DNA from: Kineothrix sp. MB12-C1
GTDB taxonomy: Bacteria; Bacillota; Clostridia; Lachnospirales; Lachnospiraceae
Length of the DNA stretch: 64,000 nt
Assembly (NCBI RefSeq): GCF_030863805.1
Contig: NZ_CP132957.1
Coordinates: 3,224,001 to 3,288,000, forward strand
Reading direction: 5' to 3'
In this document: positions 1-64,000 of the stretch, piece after piece
Position numbering within the stretch: the stretch's first letter is position 1
Layout of the letters: every line of letters starts with the position of its first letter
Translations under genes and position numbers: made by a program
Notes under the pieces: generated by a model
Told to the model about the DNA's origin: nothing
The model's input: the letters and a program-made list of their open reading frames with translations, nothing else
The model's database searches: none

Positions 1-450
1 TTAAAGTGCAGCAGCCATATGTCGGATAAGTCCAAGTTATCCATTGTGACGAAAGCGGTGGAAGCGGTGCAGAAGGATGCCTATGATGAACTGTCCCAAT
101 ATGAAGTACATATGAAGGCGAAGAGCATTATACAGGAGGAACTTCAAGAAAAAGGCGGATTCGTGGTAGAGGAGATCGCAGATAAAATATTTGAAGAAAA
201 ACCGGAATTAAAAGTTGCATTTCAGGACAAAATGGAAAAATATGATTTGGTGAAAGAGGAGATATTGCCGCAGAGTGAATCGACTACAAGAAAATACCAA
301 AAACAGCACCTGTATACGGATACGGGAATCGAAATAAAGATTCCGATGGATCAATACAAAAATCCCGGCAGTGTGGAATTTATTACGAATCCGGATGGAA
401 CAGTATCGGTGCTTATTAAAAATATAGGACATTTGGAGGCGCGTTTTTAG
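1..450 (+). CDS. C-terminal part of a nucleoid-associated protein (37-kDa/NdpA-like), 5' end outside window
   Basis: The reading frame is open from base 1 through to the stop at 450, so the gene very probably begins upstream; the ATG at 19 is only the first internal methionine. The visible part (about 149 residues) is acidic and helical, then ends with a TDTGIEIKIP stretch and an EFITNPDGTVSVLIKNIG tail, which I recognise from memory as the C-terminus of clostridial nucleoid-associated proteins of the 37-kDa/NdpA family. Their exact role is not well established; they bind or associate with the nucleoid. It ends 11 bp before the DUF2974 gene, so both may share a transcript. The family call rests on the tail motif only. 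Confidence 0.6.
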   Translation, partial: LKCSSHMSDKSKLSIVTKAVEAVQKDAYDELSQYEVHMKAKSIIQEELQEKGGFVVEEIADKIFEEKPELKVAFQDKMEKYDLVKEEILPQSESTTRKYQKQHLYTDTGIEIKIPMDQYKNPGSVEFITNPDGTVSVLIKNIGHLEARF

Positions 451-461
451 AGGGGATTGCC

Positions 462-1715
462 ATGGGAACGATTATTGACTATTTGAAAGAATATGGAGAT
501 TATACGTTTATAGAAAGGCCGATGAATGAGGTGGACAGTTTAGTTTTATGTCAGTTCAGTTATTTGAAATTTGATGGCATTGTCCCCGAACTTTCATCGG
601 ACCGGCCCTTTGTCACAATCGAATATTTAGCAGGGCATCAGGAGAAAGATAAGCTTTTCGCGGATGAAAGATACCTGGAGAGTAATATGGCGCTGTTTGA
701 CGGAATGTTGAACAGCGTTCGTTATCGTGGACTGAAAATGAATTATTATATTAACAGAATTGAGCCTGAGAAAGAAATGCAGTTTTCGGCCATTACCTAC
801 CTTCTGGAGGATGGGGTGATCTATTTGGCGTATCGTGGGACGGATGAAACGATTATCGGTTGGAAAGAAGACTTCAACTTGGCCTTCTCCGAGCCAATTC
901 CGGGGCAGCTCTATAGTGTGGAATATATGAATGGGGTGGCGGGCAGATGTAAGGGAAGTTTTTATACGGGTGGCCATTCCAAAGGCGGTAACTTTGCCGT
1001 ATACGCATCGATGAACTGTGAGCCCCAGGTGCAGGAACGGATTGTAAAAATATTTTCTCATGATGGACCGGGATTTCGCCCGGAGATAAGAGAGCAGGGA
1101 CACTATGAGAGAATTGCGGATAGGATAGTGAAAATTATTCCTCATTCCTCGCTCGTTGGTATGTTGTTCAAATCTCATGGGGATGATTATATCGTAGTGG
1201 AGAGCAATACGTTCGGTCTCCTACAACACGATCCGTATACATGGCTGGTTAAGGAAGATGGATTTCAGAAGGCGAAGGATATCTACAAAGGCAGAAAATT
1301 TATGGATGATTCGTTGAATGAGTGGATTCTTTCCCTGGATCAAGAGCATATCCGGGCTTTTGTGGATGCCTTGTACGAGATAGTTTCCGCTTCGGAAGCG
1401 GCTACACTGATAGATTTCACCTCCGATTGGAAAAAGAACATGACGGCGGTGGCAGCGGCAGCGAAAGAGCTGGACTCAGAGACGGCGGAAATGATAAAAA
1501 GAATAGTTGCTTCCTTATTTGAGGTAATCGGTGAACGGGCAAAGGAAGAACTTCAGGCACGTGCCGGAGAAGGTATGAGAAAGCTGGAGGAGAATAAAAA
1601 GAGGCTGGAAGAGGGCATCAAAAAGCTGGAAGGAAATAAAAAGGGACAAGAAGAAAAAAGCCGGAGAAAGAGAGGAACTCAAACTCCGGCATCACCGCAC
1701 AATGATAAAAAGTAA
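462..1715 (+). CDS. DUF2974 (Mbeg1-like) alpha/beta-hydrolase-fold protein
   Basis: A 417-residue protein of the DUF2974 family, which resembles class 3 lipases; the physiological substrate is unknown. Visible marks are the YRGTD motif after residue 120, which matches the oxyanion-side motif of lipase-like folds, and the nucleophile elbow GHSKGG with Ser173. The last 60 residues are a Lys/Glu-rich, probably coiled-coil tail ending in a basic stretch. No signal peptide is seen, so it should be cytoplasmic. The ATG at 462 is preceded by GAGGGG at a good distance. The 3' end overlaps the 3' end of the convergent amidotransferase gene by 37 bp, with no room for a separate terminator. Confidence 0.85.
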   Translation: MGTIIDYLKEYGDYTFIERPMNEVDSLVLCQFSYLKFDGIVPELSSDRPFVTIEYLAGHQEKDKLFADERYLESNMALFDGMLNSVRYRGLKMNYYINRIEPEKEMQFSAITYLLEDGVIYLAYRGTDETIIGWKEDFNLAFSEPIPGQLYSVEYMNGVAGRCKGSFYTGGHSKGGNFAVYASMNCEPQVQERIVKIFSHDGPGFRPEIREQGHYERIADRIVKIIPHSSLVGMLFKSHGDDYIVVESNTFGLLQHDPYTWLVKEDGFQKAKDIYKGRKFMDDSLNEWILSLDQEHIRAFVDALYEIVSASEAATLIDFTSDWKKNMTAVAAAAKELDSETAEMIKRIVASLFEVIGERAKEELQARAGEGMRKLEENKKRLEEGIKKLEGNKKGQEEKSRRKRGTQTPASPHNDKK

Positions 1716-2368
1716 GAAAAGAGTAGGCGCCCATCTACGGCCTGCGGGGAGACAGAACGATCGAAAAGCCTTTCGGGGTGCCATTGGACGCCGATAAGAG
1801 GAACGACATAGTGTACAATGCCTTCAACAACATCATCCTCTGAGGTTTGAATGATACGCAATCCATGGCCCAGATTTCCAAGACCTTGATGATGGGCGCT
1901 GTTTACGATACATTGATCACCATAAAGGCGTGATAATATAGAGCCGGGAACACAAGAGGTGGAATGGAATTTATCGCCATCGTCCCATGCGTGAATAGGG
2001 GCCTGCGGTAAATCTTGAATGACGGTTCCTTGGAAGTAGACATTGATAATCTGCAGCCCTTTGCAGATACCGAGTACCGGACGGCCTTGCCTTACAAAAA
2101 GATCCAGAGCTTGAAGTTGTATAATATCCAGTTCGGTATCTATATTTCTTGAGCCTTGATTTTTTTGACCGAAAAAAGCAGGGGTGATATCCCCTCCTCC
2201 CGGAAGAACTAAAGCATCGTATCCTAGAAGCGGCCCCAAATCCATAATAGTTTGTGATGTAATCCCCATATCTGTCAGAGCCTTTTCGTAATTAACCGTA
2301 TCTTTTACCCGACCTACTATAGCAACCCTTAAATCATGGCGATAAGGCAGTAAATTACTTTGAGTCAT
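1679..2368 (-). CDS. gamma-glutamyl-gamma-aminobutyrate hydrolase family (peptidase C26) class I amidotransferase
   Basis: A 229-residue class I glutamine-amidotransferase-like hydrolase of the PuuD/C26 type, which cleaves gamma-glutamyl amide bonds. The nucleophile is Cys102 in GICKGLQ and the rest of the triad is His197 and Glu199 in QWHPER; a PGGGDITP motif at residues 56-63 forms the usual oxyanion-side loop. Full length for the family. The start has an AAAGGAT ribosome site. It is transcribed leftward and collides tail-to-tail with the DUF2974 gene. Family membership is clear; whether the substrate is gamma-glutamyl-GABA or another gamma-glutamyl compound cannot be told. Confidence 0.88.
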   Translation of the reverse strand: MTQSNLLPYRHDLRVAIVGRVKDTVNYEKALTDMGITSQTIMDLGPLLGYDALVLPGGGDITPAFFGQKNQGSRNIDTELDIIQLQALDLFVRQGRPVLGICKGLQIINVYFQGTVIQDLPQAPIHAWDDGDKFHSTSCVPGSILSRLYGDQCIVNSAHHQGLGNLGHGLRIIQTSEDDVVEGIVHYVVPLIGVQWHPERLFDRSVSPQAVDGRLLFSYFLSLCGDAGV

Positions 2369-2487
2369 ATCTTATCCTTTTGGATGTTATATCCCTTTTA
2401 TTCTTTTTAATGTATGTTTGCCGGGGGAAAAGTATACGAAATTCCTAAGGAGGAATATTGAGAAATGTAAACACTTGCCCGAAGGGC

Positions 2488-2551
2488 TTTTATTCTATAG
2501 GCGCAGTGCCTTTACACTTTAGTGTAGGAAGATCTTTCCTATAGAATAAAA
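2488..2551. repeat. Compound hairpin with 14-bp inverted repeat
   Basis: TTTTATTCTATAGG at 2488-2501 is the exact reverse complement of CCTATAGAATAAAA at 2538-2551. Inside the loop a second hairpin forms from TACAC/GTGTA around a TTTA loop. It lies between the amidotransferase gene and the tRNA-Leu(CAG) terminator. The same TATAGGAA-type arm recurs after the terminator near 35780 and, as another full inverted repeat, at 41794-41829, which suggests a recurring terminator-associated structure. Confidence 0.6.
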
Positions 2552-2570
2552 AAAACCCGATAAAATGGGC
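2549..2570 (-). terminator. Weak terminator of tRNA-Leu(CAG)
   Basis: Read leftward from the tRNA, a short stem of CCC and GGG flanks an A/T-rich loop and is followed by eight T residues. It is the first plausible stop for the tRNA transcript, about 10 nt past the tRNA 3' end. The stem is short, so efficiency is uncertain. Confidence 0.45.
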
Positions 2571-2579
2571 ATAAGTAAG

Positions 2580-2663
2580 TGCAGGAAAAGGGACTTGAAC
2601 CCTCATGATATTGCTATCACACGGACCTGAACCGTGCGCGTCTGCCAATTCCGCCATTCCTGC
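2580..2663 (-). tRNA. tRNA-Leu, anticodon CAG
   Basis: An 84-nt class II tRNA on the minus strand. The acceptor stem pairs GCAGGAA with TTCCTGC and the discriminator is A. The D stem is GCG/CGC, the anticodon stem CACGG/CCGTG encloses loop TTCAGGT (anticodon CAG), a long variable arm follows as expected for leucine, and the T loop is TTCAAGT. The 3' CCA is not encoded. Confidence 0.95.
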
Positions 2664-2673
2664 ATCGAAGACT

Positions 2674-2702
2674 ATTTTATCCTTTTTTAGACAATCTGTC
2701 AA
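2674..2702 (-). promoter_or_regulatory. Sigma-A promoter of tRNA-Leu(CAG)
   Basis: On the minus strand TTGACA (2702-2697) and TAAAAT (2679-2674) are separated by exactly 17 bp. The -10 box ends about 10 bp before the tRNA 5' end. Confidence 0.75.
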
Positions 2703-2783
2703 CTACTAAATTTAATAATAATGGACCGGCAGTATTTGCCGGCCCGCTATTATTCGATTGAACTATAATATTTATTCAGTTGT

Positions 2784-3557
2784 CTAGAACAGGCTGTTTA
2801 TTAAATTGCCTGTGGAATAATTGTTTCCATAAGAACCCGTCTGATTATATGTATTTGCCTTCAGAGCTTCGCGTCCTGCCGCATAGTCGATATAAGAGGA
2901 CTGTGTAGAAATACTGTGCGTAAAGGAAGGGGAAGTGTTAAATACGGACTTCAAAGTGGAGATATCAGCTGCTTCCAATGCATTCTTATCGAGGGAGAGT
3001 TTGCCCTCTTCTCCGCCGGTAATGCCAACCTTTTCCAATGTCTTGGAATACAAACTTGTAATATTCGTCATATTGGCAGTAGCTTTTGTGATAGAGGAAA
3101 AATCCGACTTTGCAGCCGCACCGACTAACGAATTATAATTAGTAACGAATTCGGATACCGCTTTATAAATGGCTTCCGTATCGTATTCTTTTGTAGTAGT
3201 GGTAGTTCCGTCTTCATTTTTTATTTTTACTTCTTTTTCCTGAAATAAGGAATCCTTACCTTTATTAAGTAAAGAATCGGCAGATTTTTTCAGCTTATCG
3301 GCAGCGCTGTCGATGGCAGTCAAAGTCTTGGCAGAATCCGGCGATAAAGAAGAAGGCTTCGGAAGTTTGCTCGTAGAAGAATCCGAAACGTCATTATCCT
3401 CCTTAGCATAGTATGCTTTTAAAAGCTTCCCGTAACTTCCATTCTTAATACTGGCATAATCGGATAAAAAATTAAGATTACCCATACTTGAATTCGAACG
3501 GGAAGAAGACATGTTGGAAAACAAATAAGAAACATCTGGTTTCATATTAATATTCAT
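2784..3557 (-). CDS. Hypothetical protein with weak resemblance to flagellar hook-associated protein FliD
   Basis: A 257-residue Ser/Asn/Lys-rich protein with no signal peptide or membrane segment. Its middle and C-terminal parts (KAVSEFVTNYNSLV, then an ETLEKVGI-like segment and a Phe-ended tail) are similar in style to the C-terminal region of FliD-type flagellar cap proteins, where a YN.L motif and tandem helices occur, but no other flagellar gene is present in the window. The true start is taken as the ATG at 3557, eight bases after AAAGGAG; an upstream in-frame GTG at 3566 overlaps that ribosome site. The gene stands alone between two tRNA genes. Function unknown. Confidence 0.65.
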   Translation of the reverse strand: MNINMKPDVSYLFSNMSSSRSNSSMGNLNFLSDYASIKNGSYGKLLKAYYAKEDNDVSDSSTSKLPKPSSLSPDSAKTLTAIDSAADKLKKSADSLLNKGKDSLFQEKEVKIKNEDGTTTTTKEYDTEAIYKAVSEFVTNYNSLVGAAAKSDFSSITKATANMTNITSLYSKTLEKVGITGGEEGKLSLDKNALEAADISTLKSVFNTSPSFTHSISTQSSYIDYAAGREALKANTYNQTGSYGNNYSTGNLINSLF

Positions 3558-3767
3558 TAAAATCACTCCTTTGAAAAATAGAATGAGCCCTCCGTGCCCG
3601 CATTGTTTATGTGAAAATTGTTTGTTTAAAGTAAGTAAATGGGTATGATACCCCTATGATTGTTTTCATTATAACAGGGAGCGTGTAGGAATTCAATGGA
3701 AAATGGGAATTTTTGCACATTCTTATCGACTTGGAACCAGTGATATCAAAATATATAAAATAAAAAA

Positions 3768-3808
3768 GTGAAAGAACATTGATTTTATCATGTTCTTTCA
3801 CCTTTTAT
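3768..3808. terminator. Bidirectional terminator, probably of the tRNA-Leu(AAG) transcript
   Basis: A 12-bp perfect stem (GTGAAAGAACAT at 3768-3779 with ATGTTCTTTCAC at 3790-3801) has T-runs on both strands. Nothing on the plus strand ends just before it. On the minus strand the nearest upstream gene is tRNA-Leu(AAG) at 4547-4630, with the IS element lying in between, so the IS may have inserted between the tRNA and this terminator. Confidence 0.7.
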
Positions 3809-3814
3809 TGTATA

Positions 3815-4540
3815 GTCAACAAAAATAAACCACCTGCTATGCAGGTGTGTTCCCAGTCAGCTTTAGCTTCAAGAATAAAAACCTCCATGGTACAATAAAT
3901 GCAGGTTCGCCAACCGCATAAATATAACCAAGGAGGTATCCAAATGGATAAGAACAGTTTAGCACACACAAGGTGGGAGTGTAAATATCATCTGGTTTTT
4001 GCCCCCAAATATAGAAGGCAAATAATATATGGAAGGATCAAGGCAGATGTTGCACGAATATTAAGTGAATTGTGCAAAAGAAAAGGAATCGAGATAATAG
4101 AGGCAGAATGTTGTAGAGATCATGTACACATGCTGGTAAGAATACCACCGAAGTATAGTGTAGCAGAAATCATGGGATATCTAAAAGGAAAAAGTTCCTT
4201 AATGATATTTGAAAGGCACTCGAATTTAAAGTACCGGTATGGAAACCGTCATTTCTGGTGTAGAGGTTATTATGTAGACACAGTAGGTAAAAATGCAAAG
4301 AAAATCGAAGAATATATAAAGAACCAACTACAGGAAGATCAGACATACGATCAAATGACACTAAAAGAGTATATCGACCCGTTTACGGGTGAGCCGGTAC
4401 AAAAAGGCAAATAAAAAGGCTCTTTAGAGCCAGCCCGAGACCGCAGTGCGGAAGGCGAACTTTTCAGAGCCTCTTTAGAGGCAAGCGGGAGCAGCGACTT
4501 ATAGTCGCAGAGCAAACTACCGGCTAAGCCGGTAGTCATG
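3815..4540 (+). mobile_element. IS200/IS605-family element (single tnpA), approximate ends
   Basis: The element contains one Y1 transposase gene and no tnpB. The left subterminal hairpin is CACCTGC/GCAGGTG with a TAT loop at 3831-3847. The right end has a series of hairpins: GGCTCTTTAGAGCC at 4418-4431, GCCTCTTTAGAGGC near 4470, GCGACTTATAGTCGC near 4494, and a 9-bp stem CTACCGGCT/AGCCGGTAG at 4517-4535. As usual for the family there are no terminal inverted repeats or target duplication, so the ends are estimates. It sits within about 10 bp of the 3' end of tRNA-Leu(AAG). Confidence 0.8.
3944..4414 (+). CDS. tnpA: IS200/IS605 family Y1 transposase TnpA
   Basis: A 156-residue single-strand transposase that cleaves and rejoins element ends using a 5'-phosphotyrosine intermediate. 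The HUH motif is His60-Val-His62 in CRDHVHML and the catalytic tyrosine is in the GYYVDTVG motif (Tyr109/110). The length and C-terminal FTGEPV tail match IS200-type enzymes. The start is the ATG at 3944 because AAGGAGG lies just upstream; the frame is open further upstream but without a ribosome site. All key residues are present, so the element may be active. Confidence 0.93.
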   Translation: MDKNSLAHTRWECKYHLVFAPKYRRQIIYGRIKADVARILSELCKRKGIEIIEAECCRDHVHMLVRIPPKYSVAEIMGYLKGKSSLMIFERHSNLKYRYGNRHFWCRGYYVDTVGKNAKKIEEYIKNQLQEDQTYDQMTLKEYIDPFTGEPVQKGK

Positions 4541-4546
4541 ATTTAC

Positions 4547-4630
4547 TGCGGAAGAAGGGACTTGAACCCTCACGATGTAACCATCACAAGATCCTTAGTC
4601 TTGCTCGTCTGCCAATTCCGACACTTCCGC
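4547..4630 (-). tRNA. tRNA-Leu, anticodon AAG
   Basis: An 84-nt class II tRNA on the minus strand: acceptor GCGGAAG/CTTCCGC with discriminator A, D stem TCG/CGA, anticodon stem CAAGA/TCTTG around loop CTAAGGA (anticodon AAG), long variable arm GATG/CATC, T loop TTCAAGT. CCA is not encoded. A34 in a bacterial leucine tRNA implies deamination to inosine and reading of CUU/CUC. Confidence 0.92.
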
Positions 4631-4659
4631 ATAGCGTAATTACTCACGCCGCAAGTAGG

Positions 4660-4688
4660 ATAATATCATTTTGAAATACAAAAGTCAA
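4660..4688 (-). promoter_or_regulatory. Sigma-A promoter of tRNA-Leu(AAG)
   Basis: On the minus strand TTGACT (4688-4683) and TATTAT (4665-4660) are 17 bp apart, ending about 30 bp before the tRNA 5' end. Confidence 0.7.
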
Positions 4689-4778
4689 TATATTTTTACA
4701 AATTTACTTTAATATTTTTTTGTAATCTTTTTGTCGATATATCTGCTTATGAATTTTTCCATACTTATACGCCTCCCC

Positions 4779-5186
4779 TCATTCGGAAAGTTGGGAAGTA
4801 CAATGAGGACATCTCGTTGCCTCTATAGAGATAGCACTGCAGCAATAGGGGCATTTTTTTGTTGTAGGTACCTCTCCTGCCGGTGCTTTACCTGATATGA
4901 GAACCTTATTCATCAGCTTCACAATAAGGAATATTACAAAGGCCATTATGACAAAATTCACTATGCTTGTTAAGAATGCGCCATAAGCAATCGTAACGCC
5001 GAAGATGTCCAGCTTCAACGAATCAAAATTCTGCCCGGCAAAAAGGCCGATAATAGGTGAAAGTATATTGTCGGTCAAGGAGGATACTACTCCTTGGAAA
5101 GCAGCGCCGATAATAACGCCGACCGCCAAGTCCATAACATTTCCTTTGGAAATAAAACTTTTAAATTCATTTAGAAATTTTTTCAT
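4779..5186 (-). CDS. mscL: Large-conductance mechanosensitive channel MscL with C-terminal zinc ribbon
   Basis: MscL forms a homopentameric pore in the cytoplasmic membrane that opens under high membrane tension and releases solutes on hypo-osmotic shock. The protein has 135 residues: the N-terminal amphipathic helix (MKKFLNEFKSFI), TM1 with NVMDLAVGVIIGAAF at residues 16-30, a periplasmic loop, and TM2 at about 68-92. Residues 112-129 then hold two CPxC-type pairs (Cys112/115 and Cys126/129), a zinc-ribbon tail in place of the usual C-terminal helical bundle. The gene stands alone and is read leftward; a GGGAG ribosome site lies 13 nt before the ATG. Confidence 0.95.
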   Translation of the reverse strand: MKKFLNEFKSFISKGNVMDLAVGVIIGAAFQGVVSSLTDNILSPIIGLFAGQNFDSLKLDIFGVTIAYGAFLTSIVNFVIMAFVIFLIVKLMNKVLISGKAPAGEVPTTKKCPYCCSAISIEATRCPHCTSQLSE

Positions 5187-5272
5187 CGCTGATAATTTCT
5201 CCCTTCGATTTTCTCTTTTTCATTTGCTTTAGTTGATTGAGTATAACATAATTCATGATTTTTAAACACTAT

Positions 5273-5314
5273 AACTTTGTGCCAAAGATGTACAAGTACA
5301 TCCGGCTCAAAGTT
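5273..5314. repeat. Nested palindrome upstream of mscL and elaA
   Basis: AACTTTGTGCC (5273-5283) pairs with GGCTCAAAGTT (5304-5314) with one mismatch, and the loop is itself a perfect stem, GATGTAC-AA-GTACATC. No T-run follows, so it is not an obvious terminator. It lies in the divergent region between mscL and elaA and could be an operator or a structured RNA. Confidence 0.5.
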
Positions 5315-5333
5315 CACAGGCTGTGAGAAAGGC

Positions 5334-5435
5334 ATGGTTACTAAAATGAGAGGAAGAAAAAGTTGTTCGAGAGAGAACGGATGTGATATTATGGATGAAG
5401 AATTTTACAAAATACAGATAAAAAAATACAGATAA
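5334..5435 (+). CDS. Candidate small ORF upstream of elaA
   Basis: A 33-codon frame (ATG 5334, TAA 5435) encoding a Lys/Arg-rich peptide with two cysteines, ending 23 bp before elaA. A GAGAAAGG sequence precedes it, but spacing to this ATG is too short and to the second in-frame ATG (5346) is long. A possible promoter (TTGTTC, 18 bp, TATTAT at 5363-5392) lies inside it, which argues against coding. I cannot tell whether it is translated. Confidence 0.2.
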   Translation: MVTKMRGRKSCSRENGCDIMDEEFYKIQIKKYR

Positions 5436-5458
5436 AATAAGAAACTGGAGATAAATAT

Positions 5459-5896
5459 ATGGACTTGGTCATAAAAAGATTTGAAGAACTATCCGTTATG
5501 GAACTATATGAAATATTGGGAGTTAGGGTTGCGGTATTTGTTGTGGAGCAGAATTGTGCATATCCGGAAATCGATGGAAAAGATCAGCATTCATACCATG
5601 TATTCTTAAAAGATAATAAAGGAATTAAGGCTTATCTAAGAGTTGTAGATAAAGGCGTATCTTTCGAAGAGGTATCCATTGGAAGAGTACTGACGGTTGA
5701 AAGAGGCTGTGGATTAGGAGATAGGATTCTCGCTGAGGGAATAAAGGTTGCCAAGGAGAGAGTGCAGGCGGATAGGGTAAGAATAGGGGCTCAATGCTAT
5801 GCCAAAAAATTCTATGAAAGAGCCGGATTTAAACAGGTGTCAGAGGAATTTTTGGAAGATGGAATTCCACATATCCAGATGCTTTTAGAGTTTTAG
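5459..5896 (+). CDS. elaA: GNAT family N-acetyltransferase, ElaA type
   Basis: A 145-residue acetyl-CoA-dependent acetyltransferase fold. The N-terminal half has the ElaA signature VRVAVFVVEQNCAYPEIDGKD, followed by SIGRVLTVERGCGLGDRI, which carries the acetyl-CoA pyrophosphate-binding loop (family R/Q-x-x-G-x-G/A) and FYERAGF near the C-terminus. The substrate of ElaA proteins is not known. The start has a GGAG ribosome site eight bases upstream. It stands as a single gene, followed by the 98-bp MITE-like palindrome. Confidence 0.9.
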   Translation: MDLVIKRFEELSVMELYEILGVRVAVFVVEQNCAYPEIDGKDQHSYHVFLKDNKGIKAYLRVVDKGVSFEEVSIGRVLTVERGCGLGDRILAEGIKVAKERVQADRVRIGAQCYAKKFYERAGFKQVSEEFLEDGIPHIQMLLEF

Positions 5897-5939
5897 AAAG
5901 AGTGAGGAACTCCTGATATCATATTATTTCATCAGAAAG

Positions 5940-6053
5940 TTGTAATAGTTACTGTTCACAGGTAATATTCCGCGAAGTCAAAATCGCTCTCTATGCGATT
6001 TTGCGCGATATTGTTGCTGTGAACACCATAGGTGTGAACAGTAACTTGTAATA
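5940..6053. mobile_element. MITE-like palindromic element (98 bp) with exact 8-bp target duplication
   Basis: The element at 5948-6045 starts GTTACTGTTCACA and ends with the reverse complement TGTGAACAGTAAC. It is flanked on both sides by TTGTAATA (5940-5947 and 6046-6053). The interior folds on itself through AAAATCGC/GCGATTTT. It carries no ORF. The termini match the other GTAAC-ended elements of this window (18221-18247, 18690-18820, 49217-49349). Confidence 0.85.
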
Positions 6054-6202
6054 TTTAGGGTAACCAATTTGTCGAATAGTATTTTTGCGTTTTCAGCTAT
6101 CCTATGTTAAAATAAATCAAGAAAATGGCTGTGTAATTGCTATACGGCCCGGGAGGAGAGCTTGCGGGAGGCAATGCTCAAATATAAGGAGTGGAGTGAA
6201 TT

Positions 6203-6931
6203 ATGAAAAAGAGAAATTGGACGATACTTGCTATGCTGCTTATCGTTGTAGTAATGGCAGCATGTGGAAGTTCCGGTAATTTGGCGGCTAATGAATTGAC
6301 AGCGATACCCGTAAAGGATTCTTCTATGGTAGAGACAGAAACAGTAGGGGCTGTTAATGGGATGGACGAAATTGTGGATGAAGTTATAAATAATCGACAG
6401 GGGGATACGATAGAGGGCGAAGATGCTATAAGAGATGAGATACCGGAAGAGGAAGTGGCGGAAACGCAGAGCATACAGAAGCCGGAAGAAGAGCTTGTTG
6501 TGAAGGAAGAAATGGAAGAGCTGACTGTATATTTTAGCAATAAAAGAGCGGATGGTCTGGAAACTGAGGTCATATCCGTAGAGAAGATTACGCCTGAAAT
6601 AATTATCGATCATCTGGCGATACATAATATCGTTTCTATCGATACGAAGGTGAATGAATTCGAAGAGACTGCGGAGGAAGGCCGGAATCTCCTTAAACTG
6701 GATCTTTCTAAGGCATTTGGAGAATATTTAAAGACGATGGGAACCAGCGGAGAAATTATGATTATGGCGGCGTTGACGGATACCTTTCTACAGGCATATG
6801 AGGCAGACGCACTGCAGCTTACGGTAGAAGGTGCTGTGATTGAGACCGGTCATGAAATATATGAGGAGCCACTCACTTTTACAGATATGGAGACTACTGT
6901 GGATTCGCAAGAAGAAGTGGATAGAGGATAG
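6203..6931 (+). CDS. Lipoprotein with GerMN domain
   Basis: A 242-residue exported lipoprotein. Residues 1-20 are a lipoprotein signal peptide ending MAAC (Cys21). Residues 25-105 are an acidic, low-complexity linker. Residues 107-225 match the GerMN domain known from GerM and related envelope proteins of Firmicutes: VYFSNK, the EIIIDHLAIHN segment, a LLKLDLSKAF strand and the ALTDTFLQAYEADALQLTVEG end. GerM contributes to sporulation and germination in Bacillus; here the role is open. It has a GGAG ribosome site and is followed after 18 bp by the DUF4125 gene, probably as one operon. Confidence 0.85.
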   Translation: MKKRNWTILAMLLIVVVMAACGSSGNLAANELTAIPVKDSSMVETETVGAVNGMDEIVDEVINNRQGDTIEGEDAIRDEIPEEEVAETQSIQKPEEELVVKEEMEELTVYFSNKRADGLETEVISVEKITPEIIIDHLAIHNIVSIDTKVNEFEETAEEGRNLLKLDLSKAFGEYLKTMGTSGEIMIMAALTDTFLQAYEADALQLTVEGAVIETGHEIYEEPLTFTDMETTVDSQEEVDRG

Positions 6932-6949
6932 GAAACTGAGGAGAAAGCC

Positions 6950-7582
6950 ATGGAAGAGATTACAGTAAGGGAACAATTGATTTTCGATATCGTACGAATA
7001 GAATGGGATATGTTCCAGCACGTTTATAATACAGGAGGCAGGGCATCCTGTCAGGAGGATCCGGATACCTTTTTCCGTATGAGAATGAGCCAATGGATGG
7101 CCTATGGAGATCAAATTCTTACGAGTTACATGGAAGACTTAAAACAGGCTCATGAAGAGGGAAGGAATCTTCTGTTTGAGAAATATGGACGGATGATGGA
7201 AGTTACTTATCCTGACGAATATGAGCGAATTCGGGAATATCTTCCGGAAGTATCGCCGGCTAAGATCGAGATAGTGGAGAAAATAGTTGCCATGCATTTA
7301 GAATGGGATAACTATATGATATCTCATTATCCTAATATCAGGCAGATGGGAAGAGTGGTCAAAACCGAGGAAGACTCTGCGGCAAATGGCTCTTCTATGG
7401 AAAGTTATCTTCGCGGAGAGCTTTTGACTTATTCCGAGCGTACAATTGAACTTATGTTGTTACAGACTGTAGATGCTTACGAAAGAGGAGAGAATATCGT
7501 AAAACAAATTATTGAAAACGAAACGAAATTCTACGGATATCACAGTCTGGAAGAGGCGGAGAAAAAGCATGGAAGCATCTAG
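6950..7582 (+). CDS. DUF4125 family protein
   Basis: A 210-residue soluble protein of the DUF4125 family, recognisable from the [20 protein letters not shown] opening (residues 19-38), the [14 protein letters not shown] stretch and the [15 protein letters not shown] helix. In Clostridia the domain often occurs near radical-SAM or glycyl-type genes, but no such partner is seen here. It follows the GerMN lipoprotein gene and is followed by a strong bidirectional terminator. Biochemical function is unknown. Confidence 0.82.
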
Positions 7583-7600
7583 ATTCCAGAACCACATAAA

Positions 7601-7652
7601 AAATACCCCGGCAGTAGGAGGAGAAGATCCATCCATACTTGCCGGGGTATTT
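7601..7652. terminator. Bidirectional terminator between DUF4125 and DUF6320 genes
   Basis: A 13-bp perfect stem, AAATACCCCGGCA (7601-7613) with TGCCGGGGTATTT (7640-7652). It serves the convergent genes on either side. Confidence 0.85.
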
Positions 7653-7662
7653 GATTATAAAC

Positions 7663-8367
7663 TTAGAAATGTAATCGGCGTCTTACCTCATCCCGTAGTC
7701 TTCTTTTAGACAGCAGGGTGATAAGGGCGATAACGATAACGCCGCAGGCAGTCAGTACGACTGCGGACCAAGACAGACCGAGGGATCTGTAAAGAAAGCG
7801 ATCGATCAGAAGCTCAATTCCCACGCATAAGACGGCGGTTTCTGCAAAGATATAAAGGGCTGTCGTAACAAAGGAAACGGGAAAGGCACGTATTAACAGC
7901 GTGAAAAGTTCCACGAGTAGTGTAATAAGGGCGATAATCGGCAGGGCGAGCCGCCAAAACCATTCATCGGAGGGAGTGAGGTAAGCGATCATATATAGAT
8001 AGACACCTACTGCAATACCATCAAAGAGAAGGGACAGGTAAATCGGGAGCTTCGTGTAGATGACGGCCGGAATGGCAAGGACGAATAGAATGATACATAT
8101 ACCGATAATAAGCAAAGACCACATGCTATGGTTGAAAACAAGAAGATTAAGAAGCGCACAGCTTGCAGCGGTAGCACCGAGAACTACCGATAAGAAGATA
8201 CCGAGATCCTTTCTTTTTACGACTTCGACCTGGCCCTTTTCCTTAGGGTAGGAAGAAGCGCGCTCCATTTGAACGAGTTCATTCGGATTAATAACAGGTG
8301 TATGGCAGAGCGGGCACTTTTCCGAACTGGATTCGAGTTCCACGCCGCAATTAACGCAATATGACAT
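7663..8367 (-). CDS. DUF6320 zinc-ribbon membrane protein
   Basis: A 234-residue protein with an N-terminal zinc ribbon (Cys4, Cys7, Cys18, Cys21) followed by about six hydrophobic segments from residue 52 to 222, and a basic C-terminus. This arrangement matches DUF6320 proteins of Lachnospiraceae. It is the second gene of a leftward pair, 11 bp after the acyltransferase-like gene; I recall this pair, with an alpha/beta hydrolase next to it, as recurrent in the family, which suggests a membrane-linked acyl-transfer or ester-metabolising function. That role is inference. Confidence 0.8.
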   Translation of the reverse strand: MSYCVNCGVELESSSEKCPLCHTPVINPNELVQMERASSYPKEKGQVEVVKRKDLGIFLSVVLGATAASCALLNLLVFNHSMWSLLIIGICIILFVLAIPAVIYTKLPIYLSLLFDGIAVGVYLYMIAYLTPSDEWFWRLALPIIALITLLVELFTLLIRAFPVSFVTTALYIFAETAVLCVGIELLIDRFLYRSLGLSWSAVVLTACGVIVIALITLLSKRRLRDEVRRRLHF

Positions 8368-8378
8368 ATATATACCTC

Positions 8379-9695
8379 CTATCGGTTGCTTTCTATTTTC
8401 ACATGGATGCCATCCTGAACCAGCTTGCGGAAGAAGTATCTCTCCACGTCTGCTTCCACAATGCTGCTTGCAAAGTTGATGGTGAGTGTATCCTCGAAAC
8501 TTGAGATAGCGCAGTTGGTGCGGGACGAAAAGGGTTGTCCCATATAAATATCGAATCTTTCAATATGGGGCTTCATATCCTCAGGTACTTTCAGAGCCCC
8601 CATATTAGTCAATCCTGCGGAAGAATTCCTGTCCTGTATTTTCGTATAGAAGAGCCGTACGATGAAATCCTTAATAAAAAGAGGGACAACGCGGATTGCC
8701 GGGTTTCTTTGTGTGGCGGCATTGGTGGTAATATCACCTCTTAGATATTTCTCGTTGATATAATAGCGCATGTAATTGTGTACATGGACAACGATCTCCT
8801 CAAAAGTATACTCTCCAAGCCTGGGATCGATGGAAGGATAAATCATGGTAATGAAGTTGCGCAGCGTTTTAGAGGGGAAGAAACGCCGCAGATTGACAGG
8901 CATGGCTATTTTAACGGGACGAAGCCTGACATGCCGTTCACCTGCCTGTTTTTGTAAAAGAGCATAGAGAAGAACTGAATTTAAATATTCCGTAATTGTA
9001 GCATTGTATTTGGATGCGACGGCAATTACTTCTTTCACGGAGAGAATGCCGTCAATGATATTAAGTGTATAAAAAGGTTCTTTCGTACCTCGAACCCGAT
9101 AAGCCTTTTCACCGAGCCGTGGCGGGCGTACCTGGGCGTTGGCATAGCGCATATAGGCATCCTCCAGTTCCTCGGGATGCGGTTCCTTTTCCACATCAAG
9201 AACAAAACCGCCATTTGAAATCGTATGGCCGAGAAGCCGGAGATAGACGGCAGTAATTGTCTGGAGTACACACATGCCGCCACTGCCGTCCCCCAGGCTA
9301 TGATGAGCCTCTAAGGCAATCCGGCATTCATGATAATAAATCCGGATAAGATAACGGTTATTGGCTCTAAAGGGCATGGGCATACATGGATTTTTGATGT
9401 CGGGCTGAACGAAAGGTCCCGGCCTGTTATTTGGCTCCATGTACCTCCAGAACAGACCTGTTCGAATAGAGACCTTATAGGTAGGAAAACGGTTAAGGGC
9501 GATATCCACTGCCTGCTGTAATATCTCTGGCCGAATGTTCTCCTTCAACACGACAGAGAGCCGATAAACAGAGGAAAAGTCCTTGCGCTGCAGGGTGGGA
9601 TAGACGATAGCGGATAGGTCCAGCTTGTACCATGTTTTCCGTTCGTTTCGTTTATTTACAGTTTTTCTATTGGCAATTCTTTTGTTTGCGGCCAT
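8379..9695 (-). CDS. Condensation/alcohol-acetyltransferase-like acyltransferase
   Basis: A 438-residue cytoplasmic protein of the CoA-dependent acyltransferase fold shared by condensation domains, PapA enzymes and alcohol acetyltransferases. The catalytic HHxxxDG motif is HHSLGDG at residues 131-137, with His132 as the expected base. An N-terminal basic stretch (residues 1-22) precedes the fold. It is the first gene of a leftward pair with DUF6320 and is divergent from an alpha/beta hydrolase gene 133 bp away. Acyl donor and acceptor are unknown. Confidence 0.82.
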   Translation of the reverse strand: MAANKRIANRKTVNKRNERKTWYKLDLSAIVYPTLQRKDFSSVYRLSVVLKENIRPEILQQAVDIALNRFPTYKVSIRTGLFWRYMEPNNRPGPFVQPDIKNPCMPMPFRANNRYLIRIYYHECRIALEAHHSLGDGSGGMCVLQTITAVYLRLLGHTISNGGFVLDVEKEPHPEELEDAYMRYANAQVRPPRLGEKAYRVRGTKEPFYTLNIIDGILSVKEVIAVASKYNATITEYLNSVLLYALLQKQAGERHVRLRPVKIAMPVNLRRFFPSKTLRNFITMIYPSIDPRLGEYTFEEIVVHVHNYMRYYINEKYLRGDITTNAATQRNPAIRVVPLFIKDFIVRLFYTKIQDRNSSAGLTNMGALKVPEDMKPHIERFDIYMGQPFSSRTNCAISSFEDTLTINFASSIVEADVERYFFRKLVQDGIHVKIESNR

Positions 9696-9828
9696 AAATA
9701 ATCCTCGGAATAAAAAGATTTTGGAAAGATTTTATCTTATTGATAGAGTATACCACAAAATGCAAATTATGTGATAAAATTGACTTAAAAATGATGTTAT
9801 TGTTATTGAGAAAGGCAAAGGTACTGCA

Positions 9829-10725
9829 ATGGCATTGTCCGATAAAAGAAATCAGAATCTTATGAACCTTATTAAGAGAGTACATAATGTAGTGGAAAAT
9901 TCAGATATTGAAAAGCACAGGCAGTCTCAGGACTATTTCGGTGCATTGCTCGGAAACAGTAAGGAGACGACAGTTAGGGCGGTCTCAATAGGAGATATGT
10001 ACGGAGAATGGATATCTGTGAACCGCGCTCACATGAAGAAACATGTGATACTTTATTGCCACGGAGGAGGATATACGACAGGAAGCAGCCAGTATGCGAG
10101 AACACTGACAACTAAGCTGGCGATGTCCACCTCTATGGATGTGTTGAGCTTCGATTATAGGCTGGCACCTGAACATCCTTATCCTGCAGCGTTAGAAGAT
10201 GCGATGGAAGCGTGGAATTATCTTATGCTTCTCGGATATGGAGCGAGGGATGTTGTCATAGCAGGGGATTCTGCCGGAGGGAATCTGGCCCTTGTCCTCA
10301 CCCATAAATTAAAGGAAGAGGGAAGGCTTCTTCCCAAAGGTCTTGTGTTGATGTCGCCGTGGACGGACCTTACCTTATCGGGCAAATCCCATGAGACGAA
10401 ACAGGACGTGGATCCTGTTCTTAGTGAAGAATATATCGGTCAGATGATCGATAATTATGCGAAAGGGCAGGAGCTTCAAGAACCGCTCATTTCTCCGTTA
10501 TTCGGCGATTTCGAAGGATTCCCTGCTACTTATATTCAGGTGGGAGACAACGAAGTGCTGTTAAATGATGCGACTATGCTTCATAAAAAGATGCAAAAGG
10601 CGAATGTGGCCGTTCAGATAGAAGTGTTTAAGGGAATGTGGCATGTATTTCAGATGTCCCCTTTCAAGACGGCTTATGAAGCAATGGAGAAAAATGCGGA
10701 ATTTATTTATCATATTTATCGTTAA
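9829..10725 (+). CDS. Alpha/beta hydrolase of the hormone-sensitive-lipase family
   Basis: A 298-residue esterase. The HGGGY oxyanion motif is at residues 78-82 and the nucleophile is Ser148 in GDSAGGN; the acid-residue region VGDNEVLL and His in GMWHVF complete the triad. These are the HSL-family marks. No signal peptide, so cytoplasmic. It is divergent from the acyltransferase/DUF6320 pair, so it may hydrolyse esters made by them or use the same acyl groups (inference). A hairpin terminator follows. Confidence 0.9.
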   Translation: MALSDKRNQNLMNLIKRVHNVVENSDIEKHRQSQDYFGALLGNSKETTVRAVSIGDMYGEWISVNRAHMKKHVILYCHGGGYTTGSSQYARTLTTKLAMSTSMDVLSFDYRLAPEHPYPAALEDAMEAWNYLMLLGYGARDVVIAGDSAGGNLALVLTHKLKEEGRLLPKGLVLMSPWTDLTLSGKSHETKQDVDPVLSEEYIGQMIDNYAKGQELQEPLISPLFGDFEGFPATYIQVGDNEVLLNDATMLHKKMQKANVAVQIEVFKGMWHVFQMSPFKTAYEAMEKNAEFIYHIYR

Positions 10726-10762
10726 AATAAAGGAATTTTGAAATCTTCCTAGAATATTTAAT

Positions 10763-10801
10763 AAAGGGAATGTCTATTAATCCTAATAGCCCGTTCCCTT
10801 T
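10763..10801 (+). terminator. Terminator after the alpha/beta hydrolase gene
   Basis: Outer stem AAAGGGAA/TTCCCTTT and inner stem CTATTA/TAATAG form one long hairpin ending in a T-rich arm. Confidence 0.7.
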
Positions 10802-10832
10802 GTGATAATAAATAGTGACGGGAGCAGTCAAG

Positions 10833-11846
10833 GTGAGTATGTTGATTCGAAAGAAACTGGAACAGTGGGAAAAAGAATATTTAAGCCCTTATGCTTCCCT
10901 TAGTATGAACTCCAAAGGAAGGCTTAGAGAAGAGGAACAATGCGATATTCGCCCGGTTTATCAAAGGGATAGAGACCGTATATTGCATAGCAAGGCATTC
11001 AGGCGTTTGAAGGATAAAACGCAGGTTTTCCTGACACCGGAAGGAGATCATTACCGGACAAGGTTGACGCATACGCTTGAGGTATCTCAGAATGCACGTA
11101 CTATTGCTAAGGCACTTAGGCTGAATGAAGATTTGGTAGAAGCGATTGCTCTTGGTCATGATTTGGGGCATACGCCGTTTGGTCATGCGGGAGAACGCGC
11201 TCTCAACAGAGTATGCCCTTATGGTTTCTGCCATAGTGACCAAAGTGTCCGGACCGTGGATATTCTGGAGAAGAGTGGACAAGGGCTGAATCTGACGGAA
11301 GAAGTCAGAGATGGGATACGGAATCATCAGACGAAAGGAATGCCCTCCACGCTGGAAGGGAAGATTGTTCGATTTTCGGATAAAATCGCCTATATTCATC
11401 ACGATATGGATGATGCCGTCAGAGGAGGTATCTTGCAGGAAGCCGATGTGCCAAAGGAGATTACGGAGGTAATCGGAGTGACAACGGGTGAGCGGTTAGA
11501 TCATTTCATTCATGATCTGGTGACAACAAGCTATGAAAGAGACGATATTATGATGTCTCCCCCGGTAGCGGAAGCTATGGGAAAACTGAGAAAGTTCATG
11601 TTCGAACGAGTATATCAGAATGATGAAGCTAAGAGCGAGGAGCGAAAGGCAGAAACGTTAATGGAATCTCTGTATGAATATTATCTGCGGCATCTGGAAC
11701 TGCTGCCTCAGTATCTGCTGGTTCGCATGGAGCAGGAAGAGGAAGCAGCGGAGATTATCGTATGTGATTTTATAGGAGCGATGACGGACCGGTTCGCAAT
11801 CGCAAAATATGAAGAATTATTTATTCCTAAATCATGGCACTATTAA
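10833..11846 (+). CDS. dgt: Deoxyguanosinetriphosphate triphosphohydrolase (dGTPase), HD superfamily
   Basis: A 337-residue HD-domain enzyme that hydrolyses dGTP (or other dNTPs) to the nucleoside and tripolyphosphate. Seen are the family N-terminus SPYASLSMNSKGR, the YQRDRDRILHSKAFRRLKDKTQVF segment, the first metal His in RLTHTLEVSQ and the HD pair in LGHDLGHTPFGHAGE. The start is taken as GTG 10833, eight bases after GGGAG; ATG 10839 is also possible. It heads the rightward group dgt-dnaG-rpoD-trmK-nif3, a common clostridial arrangement that ties nucleotide quality to replication start and sigma factor supply. Confidence 0.92.
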   Translation: MSMLIRKKLEQWEKEYLSPYASLSMNSKGRLREEEQCDIRPVYQRDRDRILHSKAFRRLKDKTQVFLTPEGDHYRTRLTHTLEVSQNARTIAKALRLNEDLVEAIALGHDLGHTPFGHAGERALNRVCPYGFCHSDQSVRTVDILEKSGQGLNLTEEVRDGIRNHQTKGMPSTLEGKIVRFSDKIAYIHHDMDDAVRGGILQEADVPKEITEVIGVTTGERLDHFIHDLVTTSYERDDIMMSPPVAEAMGKLRKFMFERVYQNDEAKSEERKAETLMESLYEYYLRHLELLPQYLLVRMEQEEEAAEIIVCDFIGAMTDRFAIAKYEELFIPKSWHY

Positions 11847-11900
11847 GATGTGACAATAATGAAAAGACTATATTAGTGAGGGAACCGAACTATTATATTT

Positions 11901-11927
11901 GTAACTGTGAGAGAAGCGAACTGTTGC
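11901..11927. repeat. Mini GTAACTG palindrome upstream of dnaG
   Basis: GTAACTG at 11901 pairs with CTGTTGC ending at 11927 in the same spacing as the 27-bp element at 18221-18247. No clear target duplication is visible, so it may be an old copy. Confidence 0.5.
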
Positions 11928-11942
11928 AGAAGGGAAATAAGC

Positions 11943-13718
11943 GTGTACTATCCGGACGAGTTAGTAGAAGAAGTACGATTGAAAAATGATATAATAGATG
12001 TGATTTCTGGTTATGTACGTTTACAGAAGAAGGGAAGCAGCCATTTTGGTTTATGTCCCTTCCACAATGAAAAGTCTCCTTCCTTTTCCGTATCAGGCGG
12101 TAAGCAGATGTATTACTGCTTTGGTTGCGGTGCAGGGGGCAATGTATTCACCTTTGTTATGGAATATGAGAATTACACCTTTCCGGAGGCGATTAAGATG
12201 CTTGCGGATAGAGCGAAGGTGGATTTGCCCGAGATAGAATACTCGGAGGAAGTGAAGAAGAAGGAAAGCAAAAGAAATAAGCTCCTGGAAGTGAATAAGG
12301 AAGCCGCTAAATATTTTTATTATCAGCTTCGTTCACAGAGAGGGAATCTCGGCTATCGTTACTTGGCAGAGAGACAGCTTACCGATGAGACAATGAAAAA
12401 GTTTGGTCTTGGTTTTGCCAGCGTATCCAGCGGTGATCTTGTACAGTATCTGCGTTCCAAAGGCTATGCAGATGGATTGATACAGGAGGCGGGGCTTGCC
12501 AGCTTCGATGAAAAGTACGGATTGCATGATAAATTCTGGAATCGCGTCATGTTTCCGATTCAGGATATCAATCATCGGGTGGTTGGCTTCGGAGGCCGCG
12601 TTATGGGCGATGCCAAACCGAAATATTTGAATTCACCAGAAACGATGATCTTTGATAAAAGCCGTAATTTATATGGTTTGAACTTCGCAAGAACTTCGCG
12701 CCAGAATAATGTGATTCTATGCGAAGGGTATATGGATGTTATTGCCATGCATCAGGCTGGTTTTACGCAGGCAGTGGCCTCCTTGGGAACAGCATTTACT
12801 GCAGGACAGGCGAATCTTCTGCGCCGTTATACACAAGAGGTATTTCTCGCATATGACGGGGACGCAGCAGGGACAGGTGCGGCCCTTCGGGCGATTTCCA
12901 TATTAAAAGAGGTGGAACTGAGCGGTAAAGTAATTAACTTAGAGCCTTATAAGGACCCGGATGACTTTATTAAGAATCTGGGAACAGATGCTTTCACCGA
13001 GAGGATGGAGGAGGCGGAGAACAGCTTTTTCTTCGAGCTGCGCATTATGGAAAAGGATTATAATTTGAAAGATCCGGAGTCGAAAACGAAATTTCACAGA
13101 GAGATAGCGAGAAAACTCTGTGGATTTCGGGAAGAAGTGGAGCGGGAAAACTACATAGAGGCAGTAGCCGATAAGTACGGAATAGGTTTTGATAATCTGC
13201 GTAAATTGGTAGTCGCTTATGCGGCACAGACCGGTCTGGTAAGTCCGGTGGTTCGGCCGAAATCGGGCATTGCTGAGAAAAAGAATACGCCGGAGGAGAA
13301 CATCAAGAAGGCACAGCGCCTTCTAATTACATGGATTACTGAGGAACCGAAAGTATTTCCCCAAATTATCAAATATATTACGCCTCAGGACTTTACAGAA
13401 GAGTTGTATCAGAAGGTGGCGGACAAGTTATTTGAGGAGATGAAAGAGGGAAAGTTGAATCCTGCTTATATTGTCAGCATGTTTACAGATGAAGAGGATC
13501 AGCGAGAGGTAGCGTCCTTGTTTAATACGAAGTTAGAGGAACTTGAAACGAAACAGGAACGGGAGAAGGCGCTGCATGATATCTTATATACAGTGAAAAA
13601 GAATAGCTATGAATATTATTCCGCCCGCCTTGGCGCGGATGTGAATAGCTTATCACAGGTAATTGCAGGAAAAAAAGCGTTGGAAGAACTTAACAAAACG
13701 CATATTTCTTTGGATTAA
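11943..13718 (+). CDS. dnaG: DNA primase DnaG
   Basis: A 591-residue primase that lays RNA primers at the replication fork. The N-terminal CHC2 zinc finger has Cys38, His41, Cys59 and Cys62; the catalytic core holds VVGFGGR and the Toprim motifs CEGYMDVIAMHQAGF and YDGDAAG; the C-terminal part is the helicase-binding domain. The start is the GTG at 11943, giving the usual MYYPDELVEEV opening and preceded by AAGGGA; the frame is open 36 bp further but that part lies in the mini-palindrome. The gene lies between dgt and rpoD as in the classical macromolecular synthesis operon. Confidence 0.96.
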   Translation: MYYPDELVEEVRLKNDIIDVISGYVRLQKKGSSHFGLCPFHNEKSPSFSVSGGKQMYYCFGCGAGGNVFTFVMEYENYTFPEAIKMLADRAKVDLPEIEYSEEVKKKESKRNKLLEVNKEAAKYFYYQLRSQRGNLGYRYLAERQLTDETMKKFGLGFASVSSGDLVQYLRSKGYADGLIQEAGLASFDEKYGLHDKFWNRVMFPIQDINHRVVGFGGRVMGDAKPKYLNSPETMIFDKSRNLYGLNFARTSRQNNVILCEGYMDVIAMHQAGFTQAVASLGTAFTAGQANLLRRYTQEVFLAYDGDAAGTGAALRAISILKEVELSGKVINLEPYKDPDDFIKNLGTDAFTERMEEAENSFFFELRIMEKDYNLKDPESKTKFHREIARKLCGFREEVERENYIEAVADKYGIGFDNLRKLVVAYAAQTGLVSPVVRPKSGIAEKKNTPEENIKKAQRLLITWITEEPKVFPQIIKYITPQDFTEELYQKVADKLFEEMKEGKLNPAYIVSMFTDEEDQREVASLFNTKLEELETKQEREKALHDILYTVKKNSYEYYSARLGADVNSLSQVIAGKKALEELNKTHISLD

Positions 13719-13758
13719 CGATAATACTATGACTACATGAGGAAGGATGGAACCCAAA

Positions 13759-14871
13759 ATGGATGAAAACACACAAGCAAAGTTTGAGGAGCATTTGAAG
13801 GAGCTTCTAAGCGCTGCTAAAAAGAAAAAGAATGTTCTGGAATATCAGGAGATTAATGACTTCTTCGCCGGCATGGCACTTGAAGAGGAGCACTTCGATA
13901 AAATAATGGAAACTTTGGAGCAGAATAATGTGGATGTACTTCGCATCACCGAAGAAGATGAGGTGGACGATGAGGAAATTATCCTCACGGAAGAAGATGA
14001 GGTCGATGTAGAGAATATCGATCTTTCTGTTCCGGACGGCATCAGCATCGAGGACCCTGTCAGAATGTATTTGAAAGAGATTGGTAAGGTACCTCTTCTT
14101 ACTGCAGAGGAAGAGATAGAACTTGCCAAGAAACTCGAGTTGGGGGAAGAGGAAGCGAAGAAACGTCTTGCAGAAGCGAACTTACGTCTCGTTGTCAGCA
14201 TTGCGAAGCGATATGTGGGCCGCGGTATGCTTTTCCTTGATTTAATTCAGGAAGGTAACCTTGGTCTTATTAAAGCTGTGGAAAAATTCGACTATAGAAA
14301 AGGCTTTAAATTCTCCACCTATGCTACATGGTGGATTCGTCAGGCGATTACAAGAGCGATTGCCGATCAGGCGAGAACAATTCGTATTCCTGTTCATATG
14401 GTAGAGACTATCAATAAGCTGATTCGCGTGAGCAGACAGCTTTTACAGGAGTTGGGACGTGAGCCTTCTCCGGAAGAGATTGCAGAAGAAATGAATATGC
14501 CGGTAGACCGGGTACGGGAAATCCTTAAGATTTCTCAGGAGCCGGTTTCTTTGGAAACCCCAATTGGTGAAGAGGAAGATAGCCACTTAGGTGACTTTAT
14601 ACAAGATGATAATGTGCCTGTTCCGGCAGATGCTGCGGCCTTTACTTTGTTAAAAGAGCAGTTAGTAGAGGTACTTGGTACTTTGACGGAGAGAGAGCAG
14701 AAGGTTCTTCGTTTGCGTTTTGGACTGGATGACGGGCGTGCGAGAACTTTGGAAGAGGTAGGAAAGGAGTTCAATGTAACTCGCGAACGTATCCGCCAGA
14801 TTGAAGCGAAAGCACTTCGTAAACTGCGCCATCCCAGCAGAAGCCGTAAGTTAAAAGATTACCTGGACTAA
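13759..14871 (+). CDS. rpoD: RNA polymerase primary sigma factor (sigma-70/SigA)
   Basis: A 370-residue vegetative sigma factor. It shows region 1.2 ([16 protein letters not shown]), region 2 with [25 protein letters not shown] and the -10-melting helix [17 protein letters not shown], region 3 and region 4 with [18 protein letters not shown], which reads the -35 element. The N-terminal 1.1 region is short and acidic, as in other Firmicutes. I place the start at ATG 13759, twelve bases after AGGAAGG, rather than at ATG 13747 which directly abuts that ribosome site. It is cotranscribed with dnaG, 40 bp upstream. Confidence 0.96.
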
Positions 14872-14885
14872 TCGGATGAAATAAA

Positions 14886-15662
14886 ATGAGCGTAGAGAGG
14901 AAAGAAGATAAAAAGCAAGAAATCCCATTGTCCAATAGAATGCTCCGCGTAGCAAATATGGTGACAAAGGGAAATGTAGCGTGCGATGTAGGCTGTGACC
15001 ATGGTTTTGTATCCATTTATCTTGTGAAAACAGGAATCAGTCCGAAGGCGATTGCCATGGATGTAAGAAAAGGCCCGTTAGCATCGGCGAGAGCGAATAT
15101 TGAAGAATATGAACTGACGCAGTACATAGAGACTAGGTTATCCGATGGAGTGACATCGTTGTTGCCCGGAGAGGCAGATACGCTGATTTGTGCGGGTATG
15201 GGCGGCAAACTGATGAAGAGAATTCTGGAAGACGGCAAAGAAAAGGTTCGTCGTATGAAGGAATTGATTCTACAGCCCCAATCGGAATTACAAGGATTAA
15301 GAGAATACTTAAGACAGCAGGAATATTTGATTGTGAAGGAAGATATGCTAAAGGAGGACGGCAAATACTATCCCATTATAAAAGCAGTTCCTTCTGAAAA
15401 AAAGGAGTTTGAGAAAGAAATTTCCAAGATGCCTTTAAAGATACAGGATAGATACGGACCTCTTTTATTAGAGGAAAGGAATCCTGTTTTAAAGGAATTC
15501 CTGCTGAAAGAACGCCAGGTGTACGAAGATATTCTTATACATCTGGAAAAGGTTCCGAATGATTCCTCAGCCCTTAATACCAGACAGAAATGCCGCAGGG
15601 AAGAAATTATCGAGAAAATTGATATGATTACAGCCGCACTTTCTGGTTTTAGCGAAGAATAA
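14886..15662 (+). CDS. trmK: tRNA (adenine(22)-N1)-methyltransferase TrmK
   Basis: A 258-residue SAM-dependent methyltransferase that modifies A22 in the D loop of tRNAs. The SAM-binding motif is VACDVGCDHGFVSIYL at about residues 31-46, followed by IAMDVRKGPL and the CAGMGGKLM motif typical of the family; the C-terminal half is the helical coiled-coil domain. It sits 14 bp after rpoD and 16 bp before nif3, the usual order in Clostridia, and is probably cotranscribed. Confidence 0.94.
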   Translation: MSVERKEDKKQEIPLSNRMLRVANMVTKGNVACDVGCDHGFVSIYLVKTGISPKAIAMDVRKGPLASARANIEEYELTQYIETRLSDGVTSLLPGEADTLICAGMGGKLMKRILEDGKEKVRRMKELILQPQSELQGLREYLRQQEYLIVKEDMLKEDGKYYPIIKAVPSEKKEFEKEISKMPLKIQDRYGPLLLEERNPVLKEFLLKERQVYEDILIHLEKVPNDSSALNTRQKCRREEIIEKIDMITAALSGFSEE

Positions 15663-15678
15663 GGAAAGGAGACCGCAC

Positions 15679-16461
15679 ATGACATGTGATGAGATCATAA
15701 AGAGTTTGGAGCAGCTTTCACCCCCTTCTTATGCGGAAGAATGGGATAATGTAGGACTTCTTGCCGGCCGTAGAGATAAGGAAGTGAACCGGCTCTATAT
15801 TGCTCTGGATGCTACGGATGAAGTTGTTGAAGAAGCCGTGCGGGTAGGGGCAGATATGCTTCTGACCCATCATCCACTCATTTTTTCACCTATGAAGCGG
15901 ATCACTGAGGATGATTTTATCGGCCGTAGGGTTCTGAAGCTTTTGCAAAATGATATTAGTTATTATGCTATGCATACGAATTTCGATGTGATGGGTATGG
16001 CAGATGCGGCAGCGGATGAGCTTAGGTTAAAGGATAGGGAAGTTCTTTTCATTACTTATGAAGACGAAATTGCCAAAGAAGGGATCGGCAGATACGGAAG
16101 GCTCGTTCAGGTCATGACACTGGAAGAGTGCGCCTTGTTTGTCAAGGAAGTTTTTCATTTGGAACATGTGAGAATATATGGTGAGCCGGATACGCCGATC
16201 GAATGGGCGGCAGTATCGCCGGGTTCCGGAAAGTCTATGATAAAGCCTGCGGTGGCAGCAGGAGCAGAGGTGCTTATTACCGGAGATATTGAGCATCATG
16301 AAGGTCTGGATGCCTTGGCACAGGGACTTACGATTATCGATGCGGGACATTATGGCCTGGAGAAGATATTTATTCCCTATATGAAGGAATATATTAAGAG
16401 AGAGCTGCCGCAGCTTAGCGTATTCGCAGCCAAAGACAAGAATCCGTTTCGGATATTATAG
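15679..16461 (+). CDS. Nif3-like dinuclear metal centre protein (DUF34/YqfO family)
   Basis: A 260-residue protein of the widespread NIF3/DUF34 family that forms hexamers with a two-metal site. Metal ligands are seen in THHPLIF (His64, His65), in MHTNFD and in the C-terminal GDIEHHEGLD. The short form without the inserted PII-like domain is present. GTP cyclohydrolase annotations for this family are not trustworthy; the function is still debated. It follows trmK by 16 bp, a conserved pairing. Confidence 0.92.
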   Translation: MTCDEIIKSLEQLSPPSYAEEWDNVGLLAGRRDKEVNRLYIALDATDEVVEEAVRVGADMLLTHHPLIFSPMKRITEDDFIGRRVLKLLQNDISYYAMHTNFDVMGMADAAADELRLKDREVLFITYEDEIAKEGIGRYGRLVQVMTLEECALFVKEVFHLEHVRIYGEPDTPIEWAAVSPGSGKSMIKPAVAAGAEVLITGDIEHHEGLDALAQGLTIIDAGHYGLEKIFIPYMKEYIKRELPQLSVFAAKDKNPFRIL

Positions 16462-16501
16462 CCAAACAATTTTTGGTAAGGAAACAATTTGTGTGCATTC
16501 T

Positions 16502-16534
16502 GTTGCTGGGTGCAGCGGAGCTGTGAACAGTAAC
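16502..16534. repeat. GTTGCTG/CAGTAAC palindrome before the nucleoside kinase gene
   Basis: A 33-bp segment starting GTTGCTG and ending GAACAGTAAC, matching the ends of the MITE-like family. No target duplication seen. It ends 14 bp before the kinase GTG start, so it forms part of its leader. Confidence 0.45.
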
Positions 16535-16548
16535 GATAGGAGGGTATC

Positions 16549-18204
16549 GTGGTTACAGTTACTATAGACGGTGAAACGAGACAGTATGAAGAGGGAACGA
16601 GATATGAGGAAATAGCCAAAGAATATCAAAGCAGGTATCCGTATAGGATAGGATTGATAACCGCCGATGGTAAGATTAGGGAGTTAATGAAGCGTGTTAA
16701 GAAAGACTGCGAACTGACTTTTATTACTCTGGATGATCCGGTAGGGCATAAGACCTATATGCGTACGGCAGTTATGCTGCTGATTAAGGCTCTTCATGAT
16801 GTGGCAGGCGATAAGCTTTTGCGGAAGGTAAAAGTAGAATTTGCCATTGGCCCGGGATATTATTGTAGTATTGACGGTGACTTTAAACTGGATTCTGAAT
16901 TCATCGACAGGCTTAATAAGAGGATGAGGGAGATCGCGGAGGCGGATGTGCCGATTACTAAGAAGGCATATCCTATCAATGAAGCGATGGAAATCTTCCG
17001 CAGACAGAATATGAAGGATAAGGAGAAGCTCTTTCGTTATAGGAGGAGTTCTTATGTGAATGTGTACTGTCTGGATGGTTATTATGATTATTACTATGGA
17101 TATATGCTTCCGAGTACCGGCTATGTGAAATATTTTGAGGTATTTTCTTATGAAGATGGGCTAATGCTTCTTATCCCGGATAGAGAAATGCCGGATAAAC
17201 TTCCCATGATGGAGCCGCGAGAAAAATTATTTGAGACCTTGAAAAAATCCGACGAATGGGGTAATATGGTTGGAGTTGATACAGTAGGTGACTTGAATGA
17301 CCATATTTGCAGCGGAGACATTAATGATCTGATTCTTGTTCAGGAAGCATTACAGGAGCGTAGAATCGGTGAGATTGCCCAGGATATCGTACAACGTGGG
17401 GGCGTCAAGTTCGTAATGATCGCAGGTCCTTCCTCGTCGGGGAAGACCACGTTCTCACATAGATTATCTATTCAACTCCGGACGTATGGTCTCACCCCGC
17501 ATCCGATTGCTCTCGATAATTATTTCGTTAACCGGGATAAAACTCCTTTGGATGAAAATGGCGATTATAATTTCGAATGTCTGGAAGCCATCGACGTGGA
17601 ACAATTTAATCAGGATATGACCGATCTTCTTAATGGGAAGACTGTGGATCTGCCGAGCTTTAATTTCAAGTCGGGTCTTCGGGAATACAGTGGTAATTAT
17701 AAGACCTTAGGGGAAGAAGATATTCTTGTTATAGAAGGAATCCATGGGCTAAATGATGCGACTTCCTATTCCCTGCCGAATGAAAGTAAGTATAAGATAT
17801 ATATCAGCGCATTGACGAGCATCAATATCGATGAACACAATAGAATTCCGACAACGGATGGAAGGCTGTTGCGACGTATGGTAAGAGATGCCAGAACGAG
17901 AGGCGCATCGGCGAAGCGCACCATTGAGATGTGGAATTCTGTCAGAAAGGGCGAAGAAGAATATATTTTCCCTTTTCAGGAAAGTGCAGATGCTATGTTC
18001 AATTCCGCATTGATTTATGAACTTGCAATCTTAAAGCAGTATGCGGAGCCTCTTTTATTCGGCATAGAAAAAGGAGAGCCGGAGTATTATGAAGCGAAGC
18101 GGCTGTTAAAATTTCTGGAATATTTCATCGGAATAAGTGGTGATAATCTTCCTAAGAACTCCATCTGCCGTGAATTTGTAGGTGGGAGTTGTTTCCATGT
18201 ATAG
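16549..18204 (+). CDS. Nucleoside kinase with TGS and ThrRS-like N-terminal domains
   Basis: A 551-residue fusion. Residues 1-60 resemble a TGS domain, residues 60-270 a tRNA-synthetase second-additional-domain-like region (GHKTYMRTAVMLL ... GPGYYCSIDGDF), and residues 285-551 a uridine-kinase/phosphoribulokinase P-loop domain with GPSSSGKTT (from residue 293) and IEGIHGLN. This architecture is common in Clostridia and annotated as nucleoside or uridine kinase; how the TGS/SAD part contributes is not known. GTG start with an AGGAGGG ribosome site. It follows nif3 and precedes rnpB. Confidence 0.9.
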   Translation: MVTVTIDGETRQYEEGTRYEEIAKEYQSRYPYRIGLITADGKIRELMKRVKKDCELTFITLDDPVGHKTYMRTAVMLLIKALHDVAGDKLLRKVKVEFAIGPGYYCSIDGDFKLDSEFIDRLNKRMREIAEADVPITKKAYPINEAMEIFRRQNMKDKEKLFRYRRSSYVNVYCLDGYYDYYYGYMLPSTGYVKYFEVFSYEDGLMLLIPDREMPDKLPMMEPREKLFETLKKSDEWGNMVGVDTVGDLNDHICSGDINDLILVQEALQERRIGEIAQDIVQRGGVKFVMIAGPSSSGKTTFSHRLSIQLRTYGLTPHPIALDNYFVNRDKTPLDENGDYNFECLEAIDVEQFNQDMTDLLNGKTVDLPSFNFKSGLREYSGNYKTLGEEDILVIEGIHGLNDATSYSLPNESKYKIYISALTSINIDEHNRIPTTDGRLLRRMVRDARTRGASAKRTIEMWNSVRKGEEEYIFPFQESADAMFNSALIYELAILKQYAEPLLFGIEKGEPEYYEAKRLLKFLEYFIGISGDNLPKNSICREFVGGSCFHV

Positions 18205-18212
18205 TATAGGAA

Positions 18213-18255
18213 GAATAATAGTAACTGAAAAGGTACTGAACAGTTACGAATAATA
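18213..18255. mobile_element. 27-bp minimal GTAAC-ended element with 8-bp target duplication
   Basis: The 27-bp core at 18221-18247 begins GTAACTG and ends CAGTTAC. Directly on both sides stands GAATAATA (18213-18220 and 18248-18255). It therefore looks like a tiny inserted element made of little more than two terminal repeats. It lies between the kinase stop and the 5' end of rnpB. Confidence 0.75.
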
Positions 18256-18265
18256 AGTAAATCAT

Positions 18266-18614
18266 GCTAAGTAGAATAAATGATCGCGGCTGCAATTCCG
18301 AAAGGAAGCAGGTGAGGAAAGTCCGGGCTTCGTAGGGCAGGATGCCGGATAACGTCCGGTGGAGGTGACTCCAAGGATAGTGCAACAGAAATGAACCGCC
18401 CCGCATTGCGGGGTAAGGGTGGAAGGGCAGTGTAAGAGACTACCGTCCGTCTGGTAACAGACGGAGCCATGTAAACCCCATCCGAAGCAAGACCGAATAG
18501 AAAGCAATAGGCCGGCCCGGCCTGCTTTCAGGTGGGTCGCTCGAGGTTATCGGCAACGATAATCCTAGATAGATGATCATTCACGACATAACCCGGCTTA
18601 TCGTTCTGCTTAGC
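18266..18614 (+). ncRNA. rnpB: RNase P RNA (catalytic subunit)
   Basis: The universal 5' core GAGGAAAGTCCGGGCT occurs near 18313 and the matching 3' core ACATAACCCGGCTTATCG near 18585, about 270 nt apart. The ends pair as helix P1: GCTAAGTAGAA at 18266-18276 with TTCTGCTTAGC at 18604-18614. The long-range elements between them, including the GCAAGACCGAATAG segment, are those of a bacterial RNase P RNA. It processes the 5' ends of pre-tRNAs. A terminator follows 14 nt later. Confidence 0.93.
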
Positions 18615-18627
18615 AAGAACATATAAC

Positions 18628-18666
18628 AAAGACTTTATAATATAATATATAAGGTCTTTTTCTTTT
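18628..18666 (+). terminator. rnpB terminator
   Basis: AAAGACTTTA and TAAGGTCTTT pair around an A/T loop and are followed by TTCTTTT. Confidence 0.85.
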
Positions 18667-18681
18667 GGATTATTATTGTGT

Positions 18682-18828
18682 AGTTGAGAGTAACTATTCA
18701 GTAGGTCTGCGCATCTGCTGCGCTGACCGTAAAATACGTGGAAAAGCAAGTGAAAATCCCATCATCGCAGATGATTTTAATGGATTTTCACATGTGACTG
18801 TGAGGGAACTGAACAGTTATAGTTGAGA
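18682..18828. mobile_element. MITE-like element (131 bp) with 8-bp target duplication, copy A1
   Basis: The element at 18690-18820 starts GTAACTATTCAG and ends CTGAACAGTTAT, near-perfect inverted termini, and is flanked by AGTTGAGA on both sides (18682-18689, 18821-18828). Its first 43 bp are nearly identical to copy A2 at 49217-49349. It has no ORF and inner hairpins around CATCATC/GATGATT. It lies between the rnpB terminator and the protease gene. Confidence 0.88.
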
Positions 18829-18847
18829 TTATGAAAGAGGGGAGAAG

Positions 18848-18930
18848 GTATAATATTTTAACAATATTATACTGCGCCGAGCAAAGCGAGTGTGCAAAAA
18901 ACATACCGTGGACGCTTGCGGCTAAGGTAT
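18848..18930. repeat. Modular palindromic repeat B, copy 1
   Basis: It opens with the perfect palindrome GTATAATATT-TTAAC-AATATTATAC, continues with TGCGCCGAGCAAAGCGAGTG and ends with a CGCTTGCG-centred hairpin whose outer arms are ATACC/GGTAT. The same modules occur at 22413-22522 and 63029-63100. It ends 5 bp before the protease start codon and may shape translation of that gene. Confidence 0.8.
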
Positions 18931-18935
18931 AACTT

Positions 18936-19727
18936 ATGAAGCTTCATCTGAAAATTTTTGCAGGGATTGTGTTCTGCCTTATTTTGTACGGTATTACCCC
19001 TCTTGTTATGGTTTCGGCAAGGCAGGATAATATTCGCCGTCCTCTCATTCAGACGACGACCTTCAGGGATGAATATGAAGGGATGGTATCTTATGGCGGA
19101 ACTTATATACGTGCTCTGGACTATGCAGATATTGAAGAGGCATATGAAAGAGTAAAGTCAGGAATTGTCAAAATAAATACAAGTAGATTACATGGAAGCG
19201 GTGTGATATGGGAGCTGAATGAGGCGGAGATCGTAATCGCATCGAGTGCTCATCTTCTGACAGATTGGGATACTGACAGTTACATAATGTTTGGAAACGG
19301 GACAATAGTGAGCGGGGAGATTATTTTGCTTTCTGAGAGCTATGATCTGGGATTTTTGAAAATTGGAATCGATGAATTGACTTATGAAGAATTGGTAGGC
19401 TGCAGACAGGTAGGAAGAGAAGTGATAGCTTATGAGACGTTGCAGGATGGTGATGCTGTTTTTTCTGTGGGGTCATCGGACGGTGTTGCTTTGGATAGAT
19501 ACGAAGCGACAGTAGCTTCCGCTCACTGGTATATTCAAGAGTTTGACTCGTATATGCTATACTGCTTCGGTTATGCGAAACCCGGAATGTCCGGGGGAGG
19601 TACCTTCGATACTTATGGGAACTTTCTCGGAATGTTGAGCGGAGGGACAGGGGGAGGCGAGACAGTCAGCCTGCCGGTTACGGTGATGAAGAAAGAATAT
19701 GAAGATATGAAGAAAAATGATATGTAA
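18936..19727 (+). CDS. Membrane-anchored trypsin-like serine protease (HtrA-like, no PDZ)
   Basis: A 263-residue protein with an N-terminal membrane anchor or signal peptide (residues 5-27) and a chymotrypsin-fold domain. The triad is His106 in SSAHLLTDW, Asp138 in SYDLGFLKI and Ser219 in GMSGGG. There is no C-terminal PDZ domain, unlike classical HtrA/DegP. It should act outside the membrane, perhaps in envelope protein quality control. The start codon follows repeat B closely and has only a weak AAGG ribosome site, so translation may be low or structure-controlled. Confidence 0.85.
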   Translation: MKLHLKIFAGIVFCLILYGITPLVMVSARQDNIRRPLIQTTTFRDEYEGMVSYGGTYIRALDYADIEEAYERVKSGIVKINTSRLHGSGVIWELNEAEIVIASSAHLLTDWDTDSYIMFGNGTIVSGEIILLSESYDLGFLKIGIDELTYEELVGCRQVGREVIAYETLQDGDAVFSVGSSDGVALDRYEATVASAHWYIQEFDSYMLYCFGYAKPGMSGGGTFDTYGNFLGMLSGGTGGGETVSLPVTVMKKEYEDMKKNDM

Positions 19728-19798
19728 GTTGGCGCGAAGAATAAGTTATGATATAATTACATTGGTATAAAGTATAAATAAATGAGGAGCTTAGAGAA

Positions 19799-20578
19799 AT
19801 GAACTATATAGTATTAATAGCGATATTAATCCCCTTTCTGGGGACTTCGCTCGGTGCGGCATGTGTATTTCTGCTGAAGAAGGAAATGAATATAACAGTG
19901 CAGAAGACAATGCTCGGATTTGCTGCCGGTGTGATGGTCGCAGCATCGGTATGGTCGCTTTTGATTCCCGCTATGAATATGTCGGAAGGTATGGGGAAAT
20001 TTGCTTTCTTCCCGGCAGCTACGGGATTTTTACTCGGTATTATGTTTCTTCTTATTCTGGATAAGGTAGTACCCCATCTCCATATAGATAGCGGAGAACA
20101 GGAAGGCCCTAAGAGCAATTGGAAGAAGTCTACAATGCTGATGCTGGCAGTAACGATACATAATATACCCGAGGGTGCTTCAGTCGGGATTGTACTGGCC
20201 GGAGCCATGACCGGAAACAATATGATTACGATGGCTGGGGCGATTGCCCTTTCGATAGGAATTGCGATTCAGAACTTTCCGGAAGGAGCCATTATCTCTC
20301 TTCCGTTGAAGGAGGAGGTGGGAAAAAGAAAGGCCTTTTACATGGGAGTGCTTTCAGGTGTTGTAGAGCCGATAGCGGCGGTGATTGCATTGCTTTTGGC
20401 GACTTATATTACACCATTCATTCCTTATACGCTTGCTTTTGCGGCGGGTGCCATGATTTATGTAGTAGTGGAGGAGTTGATTCCTGAATCGGCAGAGGGA
20501 GAACACTCCAACATGGGAACGATTGGGTTTGCGCTTGGATTCGTCGTTATGATGATACTTGACGTAGCCCTTGGATAA
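19799..20578 (+). CDS. ZIP family divalent metal transporter (ZupT-like)
   Basis: A 259-residue polytopic membrane protein with about eight transmembrane helices. The metal-binding motifs HNIPEGASVGI (helix 4) and NFPEGAIISLP (helix 5) are those of ZIP importers of Zn2+ or Fe2+. The cytoplasmic loop between helices 3 and 4 is short and has one HLHID cluster. GGAG ribosome site upstream. Two COG0523 CobW-type GTPases lie a few kilobases downstream, which hints at a metal-handling neighbourhood but not at a single operon. Confidence 0.92.
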   Translation: MNYIVLIAILIPFLGTSLGAACVFLLKKEMNITVQKTMLGFAAGVMVAASVWSLLIPAMNMSEGMGKFAFFPAATGFLLGIMFLLILDKVVPHLHIDSGEQEGPKSNWKKSTMLMLAVTIHNIPEGASVGIVLAGAMTGNNMITMAGAIALSIGIAIQNFPEGAIISLPLKEEVGKRKAFYMGVLSGVVEPIAAVIALLLATYITPFIPYTLAFAAGAMIYVVVEELIPESAEGEHSNMGTIGFALGFVVMMILDVALG

Positions 20579-20617
20579 GACACAACAATAGAATGCGAAA
20601 GGTGAAGGTGAGAGATT

Positions 20618-21007
20618 ATGTACGAAATGAAAGATGAATATCTGACGGGAATCCAGCAGATAGACGAGGAACATAAGGTGCTTTTTGAGATCGCAGAAGA
20701 AATATATCAGTTATGCGTGAATGATTTTGTGCCGGATAAGTATGATCATATTACTGAATTAATTCGGCGGTTAAGAGATTATGCAGCATTTCATTTCAAG
20801 AGTGAAGAAGACTATATGGAAAGCATTCAATATAAAAAGATGTTTACCCAGAAAGTTCAGCATGATTCATTTATACGTAAGCTGGATAGCATGGATCTGG
20901 ATATTGTGGATGCAAATCAAACGGAAACAATAGAAAGTCTGTTGAAATTCATTACCGATTGGTTGATAGAACATATCTTAGAGACCGATAAACAAATTGC
21001 AGAATAA
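20618..21007 (+). CDS. Hemerythrin-like protein lacking one iron ligand
   Basis: A 129-residue four-helix bundle of the bacteriohemerythrin family, which binds O2 or serves as an oxygen or iron sensor at a di-iron site. Expected ligands are present as His19 (DEEHKVL), His59 and Glu63 (HFKSEE), His82 (QHDSF), His119 and Asp124 (IEHILETD). The first His of the helix C HxxxH pair is replaced by Gln78, leaving six of the seven canonical ligands. It follows the ZIP gene by 39 bp and ends at a strong terminator, so the two may be cotranscribed. Confidence 0.88.
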   Translation: MYEMKDEYLTGIQQIDEEHKVLFEIAEEIYQLCVNDFVPDKYDHITELIRRLRDYAAFHFKSEEDYMESIQYKKMFTQKVQHDSFIRKLDSMDLDIVDANQTETIESLLKFITDWLIEHILETDKQIAE

Positions 21008-21014
21008 TACAATA

Positions 21015-21063
21015 TATCCCCTGACAGTATCGAAAGTAGGATGCGGGCAGGGGATAATTTTTA
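21015..21063 (+). terminator. Terminator after the hemerythrin gene
   Basis: TATCCCCTG (21015-21023) pairs with CAGGGGATA (21048-21056), followed by a T-rich run. Confidence 0.85.
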
Positions 21064-21085
21064 TTATGGAATAGGAAAGATTCTA

Positions 21086-22264
21086 TTATAATTGGAACCG
21101 AGAGAGGATTTCATTCTTTGTACTGTTTACAGAGCCTTGCACCATTTCTTTGCTCCCGCCGCCTTTGGCTTGTAGTTGTTGTCTCAACATTTCATTTACA
21201 GGACGTACATCCTCCGTTTTAGAAGCAATAATATAGCGGTAGCCGGAAGCATCATCGCCGGAAAAAATACTGCAGATCCCGGAACATTTTTCAATGAGTA
21301 AGTTCACATATTTCCTATGGGTGGATGCCTCCATATCCGATTCAAACAAGCAGATATCTTTCGTATCTTCCGTAATCTGAGCTACTTTTAATTCGGTAAG
21401 GGTATCTTGTAAATCCATTATCTGCCCCCTTAGCGAGAAGTTTTCCTCTTTTAAGCGTTCTACTGCCTGTGCGATCAGTTCCGGTTTGGCGGATAGAAGT
21501 GCAGAGATGGTATCAGTCTGCTTCTGCTTATTTCTATAGTCCATAAGCGCACGGCTGCCGCAAAGAATGCTGATGCGGATGCCTCCCCGATGTCTGAAGG
21601 AATCAATTATCTTGATAATACCTATTTCTCCTGTTCTTTTTATATGAGGAGCACAGCATGCACATACGTCATATCCCGGAAATGTAACGATGCGAACCGG
21701 TTCATTGAGTTCGATTTTACTGCGATAGTTCAGGGCGGATAATACTTCTGTGGAAGGATATTCGGCTATCGTCTCTATGTTACGGTAGATTACATCGTTG
21801 GCAAGAATCTCTATCATATCGAGCTGTTCTTTTTCCAGAAATCCATTGAAGTCCAGGGTAACTGCCTGGGAACCAAGGTGAAAACCCACATTATCATAAC
21901 CGAAATGGGAATGAATCAGCCCAGACATAATATGTTCGCCGGAGTGCTGTTGCATATTGGAATAACGAGAGGCCCAATCGATCTTTCCTAAAACGGATAG
22001 ACCCGGATGAAAAGGGGAATCGGTAATATGCGTAATAATACCGTCTTTAATCTGTACATCTATTACCTTGGCCTCATTCAATATTCCGGTATCCGCATCT
22101 TGTCCCCCTTCTTCAGGGAAAAATAATGTCCGATCTAAAATAACCTTATAAAGAACTTCTGATGAACTCTTATCCTCACCTGAAACGGGATGGCAAGAGA
22201 GTACCGTGGCTGTAAATTCTGTCTGATAAGCATCTGTATCATAAAGTTTGATTGTTTTTTCCAT
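21086..22264 (-). CDS. Alanyl-tRNA editing protein, AlaX-L type with DHHA1 domain
   Basis: A 392-residue trans-editing factor that would hydrolyse mischarged Ser- or Gly-tRNA(Ala). The editing domain carries the zinc ligands His107 and His111 in QQHSGEHIMS and the Cys/His pair in CACCAPHIKRTGEIG. A coiled coil (about 255-300) leads to a DHHA1 domain at the C-terminus ending with the GGGSKEMVQGS motif. I take ATG 22264 (MEKTIKLYDTDAY) as the start from family length; the frame stays open 51 bp upstream. Single leftward gene. Confidence 0.9.
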   Translation of the reverse strand: MEKTIKLYDTDAYQTEFTATVLSCHPVSGEDKSSSEVLYKVILDRTLFFPEEGGQDADTGILNEAKVIDVQIKDGIITHITDSPFHPGLSVLGKIDWASRYSNMQQHSGEHIMSGLIHSHFGYDNVGFHLGSQAVTLDFNGFLEKEQLDMIEILANDVIYRNIETIAEYPSTEVLSALNYRSKIELNEPVRIVTFPGYDVCACCAPHIKRTGEIGIIKIIDSFRHRGGIRISILCGSRALMDYRNKQKQTDTISALLSAKPELIAQAVERLKEENFSLRGQIMDLQDTLTELKVAQITEDTKDICLFESDMEASTHRKYVNLLIEKCSGICSIFSGDDASGYRYIIASKTEDVRPVNEMLRQQLQAKGGGSKEMVQGSVNSTKNEILSRFQL

Positions 22265-22412
22265 AATAAAAGTAACTCTGCCTTTCTTTATTAAAATTAT
22301 AAACAAGGTTATCATACCTTGTTATACTTTGGTATGCAAGATATAAAATGAGATTAGAAGAGACTGTGGGTGAAGAACTTGACATTATTGCAAAATAAGA
22401 GCAAAATACAAA

Positions 22413-22522
22413 GGTATACCATGGCCGCTTGCGGACAAGGTATAATATTTAAACAGTATTATACTGCGCCGAGCAAAGCGAGTGTGCAAAAGGCATACCG
22501 CAGCCGCTTGCGGCTAAGGTAT
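22413..22522. repeat. Modular palindromic repeat B, copy 2 (longest)
   Basis: Four consecutive hairpin modules: an ATACC...CCGCTTGCGG...GGTAT hairpin, a GTATAATATT/AGTATTATAC palindrome, the GCGCCGAGCAAAGCGAGTGTGC module, and a second ATACC...CCGCTTGCGG...GGTAT hairpin. It sits 32 bp upstream of the CobW-type GTPase start codon, the same position relative to a gene as copies 1 and 3. Confidence 0.82.
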
Positions 22523-22554
22523 ATGATAAGAGAGAAGAAGGAGAATATTTGATA

Positions 22555-23736
22555 ATGACTAAAATAGATATTGTATCCGGTTTTCTTGGTGCCGGTAAGA
22601 CAACGTTGATAAAGAAGCTGTTAAAAGAGGCTTTGGCGAATACAAAGGTAGTACTGATTGAAAATGAGTTCGGAGAGATTGGCATTGATGGCGGTTTCTT
22701 AAAAGAAGCGGGAATTGAAATTAAAGAAATGAACTCCGGCTGTATCTGCTGTTCTTTGGTCGGTGACTTTGGAACTTCTTTAAAAGAGGTATTAAAGACT
22801 TATGAACCGGAACGGATTCTTATCGAACCGTCAGGCGTTGGTAAGCTTTCCGATGTTATGAAGGCGGTACAGGAGGTAGTGGCAGAAAATGAAGTGGAAT
22901 TAAACAGTGCAGTAGCTGTAGTGGATGCCACGAAATGCAGAATGTATATTAAGAATTTCGGTGAATTCTTCGTTAATCAAATAGAACATGCGGGAACAAT
23001 AATCTTGAGCCGTACGGGGAAACTCAGTGAAGAGAAGCTGGCGGCTAATGTAGCCCTTATCAGAGAATATAATGAGAAGGCAGTGATTGTGACGACTCCC
23101 TGGGAGGAGCTCGAAGGTGCGGATATTCTTGCGACAATAGAAGGTGCGAAGAATCTTGAAGCAGAATTGATGGAAGAAGTGCGGAGAGGATATGAGAGCC
23201 ATAATCATCATGAGCATGATGAGAACTGTGGCTGCCATGAACATCATGGACACTCCCATAATCATGAGGAGCATCATCATGAGCATGATAAGAACTGTGG
23301 TTGTCATGAACATCATGAACACTCTCATAATCAAGAGGGAAGCTGCGGTTGTCACGGTGACCATCACGACCATCATCATCATGACCACGGTGAAAATTGT
23401 GGTTGCGGCTGTCATGATCATGAACATGCCCATAGCCACGAAGGGCATCATCATGCTGATGATGTCTTCGTAAGCTGGGGAATGGAAACAGCAGCGGCAT
23501 ATGATAAAGCTAAGATAGAAGGGGTACTTGAAAGCTTGGAAGAGGAAGAGCAATATGGAATCGTTCTTCGTGCCAAAGGTATGGTGCCTGCCGGAGATGG
23601 AACATGGATTTATTTTGATTATGTGCCCGGTGAGTTCGATATACGGACAGGCCGTCCTGATGTGACCGGTAAAATTTGTGTGATCGGATCAGGGCTGAAT
23701 GAGGATAATTTAAAAAGGCTGTTTGAGAAGGCTTAG
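22555..23736 (+). CDS. CobW/COG0523 GTPase with an unusually long histidine-rich insert
   Basis: A 393-residue G3E-type P-loop GTPase, the family that delivers metals such as zinc to client enzymes. Walker A is GFLGAGKTT at residues 9-17 and the metal-binding CICC motif lies near residues 63-66, followed by ILIEPSGVG. Residues 216-303 form a His/Cys/Asp-rich insert built from imperfect repeats of HEHDxNCGCHEHH, with more than 35 histidines. Residues 305-393 are the CobW C-terminal domain. ATG 22555 has an AGAAGGAG site; TTG 22549 is an alternative start. The next gene encodes a second CobW-type protein. Confidence 0.93.
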   Translation: MTKIDIVSGFLGAGKTTLIKKLLKEALANTKVVLIENEFGEIGIDGGFLKEAGIEIKEMNSGCICCSLVGDFGTSLKEVLKTYEPERILIEPSGVGKLSDVMKAVQEVVAENEVELNSAVAVVDATKCRMYIKNFGEFFVNQIEHAGTIILSRTGKLSEEKLAANVALIREYNEKAVIVTTPWEELEGADILATIEGAKNLEAELMEEVRRGYESHNHHEHDENCGCHEHHGHSHNHEEHHHEHDKNCGCHEHHEHSHNQEGSCGCHGDHHDHHHHDHGENCGCGCHDHEHAHSHEGHHHADDVFVSWGMETAAAYDKAKIEGVLESLEEEEQYGIVLRAKGMVPAGDGTWIYFDYVPGEFDIRTGRPDVTGKICVIGSGLNEDNLKRLFEKA

Positions 23737-23739
23737 AAA

Positions 23740-23765
23740 TAACTGTGAGGGTAGTGAACAGTTAC
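23740..23765. repeat. Mini TAACTGT/ACAGTTA palindrome
   Basis: A 26-bp copy of the small GTAAC-family hairpin between the two CobW-type genes, 13 bp before the second start. No convincing target duplication. Confidence 0.5.
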
Positions 23766-23778
23766 AATAATAGAAAAG

Positions 23779-24723
23779 ATGGAGACATATGAAATGAAAC
23801 CAGTCTATATCATAAATGGATTTTTGGAAAGCGGCAAGACAGAATTTATTATTTATACACTGGAGCAGCCGTACTTTCAGGCGAAGGGCAGAACGTTACT
23901 TCTTTTGTGTGAAGAGGGAGAAAATGAATACGATGAGCTTCTGCTTAAGATGAGCAGAACAGACTTGGAATTGATAGAGAATGAAGAAGATTTCAATCCC
24001 TCATATTTGCTCGAGCTGGAAAAAAGATATAAGCCGGAGCGTATTATTGTGGAATATAATGGTATGTGGAATTATAAAGATATGAAACTGCCGTGGCATT
24101 GGTCTATTGAACAGCAGGTAACAACTATCGATGCATCTACTTTTCCTATGTATTTCAACAATATGAAATCGCTGTTAGCGGAGATGGTACGGAAATCAGA
24201 ACTGATTATTTTCAACCGCTGTGATGATGTGGAAGATTTAAACAGCTACAAGAGAAATATTAAGGCGATCAATCAGAAGGCGGAAATTGTATTCGAAGAT
24301 TCCGAGGGTGAGATTGATGAAATTATGGAAGACGATTTGCCCTATAATCTAAATGATGAAATTATCGAACTGGATAACAACGGTTATGGTATCTGGTATC
24401 TGGACTCTTTGGATCATTTAGAACGTTACATTGGGAAAAAAGTGCGGTTTACGGCTATGGTACTGAAACCGGAGCAATTCCCCAAGGGATATTTTGTGCC
24501 CGGACGCATGGCGATGACTTGCTGTGCGGACGATATGGCTTTTCTCGGCTTTGCTTGCGAATATGATAAAGTAGGCAGCCTGACGGATAAACAGTGGGTC
24601 AAGGTGACGGCACTCGTTAAGAAAGAGTATTTTGCAGATTATAAAGGAGAAGGGCCGGTGCTTTCTGCTCTTAGAGTGGAGTTGACGAAGGCGCCGAAAG
24701 AAGAAGTGATTAGTTTTGTGTAA
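23779..24723 (+). CDS. CobW-type P-loop protein fused to a DUF1980/TIGR03943-like C-terminal domain
   Basis: A 314-residue protein. Residues 6-20 hold a modified Walker A, GFLESGKTEF, in a CobW-like N-terminal domain with FNRCDD near residue 150 in place of NKxD. The CICC metal motif of its neighbour is absent. The C-terminal 120 residues (GKKVRFTAMVLKPEQFPKGYFVPGRMAMTCCADD onward) match in style the C-terminal domain of TIGR03943/YcgQ proteins, where an R.xITCCAAD motif is typical. In other Firmicutes TIGR03943 proteins work with a YcgR permease and occur near CobW. The fusion and adjacency suggest a metal or cofactor handling pair; this is inference. Confidence 0.75.
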   Translation: METYEMKPVYIINGFLESGKTEFIIYTLEQPYFQAKGRTLLLLCEEGENEYDELLLKMSRTDLELIENEEDFNPSYLLELEKRYKPERIIVEYNGMWNYKDMKLPWHWSIEQQVTTIDASTFPMYFNNMKSLLAEMVRKSELIIFNRCDDVEDLNSYKRNIKAINQKAEIVFEDSEGEIDEIMEDDLPYNLNDEIIELDNNGYGIWYLDSLDHLERYIGKKVRFTAMVLKPEQFPKGYFVPGRMAMTCCADDMAFLGFACEYDKVGSLTDKQWVKVTALVKKEYFADYKGEGPVLSALRVELTKAPKEEVISFV

Positions 24724-25483
24724 CGATAATAAAGAATTACAGCAATTTAAAAAGAGAGTATTAGAGCTTGCAAGAAAATCCTATGAACACAATGTTTATA
24801 TGTACATAGGATTTTTAAGCATGGCCGAGCAGGATGTCCTTTATGAAATGCAGCAAGAACTGAAAGGTATCCCTTATACGCTGTTTGGCGGTATGGAAGA
24901 CTGCGAGCGGCGTATTTTACGTTTCGGCAGTGAAGAAAGCCTGGGGTATGCGGAAGAATTCCCTATCATCTGTTTGTTGGTTAAGCCTATGATTGAGAAG
25001 TTCGCAGATGATCTAACTCATAGGGATTTTCTTGGAGCGCTTATGAATCTTGGAATCGATAGAAGCACGATCGGAGATATCCTTATTCAAGGGAAAAATG
25101 CCTATATATTCTGTATGGATAAAATTGCGCCCTTCCTTATGGAGAACCTGGATAAGGTCAAGCATACTAATGTAAGATGTGAATCGGTAGAGGCGCAGAC
25201 GAGCTTCCCGATGAAAGAACCGGAGTCCATTTCCTTTACGGTTTCATCGGAGAGGGCAGACGGTATTGTTGCGAAGGTATATAAATTATCGAGAAATCAG
25301 AGCTTATTGCTTTTTCGGGAGAAAAAGATATTTATAAACGGAAGAATAAATGAAAACAATAGCCATATACTGAAAAGCACAGATATGATTTCTGTACGTG
25401 GATATGGAAGGTTCGTTTATTACGGATGTGATTATGAAACAAAAAAAGGGAAATTGAGTGTATCGGCAGGGGTATATCGATAA
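24716..25483 (+). CDS. YlmH-like RNA-binding protein with C-terminal S4 domain
   Basis: A 255-residue protein of the YlmH family. The N-terminal two thirds follow the YlmH pattern, including RILRFG and FLGALMNLGIDRSTIGDILI at about residues 95-120; the S4 RNA-binding domain is at about 180-240 with the typical GRINENNSHILKSTDMISVRGYGRF. YlmH acts on stalled large ribosomal subunits in Bacillus. The gene starts at TTG 24716, overlapping the preceding gene by eight bases, with no clear ribosome site, which fits translational coupling. Away from the usual division cluster. Confidence 0.85.
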   Translation: MCNDNKELQQFKKRVLELARKSYEHNVYMYIGFLSMAEQDVLYEMQQELKGIPYTLFGGMEDCERRILRFGSEESLGYAEEFPIICLLVKPMIEKFADDLTHRDFLGALMNLGIDRSTIGDILIQGKNAYIFCMDKIAPFLMENLDKVKHTNVRCESVEAQTSFPMKEPESISFTVSSERADGIVAKVYKLSRNQSLLLFREKKIFINGRINENNSHILKSTDMISVRGYGRFVYYGCDYETKKGKLSVSAGVYR

Positions 25484-25533
25484 AAGAGTTACATAATTAC
25501 CTATAAACTTTACTTAGGAAGGGAGGAGTGACT

Positions 25534-26448
25534 ATGTTTTCATATACTATGGCACAGTGGCTATTTTTCTTTTATTTTTATTGCTTTTTCGGATGGTGTT
25601 TCGAGTCAACGGTCGTTTCGGTTAAGGCGAAGCGGCTGGTAAATAGAGGATTCATGCGAGGGCCTTTTTTGCCCTTGTATGGCAGTGGTGCCATTATGAT
25701 GCTTGTTGTATCCATGCCCTTTTCCCATAATCTGGGACTTACTTATGTGGCAGGGTGTATCGGTGCTACGGTACTGGAATATATTACAGGAATTATAATG
25801 GAGGCTCTGTTTAAAGTACGGTATTGGGACTATTCGGTCAAAAGGTTTAATTTTCGAGGATATATTTGCTTAACCTCCACGCTGGCATGGGGGGGATTAA
25901 CTATTTTGATGACAAGGGTAGTACATAAGCCGATTGAGCAGTTAGTTCTTGATATTCCACATAATGTTCTTCTGCCTATAGTCTTCTTGCTAACGATATA
26001 TATTGTAGCAGATTTCACCCTGTCCTTTAAAGCGGCAATCGATCTTCGCGAGATTCTTGTTAAATTGGATGCGGTTAAGGAAGAGTTGGAGCGAGTACAG
26101 AGACGTCTGGATATTATTATTGCTCTCGCCAGTGAAGGGCGTGAAGATAAGAAGCAGGAAAGAGGCAGTCGGCTGGATGAACTCATATCCAATATTGAAG
26201 AGCGCCTGAGCGGGCTTAGAGAGAGAGTTAAGAGCGGCGTTGTCGTATATCCTGAAAGTATGAGGGAAGAGATTATAGAATTATGGACGAAATATAAGGT
26301 CAGCCTGGAGAATAGCAGACAGATTAAAAACTTAATGGACATTTATAAAAGAGGTATCATTCGGGGCAATCCGACAATGGCTTCGAATAAGTTCAAGCAT
26401 ACGCTTCAGGAAATAAAAGAAGCAGTCAATGATAAATTGAAGAAATAA
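25534..26448 (+). CDS. Putative ABC transporter permease, CmpB family membrane protein
   Basis: A 304-residue protein. Residues 5-165 contain about five transmembrane helices with the CmpB family signatures FFGWCFES, NRGFMRGPFLPLYGSGA and YYxGxxxE-type ITGIIMEALFKVRYWDYS. Residues 170-300 are a long cytoplasmic coiled coil (HFx-poor, Glu/Arg-rich). Despite the family name, an ABC partner is not seen. The start is ATG 25534, seven bases after GGGAGG. A shorter relative is encoded at 56650-57057. Confidence 0.82.
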   Translation: MFSYTMAQWLFFFYFYCFFGWCFESTVVSVKAKRLVNRGFMRGPFLPLYGSGAIMMLVVSMPFSHNLGLTYVAGCIGATVLEYITGIIMEALFKVRYWDYSVKRFNFRGYICLTSTLAWGGLTILMTRVVHKPIEQLVLDIPHNVLLPIVFLLTIYIVADFTLSFKAAIDLREILVKLDAVKEELERVQRRLDIIIALASEGREDKKQERGSRLDELISNIEERLSGLRERVKSGVVVYPESMREEIIELWTKYKVSLENSRQIKNLMDIYKRGIIRGNPTMASNKFKHTLQEIKEAVNDKLKK

Positions 26449-26578
26449 AATAGATATGAAAATACAAAAATTAATTATCTAGTACTAAAGTAATGGAATA
26501 ATGAGACCGATATATAATTTGTAGTACCAAGGTACTATCGTAACATATGAAACGCATATCTCGAGAGGAGGTAATAGC

Positions 26579-26734
26579 ATGAATTATGAAACATGGACGG
26601 TACAATCGGTAGTTGTTATTCCTCGGCCCAGGGATTATAAATCCGGGAAAGCAGTAAACGAAGGAAAAAAGGAAAAAAAGGTAACCGAAGAAAATAAAAG
26701 TTTCAGCGCGATACTGAAACAAGTAATGAGATAA
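26579..26734 (+). CDS. Small protein gene (51 residues), unknown function
   Basis: A short ORF with an excellent ribosome site (GAGAGGAGG, eight bases before ATG) and a strong terminator only 5 bp past its stop, so it is very likely translated. The peptide starts MNYETWTVQSVVVIPRPRDY and continues with a Lys/Glu-rich stretch, ending FSAILKQVMR. No signal peptide, no cysteines. Upstream lie two small palindromes (TAGTACC-AA-GGTACTA at 26522-26537; ATATG/CATAT at 26553-26567). I do not recognise the family. Confidence 0.65.
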   Translation: MNYETWTVQSVVVIPRPRDYKSGKAVNEGKKEKKVTEENKSFSAILKQVMR

Positions 26735-26738
26735 AAAT

Positions 26739-26783
26739 ACACCTCCAATGTTAGTTATTTTCCAGCATTGGAGGTGTGTCTTA
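26739..26783. terminator. Bidirectional terminator after the small protein gene
   Basis: ACACCTCCAATG (26739-26750) pairs perfectly with CATTGGAGGTGT (26766-26777); T-rich on the plus-strand side. It separates the small gene from the convergent PHP gene. Confidence 0.88.
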
Positions 26784-27608
26784 TTATGCGCCTTTTCTAT
26801 AAGTTCTTTCCATATTGTCTGAAGTATACTCATATAAATGATTTTTCAAAAGTTCCACATTACGTTTATGTCTCCTGAAAAGAGCAAGGAACTTATTATA
26901 GAACCAGAATGAATAAACTAAGACATGATTCATTTTACCGATTTTTTGTTTGGTAGTGAACATATACTGCTCTCCGCCGGCGGTGATGGTAACATCGCTT
27001 AAAAGGGCGTGTATTAAATCAGTTTCATTAGTTATCTGGGCATCGATCATGGCATAGCCCATACCTACGCTTTCTTCCCTATGGGAATCGCTGCCGCCTA
27101 TGCCCGGCTTTCCGAATCGTTTGGCAAGTTCCTGCGCTGCTTTATTCGACAGGGGAGATTCACAAGCATTGTATGTTTCTACGAAATCGAATTTTGTCAT
27201 AAGGTCACGGGACTTTTTGCCTCGTCTCGTATTCATCAGACTTAAATATTTCTCGCCGCAAGGATGAGCAGGGCCGAGAATTCCGCCGAAATGGTGGACG
27301 ATATCGATGAGAAGATTCACGGGGAGGCCCCGAAGTTCCAAGAGAGGGAGATTGACTCCGGTTGGCATAATGATAATAATATGTCCGGCATCAATTGTAT
27401 CGTATTCAATACCCTTCAATACAACGAAATCGTTGAAAGCGCTGTCTTTGCTGTGCTTTTTATAATAGCGGTATGCCTTATAGGAGTTGTGATCGGTAAT
27501 GAGCATACCGTGATATCCTTTTTCACGAAGCTTACAGGCCGCATCGCGTAAGGGGATTTTACCATCCAAAGAACCTTCTTTTGTATGGCAGTGCATATCT
27601 AATTTCAA
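26784..27608 (-). CDS. PHP domain metal-dependent phosphoesterase
   Basis: A 274-residue PHP-family hydrolase. The N-terminal metal motif is DMHCHTKEGSLDG (residues 4-16), followed by ITDHNS, a Glu in KGIEYDT, a His in GPAHPCGEKYL, and the C-terminal GGSDSHREE. The family includes histidinol phosphatase and RNase AM-type enzymes; the substrate here is not known. Starts at TTG 27608, preceded by GGAAGG at seven bases. Single leftward gene. Confidence 0.85.
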   Translation of the reverse strand: MKLDMHCHTKEGSLDGKIPLRDAACKLREKGYHGMLITDHNSYKAYRYYKKHSKDSAFNDFVVLKGIEYDTIDAGHIIIIMPTGVNLPLLELRGLPVNLLIDIVHHFGGILGPAHPCGEKYLSLMNTRRGKKSRDLMTKFDFVETYNACESPLSNKAAQELAKRFGKPGIGGSDSHREESVGMGYAMIDAQITNETDLIHALLSDVTITAGGEQYMFTTKQKIGKMNHVLVYSFWFYNKFLALFRRHKRNVELLKNHLYEYTSDNMERTYRKGA

Positions 27609-27755
27609 AAATGTACCTTCCTTCCATAACCGAAAAAATAGATTTTAACAGTAAAATAAATAGTAAGTCTTTAACACCTACCTTCACATTGTACCCTAAA
27701 TTAACGATATGTAAATATGTTTTTGAATTTTTATTTTTTATTTCAAAAGGTCTTA

Positions 27756-28538
27756 TTAGATTAAATAAGAATTATCGTTAATATTCAATTGTTGCATAGA
27801 ATGCTCGACCACTTCCTTATATTCATCGAGTAAAAGCTTAATTTCCTGAAGTTTCTCAGGTGTTGCCCGGTAGATAGGGAGAGCAATACTAGTTGATGCA
27901 ATGATAGAATCTCCATTACAAAGAGGTACAGCTACACATTGGATTCCCTCAGTCAGTTCAGAATATTCGTAGGCATAGCCGCTTCGTTTCACTTCTTCCA
28001 ATTCCTTACATAAACAGTCGAAGGAGGTTATGGTAGTAGGAGTATAGGCAGTCAGTCCATTGGGATATAGCTGTTGTAGTTCATTCTTACTGAGCGGATA
28101 AATGAGAGCTTTTCCAATGCCGGTACAGTATGCAGGAAGACGCTGACCGATATGGGAACGAAGCATGATAGCATTTTCGGATGCTATTTTGGCAATATAG
28201 AGTACGCTGTCGCCGGAAAGAATGCCGAGGTGGCACGTTTCATGGCAGGAATCCACGAGTTTTTGCATATTGCTTTTAATAATATCATAAATCGGACGGT
28301 CGCTTTTATAAGCACTCCCGGTCAGATATGCCTGGGGACCTATCCGGTATTTGCCAGAAGTTGTTTCCAATTGAATGAAACCTCTGTTTTGCATGGTATG
28401 TATAATAGGAAAGAGGCTGCTTTTGGGAGCAGTCAGTAAGGTGGATATTTCCGTAAGGGAGTATCCGCTGCTGTTTTGTGATAACAATTTAAGTATATCT
28501 AGTACCCGCTCGGTTGAACGGTGTCCGTTATTGCTCAT
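27756..28538 (-). CDS. IclR family transcriptional regulator
   Basis: A 260-residue regulator with an N-terminal winged helix (residues 8-70: RVLDILKLLSQNSSGYSLTEISTLL) and a C-terminal IclR effector domain (CHLGILSGDSVLYIAKI ... YCTGIGKAL). It is divergent from the eda-kdgK-TRAP-uxaA operon and is the likely regulator of that operon, with a sugar acid or KDG as effector. The start is ATG 28538, seven bases after GGAGG; the frame stays open upstream. Confidence 0.9.
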   Translation of the reverse strand: MSNNGHRSTERVLDILKLLSQNSSGYSLTEISTLLTAPKSSLFPIIHTMQNRGFIQLETTSGKYRIGPQAYLTGSAYKSDRPIYDIIKSNMQKLVDSCHETCHLGILSGDSVLYIAKIASENAIMLRSHIGQRLPAYCTGIGKALIYPLSKNELQQLYPNGLTAYTPTTITSFDCLCKELEEVKRSGYAYEYSELTEGIQCVAVPLCNGDSIIASTSIALPIYRATPEKLQEIKLLLDEYKEVVEHSMQQLNINDNSYLI

Positions 28539-28670
28539 TTGAAAGTCCTCCATATGTGTTTCTGTATTATAGCAAAAGATAATAGTTTGTACAATAAGTA
28601 ATATATGCGTTCATTATAAAATGAAATTAAAAATTAGGTAAAAATCACTAAAAAAAATAGAAGGATATTA

Positions 28671-28742
28671 TTGACTTTATATGTTTTGCGTGATATAAAT
28701 AAAATATGGTTCGGTAATATAAACTAGTCCTTATATACGAAC
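28671..28742 (+). promoter_or_regulatory. Promoter and candidate IclR operator of the KDG operon
   Basis: TTGACT (28671-28676) and TATAAA (28694-28699) stand 17 bp apart. Just downstream, over the expected transcription start, an imperfect inverted repeat runs from GTTCGGTAATATAA to TTATATACGAAC (28709-28742). Its position suits a repressor site for the divergent IclR protein. Confidence 0.6.
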
Positions 28743-28768
28743 GGAAAGTGGGTGGATGGAAAAGTAAA

Positions 28769-29434
28769 ATGGAAAGAGAAGAAGTAAGACAAATCAAGCA
28801 AAATGTAATGGAGAAGAAAATTATTGCTATTGTAAGAGGACTGAAGAGAGAAGATTGTATGAAGCTTGCAGAAGCATTGTATGAAGGCGGTATTAATATG
28901 ATAGAAGTGACTTTTGATCAGACTTGTCAAGATAACAACTATCAGAATACTGTGGAATCCATTCATGCGATTGCGCAGGAATACGAAGGGCGGATCTATG
29001 TAGGAGCAGGTACTGTGTTGAATCGAAGTCAAGTAGATTTGGCTAAGAGTGCCGGTGCAAAGTACATTATCACGCCATCTACAGATGTAGATGTGATTCG
29101 ATATGCAAAGGAGCAAGGGCTGGTAGCTATGCCCGGTGCGATGACCCCCTCGGAGGTAGTGACGGCTTATGCTGCGGGTGCGGATTTCGTGAAGATATTC
29201 CCTTCGGATAATTTAGGCGCATCGTATATTAAGGCGTTGAAAGCACCTTTGAAGCATATACCGATGCTTGCGGTAGGTGGAGTAAATGAAAAGAATGTAG
29301 CAGAATTTATGAAAGCAGGGGCAGTAGGAGCAGGAGTCGGCGGCAACCTGGTAAATGCGGAATGGATAAAGCACGGTGAATTTTCAAAGATCACTGAGCT
29401 TGCAAAGGAAATGATGAAAAATGCATGTCAGTAG
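28769..29434 (+). CDS. eda: KDPG/KHG aldolase
   Basis: A 221-residue class I aldolase that splits 2-keto-3-deoxy-6-phosphogluconate into pyruvate and glyceraldehyde 3-phosphate. Seen are IIEVTF-like MIEVTFD, GAGTVLN with the RSQVDLAKSAGAKYIITP stretch, and the Schiff-base Lys in FVKIFPSDNLG, plus the phosphate-binding VGGVNEKN. I take ATG 28769 as start; a GTG 21 bp upstream is in frame but lies in the ribosome-site region. First gene of the sugar-acid operon, 49 bp before kdgK. Confidence 0.92.
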   Translation: MEREEVRQIKQNVMEKKIIAIVRGLKREDCMKLAEALYEGGINMIEVTFDQTCQDNNYQNTVESIHAIAQEYEGRIYVGAGTVLNRSQVDLAKSAGAKYIITPSTDVDVIRYAKEQGLVAMPGAMTPSEVVTAYAAGADFVKIFPSDNLGASYIKALKAPLKHIPMLAVGGVNEKNVAEFMKAGAVGAGVGGNLVNAEWIKHGEFSKITELAKEMMKNACQ

Positions 29435-29483
29435 CTGCTAACATATGAAGCAACTATCAATATCGTTAAAAAGGAGTAAAAAA

Positions 29484-30506
29484 ATGGCAAGAGTTGTATG
29501 TTTCGGAGAAGTTATGCTTAGATTGAATCCGCAGGGATATTTGCGTTTTGTGCAGGCGGATAAATTCGAAGCATCCTATGCAGGAGGAGAAGCCAATGTT
29601 GCTGTCTCTTTAGCTAATTATGGGCATGAAGCATCTTTTGTATCCAAGTTTCCAGCTAATGAAATTGGACAGAGTGGGATCAATGAGCTTAGAAGATACG
29701 GAGTGGATACTAAAGATATTGTAATAGGAGGACCTCGCCTGGGAATCTATTTTGTAGAAAAAGGGGCTTCCCAAAGACCATCAAAAGTAATTTATGACCG
29801 TGCCGGATCTTCCATTGCACTTGCGCGGAAAGAGGACTTTGATTGGGATAAAATATTCGAAGGAGCACAGTGGCTTCATTTTACAGGAATCACACCTGCT
29901 CTGGGCGGTGAAAATCCTGAAATCTGTCTGGAAGCATGTAAGGCAGCAAAGGCAAAAGGATTAAAGGTGAGCTGTGATTTGAACTATAGAAAGAAGCTTT
30001 GGACCAATGAGAAGGCCGGAGAAGTAATGGCTAAGCTGATGGAATATGTAGATGTCTGCATCGCAAATGAAGAAGATGCTGCGGATGTATTTGGAATACA
30101 CGCAGAAGGTACGGACATCAATACCGGAAAGATTTCTAAAGAGGGATATATCAGTGTAGCAAAGAAACTTCAGGAGAAGTTCGGTCTCGAATATGTAGCG
30201 ATTACACTTAGGGGAAGTCTGTCAGCAACAGACAATAAGTGGGCGGCTATGCTTTACCATGAAGATAAAGCTTACTTCTCTAAAGAATATTTGGTACATA
30301 TTGTTGACAGGGTAGGGGGAGGAGATTCCTTTGGCGGAGGTTTGATTCACTCACTGCTGAAAGGGAAAGAGTCTCAGGAAGCAATTGAATTCGCAGTTGC
30401 AGCTTCGTGTCTGAAACATTCGATCGAACACGACTTCAATTTGGTGGCAGAGGCGGAGGTTGAATCCCTCGCAAAAGGAAATGCATCCGGTAGAGTACAA
30501 AGATAA
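29484..30506 (+). CDS. kdgK: 2-keto-3-deoxygluconate kinase (PfkB family)
   Basis: A 340-residue ribokinase-family sugar kinase. The N-terminal GEVMLRL and YAGGEANVAVSLANYG motif (about residues 32-46) and the C-terminal DRVGGGDSFGGGLI with the catalytic Asp are clear. Phosphorylates KDG to KDPG for the aldolase encoded upstream. ATG 29484 follows AAGGAG; the frame open further upstream has no ribosome site. The operon context supports KDG rather than fructose or ribose as the substrate. Confidence 0.9.
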   Translation: MARVVCFGEVMLRLNPQGYLRFVQADKFEASYAGGEANVAVSLANYGHEASFVSKFPANEIGQSGINELRRYGVDTKDIVIGGPRLGIYFVEKGASQRPSKVIYDRAGSSIALARKEDFDWDKIFEGAQWLHFTGITPALGGENPEICLEACKAAKAKGLKVSCDLNYRKKLWTNEKAGEVMAKLMEYVDVCIANEEDAADVFGIHAEGTDINTGKISKEGYISVAKKLQEKFGLEYVAITLRGSLSATDNKWAAMLYHEDKAYFSKEYLVHIVDRVGGGDSFGGGLIHSLLKGKESQEAIEFAVAASCLKHSIEHDFNLVAEAEVESLAKGNASGRVQR

Positions 30507-30584
30507 AATTTCATAATCCCCTTGTAATTTGAGCGTCAATATGATTTAATAACGATGCATTGACAAAAAATATAGGGGGACTTT

Positions 30585-31217
30585 ATGAGAGATAAAGCAC
30601 AAATTGCTTATAACATAATAAAAGACAAGATTCTGAAAGGAGAACTTCCTCCGCTGAGCGATATATCGGAAGAAAGTCTTCAGGATGAATTGGATATCAG
30701 CAGAACTCCTGTGAGAGAAGCGATCCAAAAGCTGAAAAAAGAAGGTTTTGTATATATATATTCAAGAAAGGGGACTATCGTATCAGATATTACGGTAGAC
30801 CTGACAAAATCTATTTATGAAGTACGTGCCTTAAATGAACCTTATGCGGCGAGGGGTGCATGCGGTAAGATACCGAGAGAAAGATTGCTTCGTATGAGGG
30901 AAGCCTGGATGGTACCACCGGCGGATTCGGTCATGGAGGAGCAGAGGGACTATTTTATTAACTTGGATCGGGATCTGCACAATATGATTCTTGAATATAC
31001 GGATAATAAATTTCTAAAGGATATGCTGCAAGTGGTGAATGACCATAGTCATAGAATCCGGTTAAGGATATCTAAAAGAAATAGACAGTACGGCAGTTCC
31101 ATAAAGGATCATATCGAAATTATAGAAGCTTTTTTGGAGGAGGATGCCGACAGGATAGAGCAAAGGGTCAGACATCATATAGAACATGCAATTAATGAGG
31201 CATTTGAATATTTGTAA
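30585..31217 (+). CDS. GntR family regulator (FadR/FCD subfamily)
   Basis: A 210-residue regulator with a winged helix (residues 5-70, LDISRTPVREAIQKLKKEG) and an all-helical FCD ligand domain with the metal-binding DRDLHNMI, HSHRIR and DHIEIIEAF motifs. It lies inside the sugar-acid operon between kdgK and the TRAP genes, making it a second regulator besides the divergent IclR protein. Strong AGGGGG ribosome site at ATG 30585. Confidence 0.9.
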   Translation: MRDKAQIAYNIIKDKILKGELPPLSDISEESLQDELDISRTPVREAIQKLKKEGFVYIYSRKGTIVSDITVDLTKSIYEVRALNEPYAARGACGKIPRERLLRMREAWMVPPADSVMEEQRDYFINLDRDLHNMILEYTDNKFLKDMLQVVNDHSHRIRLRISKRNRQYGSSIKDHIEIIEAFLEEDADRIEQRVRHHIEHAINEAFEYL

Positions 31218-31308
31218 TGGATTAAAAATTTTTAGCATCACTGATATATCAGAAGTACACAACAAGAATATATAGGAAATTAATATAACAAAATAAAGGA
31301 GAGATAGA

Positions 31309-32376
31309 ATGAAAAAGAAAATACTTGCATTAACATTATCATTGACAATGCTCGCAGCAGTTATGACAGGATGCGGTCAGTCAGCAGCCGGTGGAACAAC
31401 AGCGGCAAATGAGGAGCAGAAAACAGAGACAGAAGCAGCGGATATGGCAGCAGAGGTAGAAGTTGTTATTCAATTCGGACATGATAATAACGAGGGAGAT
31501 CCGGTTCAGGAAGCCGCAAAATATTGGGCGGAAAGATTGAGTGAAGTATCCGGTGGAACGATGAAGTTGGAAGTATTCCCTTCCGGTCAGCTCGGATCCA
31601 AGAGCGATTTGATCGATCAGATTCTCGCAGGCGATTCTGTAGTTTGTATCGGCAATGGCCCGTTCCTGGCGGACAGAGGAGCTCCGGATCTTGGAATTAT
31701 GCAGGCGCCTTACCTGTTTGAGACATGGGAAGAACTGGATACATTAGTTGCCAGCGACTGGTGGGCAGAGCAGATGACACAGTTGGAAGGTGCCGGCTTA
31801 AAAGTAATCGCAGGAAACTGGAGATATGGGGTAAGACATACGATCACCACTAAGCCCGTAACAAGCCCGGAAGATATAAAAGGTATGAAGATACGTACGC
31901 AGGGATCTACGGTACACGTAAAAGGATTTGAAGTATTAGGCGCAGCACCCACACCCATGCCGTTAACAGAGGTATATACATCCTTATCTCAGGGAACCAT
32001 AGATGGATTAGAGAATCCCTTGTCCGTAATCTACAGCGGCAAGTTCCAGGAAGTAGCTAAGAACCTGATGTTAGACGGACATATCAGAGATTTATCCCAG
32101 ATTGTTATTTCCAATGATTTCTTCAATTCTTTGACAGAAGAGCAGCAGGGATGGTTGTTGCAGACAGCACAGGAAGCCGGAGAGCGTCAGAATGAACTGG
32201 CAGCGATAGCGGACGAAGAGAGCTTGCAGAAATTAAAAGACGAAGGCGTTACCGTGACAGAAGTTGATTTCGGTGCGTTTAGAACAGCGGCAGAACCTTT
32301 TTATGAAGATACTACACTTACTGGTGCATGGTCAGATGGATTGGTTGACAGAGTAAAAGAAATTATCGGTCAGTAA
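31309..32376 (+). CDS. dctP: TRAP transporter substrate-binding lipoprotein DctP
   Basis: A 355-residue extracytoplasmic solute receptor. A lipoprotein signal peptide ends at TGC (Cys22), followed by a Thr/Ala/Glu-rich linker and the DctP fold. Seen are the carboxylate-binding Arg region around MKIRTQGS (about residues 192-199) and PMPLTEVYTSLSQGTIDGLENP. TRAP systems import organic acids with the sodium gradient. The enzymes around it point to a hexonate or hexuronate as the ligand. A 12-bp intercistronic hairpin follows the stop. Confidence 0.92.
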   Translation: MKKKILALTLSLTMLAAVMTGCGQSAAGGTTAANEEQKTETEAADMAAEVEVVIQFGHDNNEGDPVQEAAKYWAERLSEVSGGTMKLEVFPSGQLGSKSDLIDQILAGDSVVCIGNGPFLADRGAPDLGIMQAPYLFETWEELDTLVASDWWAEQMTQLEGAGLKVIAGNWRYGVRHTITTKPVTSPEDIKGMKIRTQGSTVHVKGFEVLGAAPTPMPLTEVYTSLSQGTIDGLENPLSVIYSGKFQEVAKNLMLDGHIRDLSQIVISNDFFNSLTEEQQGWLLQTAQEAGERQNELAAIADEESLQKLKDEGVTVTEVDFGAFRTAAEPFYEDTTLTGAWSDGLVDRVKEIIGQ

Positions 32377-32381
32377 GCAGG

Positions 32382-32414
32382 AGGGCTCCGTAAGGAAGCG
32401 GGTTACGGAGCCCT
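32382..32414 (+). promoter_or_regulatory. Intercistronic hairpin between dctP and dctQ
   Basis: AGGGCTCCGTAA (32382-32393) pairs perfectly with TTACGGAGCCCT (32403-32414). There is no T-run, so it is more likely an mRNA-stabilising 3' stem that lets the receptor be made in excess over the permease than a full terminator. Confidence 0.65.
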
Positions 32415-32434
32415 ATTCGAAAGGATGTGAAACT

Positions 32435-32938
32435 ATGGGGCAAAATAAGAAATTAGACAGGATATTGGGAATTGATTATTGTATTTCGGGTGTCTGCCTT
32501 ATTTTATTAGTTTGTGTTACCTTTTTTGGCGTAATATGGCGCTACTTTTTAAATTCTCCCTTTATATGGCAGGAGGAAGTACAGCTCGGTTTAATTACAT
32601 GGGTTATTTATTTCGGAGCGAGCGCAGCATTTAGAAACGGAAGTCATATTGCTATCGATATGATAGTGGATATGTTCCCGGAAAAGATGCAGAAAGTAAT
32701 GGATGTTATTATCTATATCGTTTCTATGGGCGTGCTTGGATTTATATTTATCAATGGAATATCTTTGGTGCAACAGTTTATCAGAACCTCCCGGGTGACT
32801 AATATCTTAAGAATACCCACGCAGTATATTTATATGGCTATTCCGATCGGTTGTGTGCTGATGGCGGTAAGCTATACGATTTATCTTATAAGAGATTTTA
32901 AAGGATTAAATATCGAAGAGGAAGAGGAGGACAAGTGA
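32435..32938 (+). CDS. dctQ: TRAP transporter small permease DctQ
   Basis: A 167-residue membrane protein with four transmembrane helices (about residues 15-37, 50-70, 88-108 and 128-150). The WRYFLNSPFIWQEE segment with the conserved WxEE motif and the RNGSHIAIDM stretch are DctQ marks. Pairs with DctM to form the membrane part of the transporter. Its stop codon overlaps the dctM start (TGATG). Confidence 0.92.
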   Translation: MGQNKKLDRILGIDYCISGVCLILLVCVTFFGVIWRYFLNSPFIWQEEVQLGLITWVIYFGASAAFRNGSHIAIDMIVDMFPEKMQKVMDVIIYIVSMGVLGFIFINGISLVQQFIRTSRVTNILRIPTQYIYMAIPIGCVLMAVSYTIYLIRDFKGLNIEEEEEDK

Positions 32939-34227
32939 TGGAATTGAATGTTGTAGTATTAGCGGTCATCGTATTATTAGTATGCTTGTTCCTGAAGGTT
33001 CCGGTGTTCGTATCTATTCTGGCAGGCTGCGTTACTTATTTTGCCATTGCCTCGAATGTTTCCAGTCTCATTATCGTTCAGAGAATTGTTGCGGGTACGG
33101 AAAGTATTCCTCTTTTAGCAGTCCCCTTCTTCGTTTGTGCGGGTGTGCTGATGAATTACTCCGGGGTGACGTCGAGAATTATGGACTTTTGTTCTGTAAT
33201 AACAGGACGTATGACAGGAGGACTGGCACAAGTAAACGTACTCCTTTCCACATTGATGGGAGGGTTGTCCGGCTCTAATCTTGCCGATGCGGCTATGCAA
33301 TCGAAAATGCTCGTGCCGGAAATGGAGAAAAAAGGATTTTCCAAGGAATTTTCTTCTGTAGTAACAGCGACTTCTTCCATGATTACCCCCCTGATTCCGC
33401 CCGGAATCGGAATGATCATTTACGCTTCCGTAACCAATTTATCGGTCGGAAAGCTGTTTATATCCGGTATCGGAGTGGGAGCTACCTTATGTATTTCATT
33501 AATGATATTGGTACGTTTCATTTCGAAAAAGAGAGGATATGTGCCGATTCGTACAGAGAGAGCATCTTTTCAGGAACTTTGGAAAGCATTAAAAGGAGCT
33601 TTTTTACCGCTTTGCTTACCTATCGTCATTATCGGCGGTATCAGAATCGGCGTGTTCACCCCTACGGAGGCAGGAGCGGTTGCTATCGTGTACTCCATGG
33701 TACTAGGTTTCGTATATAAAAATCTGAATGTGAAGAATCTCGTTTCAGCGGTAAAAGAAACGGTATTAACAACGGCTTCTATTATGCTTATTGTAGGTGC
33801 TGCATCTGCGTTGAGCTGGATATTTACAAAAGAAATGATTCCTCAAACACTGACCAATTATATCGTAAATAGTATTTCTAATAAATATGTATTTATGATT
33901 ATCGTGAACTTCTTCCTTATTATTGTAGGAATGTTTATCGAAGGTAATGCGATCAATATTATACTCGGTCCTTTGCTTGCACCGATAGCGGCAGCCTATG
34001 GAATTGACCCGATTCAGTTCGCAATGGTATTTATTTTCAATATTTCCATAGGTTCTCTTTCTCCTCCGATGGGTACCTTGATGTTCGTTACTTGCGGTAT
34101 CACAAAATGTAAGATTAAGAACTTTATTAAAGAGGCAGTGCCTTTCTATTTGCTTCTTTTACTCGTTTTGTTACTGTTAACCTTTATCCCGGTCCTTACA
34201 ACGGGACTCGTTACTCTGTTCTATTAA
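32938..34227 (+). CDS. dctM: TRAP transporter large permease DctM
   Basis: A 429-residue polytopic protein with about 12 transmembrane segments. Family motifs are PLLAVPFFVCAGVLMN, GGLSGSNLADAAMQSKMLVPEM, ITPLIPPGIGMIIYA and TPTEAGAVAIVYSM. It forms the sodium-coupled transport channel. ATG 32938 overlaps the dctQ stop by one base, indicating translational coupling. Confidence 0.93.
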   Translation: MELNVVVLAVIVLLVCLFLKVPVFVSILAGCVTYFAIASNVSSLIIVQRIVAGTESIPLLAVPFFVCAGVLMNYSGVTSRIMDFCSVITGRMTGGLAQVNVLLSTLMGGLSGSNLADAAMQSKMLVPEMEKKGFSKEFSSVVTATSSMITPLIPPGIGMIIYASVTNLSVGKLFISGIGVGATLCISLMILVRFISKKRGYVPIRTERASFQELWKALKGAFLPLCLPIVIIGGIRIGVFTPTEAGAVAIVYSMVLGFVYKNLNVKNLVSAVKETVLTTASIMLIVGAASALSWIFTKEMIPQTLTNYIVNSISNKYVFMIIVNFFLIIVGMFIEGNAINIILGPLLAPIAAAYGIDPIQFAMVFIFNISIGSLSPPMGTLMFVTCGITKCKIKNFIKEAVPFYLLLLLVLLLLTFIPVLTTGLVTLFY

Positions 34228-34243
34228 GATGGGAGGCAGTATA

Positions 34244-34519
34244 TTGATTAAAGGATTGATGATTCATGAGAAGGATAATGTAATTGTTGCCATTGAACCG
34301 ATAAAAGCCGGAGAAGAAATCCAATATAAAAGAAAAGATAATAGTGTGGGAGCTTTAAAGGTAAATGAAGATATTACTATTTATCATAAGCTTGCCCTTA
34401 CGGATATTCCCGAAGGAGCCAGGCTGATTAAATACGGTCAGGTAATTGGGGTAGCCACACAGCCAATAGGAAGTGGCATGCATGTACATACCCATAACGT
34501 GAAAAGTGAAAAAGATTGA
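34244..34519 (+). CDS. UxaA-type dehydratase small subunit (SAF domain)
   Basis: A 91-residue SAF-domain protein equivalent to the N-terminal domain of altronate/galactarate dehydratases. It opens MIKGLMIHEKDNVIVAIEPIK and ends with GSGMHVHTHNV, the histidine-rich motif next to the metal site. The start is TTG 34244, seven bases after GGGAGG; the ATG at 34229 would precede that ribosome site. It is encoded separately from the large subunit, 16 bp upstream of it, as is common for split UxaA enzymes. Confidence 0.88.
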   Translation: MIKGLMIHEKDNVIVAIEPIKAGEEIQYKRKDNSVGALKVNEDITIYHKLALTDIPEGARLIKYGQVIGVATQPIGSGMHVHTHNVKSEKD

Positions 34520-34534
34520 TGGAAGGAGGGTGAT

Positions 34535-35701
34535 GTGAAAATGAATTTTTATGGATACGAAAGAAGTGATGGTAAAGTAGGAGTGAGAAACCATGTTTTG
34601 ATTCTGCCTGCGAGCGTTTGCGCTTCCGATACGGCAGAAATGATTGCCAGACAGGTGAGCGGAGCGGTATCCTTCCACAATCAAAATGGATGTTCCCAGG
34701 TGCCGTCTGACCAAATCCATACCATGAATATGATGGCAGGATATGCGGCGAACCCTAATGTATATGGAACCGTAGTTATATCTCTTGGCTGTGAGAACTG
34801 CCAGATGGATCTTGTGGTGGCGGAGATTAAGAAGCTGACCGATAAGCCGATAAAGACCCTGATTATTCAGGAAGAAGGCGGTACGATCAGAACCATGGAA
34901 AAGGGAGTGCGTTATGCAATGGAGATGGTGCAGGAAGCTTCTCTTTTACAAAAGAAGGAATTCCCTATCAGTAAGCTGATTGTAGGAACCGAATGCGGAG
35001 GCTCCGATCCCACCTCAGGGCTGGCAGCCAATCCGATGGTAGGTGAGATGTGCGACTTGCTCGTAGGAGAAGGCGGAACAGCAGTATTAAGCGAAACCAC
35101 CGAATTCATCGGGGCGGAACATATCCTGGCTAAAAGAGCGGCGAATCCTGAGTTGGAAAAAGAAATATACCATATTATTAGCAGATATGAAGAAAGCTTG
35201 GAAATGGCGGGAGAAAAGGTACGTGCAGGCAATCCTTCCCCGGGGAATAAGGCGGGTGGAATTACTACGCTGGAAGAAAAATCCTTAGGCTGTATCCATA
35301 AGGGAGGCAGCACGCCGGTACAAGATGTGGTGGATTATGCGATGCCTATCGAGAGCAAAGGGCTTGTCATTATGGATACGCCGGGCAACGATCCTTCTTC
35401 CATCGCAGGCATGATAGCAGGGGGAGCACAGATTGTCGTATTCACCTCAGGACGGGGAACGCCTACGGGCAATCCGCTGGCACCTGTAATAAAAGTAACG
35501 GGTAACAGAGAGACCTATGCTATGATGCAGGATAATATTGATGTAGATGCCAGCCATGTGATTTATGGTCCGGAAAGCTTGGAAGAGCTTGGAGCCATGT
35601 TATTAGAAGAAGTAGTAGAAGTAGCGAAGGGAAAACTGACGAAAGCAGAAGTTCTCGGCTTTGTAGAAACATCGGTGCAAAGAGTTTGCAATTATGCGTA
35701 A
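34535..35701 (+). CDS. UxaA-type (altronate-like) dehydratase large subunit
   Basis: A 388-residue protein matching the C-terminal catalytic part of UxaA/GarD dehydratases. It shows GYERSDGKVGVRNHVLILP at the N-terminus, GCENCQ, GTECGGSDPTSGLAANP and GLVIMDTPGNDPSS; conserved cysteines may hold an iron centre. The reaction would be dehydration of a hexonate such as D-altronate to 2-keto-3-deoxygluconate, feeding kdgK and eda. Start GTG 34535 or ATG 34541. Last gene of the operon. Confidence 0.88.
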   Translation: MKMNFYGYERSDGKVGVRNHVLILPASVCASDTAEMIARQVSGAVSFHNQNGCSQVPSDQIHTMNMMAGYAANPNVYGTVVISLGCENCQMDLVVAEIKKLTDKPIKTLIIQEEGGTIRTMEKGVRYAMEMVQEASLLQKKEFPISKLIVGTECGGSDPTSGLAANPMVGEMCDLLVGEGGTAVLSETTEFIGAEHILAKRAANPELEKEIYHIISRYEESLEMAGEKVRAGNPSPGNKAGGITTLEEKSLGCIHKGGSTPVQDVVDYAMPIESKGLVIMDTPGNDPSSIAGMIAGGAQIVVFTSGRGTPTGNPLAPVIKVTGNRETYAMMQDNIDVDASHVIYGPESLEELGAMLLEEVVEVAKGKLTKAEVLGFVETSVQRVCNYA

Positions 35702-35743
35702 GCGATAGATATTTATAGTGTGGATAAAATATCAGGATAATGG

Positions 35744-35780
35744 AATGTCTCAGATTATAATTTAGTCTGAGACATTTTTT
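35744..35780 (+). terminator. Terminator of the sugar-acid operon
   Basis: AATGTCTCAGA (35744-35754) pairs with TCTGAGACATT (35766-35776), followed by T6. Confidence 0.9.
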
Positions 35781-35817
35781 ATTCTATAGGAAACACATTG
35801 TTACATTAAAATATAAA

Positions 35818-35871
35818 AATATTGTTTAACTACTAAACAATATTGACTTATTAAAATATTTGTCCTATACT
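35818..35871 (+). promoter_or_regulatory. Promoter and palindromic operator of marR-suf
   Basis: A sigma-A promoter has TTGACT at 35843-35848, a 17-bp spacer and TATACT at 35866-35871. A perfect inverted repeat, AATATTGTTTA (35818-35828), 5 bp, TAAACAATATT (35834-35844), overlaps the first two bases of the -35 box. Size and symmetry fit a MarR-family dimer, most likely autoregulation by the MarR protein encoded next. Confidence 0.8.
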
Positions 35872-35882
35872 AAGTTAAGGAA

Positions 35883-35983
35883 ACGTAGAAAAGCAAGTGA
35901 AAATCTCATCACCAAAAGTGATTTTAATAGATTTTCATAAAGCAATCTTTGCTTTTGTAACAGTGAGGGTACTGAACTGTTAT
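35883..35983. repeat. Truncated A-family repeat in the marR leader
   Basis: It shares the AAAAGCAAGTGAAAAT and GATTTTAATRGATTTTCA blocks of copy A1 and ends with GTAACAG...CTGTTAT (35957-35983), but lacks the first ~50 bp and has no visible target duplication. It occupies most of the 5' untranslated region between the promoter and marR. Confidence 0.65.
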
Positions 35984-36017
35984 AGTGGATTTATGAAAGG
36001 AATATGAGGCATAGATC

Positions 36018-36548
36018 ATGAATTGTAGAGTAACAGAGAAAATATTTGAGGTCATGAGTATGATTACGGAAGAGCAAAAGAAACCGAGGGAATATGGCGG
36101 ACAGCTTCTATATCATTCGGAAGTTGCTTTTCTGGACGTAGTTCAGCGTTTTCCTGAATTGAACGTCAGCGATATGTCGGATCTTCTGCGGATTACAAAA
36201 GGAGCCGTTACACAGGTTTCTGTCAAGCTATCCAAGAAAGGATTGCTGGAGATATACACGAAGGTTGGAAATAAGAAAGAAAAGTACTTTCGGCTGACGA
36301 GAGAGGGAGAGGAAGTCAGAAAGGAACATTTGAGCTTTCATGAAGAGTCCAATAGAAACCTGTGCGGCTATTTAAAGACCTTAAGTGAGGGTGAGATAGA
36401 GACAATCTTTGAATTTTTGAATCATTTAAAAAGTTGTGTTCCGTTTTGCGAATTTGATTGTATACACAAGCAACAAGATGAAAAAGAAGGAGAAAATGAA
36501 CATGAGTCAGACATTGCTACACATAGACAATTTACATGCGACGCTTGA
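36018..36548 (+). CDS. MarR family regulator with C-terminal cysteine cluster, likely controls suf
   Basis: A 176-residue MarR-type winged-helix protein: DNA-binding region at about residues 48-100 (ELNVSDMSDLLRITKGAVTQVSVKLSKKGLL). After the dimerisation helix comes Cys140-x3-Cys144-x3-Cys148 with further Cys at 3, 116 and 174, unusual for MarR. Being first in the suf operon, behind a palindromic operator, it could sense Fe-S status or oxidants through these cysteines; this is inference. Its 3' end overlaps sufC by 47 bp. GAGG ribosome site at the ATG. Confidence 0.85.
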   Translation: MNCRVTEKIFEVMSMITEEQKKPREYGGQLLYHSEVAFLDVVQRFPELNVSDMSDLLRITKGAVTQVSVKLSKKGLLEIYTKVGNKKEKYFRLTREGEEVRKEHLSFHEESNRNLCGYLKTLSEGEIETIFEFLNHLKSCVPFCEFDCIHKQQDEKEGENEHESDIATHRQFTCDA

Positions 36549-37254
36549 ATCGGAGAAAGTAATTATTAATGGATTAGAGCTGAAGATAGATAAGGGAGAA
36601 ATCCATGTGATTATGGGACCTAACGGTGCCGGGAAGTCCACACTTGCTAATGTGATTATGGGACATCCCGATTATTTAGTAAAAGGTGGAAGTATCTGCT
36701 GGAAAGGTGAAGATATTACGGATTTAGCGACCAACGAACGGGCGAAGAGGGGAGTCTTTTTATCTTTTCAGACACCGGAGGAAATCGATGGAATCACGAT
36801 GAGAGATTTCCTGAAGTCTGCGAAAGCGGCTGTAGAAGGTAAACCCACATCTTTGTTCGCTTTCAGGAGACAGTTGGATGAGACACTGGATTTGCTTAAG
36901 ATGGATAAGGCCTATGCGGACAGGTATGTAAACTTTGGGTTTTCAGGAGGGGAAAAGAAAAAAAGCGAGATTCTTCAACTTCTGATGATGAATCCTGAAC
37001 TGGCTATTTTGGATGAAACCGATTCCGGTCTGGATGTGGATGCAGTGAAAACAGTGAGAGAGGGTATTGCCCATTATAAGAATCTGGATGAGGAACACTC
37101 TCTTTTGATTATTTCCCACAGTACGAAACTGTTGAAGGATTTGCCGGTGGATTATGTTCATGTTTTGGTAAACGGAAAAATAGTTTTTACCGGTGGAAAA
37201 GAGTTGATACAGAAAATTGACCGGGAAGGATTTGCAAGTTTCCTTTCGGAGTGA
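36502..37254 (+). CDS. sufC: Fe-S cluster assembly ATPase SufC
   Basis: A 250-residue ABC-type ATPase of the SUF scaffold. Walker A GPNGAGKST, signature SGGEKKKSEI and Walker B LAILDETDSGLDVDAV, the SufC-specific form with ETDSGLD. It drives conformational changes of SufBD during cluster assembly. ATG 36502 (MSQTLLHIDNL) is chosen, nine bases after AAGGAG; the frame is open upstream within marR. Confidence 0.95.
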   Translation: MSQTLLHIDNLHATLESEKVIINGLELKIDKGEIHVIMGPNGAGKSTLANVIMGHPDYLVKGGSICWKGEDITDLATNERAKRGVFLSFQTPEEIDGITMRDFLKSAKAAVEGKPTSLFAFRRQLDETLDLLKMDKAYADRYVNFGFSGGEKKKSEILQLLMMNPELAILDETDSGLDVDAVKTVREGIAHYKNLDEEHSLLIISHSTKLLKDLPVDYVHVLVNGKIVFTGGKELIQKIDREGFASFLSE

Positions 37255-37265
37255 GGTGAATGTAA

Positions 37266-38672
37266 GTGGAAAAGAAAAGGACACAAATAGATGAGTTCGA
37301 GCGAAACATTTATGATATTTATGACACGGATAATATAGAATATCAGGTGAAGCACGGACTTACTGAAGATATCGTGACTGAGATTTCGATGAATAAGAAC
37401 GATCCGCTATGGATGCGGGAACGTCGTTTGGAGTCGTTAAAAATATATAATGAAAAGGAACTTCCTAAGTGGGGGCCGTCTCTGCATGAACTCAATATGG
37501 ATGAAATTGTAACCTATGTGAGGCCTAAGGCAGCGATGACGGATGATTGGAAAGAATTGCCGGATGATATTAGAGAGACCTTCGAACGTCTCGGTATTCC
37601 CGAGGCAGAATGGAAAGCGCTGGATGGTGTCGGTGCTCAGTATGATTCCGAAGTGGTTTATCACAGTATGCGGGAGGAACTGCTGAAACAAGGTGTTATT
37701 TATACGGATATGGAAACGGCGCTGCAGGAATATGGAGATATTGTAAAAGAGTATTTTATGAAGCTTCTGCCGGCAACGGAGCATAAGTTCCTGGCTCTTC
37801 ATGGAGCAGTTTGGTCGGGCGGTTCCTTCGTGTATGTGCCCGAAGGAGTGAAAGTAAGTATGCCGCTGCAATCCTATTTTCGTTTGAATGCGCCGGGAGC
37901 AGGACAGTTTGAACATACATTGATCATTTGTGAGAAGAATTCCAGCCTTCATTTTATCGAAGGATGTTCTGCGCCGAAACACAACACAATAAACCTGCAT
38001 GCAGGAGCGGTGGAACTATATGTGAAAGAAGGGGCCTCTCTTCGGTATTCCACAATAGAAAACTGGTCCAAGAATATGCTCAATTTGAATACCAAGAGAG
38101 CAGTCGTTGAGAAAAACGGGAAAATTGAATGGGTTTCAGGAACATTTGGCTCCCATATTACGATGTTGTATCCTATGAGTATATTGAAGGGTGAAAATGC
38201 CAAGAGCGAATTCACCGGAATCACTTTTGCGGGGGAAAATCAGGATCTCGATACGGGATCTAAAGTAGTACACGCAGCTCCTAACACCTCCTCTACGGTC
38301 GCTTCCAAGTCCATTTCCAAAAACGGAGGAAAGGCCACGTACCGCAGTTCGGTGGTTATCATGCCGCAGGCGGTAAACAGTAAATGCAGCGTTGTTTGTG
38401 AATCGCTTATGTTAGACAGCGAATCGCGGTCGGATACCGTTCCGGTCATGGATGTGCGAAATGATAAGGCGGATATCGGTCACGAAGCGAAAATTGGAAG
38501 AATCAGTGAGAAGTCCATTTATTATCTTATGACTCGCGGACTGAGCGAGGAAGAGGCGAAAGCGTTGATTGTAAGGGGATTTGTGGAGCCGGTAACGAAA
38601 GAACTGCCGTTGGAATATGCGGTTGAAATGAACCGTCTCATCGGCCTTGAATTAGAAGGAAGTATTGGATAA
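37266..38672 (+). CDS. sufB: Fe-S cluster assembly scaffold SufB
   Basis: A 468-residue beta-helical scaffold protein on which Fe-S clusters are built with SufC and SufD. Typical are GLTEDIVTEIS near the N-terminus, WSGGSFVYVPEGVKV, and the C-terminal DIGHEAKIGRISEKSIYYLMTRGLSEEEAKALIVRGF. GTG start with GAGGTG upstream. Follows sufC after 11 bp. Confidence 0.95.
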   Translation: MEKKRTQIDEFERNIYDIYDTDNIEYQVKHGLTEDIVTEISMNKNDPLWMRERRLESLKIYNEKELPKWGPSLHELNMDEIVTYVRPKAAMTDDWKELPDDIRETFERLGIPEAEWKALDGVGAQYDSEVVYHSMREELLKQGVIYTDMETALQEYGDIVKEYFMKLLPATEHKFLALHGAVWSGGSFVYVPEGVKVSMPLQSYFRLNAPGAGQFEHTLIICEKNSSLHFIEGCSAPKHNTINLHAGAVELYVKEGASLRYSTIENWSKNMLNLNTKRAVVEKNGKIEWVSGTFGSHITMLYPMSILKGENAKSEFTGITFAGENQDLDTGSKVVHAAPNTSSTVASKSISKNGGKATYRSSVVIMPQAVNSKCSVVCESLMLDSESRSDTVPVMDVRNDKADIGHEAKIGRISEKSIYYLMTRGLSEEEAKALIVRGFVEPVTKELPLEYAVEMNRLIGLELEGSIG

Positions 38673-38684
38673 GGAGGAAGGACG

Positions 38685-39773
38685 TTGGCAATTACATTAG
38701 AAAATATGAATCCATTGCAGGTTCCTACATGGAGCTGGTTAAGAATAAACAGCCTTTCTCTTGAGTTTATGGAGGATGGCCCTTCCGCTTACCGGAAGGA
38801 AGCAAAAATAACTTTGCCGGAAGGAGTGCAGATTGACAACATTTTTATCGGAGCAGAGACAAAGGCAATTCCCGACTCTGTGAAAAGAAACTATGAATTT
38901 ATTTCGGATAATTATAATAGCGCATTGGCCCTTACCATTCCGGAAGGCGCTTTGCCGGATACTCCGATTATTATAGAATATTCTTTGGATGAAGAGAACC
39001 GCTTACTAAAGGATTATATTCACATCAAGGCGGAAAAGGACAGCGATGCGACAGTAATTATAAAATACAGCGGAAATACAAAAGAAGAAGCATTTCACTT
39101 CGGCTTTACACTTTTGGAAGCAGAGAAAAACGCAAAAATTAAAATAATCAAATTACAGATGTTGCCGGAAACAGCCACTCACGTGGATGCAGTAGCGGTG
39201 CAGGCCCGGGAAAAGGCTTTTGTAAATATTCTTTTGAATGAGTTGGGAAGCGGTAAAACAGCAGGCGCTTGCGATGTTCTTTTAAATAGTGAACAAAGCA
39301 GCGCGCATTTGGATGGAATCTATATAGGAAAAAACAAAAAAGAAATGGATTTAAATTATCGGATTGCATTTGGCGCAAAGGAAACCGAAGGTAAAATTAC
39401 CGTACGCGGTGCTTTGGCAGATTCTTCGAAGAAAACGCTGAAAAGTACTTTGGATTTCATTACGGGAGCTACGGGAGCCAAAGGAAGTGAAGAGGAAACA
39501 GTACTTGCCTTGAGCGATAAAGCGGTTAATCTTTCCGCACCGCTTTTACTTTGCGGAGAAGATAATGTGGAAGGACAGCACGCTACCTCTACGGGCCGAC
39601 CGGATTCGGATAAGTTGCATTATCTTATGTGCAGAGGTTTTGGCAGAAGAGAAGCCGAACAGTTATTGGTGGAAGCATCTTTCACACCTCTTCTTAACAA
39701 AATCGAGATACCGGAAATCAGAGAGGAAATCACACAATATATTGGAGCGAGTATTTATGGAAAATCAATTTAA
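38685..39773 (+). CDS. sufD: Fe-S cluster assembly protein SufD
   Basis: A 362-residue SufB paralogue. The C-terminal half carries the shared beta-helix end with LHYLMCRGFGRREAEQLLVEASF; the N-terminus differs (LQVPTWSWLRINSLSLEF). Forms the SufBC2D complex. Starts at TTG 38685 with a strong AAGGAGG site. Overlaps sufS by 17 bp. Confidence 0.93.
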   Translation: MAITLENMNPLQVPTWSWLRINSLSLEFMEDGPSAYRKEAKITLPEGVQIDNIFIGAETKAIPDSVKRNYEFISDNYNSALALTIPEGALPDTPIIIEYSLDEENRLLKDYIHIKAEKDSDATVIIKYSGNTKEEAFHFGFTLLEAEKNAKIKIIKLQMLPETATHVDAVAVQAREKAFVNILLNELGSGKTAGACDVLLNSEQSSAHLDGIYIGKNKKEMDLNYRIAFGAKETEGKITVRGALADSSKKTLKSTLDFITGATGAKGSEEETVLALSDKAVNLSAPLLLCGEDNVEGQHATSTGRPDSDKLHYLMCRGFGRREAEQLLVEASFTPLLNKIEIPEIREEITQYIGASIYGKSI

Positions 39774-40998
39774 AAACCAATTTAAGAAAGATTTTCCCCT
39801 GTTGCTCACACGTAAAGAAATAGGGAAAACACTTGTCTATTTGGACAGTGCGGCTACGAGTCAAAAGCCGTTTTCCGTTGTGAAAGCAATAGAGGATTAT
39901 TATAAAAACTATGCGGCAAATCCCCATAGGGGAGCCTATGCTTTGAGTGAGGATGCCACTGCACTCTATGAAAAAGTGAGAAAAAGGACTGCTGATTTTA
40001 TCGGGTGTGATAATCCGGAGGAAATCGTATTTACGGCAGGAACAACGGAGGCAATCAACATGGTTGCGTTATCTTATGGCAGAGCGAATATAGAAGCGGG
40101 CGATGAGATACTGATTACCGTTGCCGAGCATCACAGCAATCTCCTGCCGTGGCAGCGGCTCGCAAAAGAAAAAGGTGCTGTTTTACGGTATGTGTACGGA
40201 GATGAAGAGGGACAGATCACGCTTCAGGAATGGGAAGAGAAAATAAGCAGCCGGACCAAAATAGTGGCTCTTAATTATGTATCGAATGTGCTGGGAGGAA
40301 TTGCTCCGGTAAAGGAGATCGCCGGTATGGCCCATAAGCATGGAGCAGTTGTTGTTCTCGACGGAGCTCAGAGTGTTCCCCATATTAAAACCGATGTGAA
40401 GGAATTGGATGTGGATTTTCTGGCTTTCTCCGGTCATAAGATGATGGCACCTGCGGGAATAGGGGTGCTGTATGGACGAAAAAGTATTTTGGATACGATG
40501 GAGCCACTCATGTTGGGCGGAGGAATTGTAGAAGAGGTATCGGAACAATCGGCAGCTTATATGGATGCTCCATGGAGACTGGAAGCCGGGACGCCTAATG
40601 TAGAAGGTGCAGTAGGTCTTATGGCGGCTATGGATTATTTAAGCGATGCAGGCTGGGAGAATATCCATCATATAGAAACTACACTGCTTCAATATGCGCT
40701 TTATAAGCTTAGCAAGTTGGAAGAGGTAGAAATCTACGGTTCGAAAAGTCCTGAAAACAGAGCGGGGATACTTTCTTTCAATGTAAAGGATGTGCATCCT
40801 CATGATGTTGCCAGCATTTTGAATAGTTACGGAGTAGCTATCCGTGCGGGCCATCATTGTGCGCAGCCCTTGATGAAGCATCTTGGTGCTTCTTCCACCT
40901 GCAGAGCGAGCTTTTATCTTTATAACACATTGGAGGATGTGGATATCTTTGTAGATGCGTTATCAAATGTCAGGAAGGTGCTTGGATATGAATCTTAA
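39757..40998 (+). CDS. sufS: Cysteine desulfurase SufS
   Basis: A 413-residue PLP enzyme that takes sulfur from cysteine for Fe-S assembly. Seen are LDSAATSQKP, the NPHRGAYALS stretch, the PLP lysine in FSGHKMMAPAGIG, RAGHHCAQPLM and the catalytic Cys in SSTCRASFYLYN. ATG 39757 lies within the end of sufD and has a GGAG site; the long upstream open frame overlaps sufD and is not part of the gene. Group II desulfurase, paired with SufU. Confidence 0.95.
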   Translation: MENQFKNQFKKDFPLLLTRKEIGKTLVYLDSAATSQKPFSVVKAIEDYYKNYAANPHRGAYALSEDATALYEKVRKRTADFIGCDNPEEIVFTAGTTEAINMVALSYGRANIEAGDEILITVAEHHSNLLPWQRLAKEKGAVLRYVYGDEEGQITLQEWEEKISSRTKIVALNYVSNVLGGIAPVKEIAGMAHKHGAVVVLDGAQSVPHIKTDVKELDVDFLAFSGHKMMAPAGIGVLYGRKSILDTMEPLMLGGGIVEEVSEQSAAYMDAPWRLEAGTPNVEGAVGLMAAMDYLSDAGWENIHHIETTLLQYALYKLSKLEEVEIYGSKSPENRAGILSFNVKDVHPHDVASILNSYGVAIRAGHHCAQPLMKHLGASSTCRASFYLYNTLEDVDIFVDALSNVRKVLGYES

Positions 40999-41416
40999 TG
41001 AATTATATTCTGAAGTAATAAAAGAACACAGTATTTCCGGTCATAATAAAAAGCATTTGCGGCTTCCTACGGCCGTGATGCCCGGCAGGAATCCGAGCTG
41101 CGGAGATGAAATAGAACTGGAGCTGCAGGTAGAGAATGGTGTGATCGCGGACGGTTCTTTTACCGGAGTGGGATGCGCCATATCTCAGGCTTCTGTTTCA
41201 ATTATGATTGATTTGGTGCGGGAGAAGACAGTAGAAGAGGGCAGGCGGCTGGCGGAAATATTTTTGAAAATGGCGACCAGACAGCCGCTTTCCGACGATG
41301 AGTTAGATGAGTTAGAGGATGCTGCAGCTTTGAAGAATATTTCGGATATGCCGGCACGTGTGAAATGTGCAACGATGCCATGGCATACCTTGGTAAAGGT
41401 ATTGGACAATCTATGA
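40988..41416 (+). CDS. sufU: Sulfur-transfer/zinc protein SufU
   Basis: A 142-residue SufU, which accepts persulfide sulfur from SufS via zinc-ligand swapping. Zinc ligands are Cys38 and Asp40 (NPSCGDEI), Cys63 (GVGCAIS) and Cys127 (VKCATMPW). Overlaps sufS by 11 bp and has a GGAAGG site. The operon order marR-sufCBDSU is complete; there is no sufA or iscU-like gene. Confidence 0.93.
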   Translation: MNLNELYSEVIKEHSISGHNKKHLRLPTAVMPGRNPSCGDEIELELQVENGVIADGSFTGVGCAISQASVSIMIDLVREKTVEEGRRLAEIFLKMATRQPLSDDELDELEDAAALKNISDMPARVKCATMPWHTLVKVLDNL

Positions 41417-41519
41417 TTTGTGCATGGAAATGCTTTAAAAATAAGAGACATATGTTTGTTGAAAATTAGAACTTGACAATTATAAAAAATTAGATTAAGG
41501 TATATTAAAAGAAATAGAC

Positions 41520-41798
41520 AATAAACCTGTGAGAAAGAGTAGTAAGTATCAGGAACTGTTACAGAGAGCTGTCGGTGGTGGAAGGCAGTACAGGAAATTT
41601 TACTGAATGGACTTTCGAGGCCGGACTGAACTTATAGTAGGTTCCGGCGGGATTCGGCCCCGTTATCCTCCCGACATGTATGACAGTACATGGTAGAGTG
41701 GTCATGTTTTAGGCATGGCAATTTGAGTGGTACCGCGATAATAATACTATTTTAAGATTATTACCGTCTCAAGCGATTATTAGCTTGAGGCGGTTTTT
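41520..41798 (+). promoter_or_regulatory. T-box leader with tryptophan (UGG) specifier
   Basis: The 5' part has the stem I AG-bulge region (CAGAGAGCTG) and the specifier segment CTGAATGGACTTTCGAG, where the codon in the specifier position is TGG (41608-41610). The T-box sequence TTGAGTGGTACCGCG ends at 41737. The terminator stem pairs CCGTCTCAAGC (41764-41774) with GCTTGAGGCGG (41783-41793) before T5. Uncharged tRNA-Trp should stabilise the antiterminator and turn on the trpXYZ-type genes. The base after TGG in the T-box is T, which would pair with an A73 discriminator. Confidence 0.88.
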
Positions 41799-41829
41799 AT
41801 GTTATAGGAAATTGCGTCTTATAACATAA
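41794..41829. repeat. Second hairpin directly after the T-box terminator
   Basis: TTTTTATGTTATA (41794-41806) is the exact reverse complement of TATAACATAAAAA (41817-41829); the left arm starts inside the terminator T-run. It resembles the 14-bp inverted repeat at 2488-2551. Confidence 0.55.
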
Positions 41830-41935
41830 AAAGCACTACGTGCAGGATGTGCACCTCGCGGAGAGGAGGTATATTGCTTCGCAATCCGCTAGGGTGCCAA
41901 GAATGTACCAAGGCACATTCTTTGTTCGTTCCATA
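41830..41935 (+). other. Structured leader of unknown kind upstream of trpX
   Basis: The 106 bases carry a run of short hairpins: GTGCAGGATGTGCAC, CCTCGCGGAGAGG, TTGCTTCGCAA and AAGAATGTACC/GGCACATTCTT. They lie between the T-box terminator and the trpX ribosome site, and no ORF is evident. They may be a mobile repeat or an additional regulatory RNA. Confidence 0.45.
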
Positions 41936-41964
41936 GGTATAAAATAATAAAGGAGAAGAAAATT

Positions 41965-42963
41965 ATGAAAAAGAAAATTTTAGCAATGGTGTTATCGATG
42001 ACAGTTATAGCAGCGGCGTTTGCGGGCTGCGGACAGAAAGGTACGGGGAGCTATGTCGTAGGTATTTCTCAGTTTGCCGAGCACGGTTCCTTGGATAACT
42101 GTAAGAATGGTTTTCTTGCAGGTCTTGAGGAAGAGGGAATAAAGGAAGGGGAGAATCTGATGGTTCTTTTCGATAATGCACAGGCGGATACGGGTACGGC
42201 GAGCACAATAGTTGATAATTATGTATCTCAGAAGGTAGATATGATTTGCGCCATTGCAACACCGAGTGCTATGAGTGCTTATAACTCTACTATGAATACA
42301 GAGATTCCTGTTATCTATACGGCGGTTTCCGATCCTGTGGAGGCTGGTCTTGCGGATGATGATGGTTTACCTACCGGCAATATTACGGGAACTTCAGATG
42401 CACTTGCAGTATCGGCACAGCTTGAGATGATTCGCAGCGTCTTACCGGGGGCGAAAACAATAGGTATTCTTTATACGACCAGTGAGGTGAATTCTATCAG
42501 TGCGATAGAAGAATATAAGAAATATGCAGGCGATTATGGATTTGAAATTGTGGAAAGCGGAATCAACACTATCGCCGATGTGGGAATTGCGGCAGCAGAT
42601 ATTGTAACAAAGGTTGACTGTCTTACGAATTTGACGGATAATACAGTAGTATCCGCTCTTCAAACAGTAATTGATTCGGCGAATACTGCAGGTATTCCTG
42701 TATTCGGTTCGGAAGTGGAGCAGGTAAAAGCAGGTTGTGTAGCTTCCATGGGACTTGAATATTTCGAACTCGGCAAACAGACCGGAAGAATGGCAGCTAA
42801 GGTTTTAAAAGGGGAAGCAAAGGCTTCCGATATGAAGTTTGAAGTAATTTCGGAACCCAGTTTATATGTGAACACAGCAGCGGCGGAGAAAATCAATCTT
42901 GCCCTTGACAGTGCATTTGTAGACAGTGCTTATGAGAAATTCGAGGAAATTATAGTAGAATAA
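41965..42963 (+). CDS. trpX: ABC transporter substrate-binding lipoprotein, TrpX type
   Basis: A 332-residue receptor of the PF04392 family. The lipoprotein signal ends FAGC (Cys22). It shows GISQFAEHGSLDNCKNGFLAGL, NIVDNYVSQKVDMICAIATPSA-like sequence, PGAKTIGILYTTSE and GSEVEQVKAGCVAS. In streptococci this receptor type, TrpX, belongs to a tryptophan transporter controlled by T-boxes, in agreement with the UGG specifier upstream. The gene follows the T-box leader by about 165 bp. Confidence 0.85.
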   Translation: MKKKILAMVLSMTVIAAAFAGCGQKGTGSYVVGISQFAEHGSLDNCKNGFLAGLEEEGIKEGENLMVLFDNAQADTGTASTIVDNYVSQKVDMICAIATPSAMSAYNSTMNTEIPVIYTAVSDPVEAGLADDDGLPTGNITGTSDALAVSAQLEMIRSVLPGAKTIGILYTTSEVNSISAIEEYKKYAGDYGFEIVESGINTIADVGIAAADIVTKVDCLTNLTDNTVVSALQTVIDSANTAGIPVFGSEVEQVKAGCVASMGLEYFELGKQTGRMAAKVLKGEAKASDMKFEVISEPSLYVNTAAAEKINLALDSAFVDSAYEKFEEIIVE

Positions 42964-42985
42964 GTTTTTAAGTGGAGGAATGACA

Positions 42986-43879
42986 GTGACTTTATTGCTC
43001 AGCGTGTTGGAACAAGGTATGATATATGCGATTATGGCTCTTGGAGTGTATATTACCTATAAAATATTGGATTTTCCCGATTTGACGGTGGACGGAAGCT
43101 TCCCGATGGGAGCAGCCGCGACTTGTATGTTAATCGCTTCGGGAGTAAATCCTCTTATAACGCTCCCTATTACCTTTATAGGGGGAGCTTTCATAGGAGT
43201 ATGTACCGGGCTGATTCATGTGAAATTAAAGGTAAGGGATTTATTGTCGGGAATTATTATGATGACGGCACTCTATACGGTTAATCTCCGGATTGCAGGA
43301 AGGGCCAACCTGCCTATTTATAACATGGACACCATCTTTGATAACGGTTTTGTTAACACCTTGTTCCCTGCGGGCATGACAGCGTATAAAAAGGTAATTA
43401 TTATCTTAATTATTACATTTCTTACGAAATATTTATTGGATGCCTATATGAGTACGAAGTCAGGATTCTTACTTCGTGCGGTAGGAGATAACGATACGAT
43501 TGTTACATCCTTAGGTGTGGATAAAGGCTTTGTAAAAATTGTCGGTCTTGCTATCGCCAATGGGTTGGTAGCGCTCAGCGGTTGTATTTTTGCACAGCAG
43601 CAAAGATATTTCGATATTTCCATGGGAACCGGAACGGTAGTTATCGGTCTTGCCAGTGTTATTATCGGAACGAGTTTTTTTAAAAAAATTACATTTTTCA
43701 ATATTACTTCCAGCGTGGTTCTGGGTTCAGTGTTGTATAAGGGCTGTGTGGCTCTTGCAATCAGAATCGGGCTTCCGTCAACGGATCTTAAGTTGATTAC
43801 CGCAGTGCTGTTCCTTATCATACTCGTGATCGGTATGGATCGGAAGAAGACAGGAGGAAAACATGCTAGAACTAATTAA
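42986..43879 (+). CDS. trpY: ABC transporter permease, TrpY type
   Basis: A 297-residue permease with about nine transmembrane helices and the family opening EQGMIYAIMALGVYITYKILDFPDLTVDGSFPMGAA. Belongs to the branched-chain-type permease fold. GTG 42986 lies seven bases after GGAGG and is preferred over ATG 42980, which abuts the ribosome site. Overlaps the ATPase gene by 17 bp. Confidence 0.85.
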   Translation: MTLLLSVLEQGMIYAIMALGVYITYKILDFPDLTVDGSFPMGAAATCMLIASGVNPLITLPITFIGGAFIGVCTGLIHVKLKVRDLLSGIIMMTALYTVNLRIAGRANLPIYNMDTIFDNGFVNTLFPAGMTAYKKVIIILIITFLTKYLLDAYMSTKSGFLLRAVGDNDTIVTSLGVDKGFVKIVGLAIANGLVALSGCIFAQQQRYFDISMGTGTVVIGLASVIIGTSFFKKITFFNITSSVVLGSVLYKGCVALAIRIGLPSTDLKLITAVLFLIILVIGMDRKKTGGKHARTN

Positions 43880-44636
43880 TATCAATAAAAATTATAATCC
43901 CGGTTCTATCAATGAACTTTGTCTTTTCCAGGATTTTAATCTTACGATACAGGATGGACAGTTCGTGTCTGTAGTGGGAAGTAATGGTTCCGGTAAAACT
44001 TCTATGTTAAACATTATCTGCGGAAGTATCGATATCGACAGCGGTAAGATTGTGGTAAACGGAGAGGATATATCCGGAAAGAAGGATTTCTTAAGACAGC
44101 GCAAAATCGGCCGCGTTTATCAGGACCCGTCAAAAGGGACGTGTCCGAGCATGAATATTCTCGAAAACATGTCCATTGCGGATAATAAAGGAAAAAGGTA
44201 CGGCTTAGGACGTGGAGTGAATAAGGCGAGAACAGAGTATTACAGAGACTTATTAAGACCCTTGAATCTGGGGCTGGAAGATAAGCTGCATACTCAGGTA
44301 GGTTCTTTATCCGGCGGTCAGCGTCAGGCATTGGCTCTTCTTATGTCTACGATGTCTCCTATTGAGTTCCTCATATTGGATGAGCATACAGCGGCACTCG
44401 ACCCGAAAACGGCAGAAATCATTATGGAATTGACCGATAAAATTGTCAGAGAGAAAAAAGTGACGACAATTATGGTGACTCATAATCTCCGATATGCGGT
44501 GGAATATGGGGATAGAATTCTAATGATGCACGAAGGAAATGCCATTCTGGATAAGGCCGGAGAAGAAAAAGGTAGTCTGGAAACAGAGGAAATCATGGGA
44601 ATCTTCAATCGTATTAGCGTCGAATGCGGTAATTGA
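43863..44636 (+). CDS. trpZ: ABC transporter ATP-binding protein, TrpZ type
   Basis: A 257-residue ATPase with Walker A GSNGSGKTS, Q-loop VYQDPSKGT, signature LSGGQRQ and Walker B FLILDEHTAALDPKT. Note His in place of the second part of DEPT. Energises tryptophan uptake with TrpX and TrpY. AGGAGG site upstream. Confidence 0.88.
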   Translation: MLELININKNYNPGSINELCLFQDFNLTIQDGQFVSVVGSNGSGKTSMLNIICGSIDIDSGKIVVNGEDISGKKDFLRQRKIGRVYQDPSKGTCPSMNILENMSIADNKGKRYGLGRGVNKARTEYYRDLLRPLNLGLEDKLHTQVGSLSGGQRQALALLMSTMSPIEFLILDEHTAALDPKTAEIIMELTDKIVREKKVTTIMVTHNLRYAVEYGDRILMMHEGNAILDKAGEEKGSLETEEIMGIFNRISVECGN

Positions 44637-44800
44637 GAATTGTACAAAGAAAAAGAGATATTTTATTTGGAATAGTAGAAGGTAAGAAAACTTTTCATAG
44701 AATATATAGTAGAAAAGCGGGAATTATAGAAATAGGAACGGTTGAAAATTATGTAAAAGAAGCCGTTACCAAATCTATAAGGAAGGCGGAACTTAAAAAA

Positions 44801-45058
44801 ATGAAAAGTTTCCGATATAAGATAACTGATTATCCTGAGAAATTCGAGCATCCGGCCGGGCAGCTTGTAAGAAAAGCTCTAAAGTATGCGTCAGCAATTT
44901 CTGTCAGTGTGAATGACAGCTTGGGAGATGCGAAACGGATTCTCAGCATTATGTCTCTTAGGCTTATGGAAGGAGACGAGGTTCTTGTGGAAGCGGAAGG
45001 GCCGGACGAAGCGAAGGCCGTGGTAGAATTGGCAGAGTTTTTTAAAGATAATTTATAG
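44801..45058 (+). CDS. HPr-like protein without the phosphorylatable histidine
   Basis: An 85-residue protein of exactly HPr length and pattern (MKSFRYKITD..., DAKRILSIMSL, DEVLVEAEGPDEAKAVVEL). Aligned on the PAG motif, the active-site segment normally read as HARPAG is FEHPAG here, so His15 is Phe and Arg17 is His. The Ser46 position is Arg. It can therefore not act as a normal PTS phosphocarrier. The start is uncertain: the frame is open back to TTG 44633, but that 56-residue extension is not HPr-like and has no ribosome site. It lies between trpZ and the PTS regulator. Confidence 0.7.
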   Translation: MKSFRYKITDYPEKFEHPAGQLVRKALKYASAISVSVNDSLGDAKRILSIMSLRLMEGDEVLVEAEGPDEAKAVVELAEFFKDNL

Positions 45059-45105
45059 AGCGTCCTTGTTTATGAAAGATTAAAGTCCATAAATAAGGGC
45101 GTTTT
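45059..45105 (+). terminator. Terminator after the HPr-like gene
   Basis: GCGTCCTTGTTTATG pairs with CATAAATAAGGGCGT (with some G-U pairs), followed by T5. Confidence 0.8.
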
Positions 45106-45135
45106 TATGTATTAAGATATATTTATGAAATAAAT

Positions 45136-47067
45136 TTAGAAATGCTCTTTATACATATCCTCTAATATAATTTTTATTGTATCGATAACTTCATCGTATA
45201 TTTTGCATTTGCTGACGGAAAGTACATGAGCTTCATTGGTAAAAATATGAATGAGCTGATTGAAAACAGAGCGGAACATTTTGCGCTCATGATAAGCAAT
45301 CCCGATTAAAATTACAAGCTTTACTGTTTCGTCATTCCATGTTTGACCTTTGTCATAACAGGTGAAAGAAATAAAACTCTTCTTAATTTGATGGCTGATA
45401 GAATGCGGAATAGCGATACCGTTATGAAAGCAAGTGGAAGAAAGCCTTTCGCGTTTAATTACATCATCGGGAAAAGAAGGCATAAAATAGTCCAGAGGCT
45501 CCATTTTATTTAGAATCTTATTAATAACCTGGAACTCGTCGTTACCTGTAATATTTGTGAAAAATAATTTCTCACTGAACATATATTTGAAGGCAGATTC
45601 GAATTGATCGTATTTCTGCTTGTGAATGAGCGCGTTGGTGTGTGATCGGATTATGGCAATTTCTCCTTCCGTAATGAAAGGCGAAATGACAATAATATCT
45701 TTATTTCGAATCCCCACTTCACTGATAACAATATCTTCTTTAATATCTGAAGATGCATAATTATCAGCAGAAATACTGAATTTGATATTCAGACGGTCGT
45801 TAAATAATTTTTGAATCTTTTCAATATTATAACGATAAAATTCATGATAATTAGAATAAACATAAATTGCAGCGAGCTTATCCTTATTCATTTGGTTGCT
45901 TTCAAAAAAGCTGCCGATATGCAGGGCGATAAAAGAAATTTCATCCTGATTTATCATGTGCTTTGTTTCGGTATAAATGATATCCGCTACAAAAACTGCA
46001 ATATCATATATCAAAGGATAGGTTGACATAATCTCTTTTGAAAGAGGAGAATGAACGGAAAAGTTTGTATTGATCCGTTTAAGCAGGTTGTCCATATGCA
46101 ACATAAACCTTGTTACAAATATCTCATCAAAATCATCTAAAGCATAATATTCTTTGATTTTCAACAGTATAAGCTGTGTTAAATATTCGCTTTCATCAGT
46201 GATGTAATTGCTTATATTTTTTGCATTAGCAAAATTGTAGTCAACGGTGACAAGATTGCAGGATAAAAACATCGTTAAATTCTGCTTTTCTGATGCAGAA
46301 AAAACGATATCATAACTTTTTTCTAGAAAAGAAATAATATTTTCGGCGACTTCTTTTTCCGTATTTGTTATAGAGATAGACGGCAAAAAATCGGTAATTT
46401 CGCATTGCTGTCTCAATCTGTCAATTGTGATAACGAGATGAAGTGCAATATTATTAAGAGAATAGTCATTAAAAAAGATATGAGACTCATTGAACATCTT
46501 CTTCAGATTTTGCTTAAGAAAATCTATCTGATAGCTTTCATTCAAATACTTTGTTTTATCGCTGCTTATAAAATTTGCATAATAATCAGAGGTAATCAAA
46601 GTGCTTGTAAGTCGGCGCTTATCTTTCTCTGTTCCAACAAGTGAAACTTGATCATCCCTAATTAATAATTTTAAATTGAAGGCAGAAATATTTCGCCTGA
46701 CTCTTATAAGGTCGCGGTCAATAGTAGGTCTGCTGACATAGAGTTCATCTGCCAAATCAAAAATATCCAAAGGTTCGGCAGATAAAAGTAACTTTGACAA
46801 AATGCTGGACCTTCTGTCTTTGGGCAGATAATCCGTATCTTCGAATAGATGCATATATGAGTTATAATTATCACATAGCCGATATTCGTTAGAATTCATT
46901 TGAATAATAATTGTATTAGGAGAAGTAGTTTCGTTAAGCTGCTTTATATAATTCTTTATTTGTTTTTGAGAAATTCCAAATTTGTCAGAAATCCTTTTTA
47001 GAGAGAGATTTATTGACGAATGTTTGATGAAATAATCTAAAATATCTCTCGATTTATTTTGACGCAT
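45136..47067 (-). CDS. PRD-containing transcription regulator with PTS EIIB/EIIA-like domains
   Basis: A 643-residue BglG/LicR-type activator. Domains: an HTH_11 (about residues 8-55), a second HTH (about 75-130, LADELYVSRPTIDRDLIRVRRNI), two PRDs (about 175-390) with paired His such as FMLHMDN and FIALHIG, an EIIB-like region (about 400-490) and a fructose/mannitol-type EIIA domain at the C-terminus with active His in GIAIPHS. PTS phosphorylation of PRD and EIIA histidines would tune activity. ATG 47067 follows AAGGAGGAG. Divergent from the PTS operon it should regulate. Confidence 0.9.
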   Translation of the reverse strand: MRQNKSRDILDYFIKHSSINLSLKRISDKFGISQKQIKNYIKQLNETTSPNTIIIQMNSNEYRLCDNYNSYMHLFEDTDYLPKDRRSSILSKLLLSAEPLDIFDLADELYVSRPTIDRDLIRVRRNISAFNLKLLIRDDQVSLVGTEKDKRRLTSTLITSDYYANFISSDKTKYLNESYQIDFLKQNLKKMFNESHIFFNDYSLNNIALHLVITIDRLRQQCEITDFLPSISITNTEKEVAENIISFLEKSYDIVFSASEKQNLTMFLSCNLVTVDYNFANAKNISNYITDESEYLTQLILLKIKEYYALDDFDEIFVTRFMLHMDNLLKRINTNFSVHSPLSKEIMSTYPLIYDIAVFVADIIYTETKHMINQDEISFIALHIGSFFESNQMNKDKLAAIYVYSNYHEFYRYNIEKIQKLFNDRLNIKFSISADNYASSDIKEDIVISEVGIRNKDIIVISPFITEGEIAIIRSHTNALIHKQKYDQFESAFKYMFSEKLFFTNITGNDEFQVINKILNKMEPLDYFMPSFPDDVIKRERLSSTCFHNGIAIPHSISHQIKKSFISFTCYDKGQTWNDETVKLVILIGIAYHERKMFRSVFNQLIHIFTNEAHVLSVSKCKIYDEVIDTIKIILEDMYKEHF

Positions 47068-47255
47068 ACACTCCTCCTTTACTACTTTATATTTACTCTT
47101 ATAATAATACCTCATACTTTAAAAAGCAAAAAATATTAGCATCTTTTAAATACCTGAAAGCGGTAATTAAAAAATTTGAAAAGCTAAGAGAATAACTATA
47201 AAATTTAAGAAAATAGTAACGTTGCAGAAAATAAAACAATAAGGAGAAAGTATAT

Positions 47256-47561
47256 ATGGAAATTCTTTTCGTATGCGGCGGAGGTGCCTCTAGCAGCTTT
47301 ATAGCTCAAAACGTAAGAAAAGCAGGAAAAAGTACAGGGGTAGATGTTAATGTGGAGGCTATCGGTGAGACAGAATTAGAGGATTATATAGAAGGCAAAG
47401 ATATTATTTTAATCGGGCCGCATCTTAAATATCTGGAAGATGACCTTGCTGAAATTATTAACGAATATAATGTCCCATATGCATTTATAAGCGAGCAGGA
47501 TTACGCCAAAATGAATGGGGAATCGATCTTGGAGCAAGCATTTAAACTAACAGAAGAATAA
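47256..47561 (+). CDS. PTS lactose/cellobiose-type EIIB component
   Basis: A 101-residue phosphotransfer protein. Phosphorylated Cys7 sits in LFVCGGGASSSF. Receives phosphate from the IIA protein encoded two genes on and passes it to the sugar in IIC. First gene of the operon, with GGAGAAAG ribosome site. Confidence 0.93.
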   Translation: MEILFVCGGGASSSFIAQNVRKAGKSTGVDVNVEAIGETELEDYIEGKDIILIGPHLKYLEDDLAEIINEYNVPYAFISEQDYAKMNGESILEQAFKLTEE

Positions 47562-47583
47562 AGAGGAAAGAAGGGATAACATT

Positions 47584-48858
47584 ATGAATAAGTTTATTGA
47601 TTGGATGACAAATTCATTCGGACCGAAAGCGGGAAAAGTTGCAAAGAACCCTTGGGTAGCATCGGTACAGGAAACAATGGTTGCTATTATGCCCGTTATG
47701 TTGATTAGTTCATTCATAACGATTTTATCGATTCTAAATGAATATATTGAGAATTTTCCTGATTTCTCCTATATCAGTACTTTTACGTTTGGATTGAGCA
47801 GTATTTTTGTTGCATTCTTAATACCGACCTTTGTTTTGGAAAAATATAAATTACCGAAGTATAAAAGACAAGCAGGGCTTATGGGCGTTGCACTTATGCT
47901 TATGATGAGCCAGAGTGTTTTTGATGCAGATGGAAATTTTGTAGTAGCGGCAGATCGGATCGGTTCAGGCGGAGTGTTCGTGGCAATTGTTGCCGGAATC
48001 TTTACAGCCTTAGTAATGAAGTTTTTCAGTAAAAGGAGTCTGTTTAAGAAAGATACACAGCTTCCTAAGTTTTTGGTAGATAGCTTCGATAGTATTGCCC
48101 CTATTGTTGTCATTATGGTAGTCTCATTTATATTGTGTAATATTCTGGGATTAGACCTTTATGCTTATGTAAATGTTGCGGTATCACCATTAATTAACAT
48201 TGCACAGAGTTTTGGCGGATTCGTTCTCATCATGTTTTTAATGTGCTTCTTCTATTCCTTTGGTTTAAGTCCTTGGATTTTAACACCTGTTTATTATACG
48301 GTTGGTGTGCAGGCCATAGCAGAGAATGCTAAAATGGTAGCAGAAGGCGGCGCGGCTACATTAATCACAACTAATGAAGTGTTTGGCGGCTGGGTATGGT
48401 TAGGCGGAACCGGATGTACATTGATGTTATGTGTGATCTTTGCCTTCTTTACCAAATCGGGAAGATTGAAAGGTTTGGGCAGGACGTGCCTTATCCCGGG
48501 AATCTTTAATATCAATGAACCGGTAGTTTATGGCTCGATCGTATTTAATCCATTATTGATGATCCCTATGTGGATATGCGGAATTATAGTGCCGGCACTG
48601 ACATACATCACATTTAAGCTGGGGATGGTAACAGTTCCTTCTGATAGTTTCCTCCTTTGGTATATGCCGGTAGGCTTGCAGACATATATGACAAATCATG
48701 ATTTTAGAGGTCTGATTTTATTAGCGGTATTGCTTGCATTGACATTTATCATTTATTACCCATTTGTAAAGGTATATGATAAACAGTGTTTAAAGGAAGA
48801 AATGGAAGAAAGAGCTAAGAAAGAGGAAGCAGAAGCTAGAAAAGCAAAAGCGCTGTAA
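47584..48858 (+). CDS. PTS cellobiose/lichenan-type EIIC permease
   Basis: A 424-residue membrane protein with about ten transmembrane helices. Family motifs are GWVWLGGTGCTLMLC, IPGIFNINEPVVYGSIVFNP and MWICGIIVPALTYITFKLG. Ends with a Glu/Lys/Ala-rich cytoplasmic helix. Takes up and phosphorylates a beta-glucoside, probably cellobiose or an aryl-beta-glucoside, as suggested by the GH1 gene in the operon. Confidence 0.92.
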   Translation: MNKFIDWMTNSFGPKAGKVAKNPWVASVQETMVAIMPVMLISSFITILSILNEYIENFPDFSYISTFTFGLSSIFVAFLIPTFVLEKYKLPKYKRQAGLMGVALMLMMSQSVFDADGNFVVAADRIGSGGVFVAIVAGIFTALVMKFFSKRSLFKKDTQLPKFLVDSFDSIAPIVVIMVVSFILCNILGLDLYAYVNVAVSPLINIAQSFGGFVLIMFLMCFFYSFGLSPWILTPVYYTVGVQAIAENAKMVAEGGAATLITTNEVFGGWVWLGGTGCTLMLCVIFAFFTKSGRLKGLGRTCLIPGIFNINEPVVYGSIVFNPLLMIPMWICGIIVPALTYITFKLGMVTVPSDSFLLWYMPVGLQTYMTNHDFRGLILLAVLLALTFIIYYPFVKVYDKQCLKEEMEERAKKEEAEARKAKAL

Positions 48859-48907
48859 CTGCTAAGCAATAGATTAAATAAGATAAGAATTGAAAGTGAG
48901 GATAAAG

Positions 48908-49231
48908 ATGACAACGGAAGAGATGAATGAGCAGGCAATGGAAATTATAGTGAATGCGGGGAACGGGAGAACATTGTTAAATAAAGCATTGGAGGCTTTG
49001 TATGAAGGAGATGAAGAGCTTTATAGTTCCCATATGGAGGACGCCAGAAAAGAAATGGTAGCGGCCCATGCAGCACAGACTAAAGTTCTCCAAAGTACGA
49101 TTGAAGACGAAGAAGTAAGACCTAATATTTTATTTACACATGCACAAGATACATTAATGACAATTATGAGTGAGATGAATATTGCAAAACACTTGGAAAA
49201 AATAGTAAGAATGATTGTAACTATTCAGTAG
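48908..49231 (+). CDS. PTS lactose/cellobiose-type EIIA, C-terminus altered by a MITE-like insertion
   Basis: A 107-residue helical phosphocarrier. Active His78 and metal-binding Asp81 lie in THAQDTLM, in the canonical positions. ATG 48908 has GAGGAT upstream. The last four codons and the stop (VTIQ-stop) come from the element at 49217-49349. If the element and one target copy are removed, the frame ends KESK and its TAA overlaps the ATG of the next gene. All catalytic residues are intact. Confidence 0.9.
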   Translation: MTTEEMNEQAMEIIVNAGNGRTLLNKALEALYEGDEELYSSHMEDARKEMVAAHAAQTKVLQSTIEDEEVRPNILFTHAQDTLMTIMSEMNIAKHLEKIVRMIVTIQ

Positions 49232-49357
49232 GTCTGCGCATTTACTGCGCTGACCGTACGATAACATCGAATAACAAGTAAAAATCCTATCACCGAAGGT
49301 GATTTGAAATGGATTTTTGCTCGTAACTGGGCAAGTACTGAACAGTTACGAATGATT
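49209..49357. mobile_element. MITE-like element (133 bp) with 8-bp target duplication, copy A2
   Basis: The element at 49217-49349 starts GTAACTATTCAG and ends CTGAACAGTTAC. Flanks are GAATGATT on both sides (49209-49216, 49350-49357). The first 43 bp nearly match copy A1 at 18690. It is inserted at the junction of the IIA and 6-phospho-beta-glucosidase genes. Confidence 0.9.
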
Positions 49358-49359
49358 AA

Positions 49360-50787
<1,428 letters not shown>

Positions 50788-50842
50788 GTAAGCAAATATC
50801 GGTTATAGGCTGTGGTTCTACTTACAAAATATGTTTTTATAA

Positions 50843-50877
50843 AGAAAGGGCTGTTACAGCCCTTTCTGAAATTATAT
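50843..50877 (-). terminator. Terminator between bgl and pyrI
   Basis: AGAAAGGGCTG (50843-50853) pairs with CAGCCCTTTCT (50857-50867). T-rich sequence on the minus-strand side indicates it mainly ends the pyrBI transcript. Confidence 0.8.
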
Positions 50878-50883
50878 ACGGAA

Positions 50884-51318
50884 TCATTTCCCGGTATCTT
50901 CGTATTTCTCTTCACAATATTTGCAGCGGTATATTTCCTTTTTTTCATCGGTAAGGATAAATACATGAGGAAGACCTTGTTCGATAGATGTAATACAGCG
51001 AGGATTCTTGCATTTGATAATATTCTTGATTTCTTTTGGGAGTACCAGTTCTTTTTTATCGACGATTTCTCCGTCTTTAATTACATTCACCGTAATGCAG
51101 TGGTCAATAAAAGCGAGGACATCCAGATCCAGCGTATCGATATCACATTCCACTTTAAGGATATCTTTTTTACCCATTTTATTGCTTTTTGCATTTTTAA
51201 TAATAGCGACGGGACAGTCCAATTTATCTAATTGCAGATGATGATAGAGGGAAAGGCTTTTTCCCGCCTCGATATGATCGAGAACGAAACCTTCTTCAAT
51301 TCTTCCGACATTTAACAT
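50884..51318 (-). CDS. pyrI: Aspartate carbamoyltransferase regulatory subunit PyrI
   Basis: A 144-residue regulatory chain. The N-terminal allosteric domain (GFVLDHIEAGKSLSLYHHL) binds nucleotides, and the zinc domain has Cys-x4-Cys (CKNPRC) and Cys-x2-Cys (CKYC), which contact the catalytic subunit. Cotranscribed after pyrB with a 24-bp gap. Presence of PyrI means feedback control of enzyme activity by CTP/ATP is likely. Confidence 0.95.
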   Translation of the reverse strand: MLNVGRIEEGFVLDHIEAGKSLSLYHHLQLDKLDCPVAIIKNAKSNKMGKKDILKVECDIDTLDLDVLAFIDHCITVNVIKDGEIVDKKELVLPKEIKNIIKCKNPRCITSIEQGLPHVFILTDEKKEIYRCKYCEEKYEDTGK

Positions 51319-51342
51319 AATATATTCTCCTTCCTTTTGCGA

Positions 51343-52260
51343 TTAAACAACTTCAATTTCCAATAAGGTAAGAATAAGGGCCATTCTGACATAAACTCCG
51401 TATTGTACCTGTTTAAAATAAGCGGCGCGGGGATCGTCGTCGACTTCTACCGAGATTTCGTTGACACGCGGGAGTGGATGGAGTACGAGCATATCGCTTT
51501 TAGCTAGATACATCTTTGTCTTATCTAAGATGTAGAAATCCTTTAACCTAACATAATCTTCCTCGTTAAAGAAACGCTCCTTCTGTACGCGGGTCATGTA
51601 TAGGAAGTCGAGTCTGGGCATGATTTCTTCCAGGCGGATGACCTCCTCATAGGGTATGTTATTTTCCTTGAGTAAATCAGTGAGATAGTCCGGCACTTTA
51701 AGCTCTTCCGGGGATATGAAAATAAAATGGATATTAGGATAACGCATTAAGGCATGGATGAGGGAATGAACGGTTCGGCCGAATTTCAAGTCTCCGCATA
51801 AGCCGACGGTGAAGTTCTTCAAATGACCTTTCAATGAGCGTATGGTAAGTAAATCGGTAAGCGTTTGAGTCGGATGCTGATGTCCGCCGTCCCCGGCATT
51901 GATAACCGGAATGGAGGATTTGCTCGCAGCTACCATAGGGGCTCCTTCTTTTGGATGACGCATGGCACAAATGTCCGCAAAACAGGAAATAACGCGTATG
52001 GTATCGGATACGCTTTCGCCCTTAGAAGCGGAAGAAGAACCGGCATCGGAGAAACCGATAACGCTTCCGCCAAGATTCAACATAGCTGCTTCAAAGCTAA
52101 GTCTTGTACGGGTACTCGGTTCGTAGAAGCAGGTTGCTAATTTTTTACCGTCACAGGCATGTGCATATTTTGGCAGGTTGTGTTCGATGTCGGTTGCAAG
52201 GTTGAAGAGCTTGTCGAGTTCTTCAACGGTGAAGTCAAGAGGACCCATTAAATGTCTCAT
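51343..52260 (-). CDS. pyrB: Aspartate carbamoyltransferase catalytic subunit PyrB
   Basis: A 305-residue enzyme making carbamoyl-aspartate in pyrimidine synthesis. Carbamoyl-phosphate motif [18 protein letters not shown], and HPLPR.NEI are present. ATG 52260 has GGAAGG seven bases upstream. It lies behind a leader ORF and attenuator (52281-52454). Confidence 0.96.
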
Positions 52261-52280
52261 ATTACATCCTTCCTTTCATG

Positions 52281-52454
52281 TCATTGGTTTAACGAGTGTA
52301 CATACAAAATCGAAGAGAAAAGGCTTCTCTTCGATTCATTAAATAGGAATAATTCAATTAAAAATAAAAATAGAGGTGATAGCTGGCAATGGAAAAAGCA
52401 TCTGCAAAAAACATGAGAAGTATGGAAATGTTTGCTGTACTTTCTGATTGCCAT
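52281..52454 (-). CDS. pyrL-like leader peptide of the pyrBI operon
   Basis: A 57-codon ORF with a strong AGGAGG site ahead of ATG 52454. It is read through a U-rich stretch (52349-52373) and through the attenuator hairpin, and stops 20 bp before pyrB. The peptide is rich in Phe, Leu, Cys and Ser. This layout repeats that of pyrL in enterobacteria, where ribosomes coupled to polymerase pausing at low UTP block the terminator. The peptide itself probably has no function. Confidence 0.7.
   Translation of the reverse strand: MAIRKYSKHFHTSHVFCRCFFHCQLSPLFLFLIELFLFNESKRSLFSSILYVHSLNQ
52306..52336 (-). terminator. pyrBI attenuator
   Basis: On the minus strand AATCGAAGAGAA (52336-52325) pairs perfectly with TTCTCTTCGATT (52319-52308) and runs into TTTT. 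It lies inside the leader ORF, 45 bp before pyrB, after a run of U-rich sequence. Confidence 0.85.
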
Positions 52455-52515
52455 GAAAAGACCTCCTAAATGGTATAACACGTCGGTATTCAGAAACCGC
52501 CGTAAAATTTATTTA

Positions 52516-52544
52516 ATGATACCATAACAGCGGACGGCTTTCAA
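52516..52544 (-). promoter_or_regulatory. Promoter of the pyrBI operon
   Basis: On the minus strand TTGAAA (52544-52539) and TATCAT (52521-52516) are 17 bp apart, about 60 bp before the leader-peptide start. Confidence 0.75.
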
Positions 52545-52560
52545 TAACAAAACAAAGTAA

Positions 52561-53448
52561 CTACATCAAATATTTTTTAAACTCATAAAGCCATGCCAGG
52601 AAAGCGGAAGCATGTTGGCTGTTTCTGGGAAAGACGAAATTGAGCTCATGATAAGTATCCGGATTTATGATATTCAATTGATTCATTTCACCCTGCATCA
52701 GCTCATTTTTCACGGCTGCCTTGTATAAAAAGGTAATGCCCAAACCGGCTTTCACTAACTGCTTGATCACCTCCATATTGCCTACTTCCGTGACTTTTGA
52801 GAAGCTGGTCACGGATAAATTGTGTTTTGCAAAGAGATGCTCGAAAATCTCGCGAGTGCCTGAGCCTTGTTCCCTTATAATCAGATTATTTTGAGTGAGT
52901 TCCCGAAAGGAGAGGGGACGATTCACAAGCGGTGAATTGCCGGAACATACTGCAATAAATGGTTCTGTAGCAAATAATTCAGAATGGTATGCAGTCTTAT
53001 CGAAAAGTCCTTCAATCAGTGCGAATTGAATCTCTCCCCGATTCAGTTTATCCAGCAAATGATGGGTATTTTCTACCAGCATGGAAACCTGTGTGTCAGG
53101 TCTGTGCAGCAGAATCTGTTCCAAAATATGTGGCATAATGTATTGACCGATGCTCAGAGTCGCTCCGAATCGTAAAGGTGGATTTGATAAGGTTTTTCTT
53201 CGCAGTAATTCTGTCATAGTGTCGCTATCCGAAGCGACGGTAGAGGCAAATCGATATAAAAGTTCTCCATGCTTTGTAAGCGTAAGCTTTTTGTCAGCGT
53301 ACGTAAATAAGCGATTGCCATAATGTGCTTCTAATGCTTTGATATGCTGTGTCACTGCGGGCTGAGTCAGATGCAGTGCTTCTGCAGTCTTGGTGTAGCT
53401 TCCGATTCGACAGAGAGCCAGAAATGTTTCATGCCTAAAGTCAAGCAT
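52561..53448 (-). CDS. LysR family transcriptional regulator
   Basis: A 295-residue regulator: winged helix at residues 1-60 (FLALCRIGSYTKTAEALHLTQPAVTQHIKALEAHYG) and a periplasmic-binding-like effector domain from residue 90. It resembles CysL/YeiE types that are divergently paired with YeiH-type exporters, as here. It probably regulates the neighbouring yeiH-like gene. TTATAAGGAGG-type site upstream of ATG 53448. Confidence 0.92.
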   Translation of the reverse strand: MLDFRHETFLALCRIGSYTKTAEALHLTQPAVTQHIKALEAHYGNRLFTYADKKLTLTKHGELLYRFASTVASDSDTMTELLRRKTLSNPPLRFGATLSIGQYIMPHILEQILLHRPDTQVSMLVENTHHLLDKLNRGEIQFALIEGLFDKTAYHSELFATEPFIAVCSGNSPLVNRPLSFRELTQNNLIIREQGSGTREIFEHLFAKHNLSVTSFSKVTEVGNMEVIKQLVKAGLGITFLYKAAVKNELMQGEMNQLNIINPDTYHELNFVFPRNSQHASAFLAWLYEFKKYLM

Positions 53449-53582
53449 AATAACCTCCTTATAAAATTAAATAATACAAACATAAAGAATTATAATTTGA
53501 TTTTATATCGGGTTGTAACTATAATCAAGTGTGATTCTAATAGAATAAATAAGAAGCTTATGAGAAAGGCATGGTTATCAAG

Positions 53583-54641
53583 ATGAATTTTTTTAAGAAG
53601 AATGGGAAAGGCCTTCTATTATGTTCTGCAATAGCGGCCCCGGCATGGATTGCTGTAAAATCTATTCACAGCCTGGAGATAATTGGAGCGCCCATTATAG
53701 CTATTTTAATCGGTATGATACTCGGAGGCATGATAAAGGACAAGTCTGCCTTTCGAGACGGCATTGCCTTTACATCGAAGAAAATACTCCAATCTGCGGT
53801 TATATTATTAGGATTTGGATTGAATCTGAGAACAGTTGGGAGTGTTGGAATTGCCTCCTTACCAATTATATTATCAACGATTACAACCTCTCTGGCAGTG
53901 GCTTTTATTCTATATAGAATATTAAGAGTACCGCCAAAGACGTCCATACTGATCGGTGTAGGTTCTTCTATCTGCGGTGGTTCTGCAATAGCAGCCACAG
54001 CTCCCATCATTTATGCGGACGATGAAGAAATTGCCAGCTCCATCTCAGTGATATTTCTTTTCAATGTAATAGCAGCTCTCACTTTTCCGACGTTGGGTGC
54101 AGCCCTTGGCTTATCGAATGAAGGATTTGGCTTGTTCGCAGGAACAGCGGTCAATGATATGTCTTCAGTTACCTCTGCGGCTTCCACATGGGATACGATT
54201 CATGGCACCGAGGGAGCCGTGTTGGCCTATGCGACAATCGTAAAATTAACAAGAACCTTAGCCATTATACCGATTACACTAGGGATATCTTTTCTTCAAT
54301 TCAGGAAGTACCGGCGTGAAAGTTCCGAGATAAAAGGAACAGTTTCTGTTAAAAAAGTCTTTCCGATGTTTTTGTTATATTTTGTTCTGGCCTCCATTCT
54401 TACCACACTTATCACCGGCTTGTGTTCCGGCAATGTACAAGGTATTGCAATGACTGCATTTTATTATCTTAATCAATTGAGCAAATTCTTTATTGTGATG
54501 TCGATGAGTGCGATTGGGTTCAATACGGATATTATAAAGCTTGTAAAAAGCGGAGGGAAGCCTATTATCATGGGATTTTGCTGTTGGGTATCCATTTTAT
54601 CGGTAAGCCTTCTCTTACAAAATCTGCTGCATCTTTTTTGA
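53583..54641 (+). CDS. YeiH family putative sulfate/anion exporter
   Basis: A 352-residue membrane protein (UPF0324) with about ten transmembrane helices. Motifs are GAPIIAILIGMILGG, ILLGFGLNLRTVGSVG and GVGSSICGGSAIAATAPII. Homologues are described as putative sulfate or sulfite exporters; the substrate is not settled. Start ATG 53583, 13 bases after GAGAAAGG, is preferred; ATG 53571 abuts that sequence. Divergent from a LysR gene. Confidence 0.9.
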   Translation: MNFFKKNGKGLLLCSAIAAPAWIAVKSIHSLEIIGAPIIAILIGMILGGMIKDKSAFRDGIAFTSKKILQSAVILLGFGLNLRTVGSVGIASLPIILSTITTSLAVAFILYRILRVPPKTSILIGVGSSICGGSAIAATAPIIYADDEEIASSISVIFLFNVIAALTFPTLGAALGLSNEGFGLFAGTAVNDMSSVTSAASTWDTIHGTEGAVLAYATIVKLTRTLAIIPITLGISFLQFRKYRRESSEIKGTVSVKKVFPMFLLYFVLASILTTLITGLCSGNVQGIAMTAFYYLNQLSKFFIVMSMSAIGFNTDIIKLVKSGGKPIIMGFCCWVSILSVSLLLQNLLHLF

Positions 54642-54786
54642 TCCTTATAAGTCTCCGCATATTAGTGTTGCAATTTGATGGAAAATAATCTAAAATAAAA
54701 ACAATATTATACATTTTTATATGGAGCCAAAGCCAGAGAAATCGAGATATAAAATTTGTAGTGAAGAGAAAGGTTCGGTCATTATT

Positions 54787-55161
54787 ATGGAATATGTAGA
54801 AAGAAAAAGATTATTATTTTTTGGACTTCCATGGACGTTTACAAAATATACGATTGGAGAAGAATATATTGTAGTGAATACCGGTCTTTTTAAAACCTAT
54901 GAGAATGATTGCTACATGTATAAGATACAGGATGTAGAACTTCAGGTTTCTTTATGGGAGCGGATACTCGGCCTTGGAACGGTAGTATGCCATACCGGAG
55001 ATACGACCCATCCTACGTTACAGTTAATACATATTAAACGGGCGAAAGAGATTAAGGACTATATTTTACGCAATTCGGAGGAAGAAAGAAGGAAAAGAAG
55101 AACCCTTAACACCCTCGATATAGGATCCGGAACGTACGGCAGTGCAGACTTAGATATTTAA
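54787..55161 (+). CDS. Bacterial PH-domain protein
   Basis: A 124-residue protein with a bacterial PH-like (bPH2/DUF304) fold: TKYTIGEEYIVVNTGLF, YMYKIQDVELQVSLWERILGLGTVVCHTGDTTHPTLQLIHI. Such proteins have no known general function. A basic C-terminal tail follows. The start is uncertain: ATG 54787 begins near the fold; the frame is open to ATG 54721, which has no ribosome site. A terminator follows the gene. Confidence 0.8.
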   Translation: MEYVERKRLLFFGLPWTFTKYTIGEEYIVVNTGLFKTYENDCYMYKIQDVELQVSLWERILGLGTVVCHTGDTTHPTLQLIHIKRAKEIKDYILRNSEEERRKRRTLNTLDIGSGTYGSADLDI

Positions 55162-55231
55162 TGGTAAAAGCATTACTTGCACGTGAAATCTGATCTTTGT
55201 TGTAACGAGATATTTTTATAGAAGAAACGGC

Positions 55232-55263
55232 GGCGGTATGGAGTGAATTTCCTACCGCCTTTT
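55232..55263 (+). terminator. Terminator after the PH-domain gene
   Basis: GGCGGTA (55232-55238) pairs with TACCGCC (55253-55259), followed by T4. Confidence 0.75.
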
Positions 55264-55294
55264 AAAGACGTATGACAGAAAGGTTTGAAGGCAT

Positions 55295-56653
55295 ATGGAA
55301 TTAGATATGACAAAGGGGAGCCCGTTGAAATTAATCGGAAAATTTATTATTCCTGTTATTTTGGGGAATATTTTTCAACAGCTATATAATATGGCCGACA
55401 CGATTATCGTTGGCCGTTTTCTAGGCGTAAAGGCGCTCGCGGCAGTAGGTGCCACAGGGACAATTATGTTTCTGATTTTAGGATTTATGATGGGAATCAC
55501 AACAGGATTTACCGTATTGACGGCACAAAGATTCGGTGCAGGGGATATAGAAGGAGTTAAGAAGAGTGTAGGGAATGGTGCAATGTTAGCTATTGTTATT
55601 ACTGCGATATTGACCGTTGTGAGTGTTTGGGGAATGGATATGATTCTATCCATTATGAATACACCGGATGATATTTTCGTAATGTCGAAGCAATATATCG
55701 TTATTATCTGCCTTGGAATGCCGTGTACTATTTTCTATAATTTGCTGGCAAGCTATCTTCGTGCGGTAGGAAATAGTAAGTCACCGCTTTATTTTCTTAT
55801 TATAGCGGCTGTACTTAATATAGTTTTGGATTTGTTCCTCATTCTCGTCATACCGATGGGAGTGGCAGGGGCTGCGGCTGCGACTGTTATTTCCCAAGGA
55901 GTAGCAGGAGTGTGCTGTCTTATTTATATTATCAAGAAGGTGCCTCTGTTATGTATTAGGAAAGAGCATTGGAAATTAGACTATCATTGTTGTATGAATC
56001 AATTAAGCATAGGTATTCCCATGGCATTTCAATTCTCAATTACAGCGGTGGGAACTATGTTGATTCAGGCGGCTCTTAATATGTTCGGTTCTACTGTTGT
56101 GGCAGCCTATACGGCGGCCGGCAAGGTGGAACAAATCGTAACACAACCTCTGGCGGCCATGGGTATTACAATGGCGACCTATTGTGCACAAAATAGGGGA
56201 GTCAATGATATTGGAAGAATTCGAAAAGGAGTCCGGATTGCCAATGTGATGAATGCTATATATTCTGTAGCAGTGTTTGCCATCGTAATAAATATTCTGC
56301 CTCATGCGATTCGCTTGTTTGTCAGCGGTGACATTACGCAAGTATTGGAATATGCAGAAACTTATATAAAAATATGCGGAATCTTCTTCACGCCGCTGGG
56401 CATGATCTTCATCTTCCGAAATGTACTGCAAGGTTGTGGTTTTTCCTTTATGCCAATGATGGGGGGCGTTGTGGAGCTGGCATGCCGGGTGGTGGCGGCG
56501 TTTATTGCTGTCCACTATTATAGTTATGTGGGGGTATGCCTCGGTAATGCCAGTGCTTGGTTGATAACGGGTACTTTTCTGGGAGTTGCTTACCTGTTTG
56601 TTATGCGTAAGTTGACGAGAAGGTTGGGTGAGGAAGAGACGGCGGCTGCTTAG
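55295..56653 (+). CDS. MATE family multidrug/Na+ antiporter
   Basis: A 452-residue transporter with 12 transmembrane helices in two related halves. The N-terminal FIIPVILGNIFQQLYNMADTIIVGRFLG and GFMMGITTGFTVLTAQRFGA are typical of the NorM/DinF-like branch. Exports drugs or metabolites with Na+ or H+. Overlaps the convergent CmpB-like gene by 4 bp. Confidence 0.93.
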   Translation: MELDMTKGSPLKLIGKFIIPVILGNIFQQLYNMADTIIVGRFLGVKALAAVGATGTIMFLILGFMMGITTGFTVLTAQRFGAGDIEGVKKSVGNGAMLAIVITAILTVVSVWGMDMILSIMNTPDDIFVMSKQYIVIICLGMPCTIFYNLLASYLRAVGNSKSPLYFLIIAAVLNIVLDLFLILVIPMGVAGAAAATVISQGVAGVCCLIYIIKKVPLLCIRKEHWKLDYHCCMNQLSIGIPMAFQFSITAVGTMLIQAALNMFGSTVVAAYTAAGKVEQIVTQPLAAMGITMATYCAQNRGVNDIGRIRKGVRIANVMNAIYSVAVFAIVINILPHAIRLFVSGDITQVLEYAETYIKICGIFFTPLGMIFIFRNVLQGCGFSFMPMMGGVVELACRVVAAFIAVHYYSYVGVCLGNASAWLITGTFLGVAYLFVMRKLTRRLGEEETAAA

Positions 56654-57057
56654 TCTTCATTTTCTCTTATGAGCCGCTCGAAGAGAAGGCCGGCGAAAAC
56701 CCAGCATGGAAGGTAATCGAGCCTTACCACCTTTTGTATGTTCCATTTGGAACGATGATAATTCCAAGGGCATAAGTCCTTTCGCATTAGAAAGGAGCCG
56801 GTGGCAAATTCGCCCGCGAAGATAAGAAGGGCATAAATAATCCCCCGGATAAGGAAATGCTGTTTTTTTATGAGTCTATATATGGGAGCCAGAAATGCGG
56901 CCATGCCATATATGGGGAACATCCATATGGAAGTATTCCCCGTTAGAGTAAATTCTCTGCGTCTAAAGGAGCTTAGCGCGGTAAATGTAATTTCCAGGCA
57001 CCAGCCAAGGATGCCGCAATGAATGAAGTTGTGAATTAGTTTTTTCATAAGATGCAT
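56650..57057 (-). CDS. Short CmpB-like membrane protein
   Basis: A 135-residue protein with about four transmembrane segments, resembling the membrane half of the CmpB family protein at 25534 (GILGWCLEITFTAL, YGMAAFLAPIY, FAGEFATGSFLMRKDLCPWNYH). It lacks the coiled-coil tail. The start may be ATG 57057 or 57048; no clear ribosome site. Function unknown. Confidence 0.78.
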   Translation of the reverse strand: MHLMKKLIHNFIHCGILGWCLEITFTALSSFRRREFTLTGNTSIWMFPIYGMAAFLAPIYRLIKKQHFLIRGIIYALLIFAGEFATGSFLMRKDLCPWNYHRSKWNIQKVVRLDYLPCWVFAGLLFERLIRENED

Positions 57058-57151
57058 TATTACCGAATGTAGGAATATTATTCGGGCAGTATAAGATTTT
57101 ATAAGAAAACAGAGTGAAGTTATTGTTTTATTAATGAATGGAGTGAAGCCT

Positions 57152-58507
57152 ATGAAATATCAGGAAGCCATGGAATACATGAAGGATGTGGGGCAATATG
57201 GAAGCGTGCTCGGACTCGATAATATGAAAGAGCTCTGCGCACGGTTAGGGAATCCTCAGGATGAACTTACATTTATCCATATTGCAGGCACTAATGGGAA
57301 GGGTTCTGTGCTCGCCTATCTTTCCACAATTTTTAAAACCGCCGGATATCGAACAGGGCGATACATATCACCTGTTATTTTTGAGTATAGAGAACATATT
57401 CAGGTGAATAACAGACCGATTACGAAGGTTGCTTTCTGTGATTGCCTCGAAGAAATCGCGGATGCGATTGAAGGGATAAAGAGGGATAGTCTGCCTCATC
57501 CGACACCCTTTGAAATCGAAACAGCGATGGCTTTTTTATATTTTAAAAAGGTGAAGTGTGATATTGTCATACTGGAAACCGGGCTTGGAGGGCTGACGGA
57601 TGCGACTAATATCATATCTACAGCAGCCGCATGTGTCTTTACGTCAATCAGTATGGATCACATGCAATACCTTGGCGGTACGCTAGAAGAAATTGCAGAA
57701 AAAAAGGCAGGAATTATAAAAAACGACTGTTATGTAATTAGTGTGCCACAAGAACCGATTGTCTTGGATGTGATAAGAAAAAGGGCAGAGGAGAAAAACA
57801 ATCCCTTTTTCCCGGTGGACGAGGAAAAGATATCCCGTGTAAAGTACGGTGTGGAGAAACAGAGATTTTCTTATGGACAATATAGAGACTTGGAGATTAC
57901 TCTGGCAGGAAAGCATCAGATTTCTAATGCGGCACTTGCGGTGGAAGTGGTAGAGAGATTAAAAAAACGTTATCCAATAGAAGAAAAGGTGCTGAGGAAA
58001 GGGCTGTTGCATACTTTGTGGAGGGGACGTTTTAGTGTCATAGGGAAGAAACCGCTATTTATCGTGGATGGAGCTCATAATGAGGATGCGGCGAAGAAGC
58101 TTGCGGAATCTATCCGCTTTTATTTTACAAATAAAAAGATTATCTATATAATGGGGGTTCTAAGAGATAAGGAATATGATAAGATTATTCGGGAAACTTA
58201 TGAGCTTGCACAGGATATCATTACAATAACGCCTCCGAAGAATGAAAGGGCTTTACACGCCTATGATTTGGCGAAGGAGGTACAAGAATACCATCCGCGG
58301 GTGACGGTGGCGGATAGTTTGGAGGAAGCGGTTGAACTTAGTTACTTGCTTTCGGATAAGAATAGCGTTATTATTGCTTTCGGCTCGTTATCGTACCTGG
58401 GAGACTTGATTCATATTGTAGAAAACAGAGATAAAATCGCAACAGTTCAGCCATCAACATCGCGAGGTGTTCTTTGTGAGCGAGGATCACAGAAAACCCG
58501 AGTTTAG
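57152..58507 (+). CDS. folC: Bifunctional folylpolyglutamate/dihydrofolate synthase FolC
   Basis: A 451-residue Mur-ligase-fold enzyme that adds glutamate to dihydropteroate or folates. P-loop [16 protein letters not shown] at about residues 43-58, DATNIIS and the [14 protein letters not shown] motif of the C-terminal domain. ATG 57152 follows GGAGTG. The last 20 residues (after [11 protein letters not shown]) look unlike the family and derive partly from the sequence leading to a hairpin near 58518. First gene of the folate cluster. Confidence 0.92.
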
Positions 58508-58517
58508 CAAGCGCGAA

Positions 58518-58545
58518 ATACTGCGTAGCAGTATTTCTGTGCATG
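58518..58545. repeat. Palindrome at the folC-folE junction
   Basis: GAAATACTGC, GTA, GCAGTATTTC form a perfect 10-bp hairpin, with CACAGAAA...TTTCTGTG as partial outer arms. It lies just past the folC stop and before folE, without a T-run. It looks like an interspersed repeat, but no second copy is visible in the window. Confidence 0.5.
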
Positions 58546-58601
58546 AATTGTTGATGGGAAGCCGTAGGCTGAATAGTAATATAAAATCAGGAGAGATATA
58601 C

Positions 58602-59156
58602 ATGGTAAATCGAGAGAAAATTGAGCAGGGTGTCAAGCTGATTCTGGAAGGAATTGGTGAGGATGTGACACGCGAGGGTTTGATAGAGACTCCGGATAGA
58701 ATTGTAAGAATGTATGAGGAAATCTTCGGTGGCATGGCAGAGAATGCGGATGCACATTTGACAAGAACTTTTACGGCAGAGAATAACGAAATGGTTCTGG
58801 AGAAAGATATCGTTTTCTATTCTACTTGCGAGCACCATATGATGCCTTTCTACGGAAAGGTGCATGTTGCTTATATTCCTGATGGAAAGGTAGTCGGTAT
58901 CTCTAAGCTTGCAAGGACAGTAGAAGTATATGCCAGACGCTTACAAATACAGGAACAGATGACAGCACAGATTGCGGATGCAATTATGAATCATCTGCAG
59001 CCGAAGGGTGTTATGGTTATGATTGAGGCGGAGCATATGTGCATGACGATGCGGGGGGTGAAAAAGCCCGGGAGCCAGACTGTTACCTTTGTGACAAAAG
59101 GAATCTTTGAGGAAAATGAAAAGCTGCAGGATAAGTTTTTTCATTTGGTAAAGTAG
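58602..59156 (+). CDS. folE: GTP cyclohydrolase I
   Basis: A 184-residue enzyme that opens GTP to 7,8-dihydroneopterin triphosphate, the first step of folate synthesis. Zinc and catalytic motifs [18 protein letters not shown] and [15 protein letters not shown] are present. ATG 58602 has a CAGGAGA site. Confidence 0.96.
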
Positions 59157-59200
59157 TACGGCATTGCGATGTGATACATCACTTTAGATAGAAGGAGTAT

Positions 59201-59260
59201 ATGTGCAAATTGATGAAAGCAAGTTGTGTGAGAGGCTTTTGGCACTCTAATCCGATATAA
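59201..59260 (+). CDS. Candidate micro-ORF between folE and the HD gene
   Basis: A 19-codon frame from ATG 59201 (or a 15-codon one from GTG 59203) is preceded by AGAAGGAG at proper distance. It may be a leader peptide or chance. There is no homology I recognise. Confidence 0.2.
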   Translation: MCKLMKASCVRGFWHSNPI

Positions 59261-59287
59261 CGGAGCATCGGTCGAAGGGGAGGATAT

Positions 59288-59779
59288 ATGGAAAGGTTTC
59301 TTAGGGTAAATAGGATACGGCAGCACGATTCTTATAAAGAATACTTGTATTTGAATGAGGAAGCAGAAAAAGAGCGGGAATTTTGTCGTCATGATATGGC
59401 ACATTTCCTTGATGTAGCAAGAATTGCTCAAATACTGAACTTGAAAGAAGGACAGCAAGTGGAAGAGGAACTCATCTATGCATCAGCGCTTCTCCACGAT
59501 ATTGGCAGGCATATGCAGTACGCGGACGGAACACCTCATGAAAAGGCCAGTGCTATGCTAGCGCCTTCCATACTTAAAGACTGTGGATTTCACGAAGAAG
59601 AGATTACTGCTATCATAGGCGCAATTGAAAGTCACAGAAGGAAAGAATCGGCAGAGGTTCCGGGTCTTGCTGGGCTGTTGTATCGTGCCGATAAGCAGAG
59701 CAGGGCTTGTTTTGCTTGCAAGGCAGAGGCGAAATGTGATTGGAAAGCGGATAAGAAGAATACTTACATTACATGGTAA
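59288..59779 (+). CDS. HD domain phosphohydrolase in the folate cluster
   Basis: A 163-residue HD-domain protein. Metal residues: His in CRHDMAHFLDVARI, His-Asp in SALLHDIGRH, and a further His in SHRRKES. It sits between folE and folP, a position often seen in Clostridia, so it may dephosphorylate a pterin intermediate such as dihydroneopterin triphosphate or its monophosphate; that role is inference. Ends CFACKAEAKCDW, with a cysteine cluster. GGGGAGG site before ATG. Confidence 0.85.
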   Translation: MERFLRVNRIRQHDSYKEYLYLNEEAEKEREFCRHDMAHFLDVARIAQILNLKEGQQVEEELIYASALLHDIGRHMQYADGTPHEKASAMLAPSILKDCGFHEEEITAIIGAIESHRRKESAEVPGLAGLLYRADKQSRACFACKAEAKCDWKADKKNTYITW

Positions 59780-59825
59780 ACAGATAGGCAGAAAATACTT
59801 CGGAGAGAAAGGCAAGGTTATCAGT

Positions 59826-60653
59826 ATGAGGGAAGAAACGAAAGCAATGAAAATAGGAAGTCAAAATTTCGAGATAAATAAGCATACCTATGTCATGGGA
59901 ATCCTGAATGTAACGCCGGATTCCTTTTCTGATGGAGGAAAATTCAACCGGATTGACCATGCGCTTCGCCGTGTGGAAGAGATGATTGCAGAGGGAGCGT
60001 CTATTATAGATGTAGGCGGTGAATCCACAAGACCCGGCTATACTATGCTTTCTGAGGAAGAAGAAATACAGAGGGTGATTCCTGTAATAGAAGCGATAAA
60101 AGACCGTTTTGATATTCCGGTTTCTTTGGATACTTATAAAAGCAAGGTGGCTGCTGCGGGGATTGATGCAGGAGCAGATTTAATCAATGATATCTGGGGA
60201 CTGAAATACGATAAGGGTATGGCCTCCTTGATTGCCAAAAGCGGATTGCCTTGCTGTCTGATGCATAACAGAGAGACGGCTGATTACAGTAACTATATGC
60301 AGGATGTGGCTGCTGATCTTGCAGAGACGATTCATATCGCAGCGAAGGCAGGGATTGCAGATGAGAAGATTATTCTGGATCCAGGCGTAGGGTTCGGCAA
60401 GACTTATGAGAATAATTTGGAGATTATCCGTTGTCTGGAAGAACTGAAAATTTTCAATTATCCCCTCCTCCTCGGTGCCAGCAGAAAGTCTGTAGTGGGG
60501 CTCACCTTGGGACTGCCTGCGGACCAGAGAGTAGAGGGAACCCTTGTGACCACTGTTTTTGCTGTTATGAAAGGATGTTCCTTTGTAAGAGTGCATGATA
60601 TTAAGGAAAATGTAAGAGCTATCCGCATGGCAGAGGCCATACTTTCCCAATAA
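59826..60653 (+). CDS. folP: Dihydropteroate synthase
   Basis: A 275-residue TIM-barrel enzyme that condenses dihydropterin pyrophosphate with p-aminobenzoate; the sulfonamide target. Motifs: MGILNVTPDSFSDGG, DVGGESTRPG, DPGVGFGKT and GASRKS. ATG 59826 is the family start; the upstream open frame overlaps the HD gene and is not real. Confidence 0.95.
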   Translation: MREETKAMKIGSQNFEINKHTYVMGILNVTPDSFSDGGKFNRIDHALRRVEEMIAEGASIIDVGGESTRPGYTMLSEEEEIQRVIPVIEAIKDRFDIPVSLDTYKSKVAAAGIDAGADLINDIWGLKYDKGMASLIAKSGLPCCLMHNRETADYSNYMQDVAADLAETIHIAAKAGIADEKIILDPGVGFGKTYENNLEIIRCLEELKIFNYPLLLGASRKSVVGLTLGLPADQRVEGTLVTTVFAVMKGCSFVRVHDIKENVRAIRMAEAILSQ

Positions 60654-61036
60654 AGCAGGGATAATTGTGACGCTATAATATGTCAGGCTTGTGAAGGATT
60701 TCCCTTGGCAGTTTCTCTTCCGGGCGCGCGATTGTATTTTCCTGGATGAAACGGGGAGATTTGGAATACGACCGGGTCGGAAGCAAGGTACTTCCTTGTA
60801 CCGTGCTTCCTAAACACCGCCTCCATGCGTTGTTTGCCCCGGAAACAATCCGTGACATATTGATTCCATTTAGAAAATACAGCCAATCGCGCCAGAAAGC
60901 AAAACCATTAGGAACAACCCCAGGCCTGCCAACACCCCAATAAACAATTCGAAAATAAATCAACTGCTAACTCAAAAGCGGAACACCATAAACACATATA
61001 AGAAATAAATACAAGAAAGGATAAGGTAAGAGAATC
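60654..61036. other. 383-bp unexplained gap in the folate cluster
   Basis: The stretch is more GC-rich than its surroundings and holds a 13-bp hairpin with one mismatch (GGAAGCAAGGTAC with GTACCGTGCTTCC, about 60778-60809). Open frames exist on both strands (for example 60746-60943 plus, 60683-60886 and 60673-60963 minus), but none has a ribosome site or a recognisable family. It may be the remnant of a decayed gene or a structured insertion. Confidence 0.4.
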
Positions 61037-61888
61037 ATGACCAACCCATCTTTGGATGAAATCAGGATAGAGAATCTGGAGGTATATGCCCACCACGGAG
61101 TGTATCCGGAAGAGACAGCAGCAGGGCAAAACTTCTATATTAATGCAGTGCTGCACGTGAATACCATGGAGGCAGGATGGACGGATGATTTAACAAAATC
61201 AGTGCATTATGGGGAAGTCTGCCATTTTATGAGCAGCTATATGAAGAACCATACATTCAAGCTTATCGAAGCGGTGACAGAACATTTGGCACAAGAGGTA
61301 CTTCTTGCCTTTCCTCTCATAGAACGTATAGCTTTGGAGGTCCGTAAACCACATGCCCCTATAGGGCTGCCTTTTGAGTCGGTATCTGTGAAAGTGATAA
61401 GGGGGTGGCACACGGCATATATAGCCTTCGGCTCCAGTATGGGAGACAGACAGGAATATATAGACGGGGCAATAGAAGCGATGAGAAAAGAACAGAAAGT
61501 GCGCGTAGAGAAGGTATCGGATATTATTCGCACAGCTCCATATGGGGATGCGGCAAAGGAAGAATTTCTCAATGGTGCGCTAAAGATAAAAACCTTATTT
61601 ATGCCTATGGAATTACTTTCCTATTTACATTCTCTGGAACAAGCGGCCGGAAGAACCCGTGAGATTCGGTGGGGAGACCGTACCCTGGATCTGGATATCA
61701 TTTTTTATGACGACTGGATTGTGGCGACGGAAGAACTTACCATACCGCACCGGGATATGGAGAATCGGGACTTTGTGCTTGCACCTCTTGCACAGATAGA
61801 ACCTTATCTTATTCACCCGGTACGGCATATAACAGTAAATGAACTACTTCATAAATTGACAAAAGAAAAGACGATTTTTTCTTCCTGA
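61037..61888 (+). CDS. folK: Bifunctional dihydroneopterin aldolase / HPPK (FolB-FolK fusion)
   Basis: A 283-residue fusion. Residues 7-120 form the aldolase, with EIRIENLEVYAHHGVYPEE and VRKPHAPIGLPFESVSV; residues 128-280 form 6-hydroxymethyl-dihydropterin pyrophosphokinase, with AFGSSMGDR, RWGDRTLDLDIIFYDD and IPHRDMENRDFVLAPL. Makes the pterin substrate of FolP. Together folC, folE, folP and folBK cover most of folate synthesis. AAAGGATAAGG site before ATG. Confidence 0.94.
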   Translation: MTNPSLDEIRIENLEVYAHHGVYPEETAAGQNFYINAVLHVNTMEAGWTDDLTKSVHYGEVCHFMSSYMKNHTFKLIEAVTEHLAQEVLLAFPLIERIALEVRKPHAPIGLPFESVSVKVIRGWHTAYIAFGSSMGDRQEYIDGAIEAMRKEQKVRVEKVSDIIRTAPYGDAAKEEFLNGALKIKTLFMPMELLSYLHSLEQAAGRTREIRWGDRTLDLDIIFYDDWIVATEELTIPHRDMENRDFVLAPLAQIEPYLIHPVRHITVNELLHKLTKEKTIFSS

Positions 61889-61890
61889 CT

Positions 61891-62931
61891 TTATTTGTTC
61901 TCTTCAACGGCAGCGCGCATAGCACTGTCGAAGGTGGAGACGAGAATCGCACCCGTAGTCGGCGTACGATACATAGGAATATCGGACTCGAAAGAAGAAA
62001 AGTATACATAATTCGAGGTGATATTAATGTTCTTATATACGCCCTCAGCGATTATTTCCACATTGCTTCCATCCGTAAGCATTCGTTTTAAGGAAGGCTC
62101 CGTTTGGGAGCTTTTCTGGTAGTAGATATAGTTGCCATATACGTTGAAGAAATCGATGCGATCCTCGGTTAGGACCTCTGAAGTACCTTCTGACAAAGAA
62201 TAACGGCAGAGACGGTAGTTATTCGATACATCCATGTAGTATATGTAGCCGTTCTCATAAACCGGATTCCATAGATTTCCCTCCCATAAAAGGGAAATGG
62301 AATCATCGGCGGTGTTGAGGGTATATAGATGATGGTCGTTCTTCGTGCCGTTAAAATAAATCAGACCATCGATACAGCTCGCGGGGTTGATATTATAATC
62401 TGCAATTCTCATATCTTCTGACTTGTCTATCTTTAGTTTATAAAGTTCTGTTCCATTCGTATTATTATTATCGAAGTTTTGATAATACAGATAATTTCCG
62501 CTTAATTGTATCGTAATTGCATAATTTCTTTTCAGGCATTCGGAGTCGTTACCATTATGCTTGCTGCGGTAGATACCGTGAAATCCCTGCATGTAGCCAA
62601 GACCAACGCCGCTTTGGGAACTGTCCATATAATAATAGAGATAGTTTTCGTCCGCGTTAATAGAGGATGCCTTACCGGAACTAAGCCGCTTTATTTCCGT
62701 TTCGTCTGCATTCATGGAATACAGACGGCCGCCGTCATAGGGATTAGAAAAATATACAACACCGTTCAATTCACAGAAGAGACCGCCGTTGTTTAAATTA
62801 CCGGCAGTATTTCCTGTTACATTTCCGCTGTTCATTTTTACTCGCTGTGATAGTAAAGCGATGGTGCTTCCGCCGATAAAAATTAAGAAGATCACCATAA
62901 TAATAATGACATTTCTATTCCTTATATTCAT
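61891..62931 (-). CDS. DUF5050 membrane-anchored beta-propeller-like protein
   Basis: A 346-residue protein with an N-terminal transmembrane anchor (residues 7-28) and an extracytoplasmic region of repeated YYxx..N..YxxS/L units (LYYYMDSS, YLYYQNFD, LIYFNGTK, YIYYMDVS, YIYYQKSS, YVYFSS), typical of DUF5050, probably a beta-propeller. Function unknown. ATG 62931 lies six bases after GGGGTG. Tail-to-tail with folBK, 2 bp apart. Confidence 0.85.
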   Translation of the reverse strand: MNIRNRNVIIIMVIFLIFIGGSTIALLSQRVKMNSGNVTGNTAGNLNNGGLFCELNGVVYFSNPYDGGRLYSMNADETEIKRLSSGKASSINADENYLYYYMDSSQSGVGLGYMQGFHGIYRSKHNGNDSECLKRNYAITIQLSGNYLYYQNFDNNNTNGTELYKLKIDKSEDMRIADYNINPASCIDGLIYFNGTKNDHHLYTLNTADDSISLLWEGNLWNPVYENGYIYYMDVSNNYRLCRYSLSEGTSEVLTEDRIDFFNVYGNYIYYQKSSQTEPSLKRMLTDGSNVEIIAEGVYKNINITSNYVYFSSFESDIPMYRTPTTGAILVSTFDSAMRAAVEENK

Positions 62932-63028
62932 AGACATCACCCCGTATATTTGCTTTCTTTTAATAAAATTATAGCCCTTAATCTACTTGCTATCAAGTAG
63001 GATTTGTTATAAGATTAAATTCAATGAT

Positions 63029-63100
63029 GTATAATATTGTACTGCGCCGAGCAAAGCGAGTGTGCAAAAAACATACTGTGTCCGCTTGCGGACAAAGTAT
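63029..63100. repeat. Modular palindromic repeat B, copy 3
   Basis: Carries the GTATAATATT start, the GCGCCGAGCAAAGCGAGTG module and a TCCGCTTGCGGA hairpin with ATAC/GTAT outer arms, as in copies at 18848 and 22413. The second half of the first palindrome is deleted. Located 52 bp before pheA. Confidence 0.78.
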
Positions 63101-63151
63101 AATTTGCGGTTTTATAAACAAAAGGGAAAATGAGTCAGGAAGGAAAACCTT

Positions 63152-64000
63152 ATGGATTTAATGGAATTAAGAGAGCAGATAGACGATATCGACAAACAAA
63201 TAGTGGAACTCTACGAGCGGAGAATGGATATATCGAAGCGGGTAGCGGAGTATAAGATAGAAAATGGAAAAAAGGTATTCGACAAAGAACGGGAAAAGCA
63301 GAAGCTTCAGAGTGTGAAATCTATGACCCATAATGAATTCAATCGTTATGGTATTGAAGAACTATTCGAACAGATTATGGCCATGAGCCGTAAGCTGCAA
63401 TATCAGATGCTGACTGAGAAAGGGAGCTTGGGAAGGCTGCCTTTTATTGGAGTGGACAGTCTGGAAAAAAAGGATGCGCGCATAGTATTTCCCGGAGCTG
63501 AAGGTGCCTATACACAGGAAGCGATGCGGCAATATTTCGGTAAGGATGTTAATAACTTCCATGTGGAGACTTTTCGGGATGCGATGATAGCCATTGATGA
63601 AGGCAGCGCGGATTATGCGGTACTGCCCATTGAGAACTCCACGGCGGGTATCGTAAGTGAGATTTATGATATGTTGGTAGAGTTCGAGAATTATATTGTA
63701 GGTGAGCAGATCATTAAGATCGAACATTGTCTGATGGCAGCTCCGGGAACGGAAATTGAAGATATCAAGACGATATATTCTCATCCCCAGTCACTGATGC
63801 AAAGTGCGAAATACTTACAGGAGCATGTGTCCTGGAAACAGATTAGTATGAATAATAATGCATTCGCAGCTAAGAAGGTGGCAGAGGATAACGATAAGAC
63901 ACAGGCAGCCATTGCCAGCGCTTATGCGGCAGAGGCTTACGGACTCGAGATTCTGGAGCGGGGGGTGAACCACTCCAACAGCAATTCTACGCGATTTATT
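63152..64000 (+). CDS. pheA: Bifunctional chorismate mutase/prephenate dehydratase PheA, 3' end outside window
   Basis: An open frame of 283 codons running off the window. Residues 1-85 are an AroQ-type chorismate mutase (LREQIDDIDKQIVELYERRMDISKRVAEYK); from residue 110 the dehydratase domain starts (VFPGAEGAYTQEAMRQYF) and continues through LPIENSTAGIVSEIYD to the NSNSTRFI motif at the window edge with the catalytic Thr-Arg-Phe. The regulatory ACT domain should follow outside. GGAAGG site before ATG 63152. Confidence 0.95.
   Translation, partial: MDLMELREQIDDIDKQIVELYERRMDISKRVAEYKIENGKKVFDKEREKQKLQSVKSMTHNEFNRYGIEELFEQIMAMSRKLQYQMLTEKGSLGRLPFIGVDSLEKKDARIVFPGAEGAYTQEAMRQYFGKDVNNFHVETFRDAMIAIDEGSADYAVLPIENSTAGIVSEIYDMLVEFENYIVGEQIIKIEHCLMAAPGTEIEDIKTIYSHPQSLMQSAKYLQEHVSWKQISMNNNAFAAKKVAEDNDKTQAAIASAYAAEAYGLEILERGVNHSNSNSTRFI

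Follow-up and report, generated by a model that had tools for sequence, protein, structure and literature searches.

The window, a 64,000-nucleotide stretch of the genome of the gut bacterium Kineothrix sp. MB12-C1, contains short repeats that are very probably miniature inverted-repeat elements (MITEs), non-autonomous and moved in trans by a transposase cutting its target with an 8-bp stagger. MITEs are short, have terminal inverted repeats and target duplications, and occur in many copies. Here, inverted termini of the type GT(A/T)AC(T/A)(G/A)TTCA were found, with subfamily B starting GTTAC, and the copies are multiple and dispersed. In the subfamilies read, one end is a 27-34 bp palindrome in which the terminus is repeated on the inner side (as GTTAC, GTCAC or GCAAC), and the other end is plain. 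Three related subfamilies, A, B and C, differ in their bodies, which are self-folding and too short to encode a transposase.

The initial annotation listed four loci with perfect 8-bp repeats, and their coordinates and sizes (98, 27, 131 and 133 bp) were all reproduced (table below). It took them as one family. The inverted ends are indeed shared, but there is no common body: the 98-bp element belongs to subfamily B, the 131- and 133-bp elements belong to subfamily A, and the 27-bp locus is a subfamily A end alone. Nor is this locus merely another size. It represents a separate class, the solo ends, which recur and are found in several genera.

Repeat elements, solo ends and 8-bp target copies in the window
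Feature	Position	Strand	Remarks
Subfamily B element, 98 bp	5948..6045	+	right end is a 33-bp palindrome at 6013-6045; RNA fold z -5.44
Left and right 8-bp target copies TTGTAATA, perfect	5940..5947 + 6046..6053	.	flank the 5948-6045 element
Solo end, 27 bp (only the palindromic end of subfamily A)	18221..18247	-	close upstream of rnpB, which encodes RNase P RNA (18268-18616); RNA fold z -2.03, 10/200 shuffles equally good
Left and right 8-bp target copies GAATAATA, perfect	18213..18220 + 18248..18255	.	flank the solo end 18221-18247
Subfamily A element, 131 bp	18690..18820	-	palindromic end 18794-18820; RNA fold z -4.00
Left and right 8-bp target copies AGTTGAGA, perfect	18682..18689 + 18821..18828	.	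flank the 18690-18820 element
Subfamily A palindromic end, without matching flank repeat	23739..23765	-	
Subfamily A palindromic end with adjoining body, without matching flank repeat	35957..35983	-	decayed or truncated copy
Subfamily A element, 133 bp	49217..49349	-	palindromic end 49323-49349; PTS IIA gene on one side, GH1 gene on the other; RNA fold z -5.55
Left and right 8-bp target copies GAATGATT, perfect	49209..49216 + 49350..49357	.	flank the 49217-49349 element
Subfamily C element, 142 bp	58439..58580	+	fifth perfect element, absent from the initial annotation; RNA fold z -4.11
Left and right 8-bp target copies ATAAAATC, perfect	58431..58438 + 58581..58588	.	flank the 58439-58580 element

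Pairing of end-like sequences across 1,370,586 bp of the MB12-C1 genome gave 48 exact flank repeats of 8 bp. In the same sample, repeat lengths of 7, 9 and 10 bp gave 7, 0 and 1 repeats, and 8-bp controls shifted by 1, 2, 3, 5 and 10 bp gave 2, 2, 0, 1 and 1; a looser 6-bp control gave 20. The eight controls of at least 7 bp thus range from 0 to 7 against 48 at 8 bp, which is the fixed-length target duplication of a MITE. By chance, random positions of this sample lying 20-160 bp apart had an exact 8-mer in common in 100 of 2,000,000 trials. Collecting genome copies by their termini, as had been proposed initially, returned 117 + 130 end matches across the MB12-C1 genome, compared with 11 + 11 for the reversed pattern; end modules numbered 47 + 69, against 0. 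The argument that different flanks of equal length reflect transposition is upheld by the 8-bp length specificity, the varied targets and the empty sites in a related genome, all of which support transposition through a staggered cut of 8 bp.

When relatives were compared for 8-bp repeats that are absent or ancestral without the element, the sites readable at base level, which lie outside the window's own four elements, favoured insertion. In a pair of congeneric species, one carries a 27-bp solo end where its relative has a 35-bp gap, without remnants of any longer element; about 45 bp downstream of this site another length difference begins, unrelated to the first. Elements of 142 bp and 233 bp are likewise absent from the relative with about one target copy left, again between two species of one genus, although these cases are less clean than that of the solo end. 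At one shared insertion with an identical duplication (GAAACGAA), the two species differ in the length of the element, 142 bp versus 233 bp. Other empty sites are not clean, both for solo ends (AGCGTCGT, where the relative is short by 49 bp and not 35; CAATATTT, about 80 bp) and for 142-bp elements (ATTTGAGG, about 190 bp; CAAAAAAG).

The two window elements flanking rnpB were not seen in other members of the genus, where the intergenic DNA is too diverged for proof. This comparison drew on 16 genus genomes, 2 of them without an rnpB match, and covered 13 other members with such a match: the downstream side was viewed in 13 and the upstream side in 11 (not G007 and G014), and flanks were compared by BLAST in all 13. 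In G011, the corresponding place upstream of rnpB is occupied by about 195 bases of other sequence. A candidate match between a G009 element and a place in the MB12-C1 genome was rejected, the sequence at that place being unrelated. Downstream of rnpB, G014 carries a different solo-like 27-mer with a 2-mismatch repeat, which is missing in G009.

Solo ends were counted in two samples. In the MB12-C1 genome, exact adjacent repeats flank 11 of 76 end modules, or 24 of 76 when up to 2 mismatches are allowed, in a sample that is enriched for modules and in which one site appears on both strands. In other records (119 stretches), 30 of 120 modules are solo ends at up to 2 mismatches, and solo duplications comprise 14 exact and 13 one-mismatch copies. 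By comparison, 30 G261 loci selected for an inner GTCAC comprise 0 solo ends, 18 full copies, 7 copies with other internal deletions and 5 unclassed copies (0/30 versus 30/120, Fisher p 0.0007). Duplications are exact in 25/53 solo ends versus 51/70 longer copies (p 0.005 when pooled; taken separately, p 0.028 in the named records and p 0.22 in the MB12-C1 genome), a lean towards older solo ends that arises partly because old full copies drop into the unclassed category. The first base of solo duplications gave a weak difference (18/54 versus 15/90), summed over three groups of which one runs opposite, with the groups "G261" and "other" omitted.

On balance, solo ends are most likely products of deletion after insertion: an inserted element would lose its body by a deletion with the inner and the outer terminal-repeat copy as its endpoints, and a solo palindromic end would be left. 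Deletion is slightly favoured over transposition of a 27-bp unit. The latter reading, in which the palindromic end of 27 bp (and of 33-34 bp) is itself mobile, with the inner GTTAC serving as second end and an 8-bp duplication being made, is a less probable but serious possibility. It is consistent with exact flanks at both termini in the 11 copies of the MB12-C1 genome and in copies of other records, with the 35-bp gap at the cleanest empty site, and with the lack of solo ends among the 30 G261 loci, whose inner end is changed, a result that speaks for the preferred reading as well. The G432/G141 pair points towards mobility and against deletion: solo ends account for 3/7 lineage-specific insertions and 0/4 shared ones among classed sites, which leave out three further small elements (unmapped or unclassed). 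The two halves of the module also change together (GTAACTATTCAG...CATAGTTAC in G315; GTATC...GATAC in G384, G330 and G276), and one GTATC...GATAC solo end (L379) has an exact duplication. However, the halves co-change in full-length copies too, which may merely reflect the structure of the end. In some solo ends the inner terminus does not resemble the common outer one, namely GATAC in L379 and GCAAC at 467560 and 2111875 (the latter two from matches listed amid many chance ones, of which only rows with recognisable family sequence were used). This would leave only about 3 bp of common sequence for a deletion, and it counts against that reading. Mobility of the short unit is in turn opposed by the greater decay of solo duplications, by the variable internal length at the shared site, by the existence of further small forms of 41-86 bp beside the solo ends, and by the expected physical difficulty of pairing both ends of a 27-bp duplex in one transposase complex.

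Whichever way solo ends arise, a helper transposase, putatively of DDE chemistry, would act in trans on the elements, and its 8-bp staggered cut of the target would yield the duplication. The initial annotation had put forward the IS66 family for this role. The resemblance holds for the GTAA start and the 8-bp duplication, both found in two of the family's IS66 elements, those with readable ends (2/30 loci), and at least four sampled genomes (G028, G066, G106, G141) carry IS66 together with the module. It does not extend to the remaining end sequence: the two elements begin GTAACCGTCAAATAA and GTAAGCGTCAAATAA versus GTAACTGTTCAGTA here, diverging after GTAA or GTAAC, and the GTTAC start of subfamily B departs from them as well. 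A third IS66 end pair (L147, 1344 bp, poor ends) was taken as chance. In addition, PF03050 gave 0 matches in the complete MB12-C1 genome (G000), a heavy carrier of the elements; among heavy carriers, the search covered G000 and G141. With no PF03050 match in this genome and differing ends in the two readable elements, IS66 was not retained as helper, and the elements are unlikely to be IS66-derived MITEs. An IS6/IS26-like helper appears even more doubtful. According to extracts of PMC6807381, IS6/IS26 elements make 8-bp duplications, as here, and have the consensus end GGTTCTGTTGCAAA, whose positions 5-9, CTGTT, are shared; but the ends here start with GT and not with the outer GG, and PF13610 had no match in 9/10 carrier genomes, the MB12-C1 genome included, with one sub-cut-off match in G141.

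The IS with the same ends that the initial annotation advised looking for was not found in the sampled parts of the MB12-C1 genome or of G432/G141. No autonomous element of 0.4-9 kb with exact repeats occurs in 1.37 Mb of the former, where four one-mismatch rows were read as chance, and none with exact repeats is among the matches listed for the G432/G141 pieces. In fetched pieces of other records, none of 120 modules has a partner end more than 300 bp away.

The repeats could also be structural RNA or terminator elements under selection, their 8-bp repeats being incidental. The four full elements in the window fold strongly (RNA fold z -4.0 to -5.6), in agreement with such a role, and placement agrees too: insertions lie between called genes in 59/62 rows (a few sites counted twice), though 84% of the sequence is genic, are often near gene ends, and are oriented opposite to co-directional flanking genes in 32/35 cases. 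The module also shows a replication-strand bias (82/100 listed places, of 116; 37/45 in long pieces), which is inseparable from gene direction; the single informative case followed the gene. On the other hand, Rfam gave no match on the window elements or on three loci, and the duplications are length-specific and lie at different targets. As a full account, this explanation is contradicted because of the empty sites, and we regard it as highly improbable. A secondary function acquired after insertion is possible.

The palindromic-end module is present in several Lachnospiraceae genera and at more than 100 places in one genome. In a phage collection, five matches to the 133-bp element were found, three of them covering at least 80%, all in scaffolds from human faeces that are labelled "Bacteriophage sp." and carry no annotation; duplications are exact in 2/3 fetched copies, and the scaffolds may be phage or bacterial. 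A fourth record has a 27-mer with a 2-mismatch repeat. Viral contigs gave 0 matches to the 27-mer, and plasmid records gave one chance-like match and otherwise none.

Bacterial MITEs in general are the subject of a review (PMC10969869). Like them, the present elements are short and intergenic, are bounded by terminal inverted repeats, duplicate their target and occur in numerous copies. They are set apart from bacterial MITEs in general by one palindromic end and by solo ends with their own duplications; moreover, no helper was found in the sampled parts. Small dispersed repeats of cyanobacteria were reportedly treated by Elhai et al. in 2008. By description, in extracts of PMC2884548, they are alike in size, about 20 bp, and in being possibly mobile. 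An open-licence literature search that included the end sequences returned no title reporting the present elements among the matches listed. Movement of the IS200/IS605 type is not known to leave a target duplication. The 8-bp duplications found here accordingly differ from REP/REPIN sequences, for which no duplication is expected. The latter, in extracts of PMC3116915, are short palindromic extragenic units, single and paired, tied as REPINs to RAYTs and IS200/IS605, and the singlets are read as remnants, partly from deletion.

On either reading of the solo ends, the missing helper is a concrete target to find. If 27-bp ends are mobile alone, they would be among the smallest transposons leaving a target duplication, and would challenge the presumed minimum size of a DDE transposon. 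If solo ends are deletion products, they would show that bacterial mini-transposons can decay to solo ends, in a way comparable with solo LTRs.

The four insertions with GTAAC-type ends that the initial annotation had reported in the window are all present, each between a perfect 8-bp direct repeat, and its account of a family of miniature elements was right overall. A fifth element also carries a perfect 8-bp repeat. The source genome is complete (3,935,490 bp). Folding is strong in the window's four full elements (z -4.0 to -5.6) but only modest (z -2.03) in the solo, an insertion in which the palindromic end stands alone between its own 8-bp duplication. The 3' end of a PTS lactose/cellobiose IIA ORF (48890-49231) lies within the 133-bp element, which provides its final residues and stop codon, and a GH1 gene starts 22 bp past this element. 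A Mur-ligase-domain ORF (57134-58507) likewise ends within the subfamily C element. A subfamily-B-like 33-bp palindrome at 16502-16534 has no matching flank repeats.

Elements and RNA features in the window
Feature	Position	Remark
Subfamily B element	5948	
Solo	18221-18247	subfamily A, outer 27 bp only
Subfamily A element	18690	body common with 49217
Subfamily A element	49217	body common with 18690
Subfamily C element	58439-58580	fifth element
tRNA	2580-2663	
tRNA	4547-4630	
RNase P RNA	18268-18616	
T-box leader	41520-41774	

Genome-wide, there are 117+130 matches to the end pattern GTWACTNTTCA and 11+11 to its reversed form. We paired end-like sequences in 91 pieces of this genome (1,370,586 bp: 60 near-evenly spaced stretches of 20 kb, pattern-picked loci and the window) and found 48 exact 8-bp flank repeats. 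The same pairing yielded 7 repeats at 7 bp, 0 at 9 bp, 1 at 10 bp and, under a looser setting, 20 at 6 bp. Shifting the 8-bp flanks by 1, 2, 3, 5 or 10 left 2, 2, 0, 1 and 1 repeats, and random spacing gave 100 exact 8-mer repeats in 2,000,000. Of the 48, 13 measure 27 bp, more than any other size, and most of the rest 125-164 bp. At 2827257-2827539 of the genome, elements of subfamilies C and A are immediate neighbours, with CTTTTATT present three times, between and outside them; one 8-bp sequence was apparently targeted by two insertions.

The subfamily A end, GTAACTGTTCAGTACCYTCACAGTTAC, is imperfectly palindromic, with an inner GTTAC that resembles the terminus; the far end in this genome is GTAACTATTCAGTAGG. 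Palindromic ends of the other subfamilies measure 27, 31, 33 and 34 bp among the matches listed. In related genomes the palindrome halves co-vary, both in full-length copies and in solos; they read GTAACTATTCAG...CATAGTTAC in one sampled Lachnospiraceae genome (G315) and GTATC...GATAC in three others (G384, G330, G276).

Adjacent 8-bp repeats flank 11/76 modules exactly, 16/76 with at most one mismatch and 24/76 with at most two, in an own-genome sample enriched for modules and with one site entered on both strands. Restricting the count to the even stretches and the window (1,264,000 bp) gave 7 exact, 2 one-mismatch and 4 two-mismatch solos, together with 13 full elements and 19 unresolved copies. 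A stricter palindrome scan picked up 15 tiny elements (23-45 bp, one mismatch or none), versus 1, 0, 0 and 0 in controls. Two solos of 27 and 28 bp (genome positions 35532 and 3932137) have an identical duplication; their flanks, part of a repeated region, match at 96-97% identity, so they are probably one event. Other database records carrying the module (at least 119 stretches) are labeled, among the matches listed, Lachnospiraceae, Blautia, Oliverpabstia, Roseburia, Murimonas, Eubacterium or wider groups. Their at least 120 distinct exact 27-mers comprise 30 solos (at most two mismatches), 51 in elements of 100-300 bp, 3 in shorter elements and 36 unresolved; no partner beyond 300 bp was found within the fetched pieces. 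Carriers amount to 32/397 sampled family genomes at up to two mismatches, and to 7/61 of a first genome set at up to three.

Empty sites were found by comparing 211 kb of G432 and G141, two species of one genus whose mapped flanks are mostly 87-99% identical. A G141 solo (AAGAACAC/AAGAACAT) is absent from G432, leaving a 35-bp gap and one target copy. Similarly, a 233-bp G432 element is absent from G141 and a 142-bp G141 element from G432, each with about one target copy left. G141 likewise lacks two solos and two 142-bp elements found in G432, but the differences there are other or larger. Both species carry an element at the site GAAACGAA, G432 one of 142 bp and G141 one of 233 bp; internal deletion following insertion is the simplest reading of this difference. 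A further type of tiny element in these two genomes, 41-46 bp long, has both ends fused and a duplication that is exact or has one mismatch; the two species share a 41-bp example.

We lean slightly toward deletion as the source of the solos. The differing lengths at the shared site point to it, as do further small internal forms of 41-86 bp. In addition, duplications are more decayed in solos (exact in 25/53 vs 51/70 longer copies; p 0.005 when pooled, 0.028 in the other records and 0.22 in the own genome), in a test that drops unresolved copies (29 and 27), which favours this result. Direct movement of the solo ends, a more doubtful origin, is suggested by their exact termini, by the co-change of the two palindrome halves and by solos that retain an inner end unlike the usual outer end. 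Solos also make up 3/7 lineage-specific and 0/4 shared classed sites in G432/G141, small numbers that exclude two small elements that did not map and one not classed. Among 30 loci of genome G261 picked for an inner GTCAC, with the few GTTAC copies left out, there were 0 solos and 7 internal deletions, a neutral result predicted by deletion and movement alike.

Insertions are intergenic in 59/62 rows, in sequence that simple gene calls mark as 84% genic; the rows include a few sites twice. Targets are AT-rich, and their final position, in module orientation, is C in 50% of 112 longer copies and 41% of 39 solos. The module is oriented opposite to co-directional flanking genes in 32/35 cases and opposed to the leading strand at 82/100 places among the matches listed, two biases that cannot be separated in the present data.

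The IS66 helper proposed in the initial annotation was not supported: no IS66 transposase was found in the complete own genome. IS66 is present in 57/150 family genomes, and its ends, readable at 2/30 loci, differ from the MITE ends after GTAA or GTAAC. IS6-type elements, as reported (PMC6807381), have CTGTT in their ends and an 8-bp duplication in common with the MITEs. An IS6 search (PF13610) gave no match in 9/10 carrier genomes and a sub-cut-off match only in the other. No element of 0.4-9 kb with exact repeats was found in the own-genome sample, nor any element of this size in the G432/G141 pieces. Four candidates of this size in the own-genome sample had one-mismatch repeats and poor ends, and were read as chance. 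From their inverted ends and the fixed length of their duplication, we take the elements to be of the DDE type.

Among the papers listed by literature searches, one of them on the end sequences, no earlier description of these elements was found. They are MITEs, ordinary in kind; what is unusual is that their ends are self-complementary and also occur alone, with target duplications of their own.
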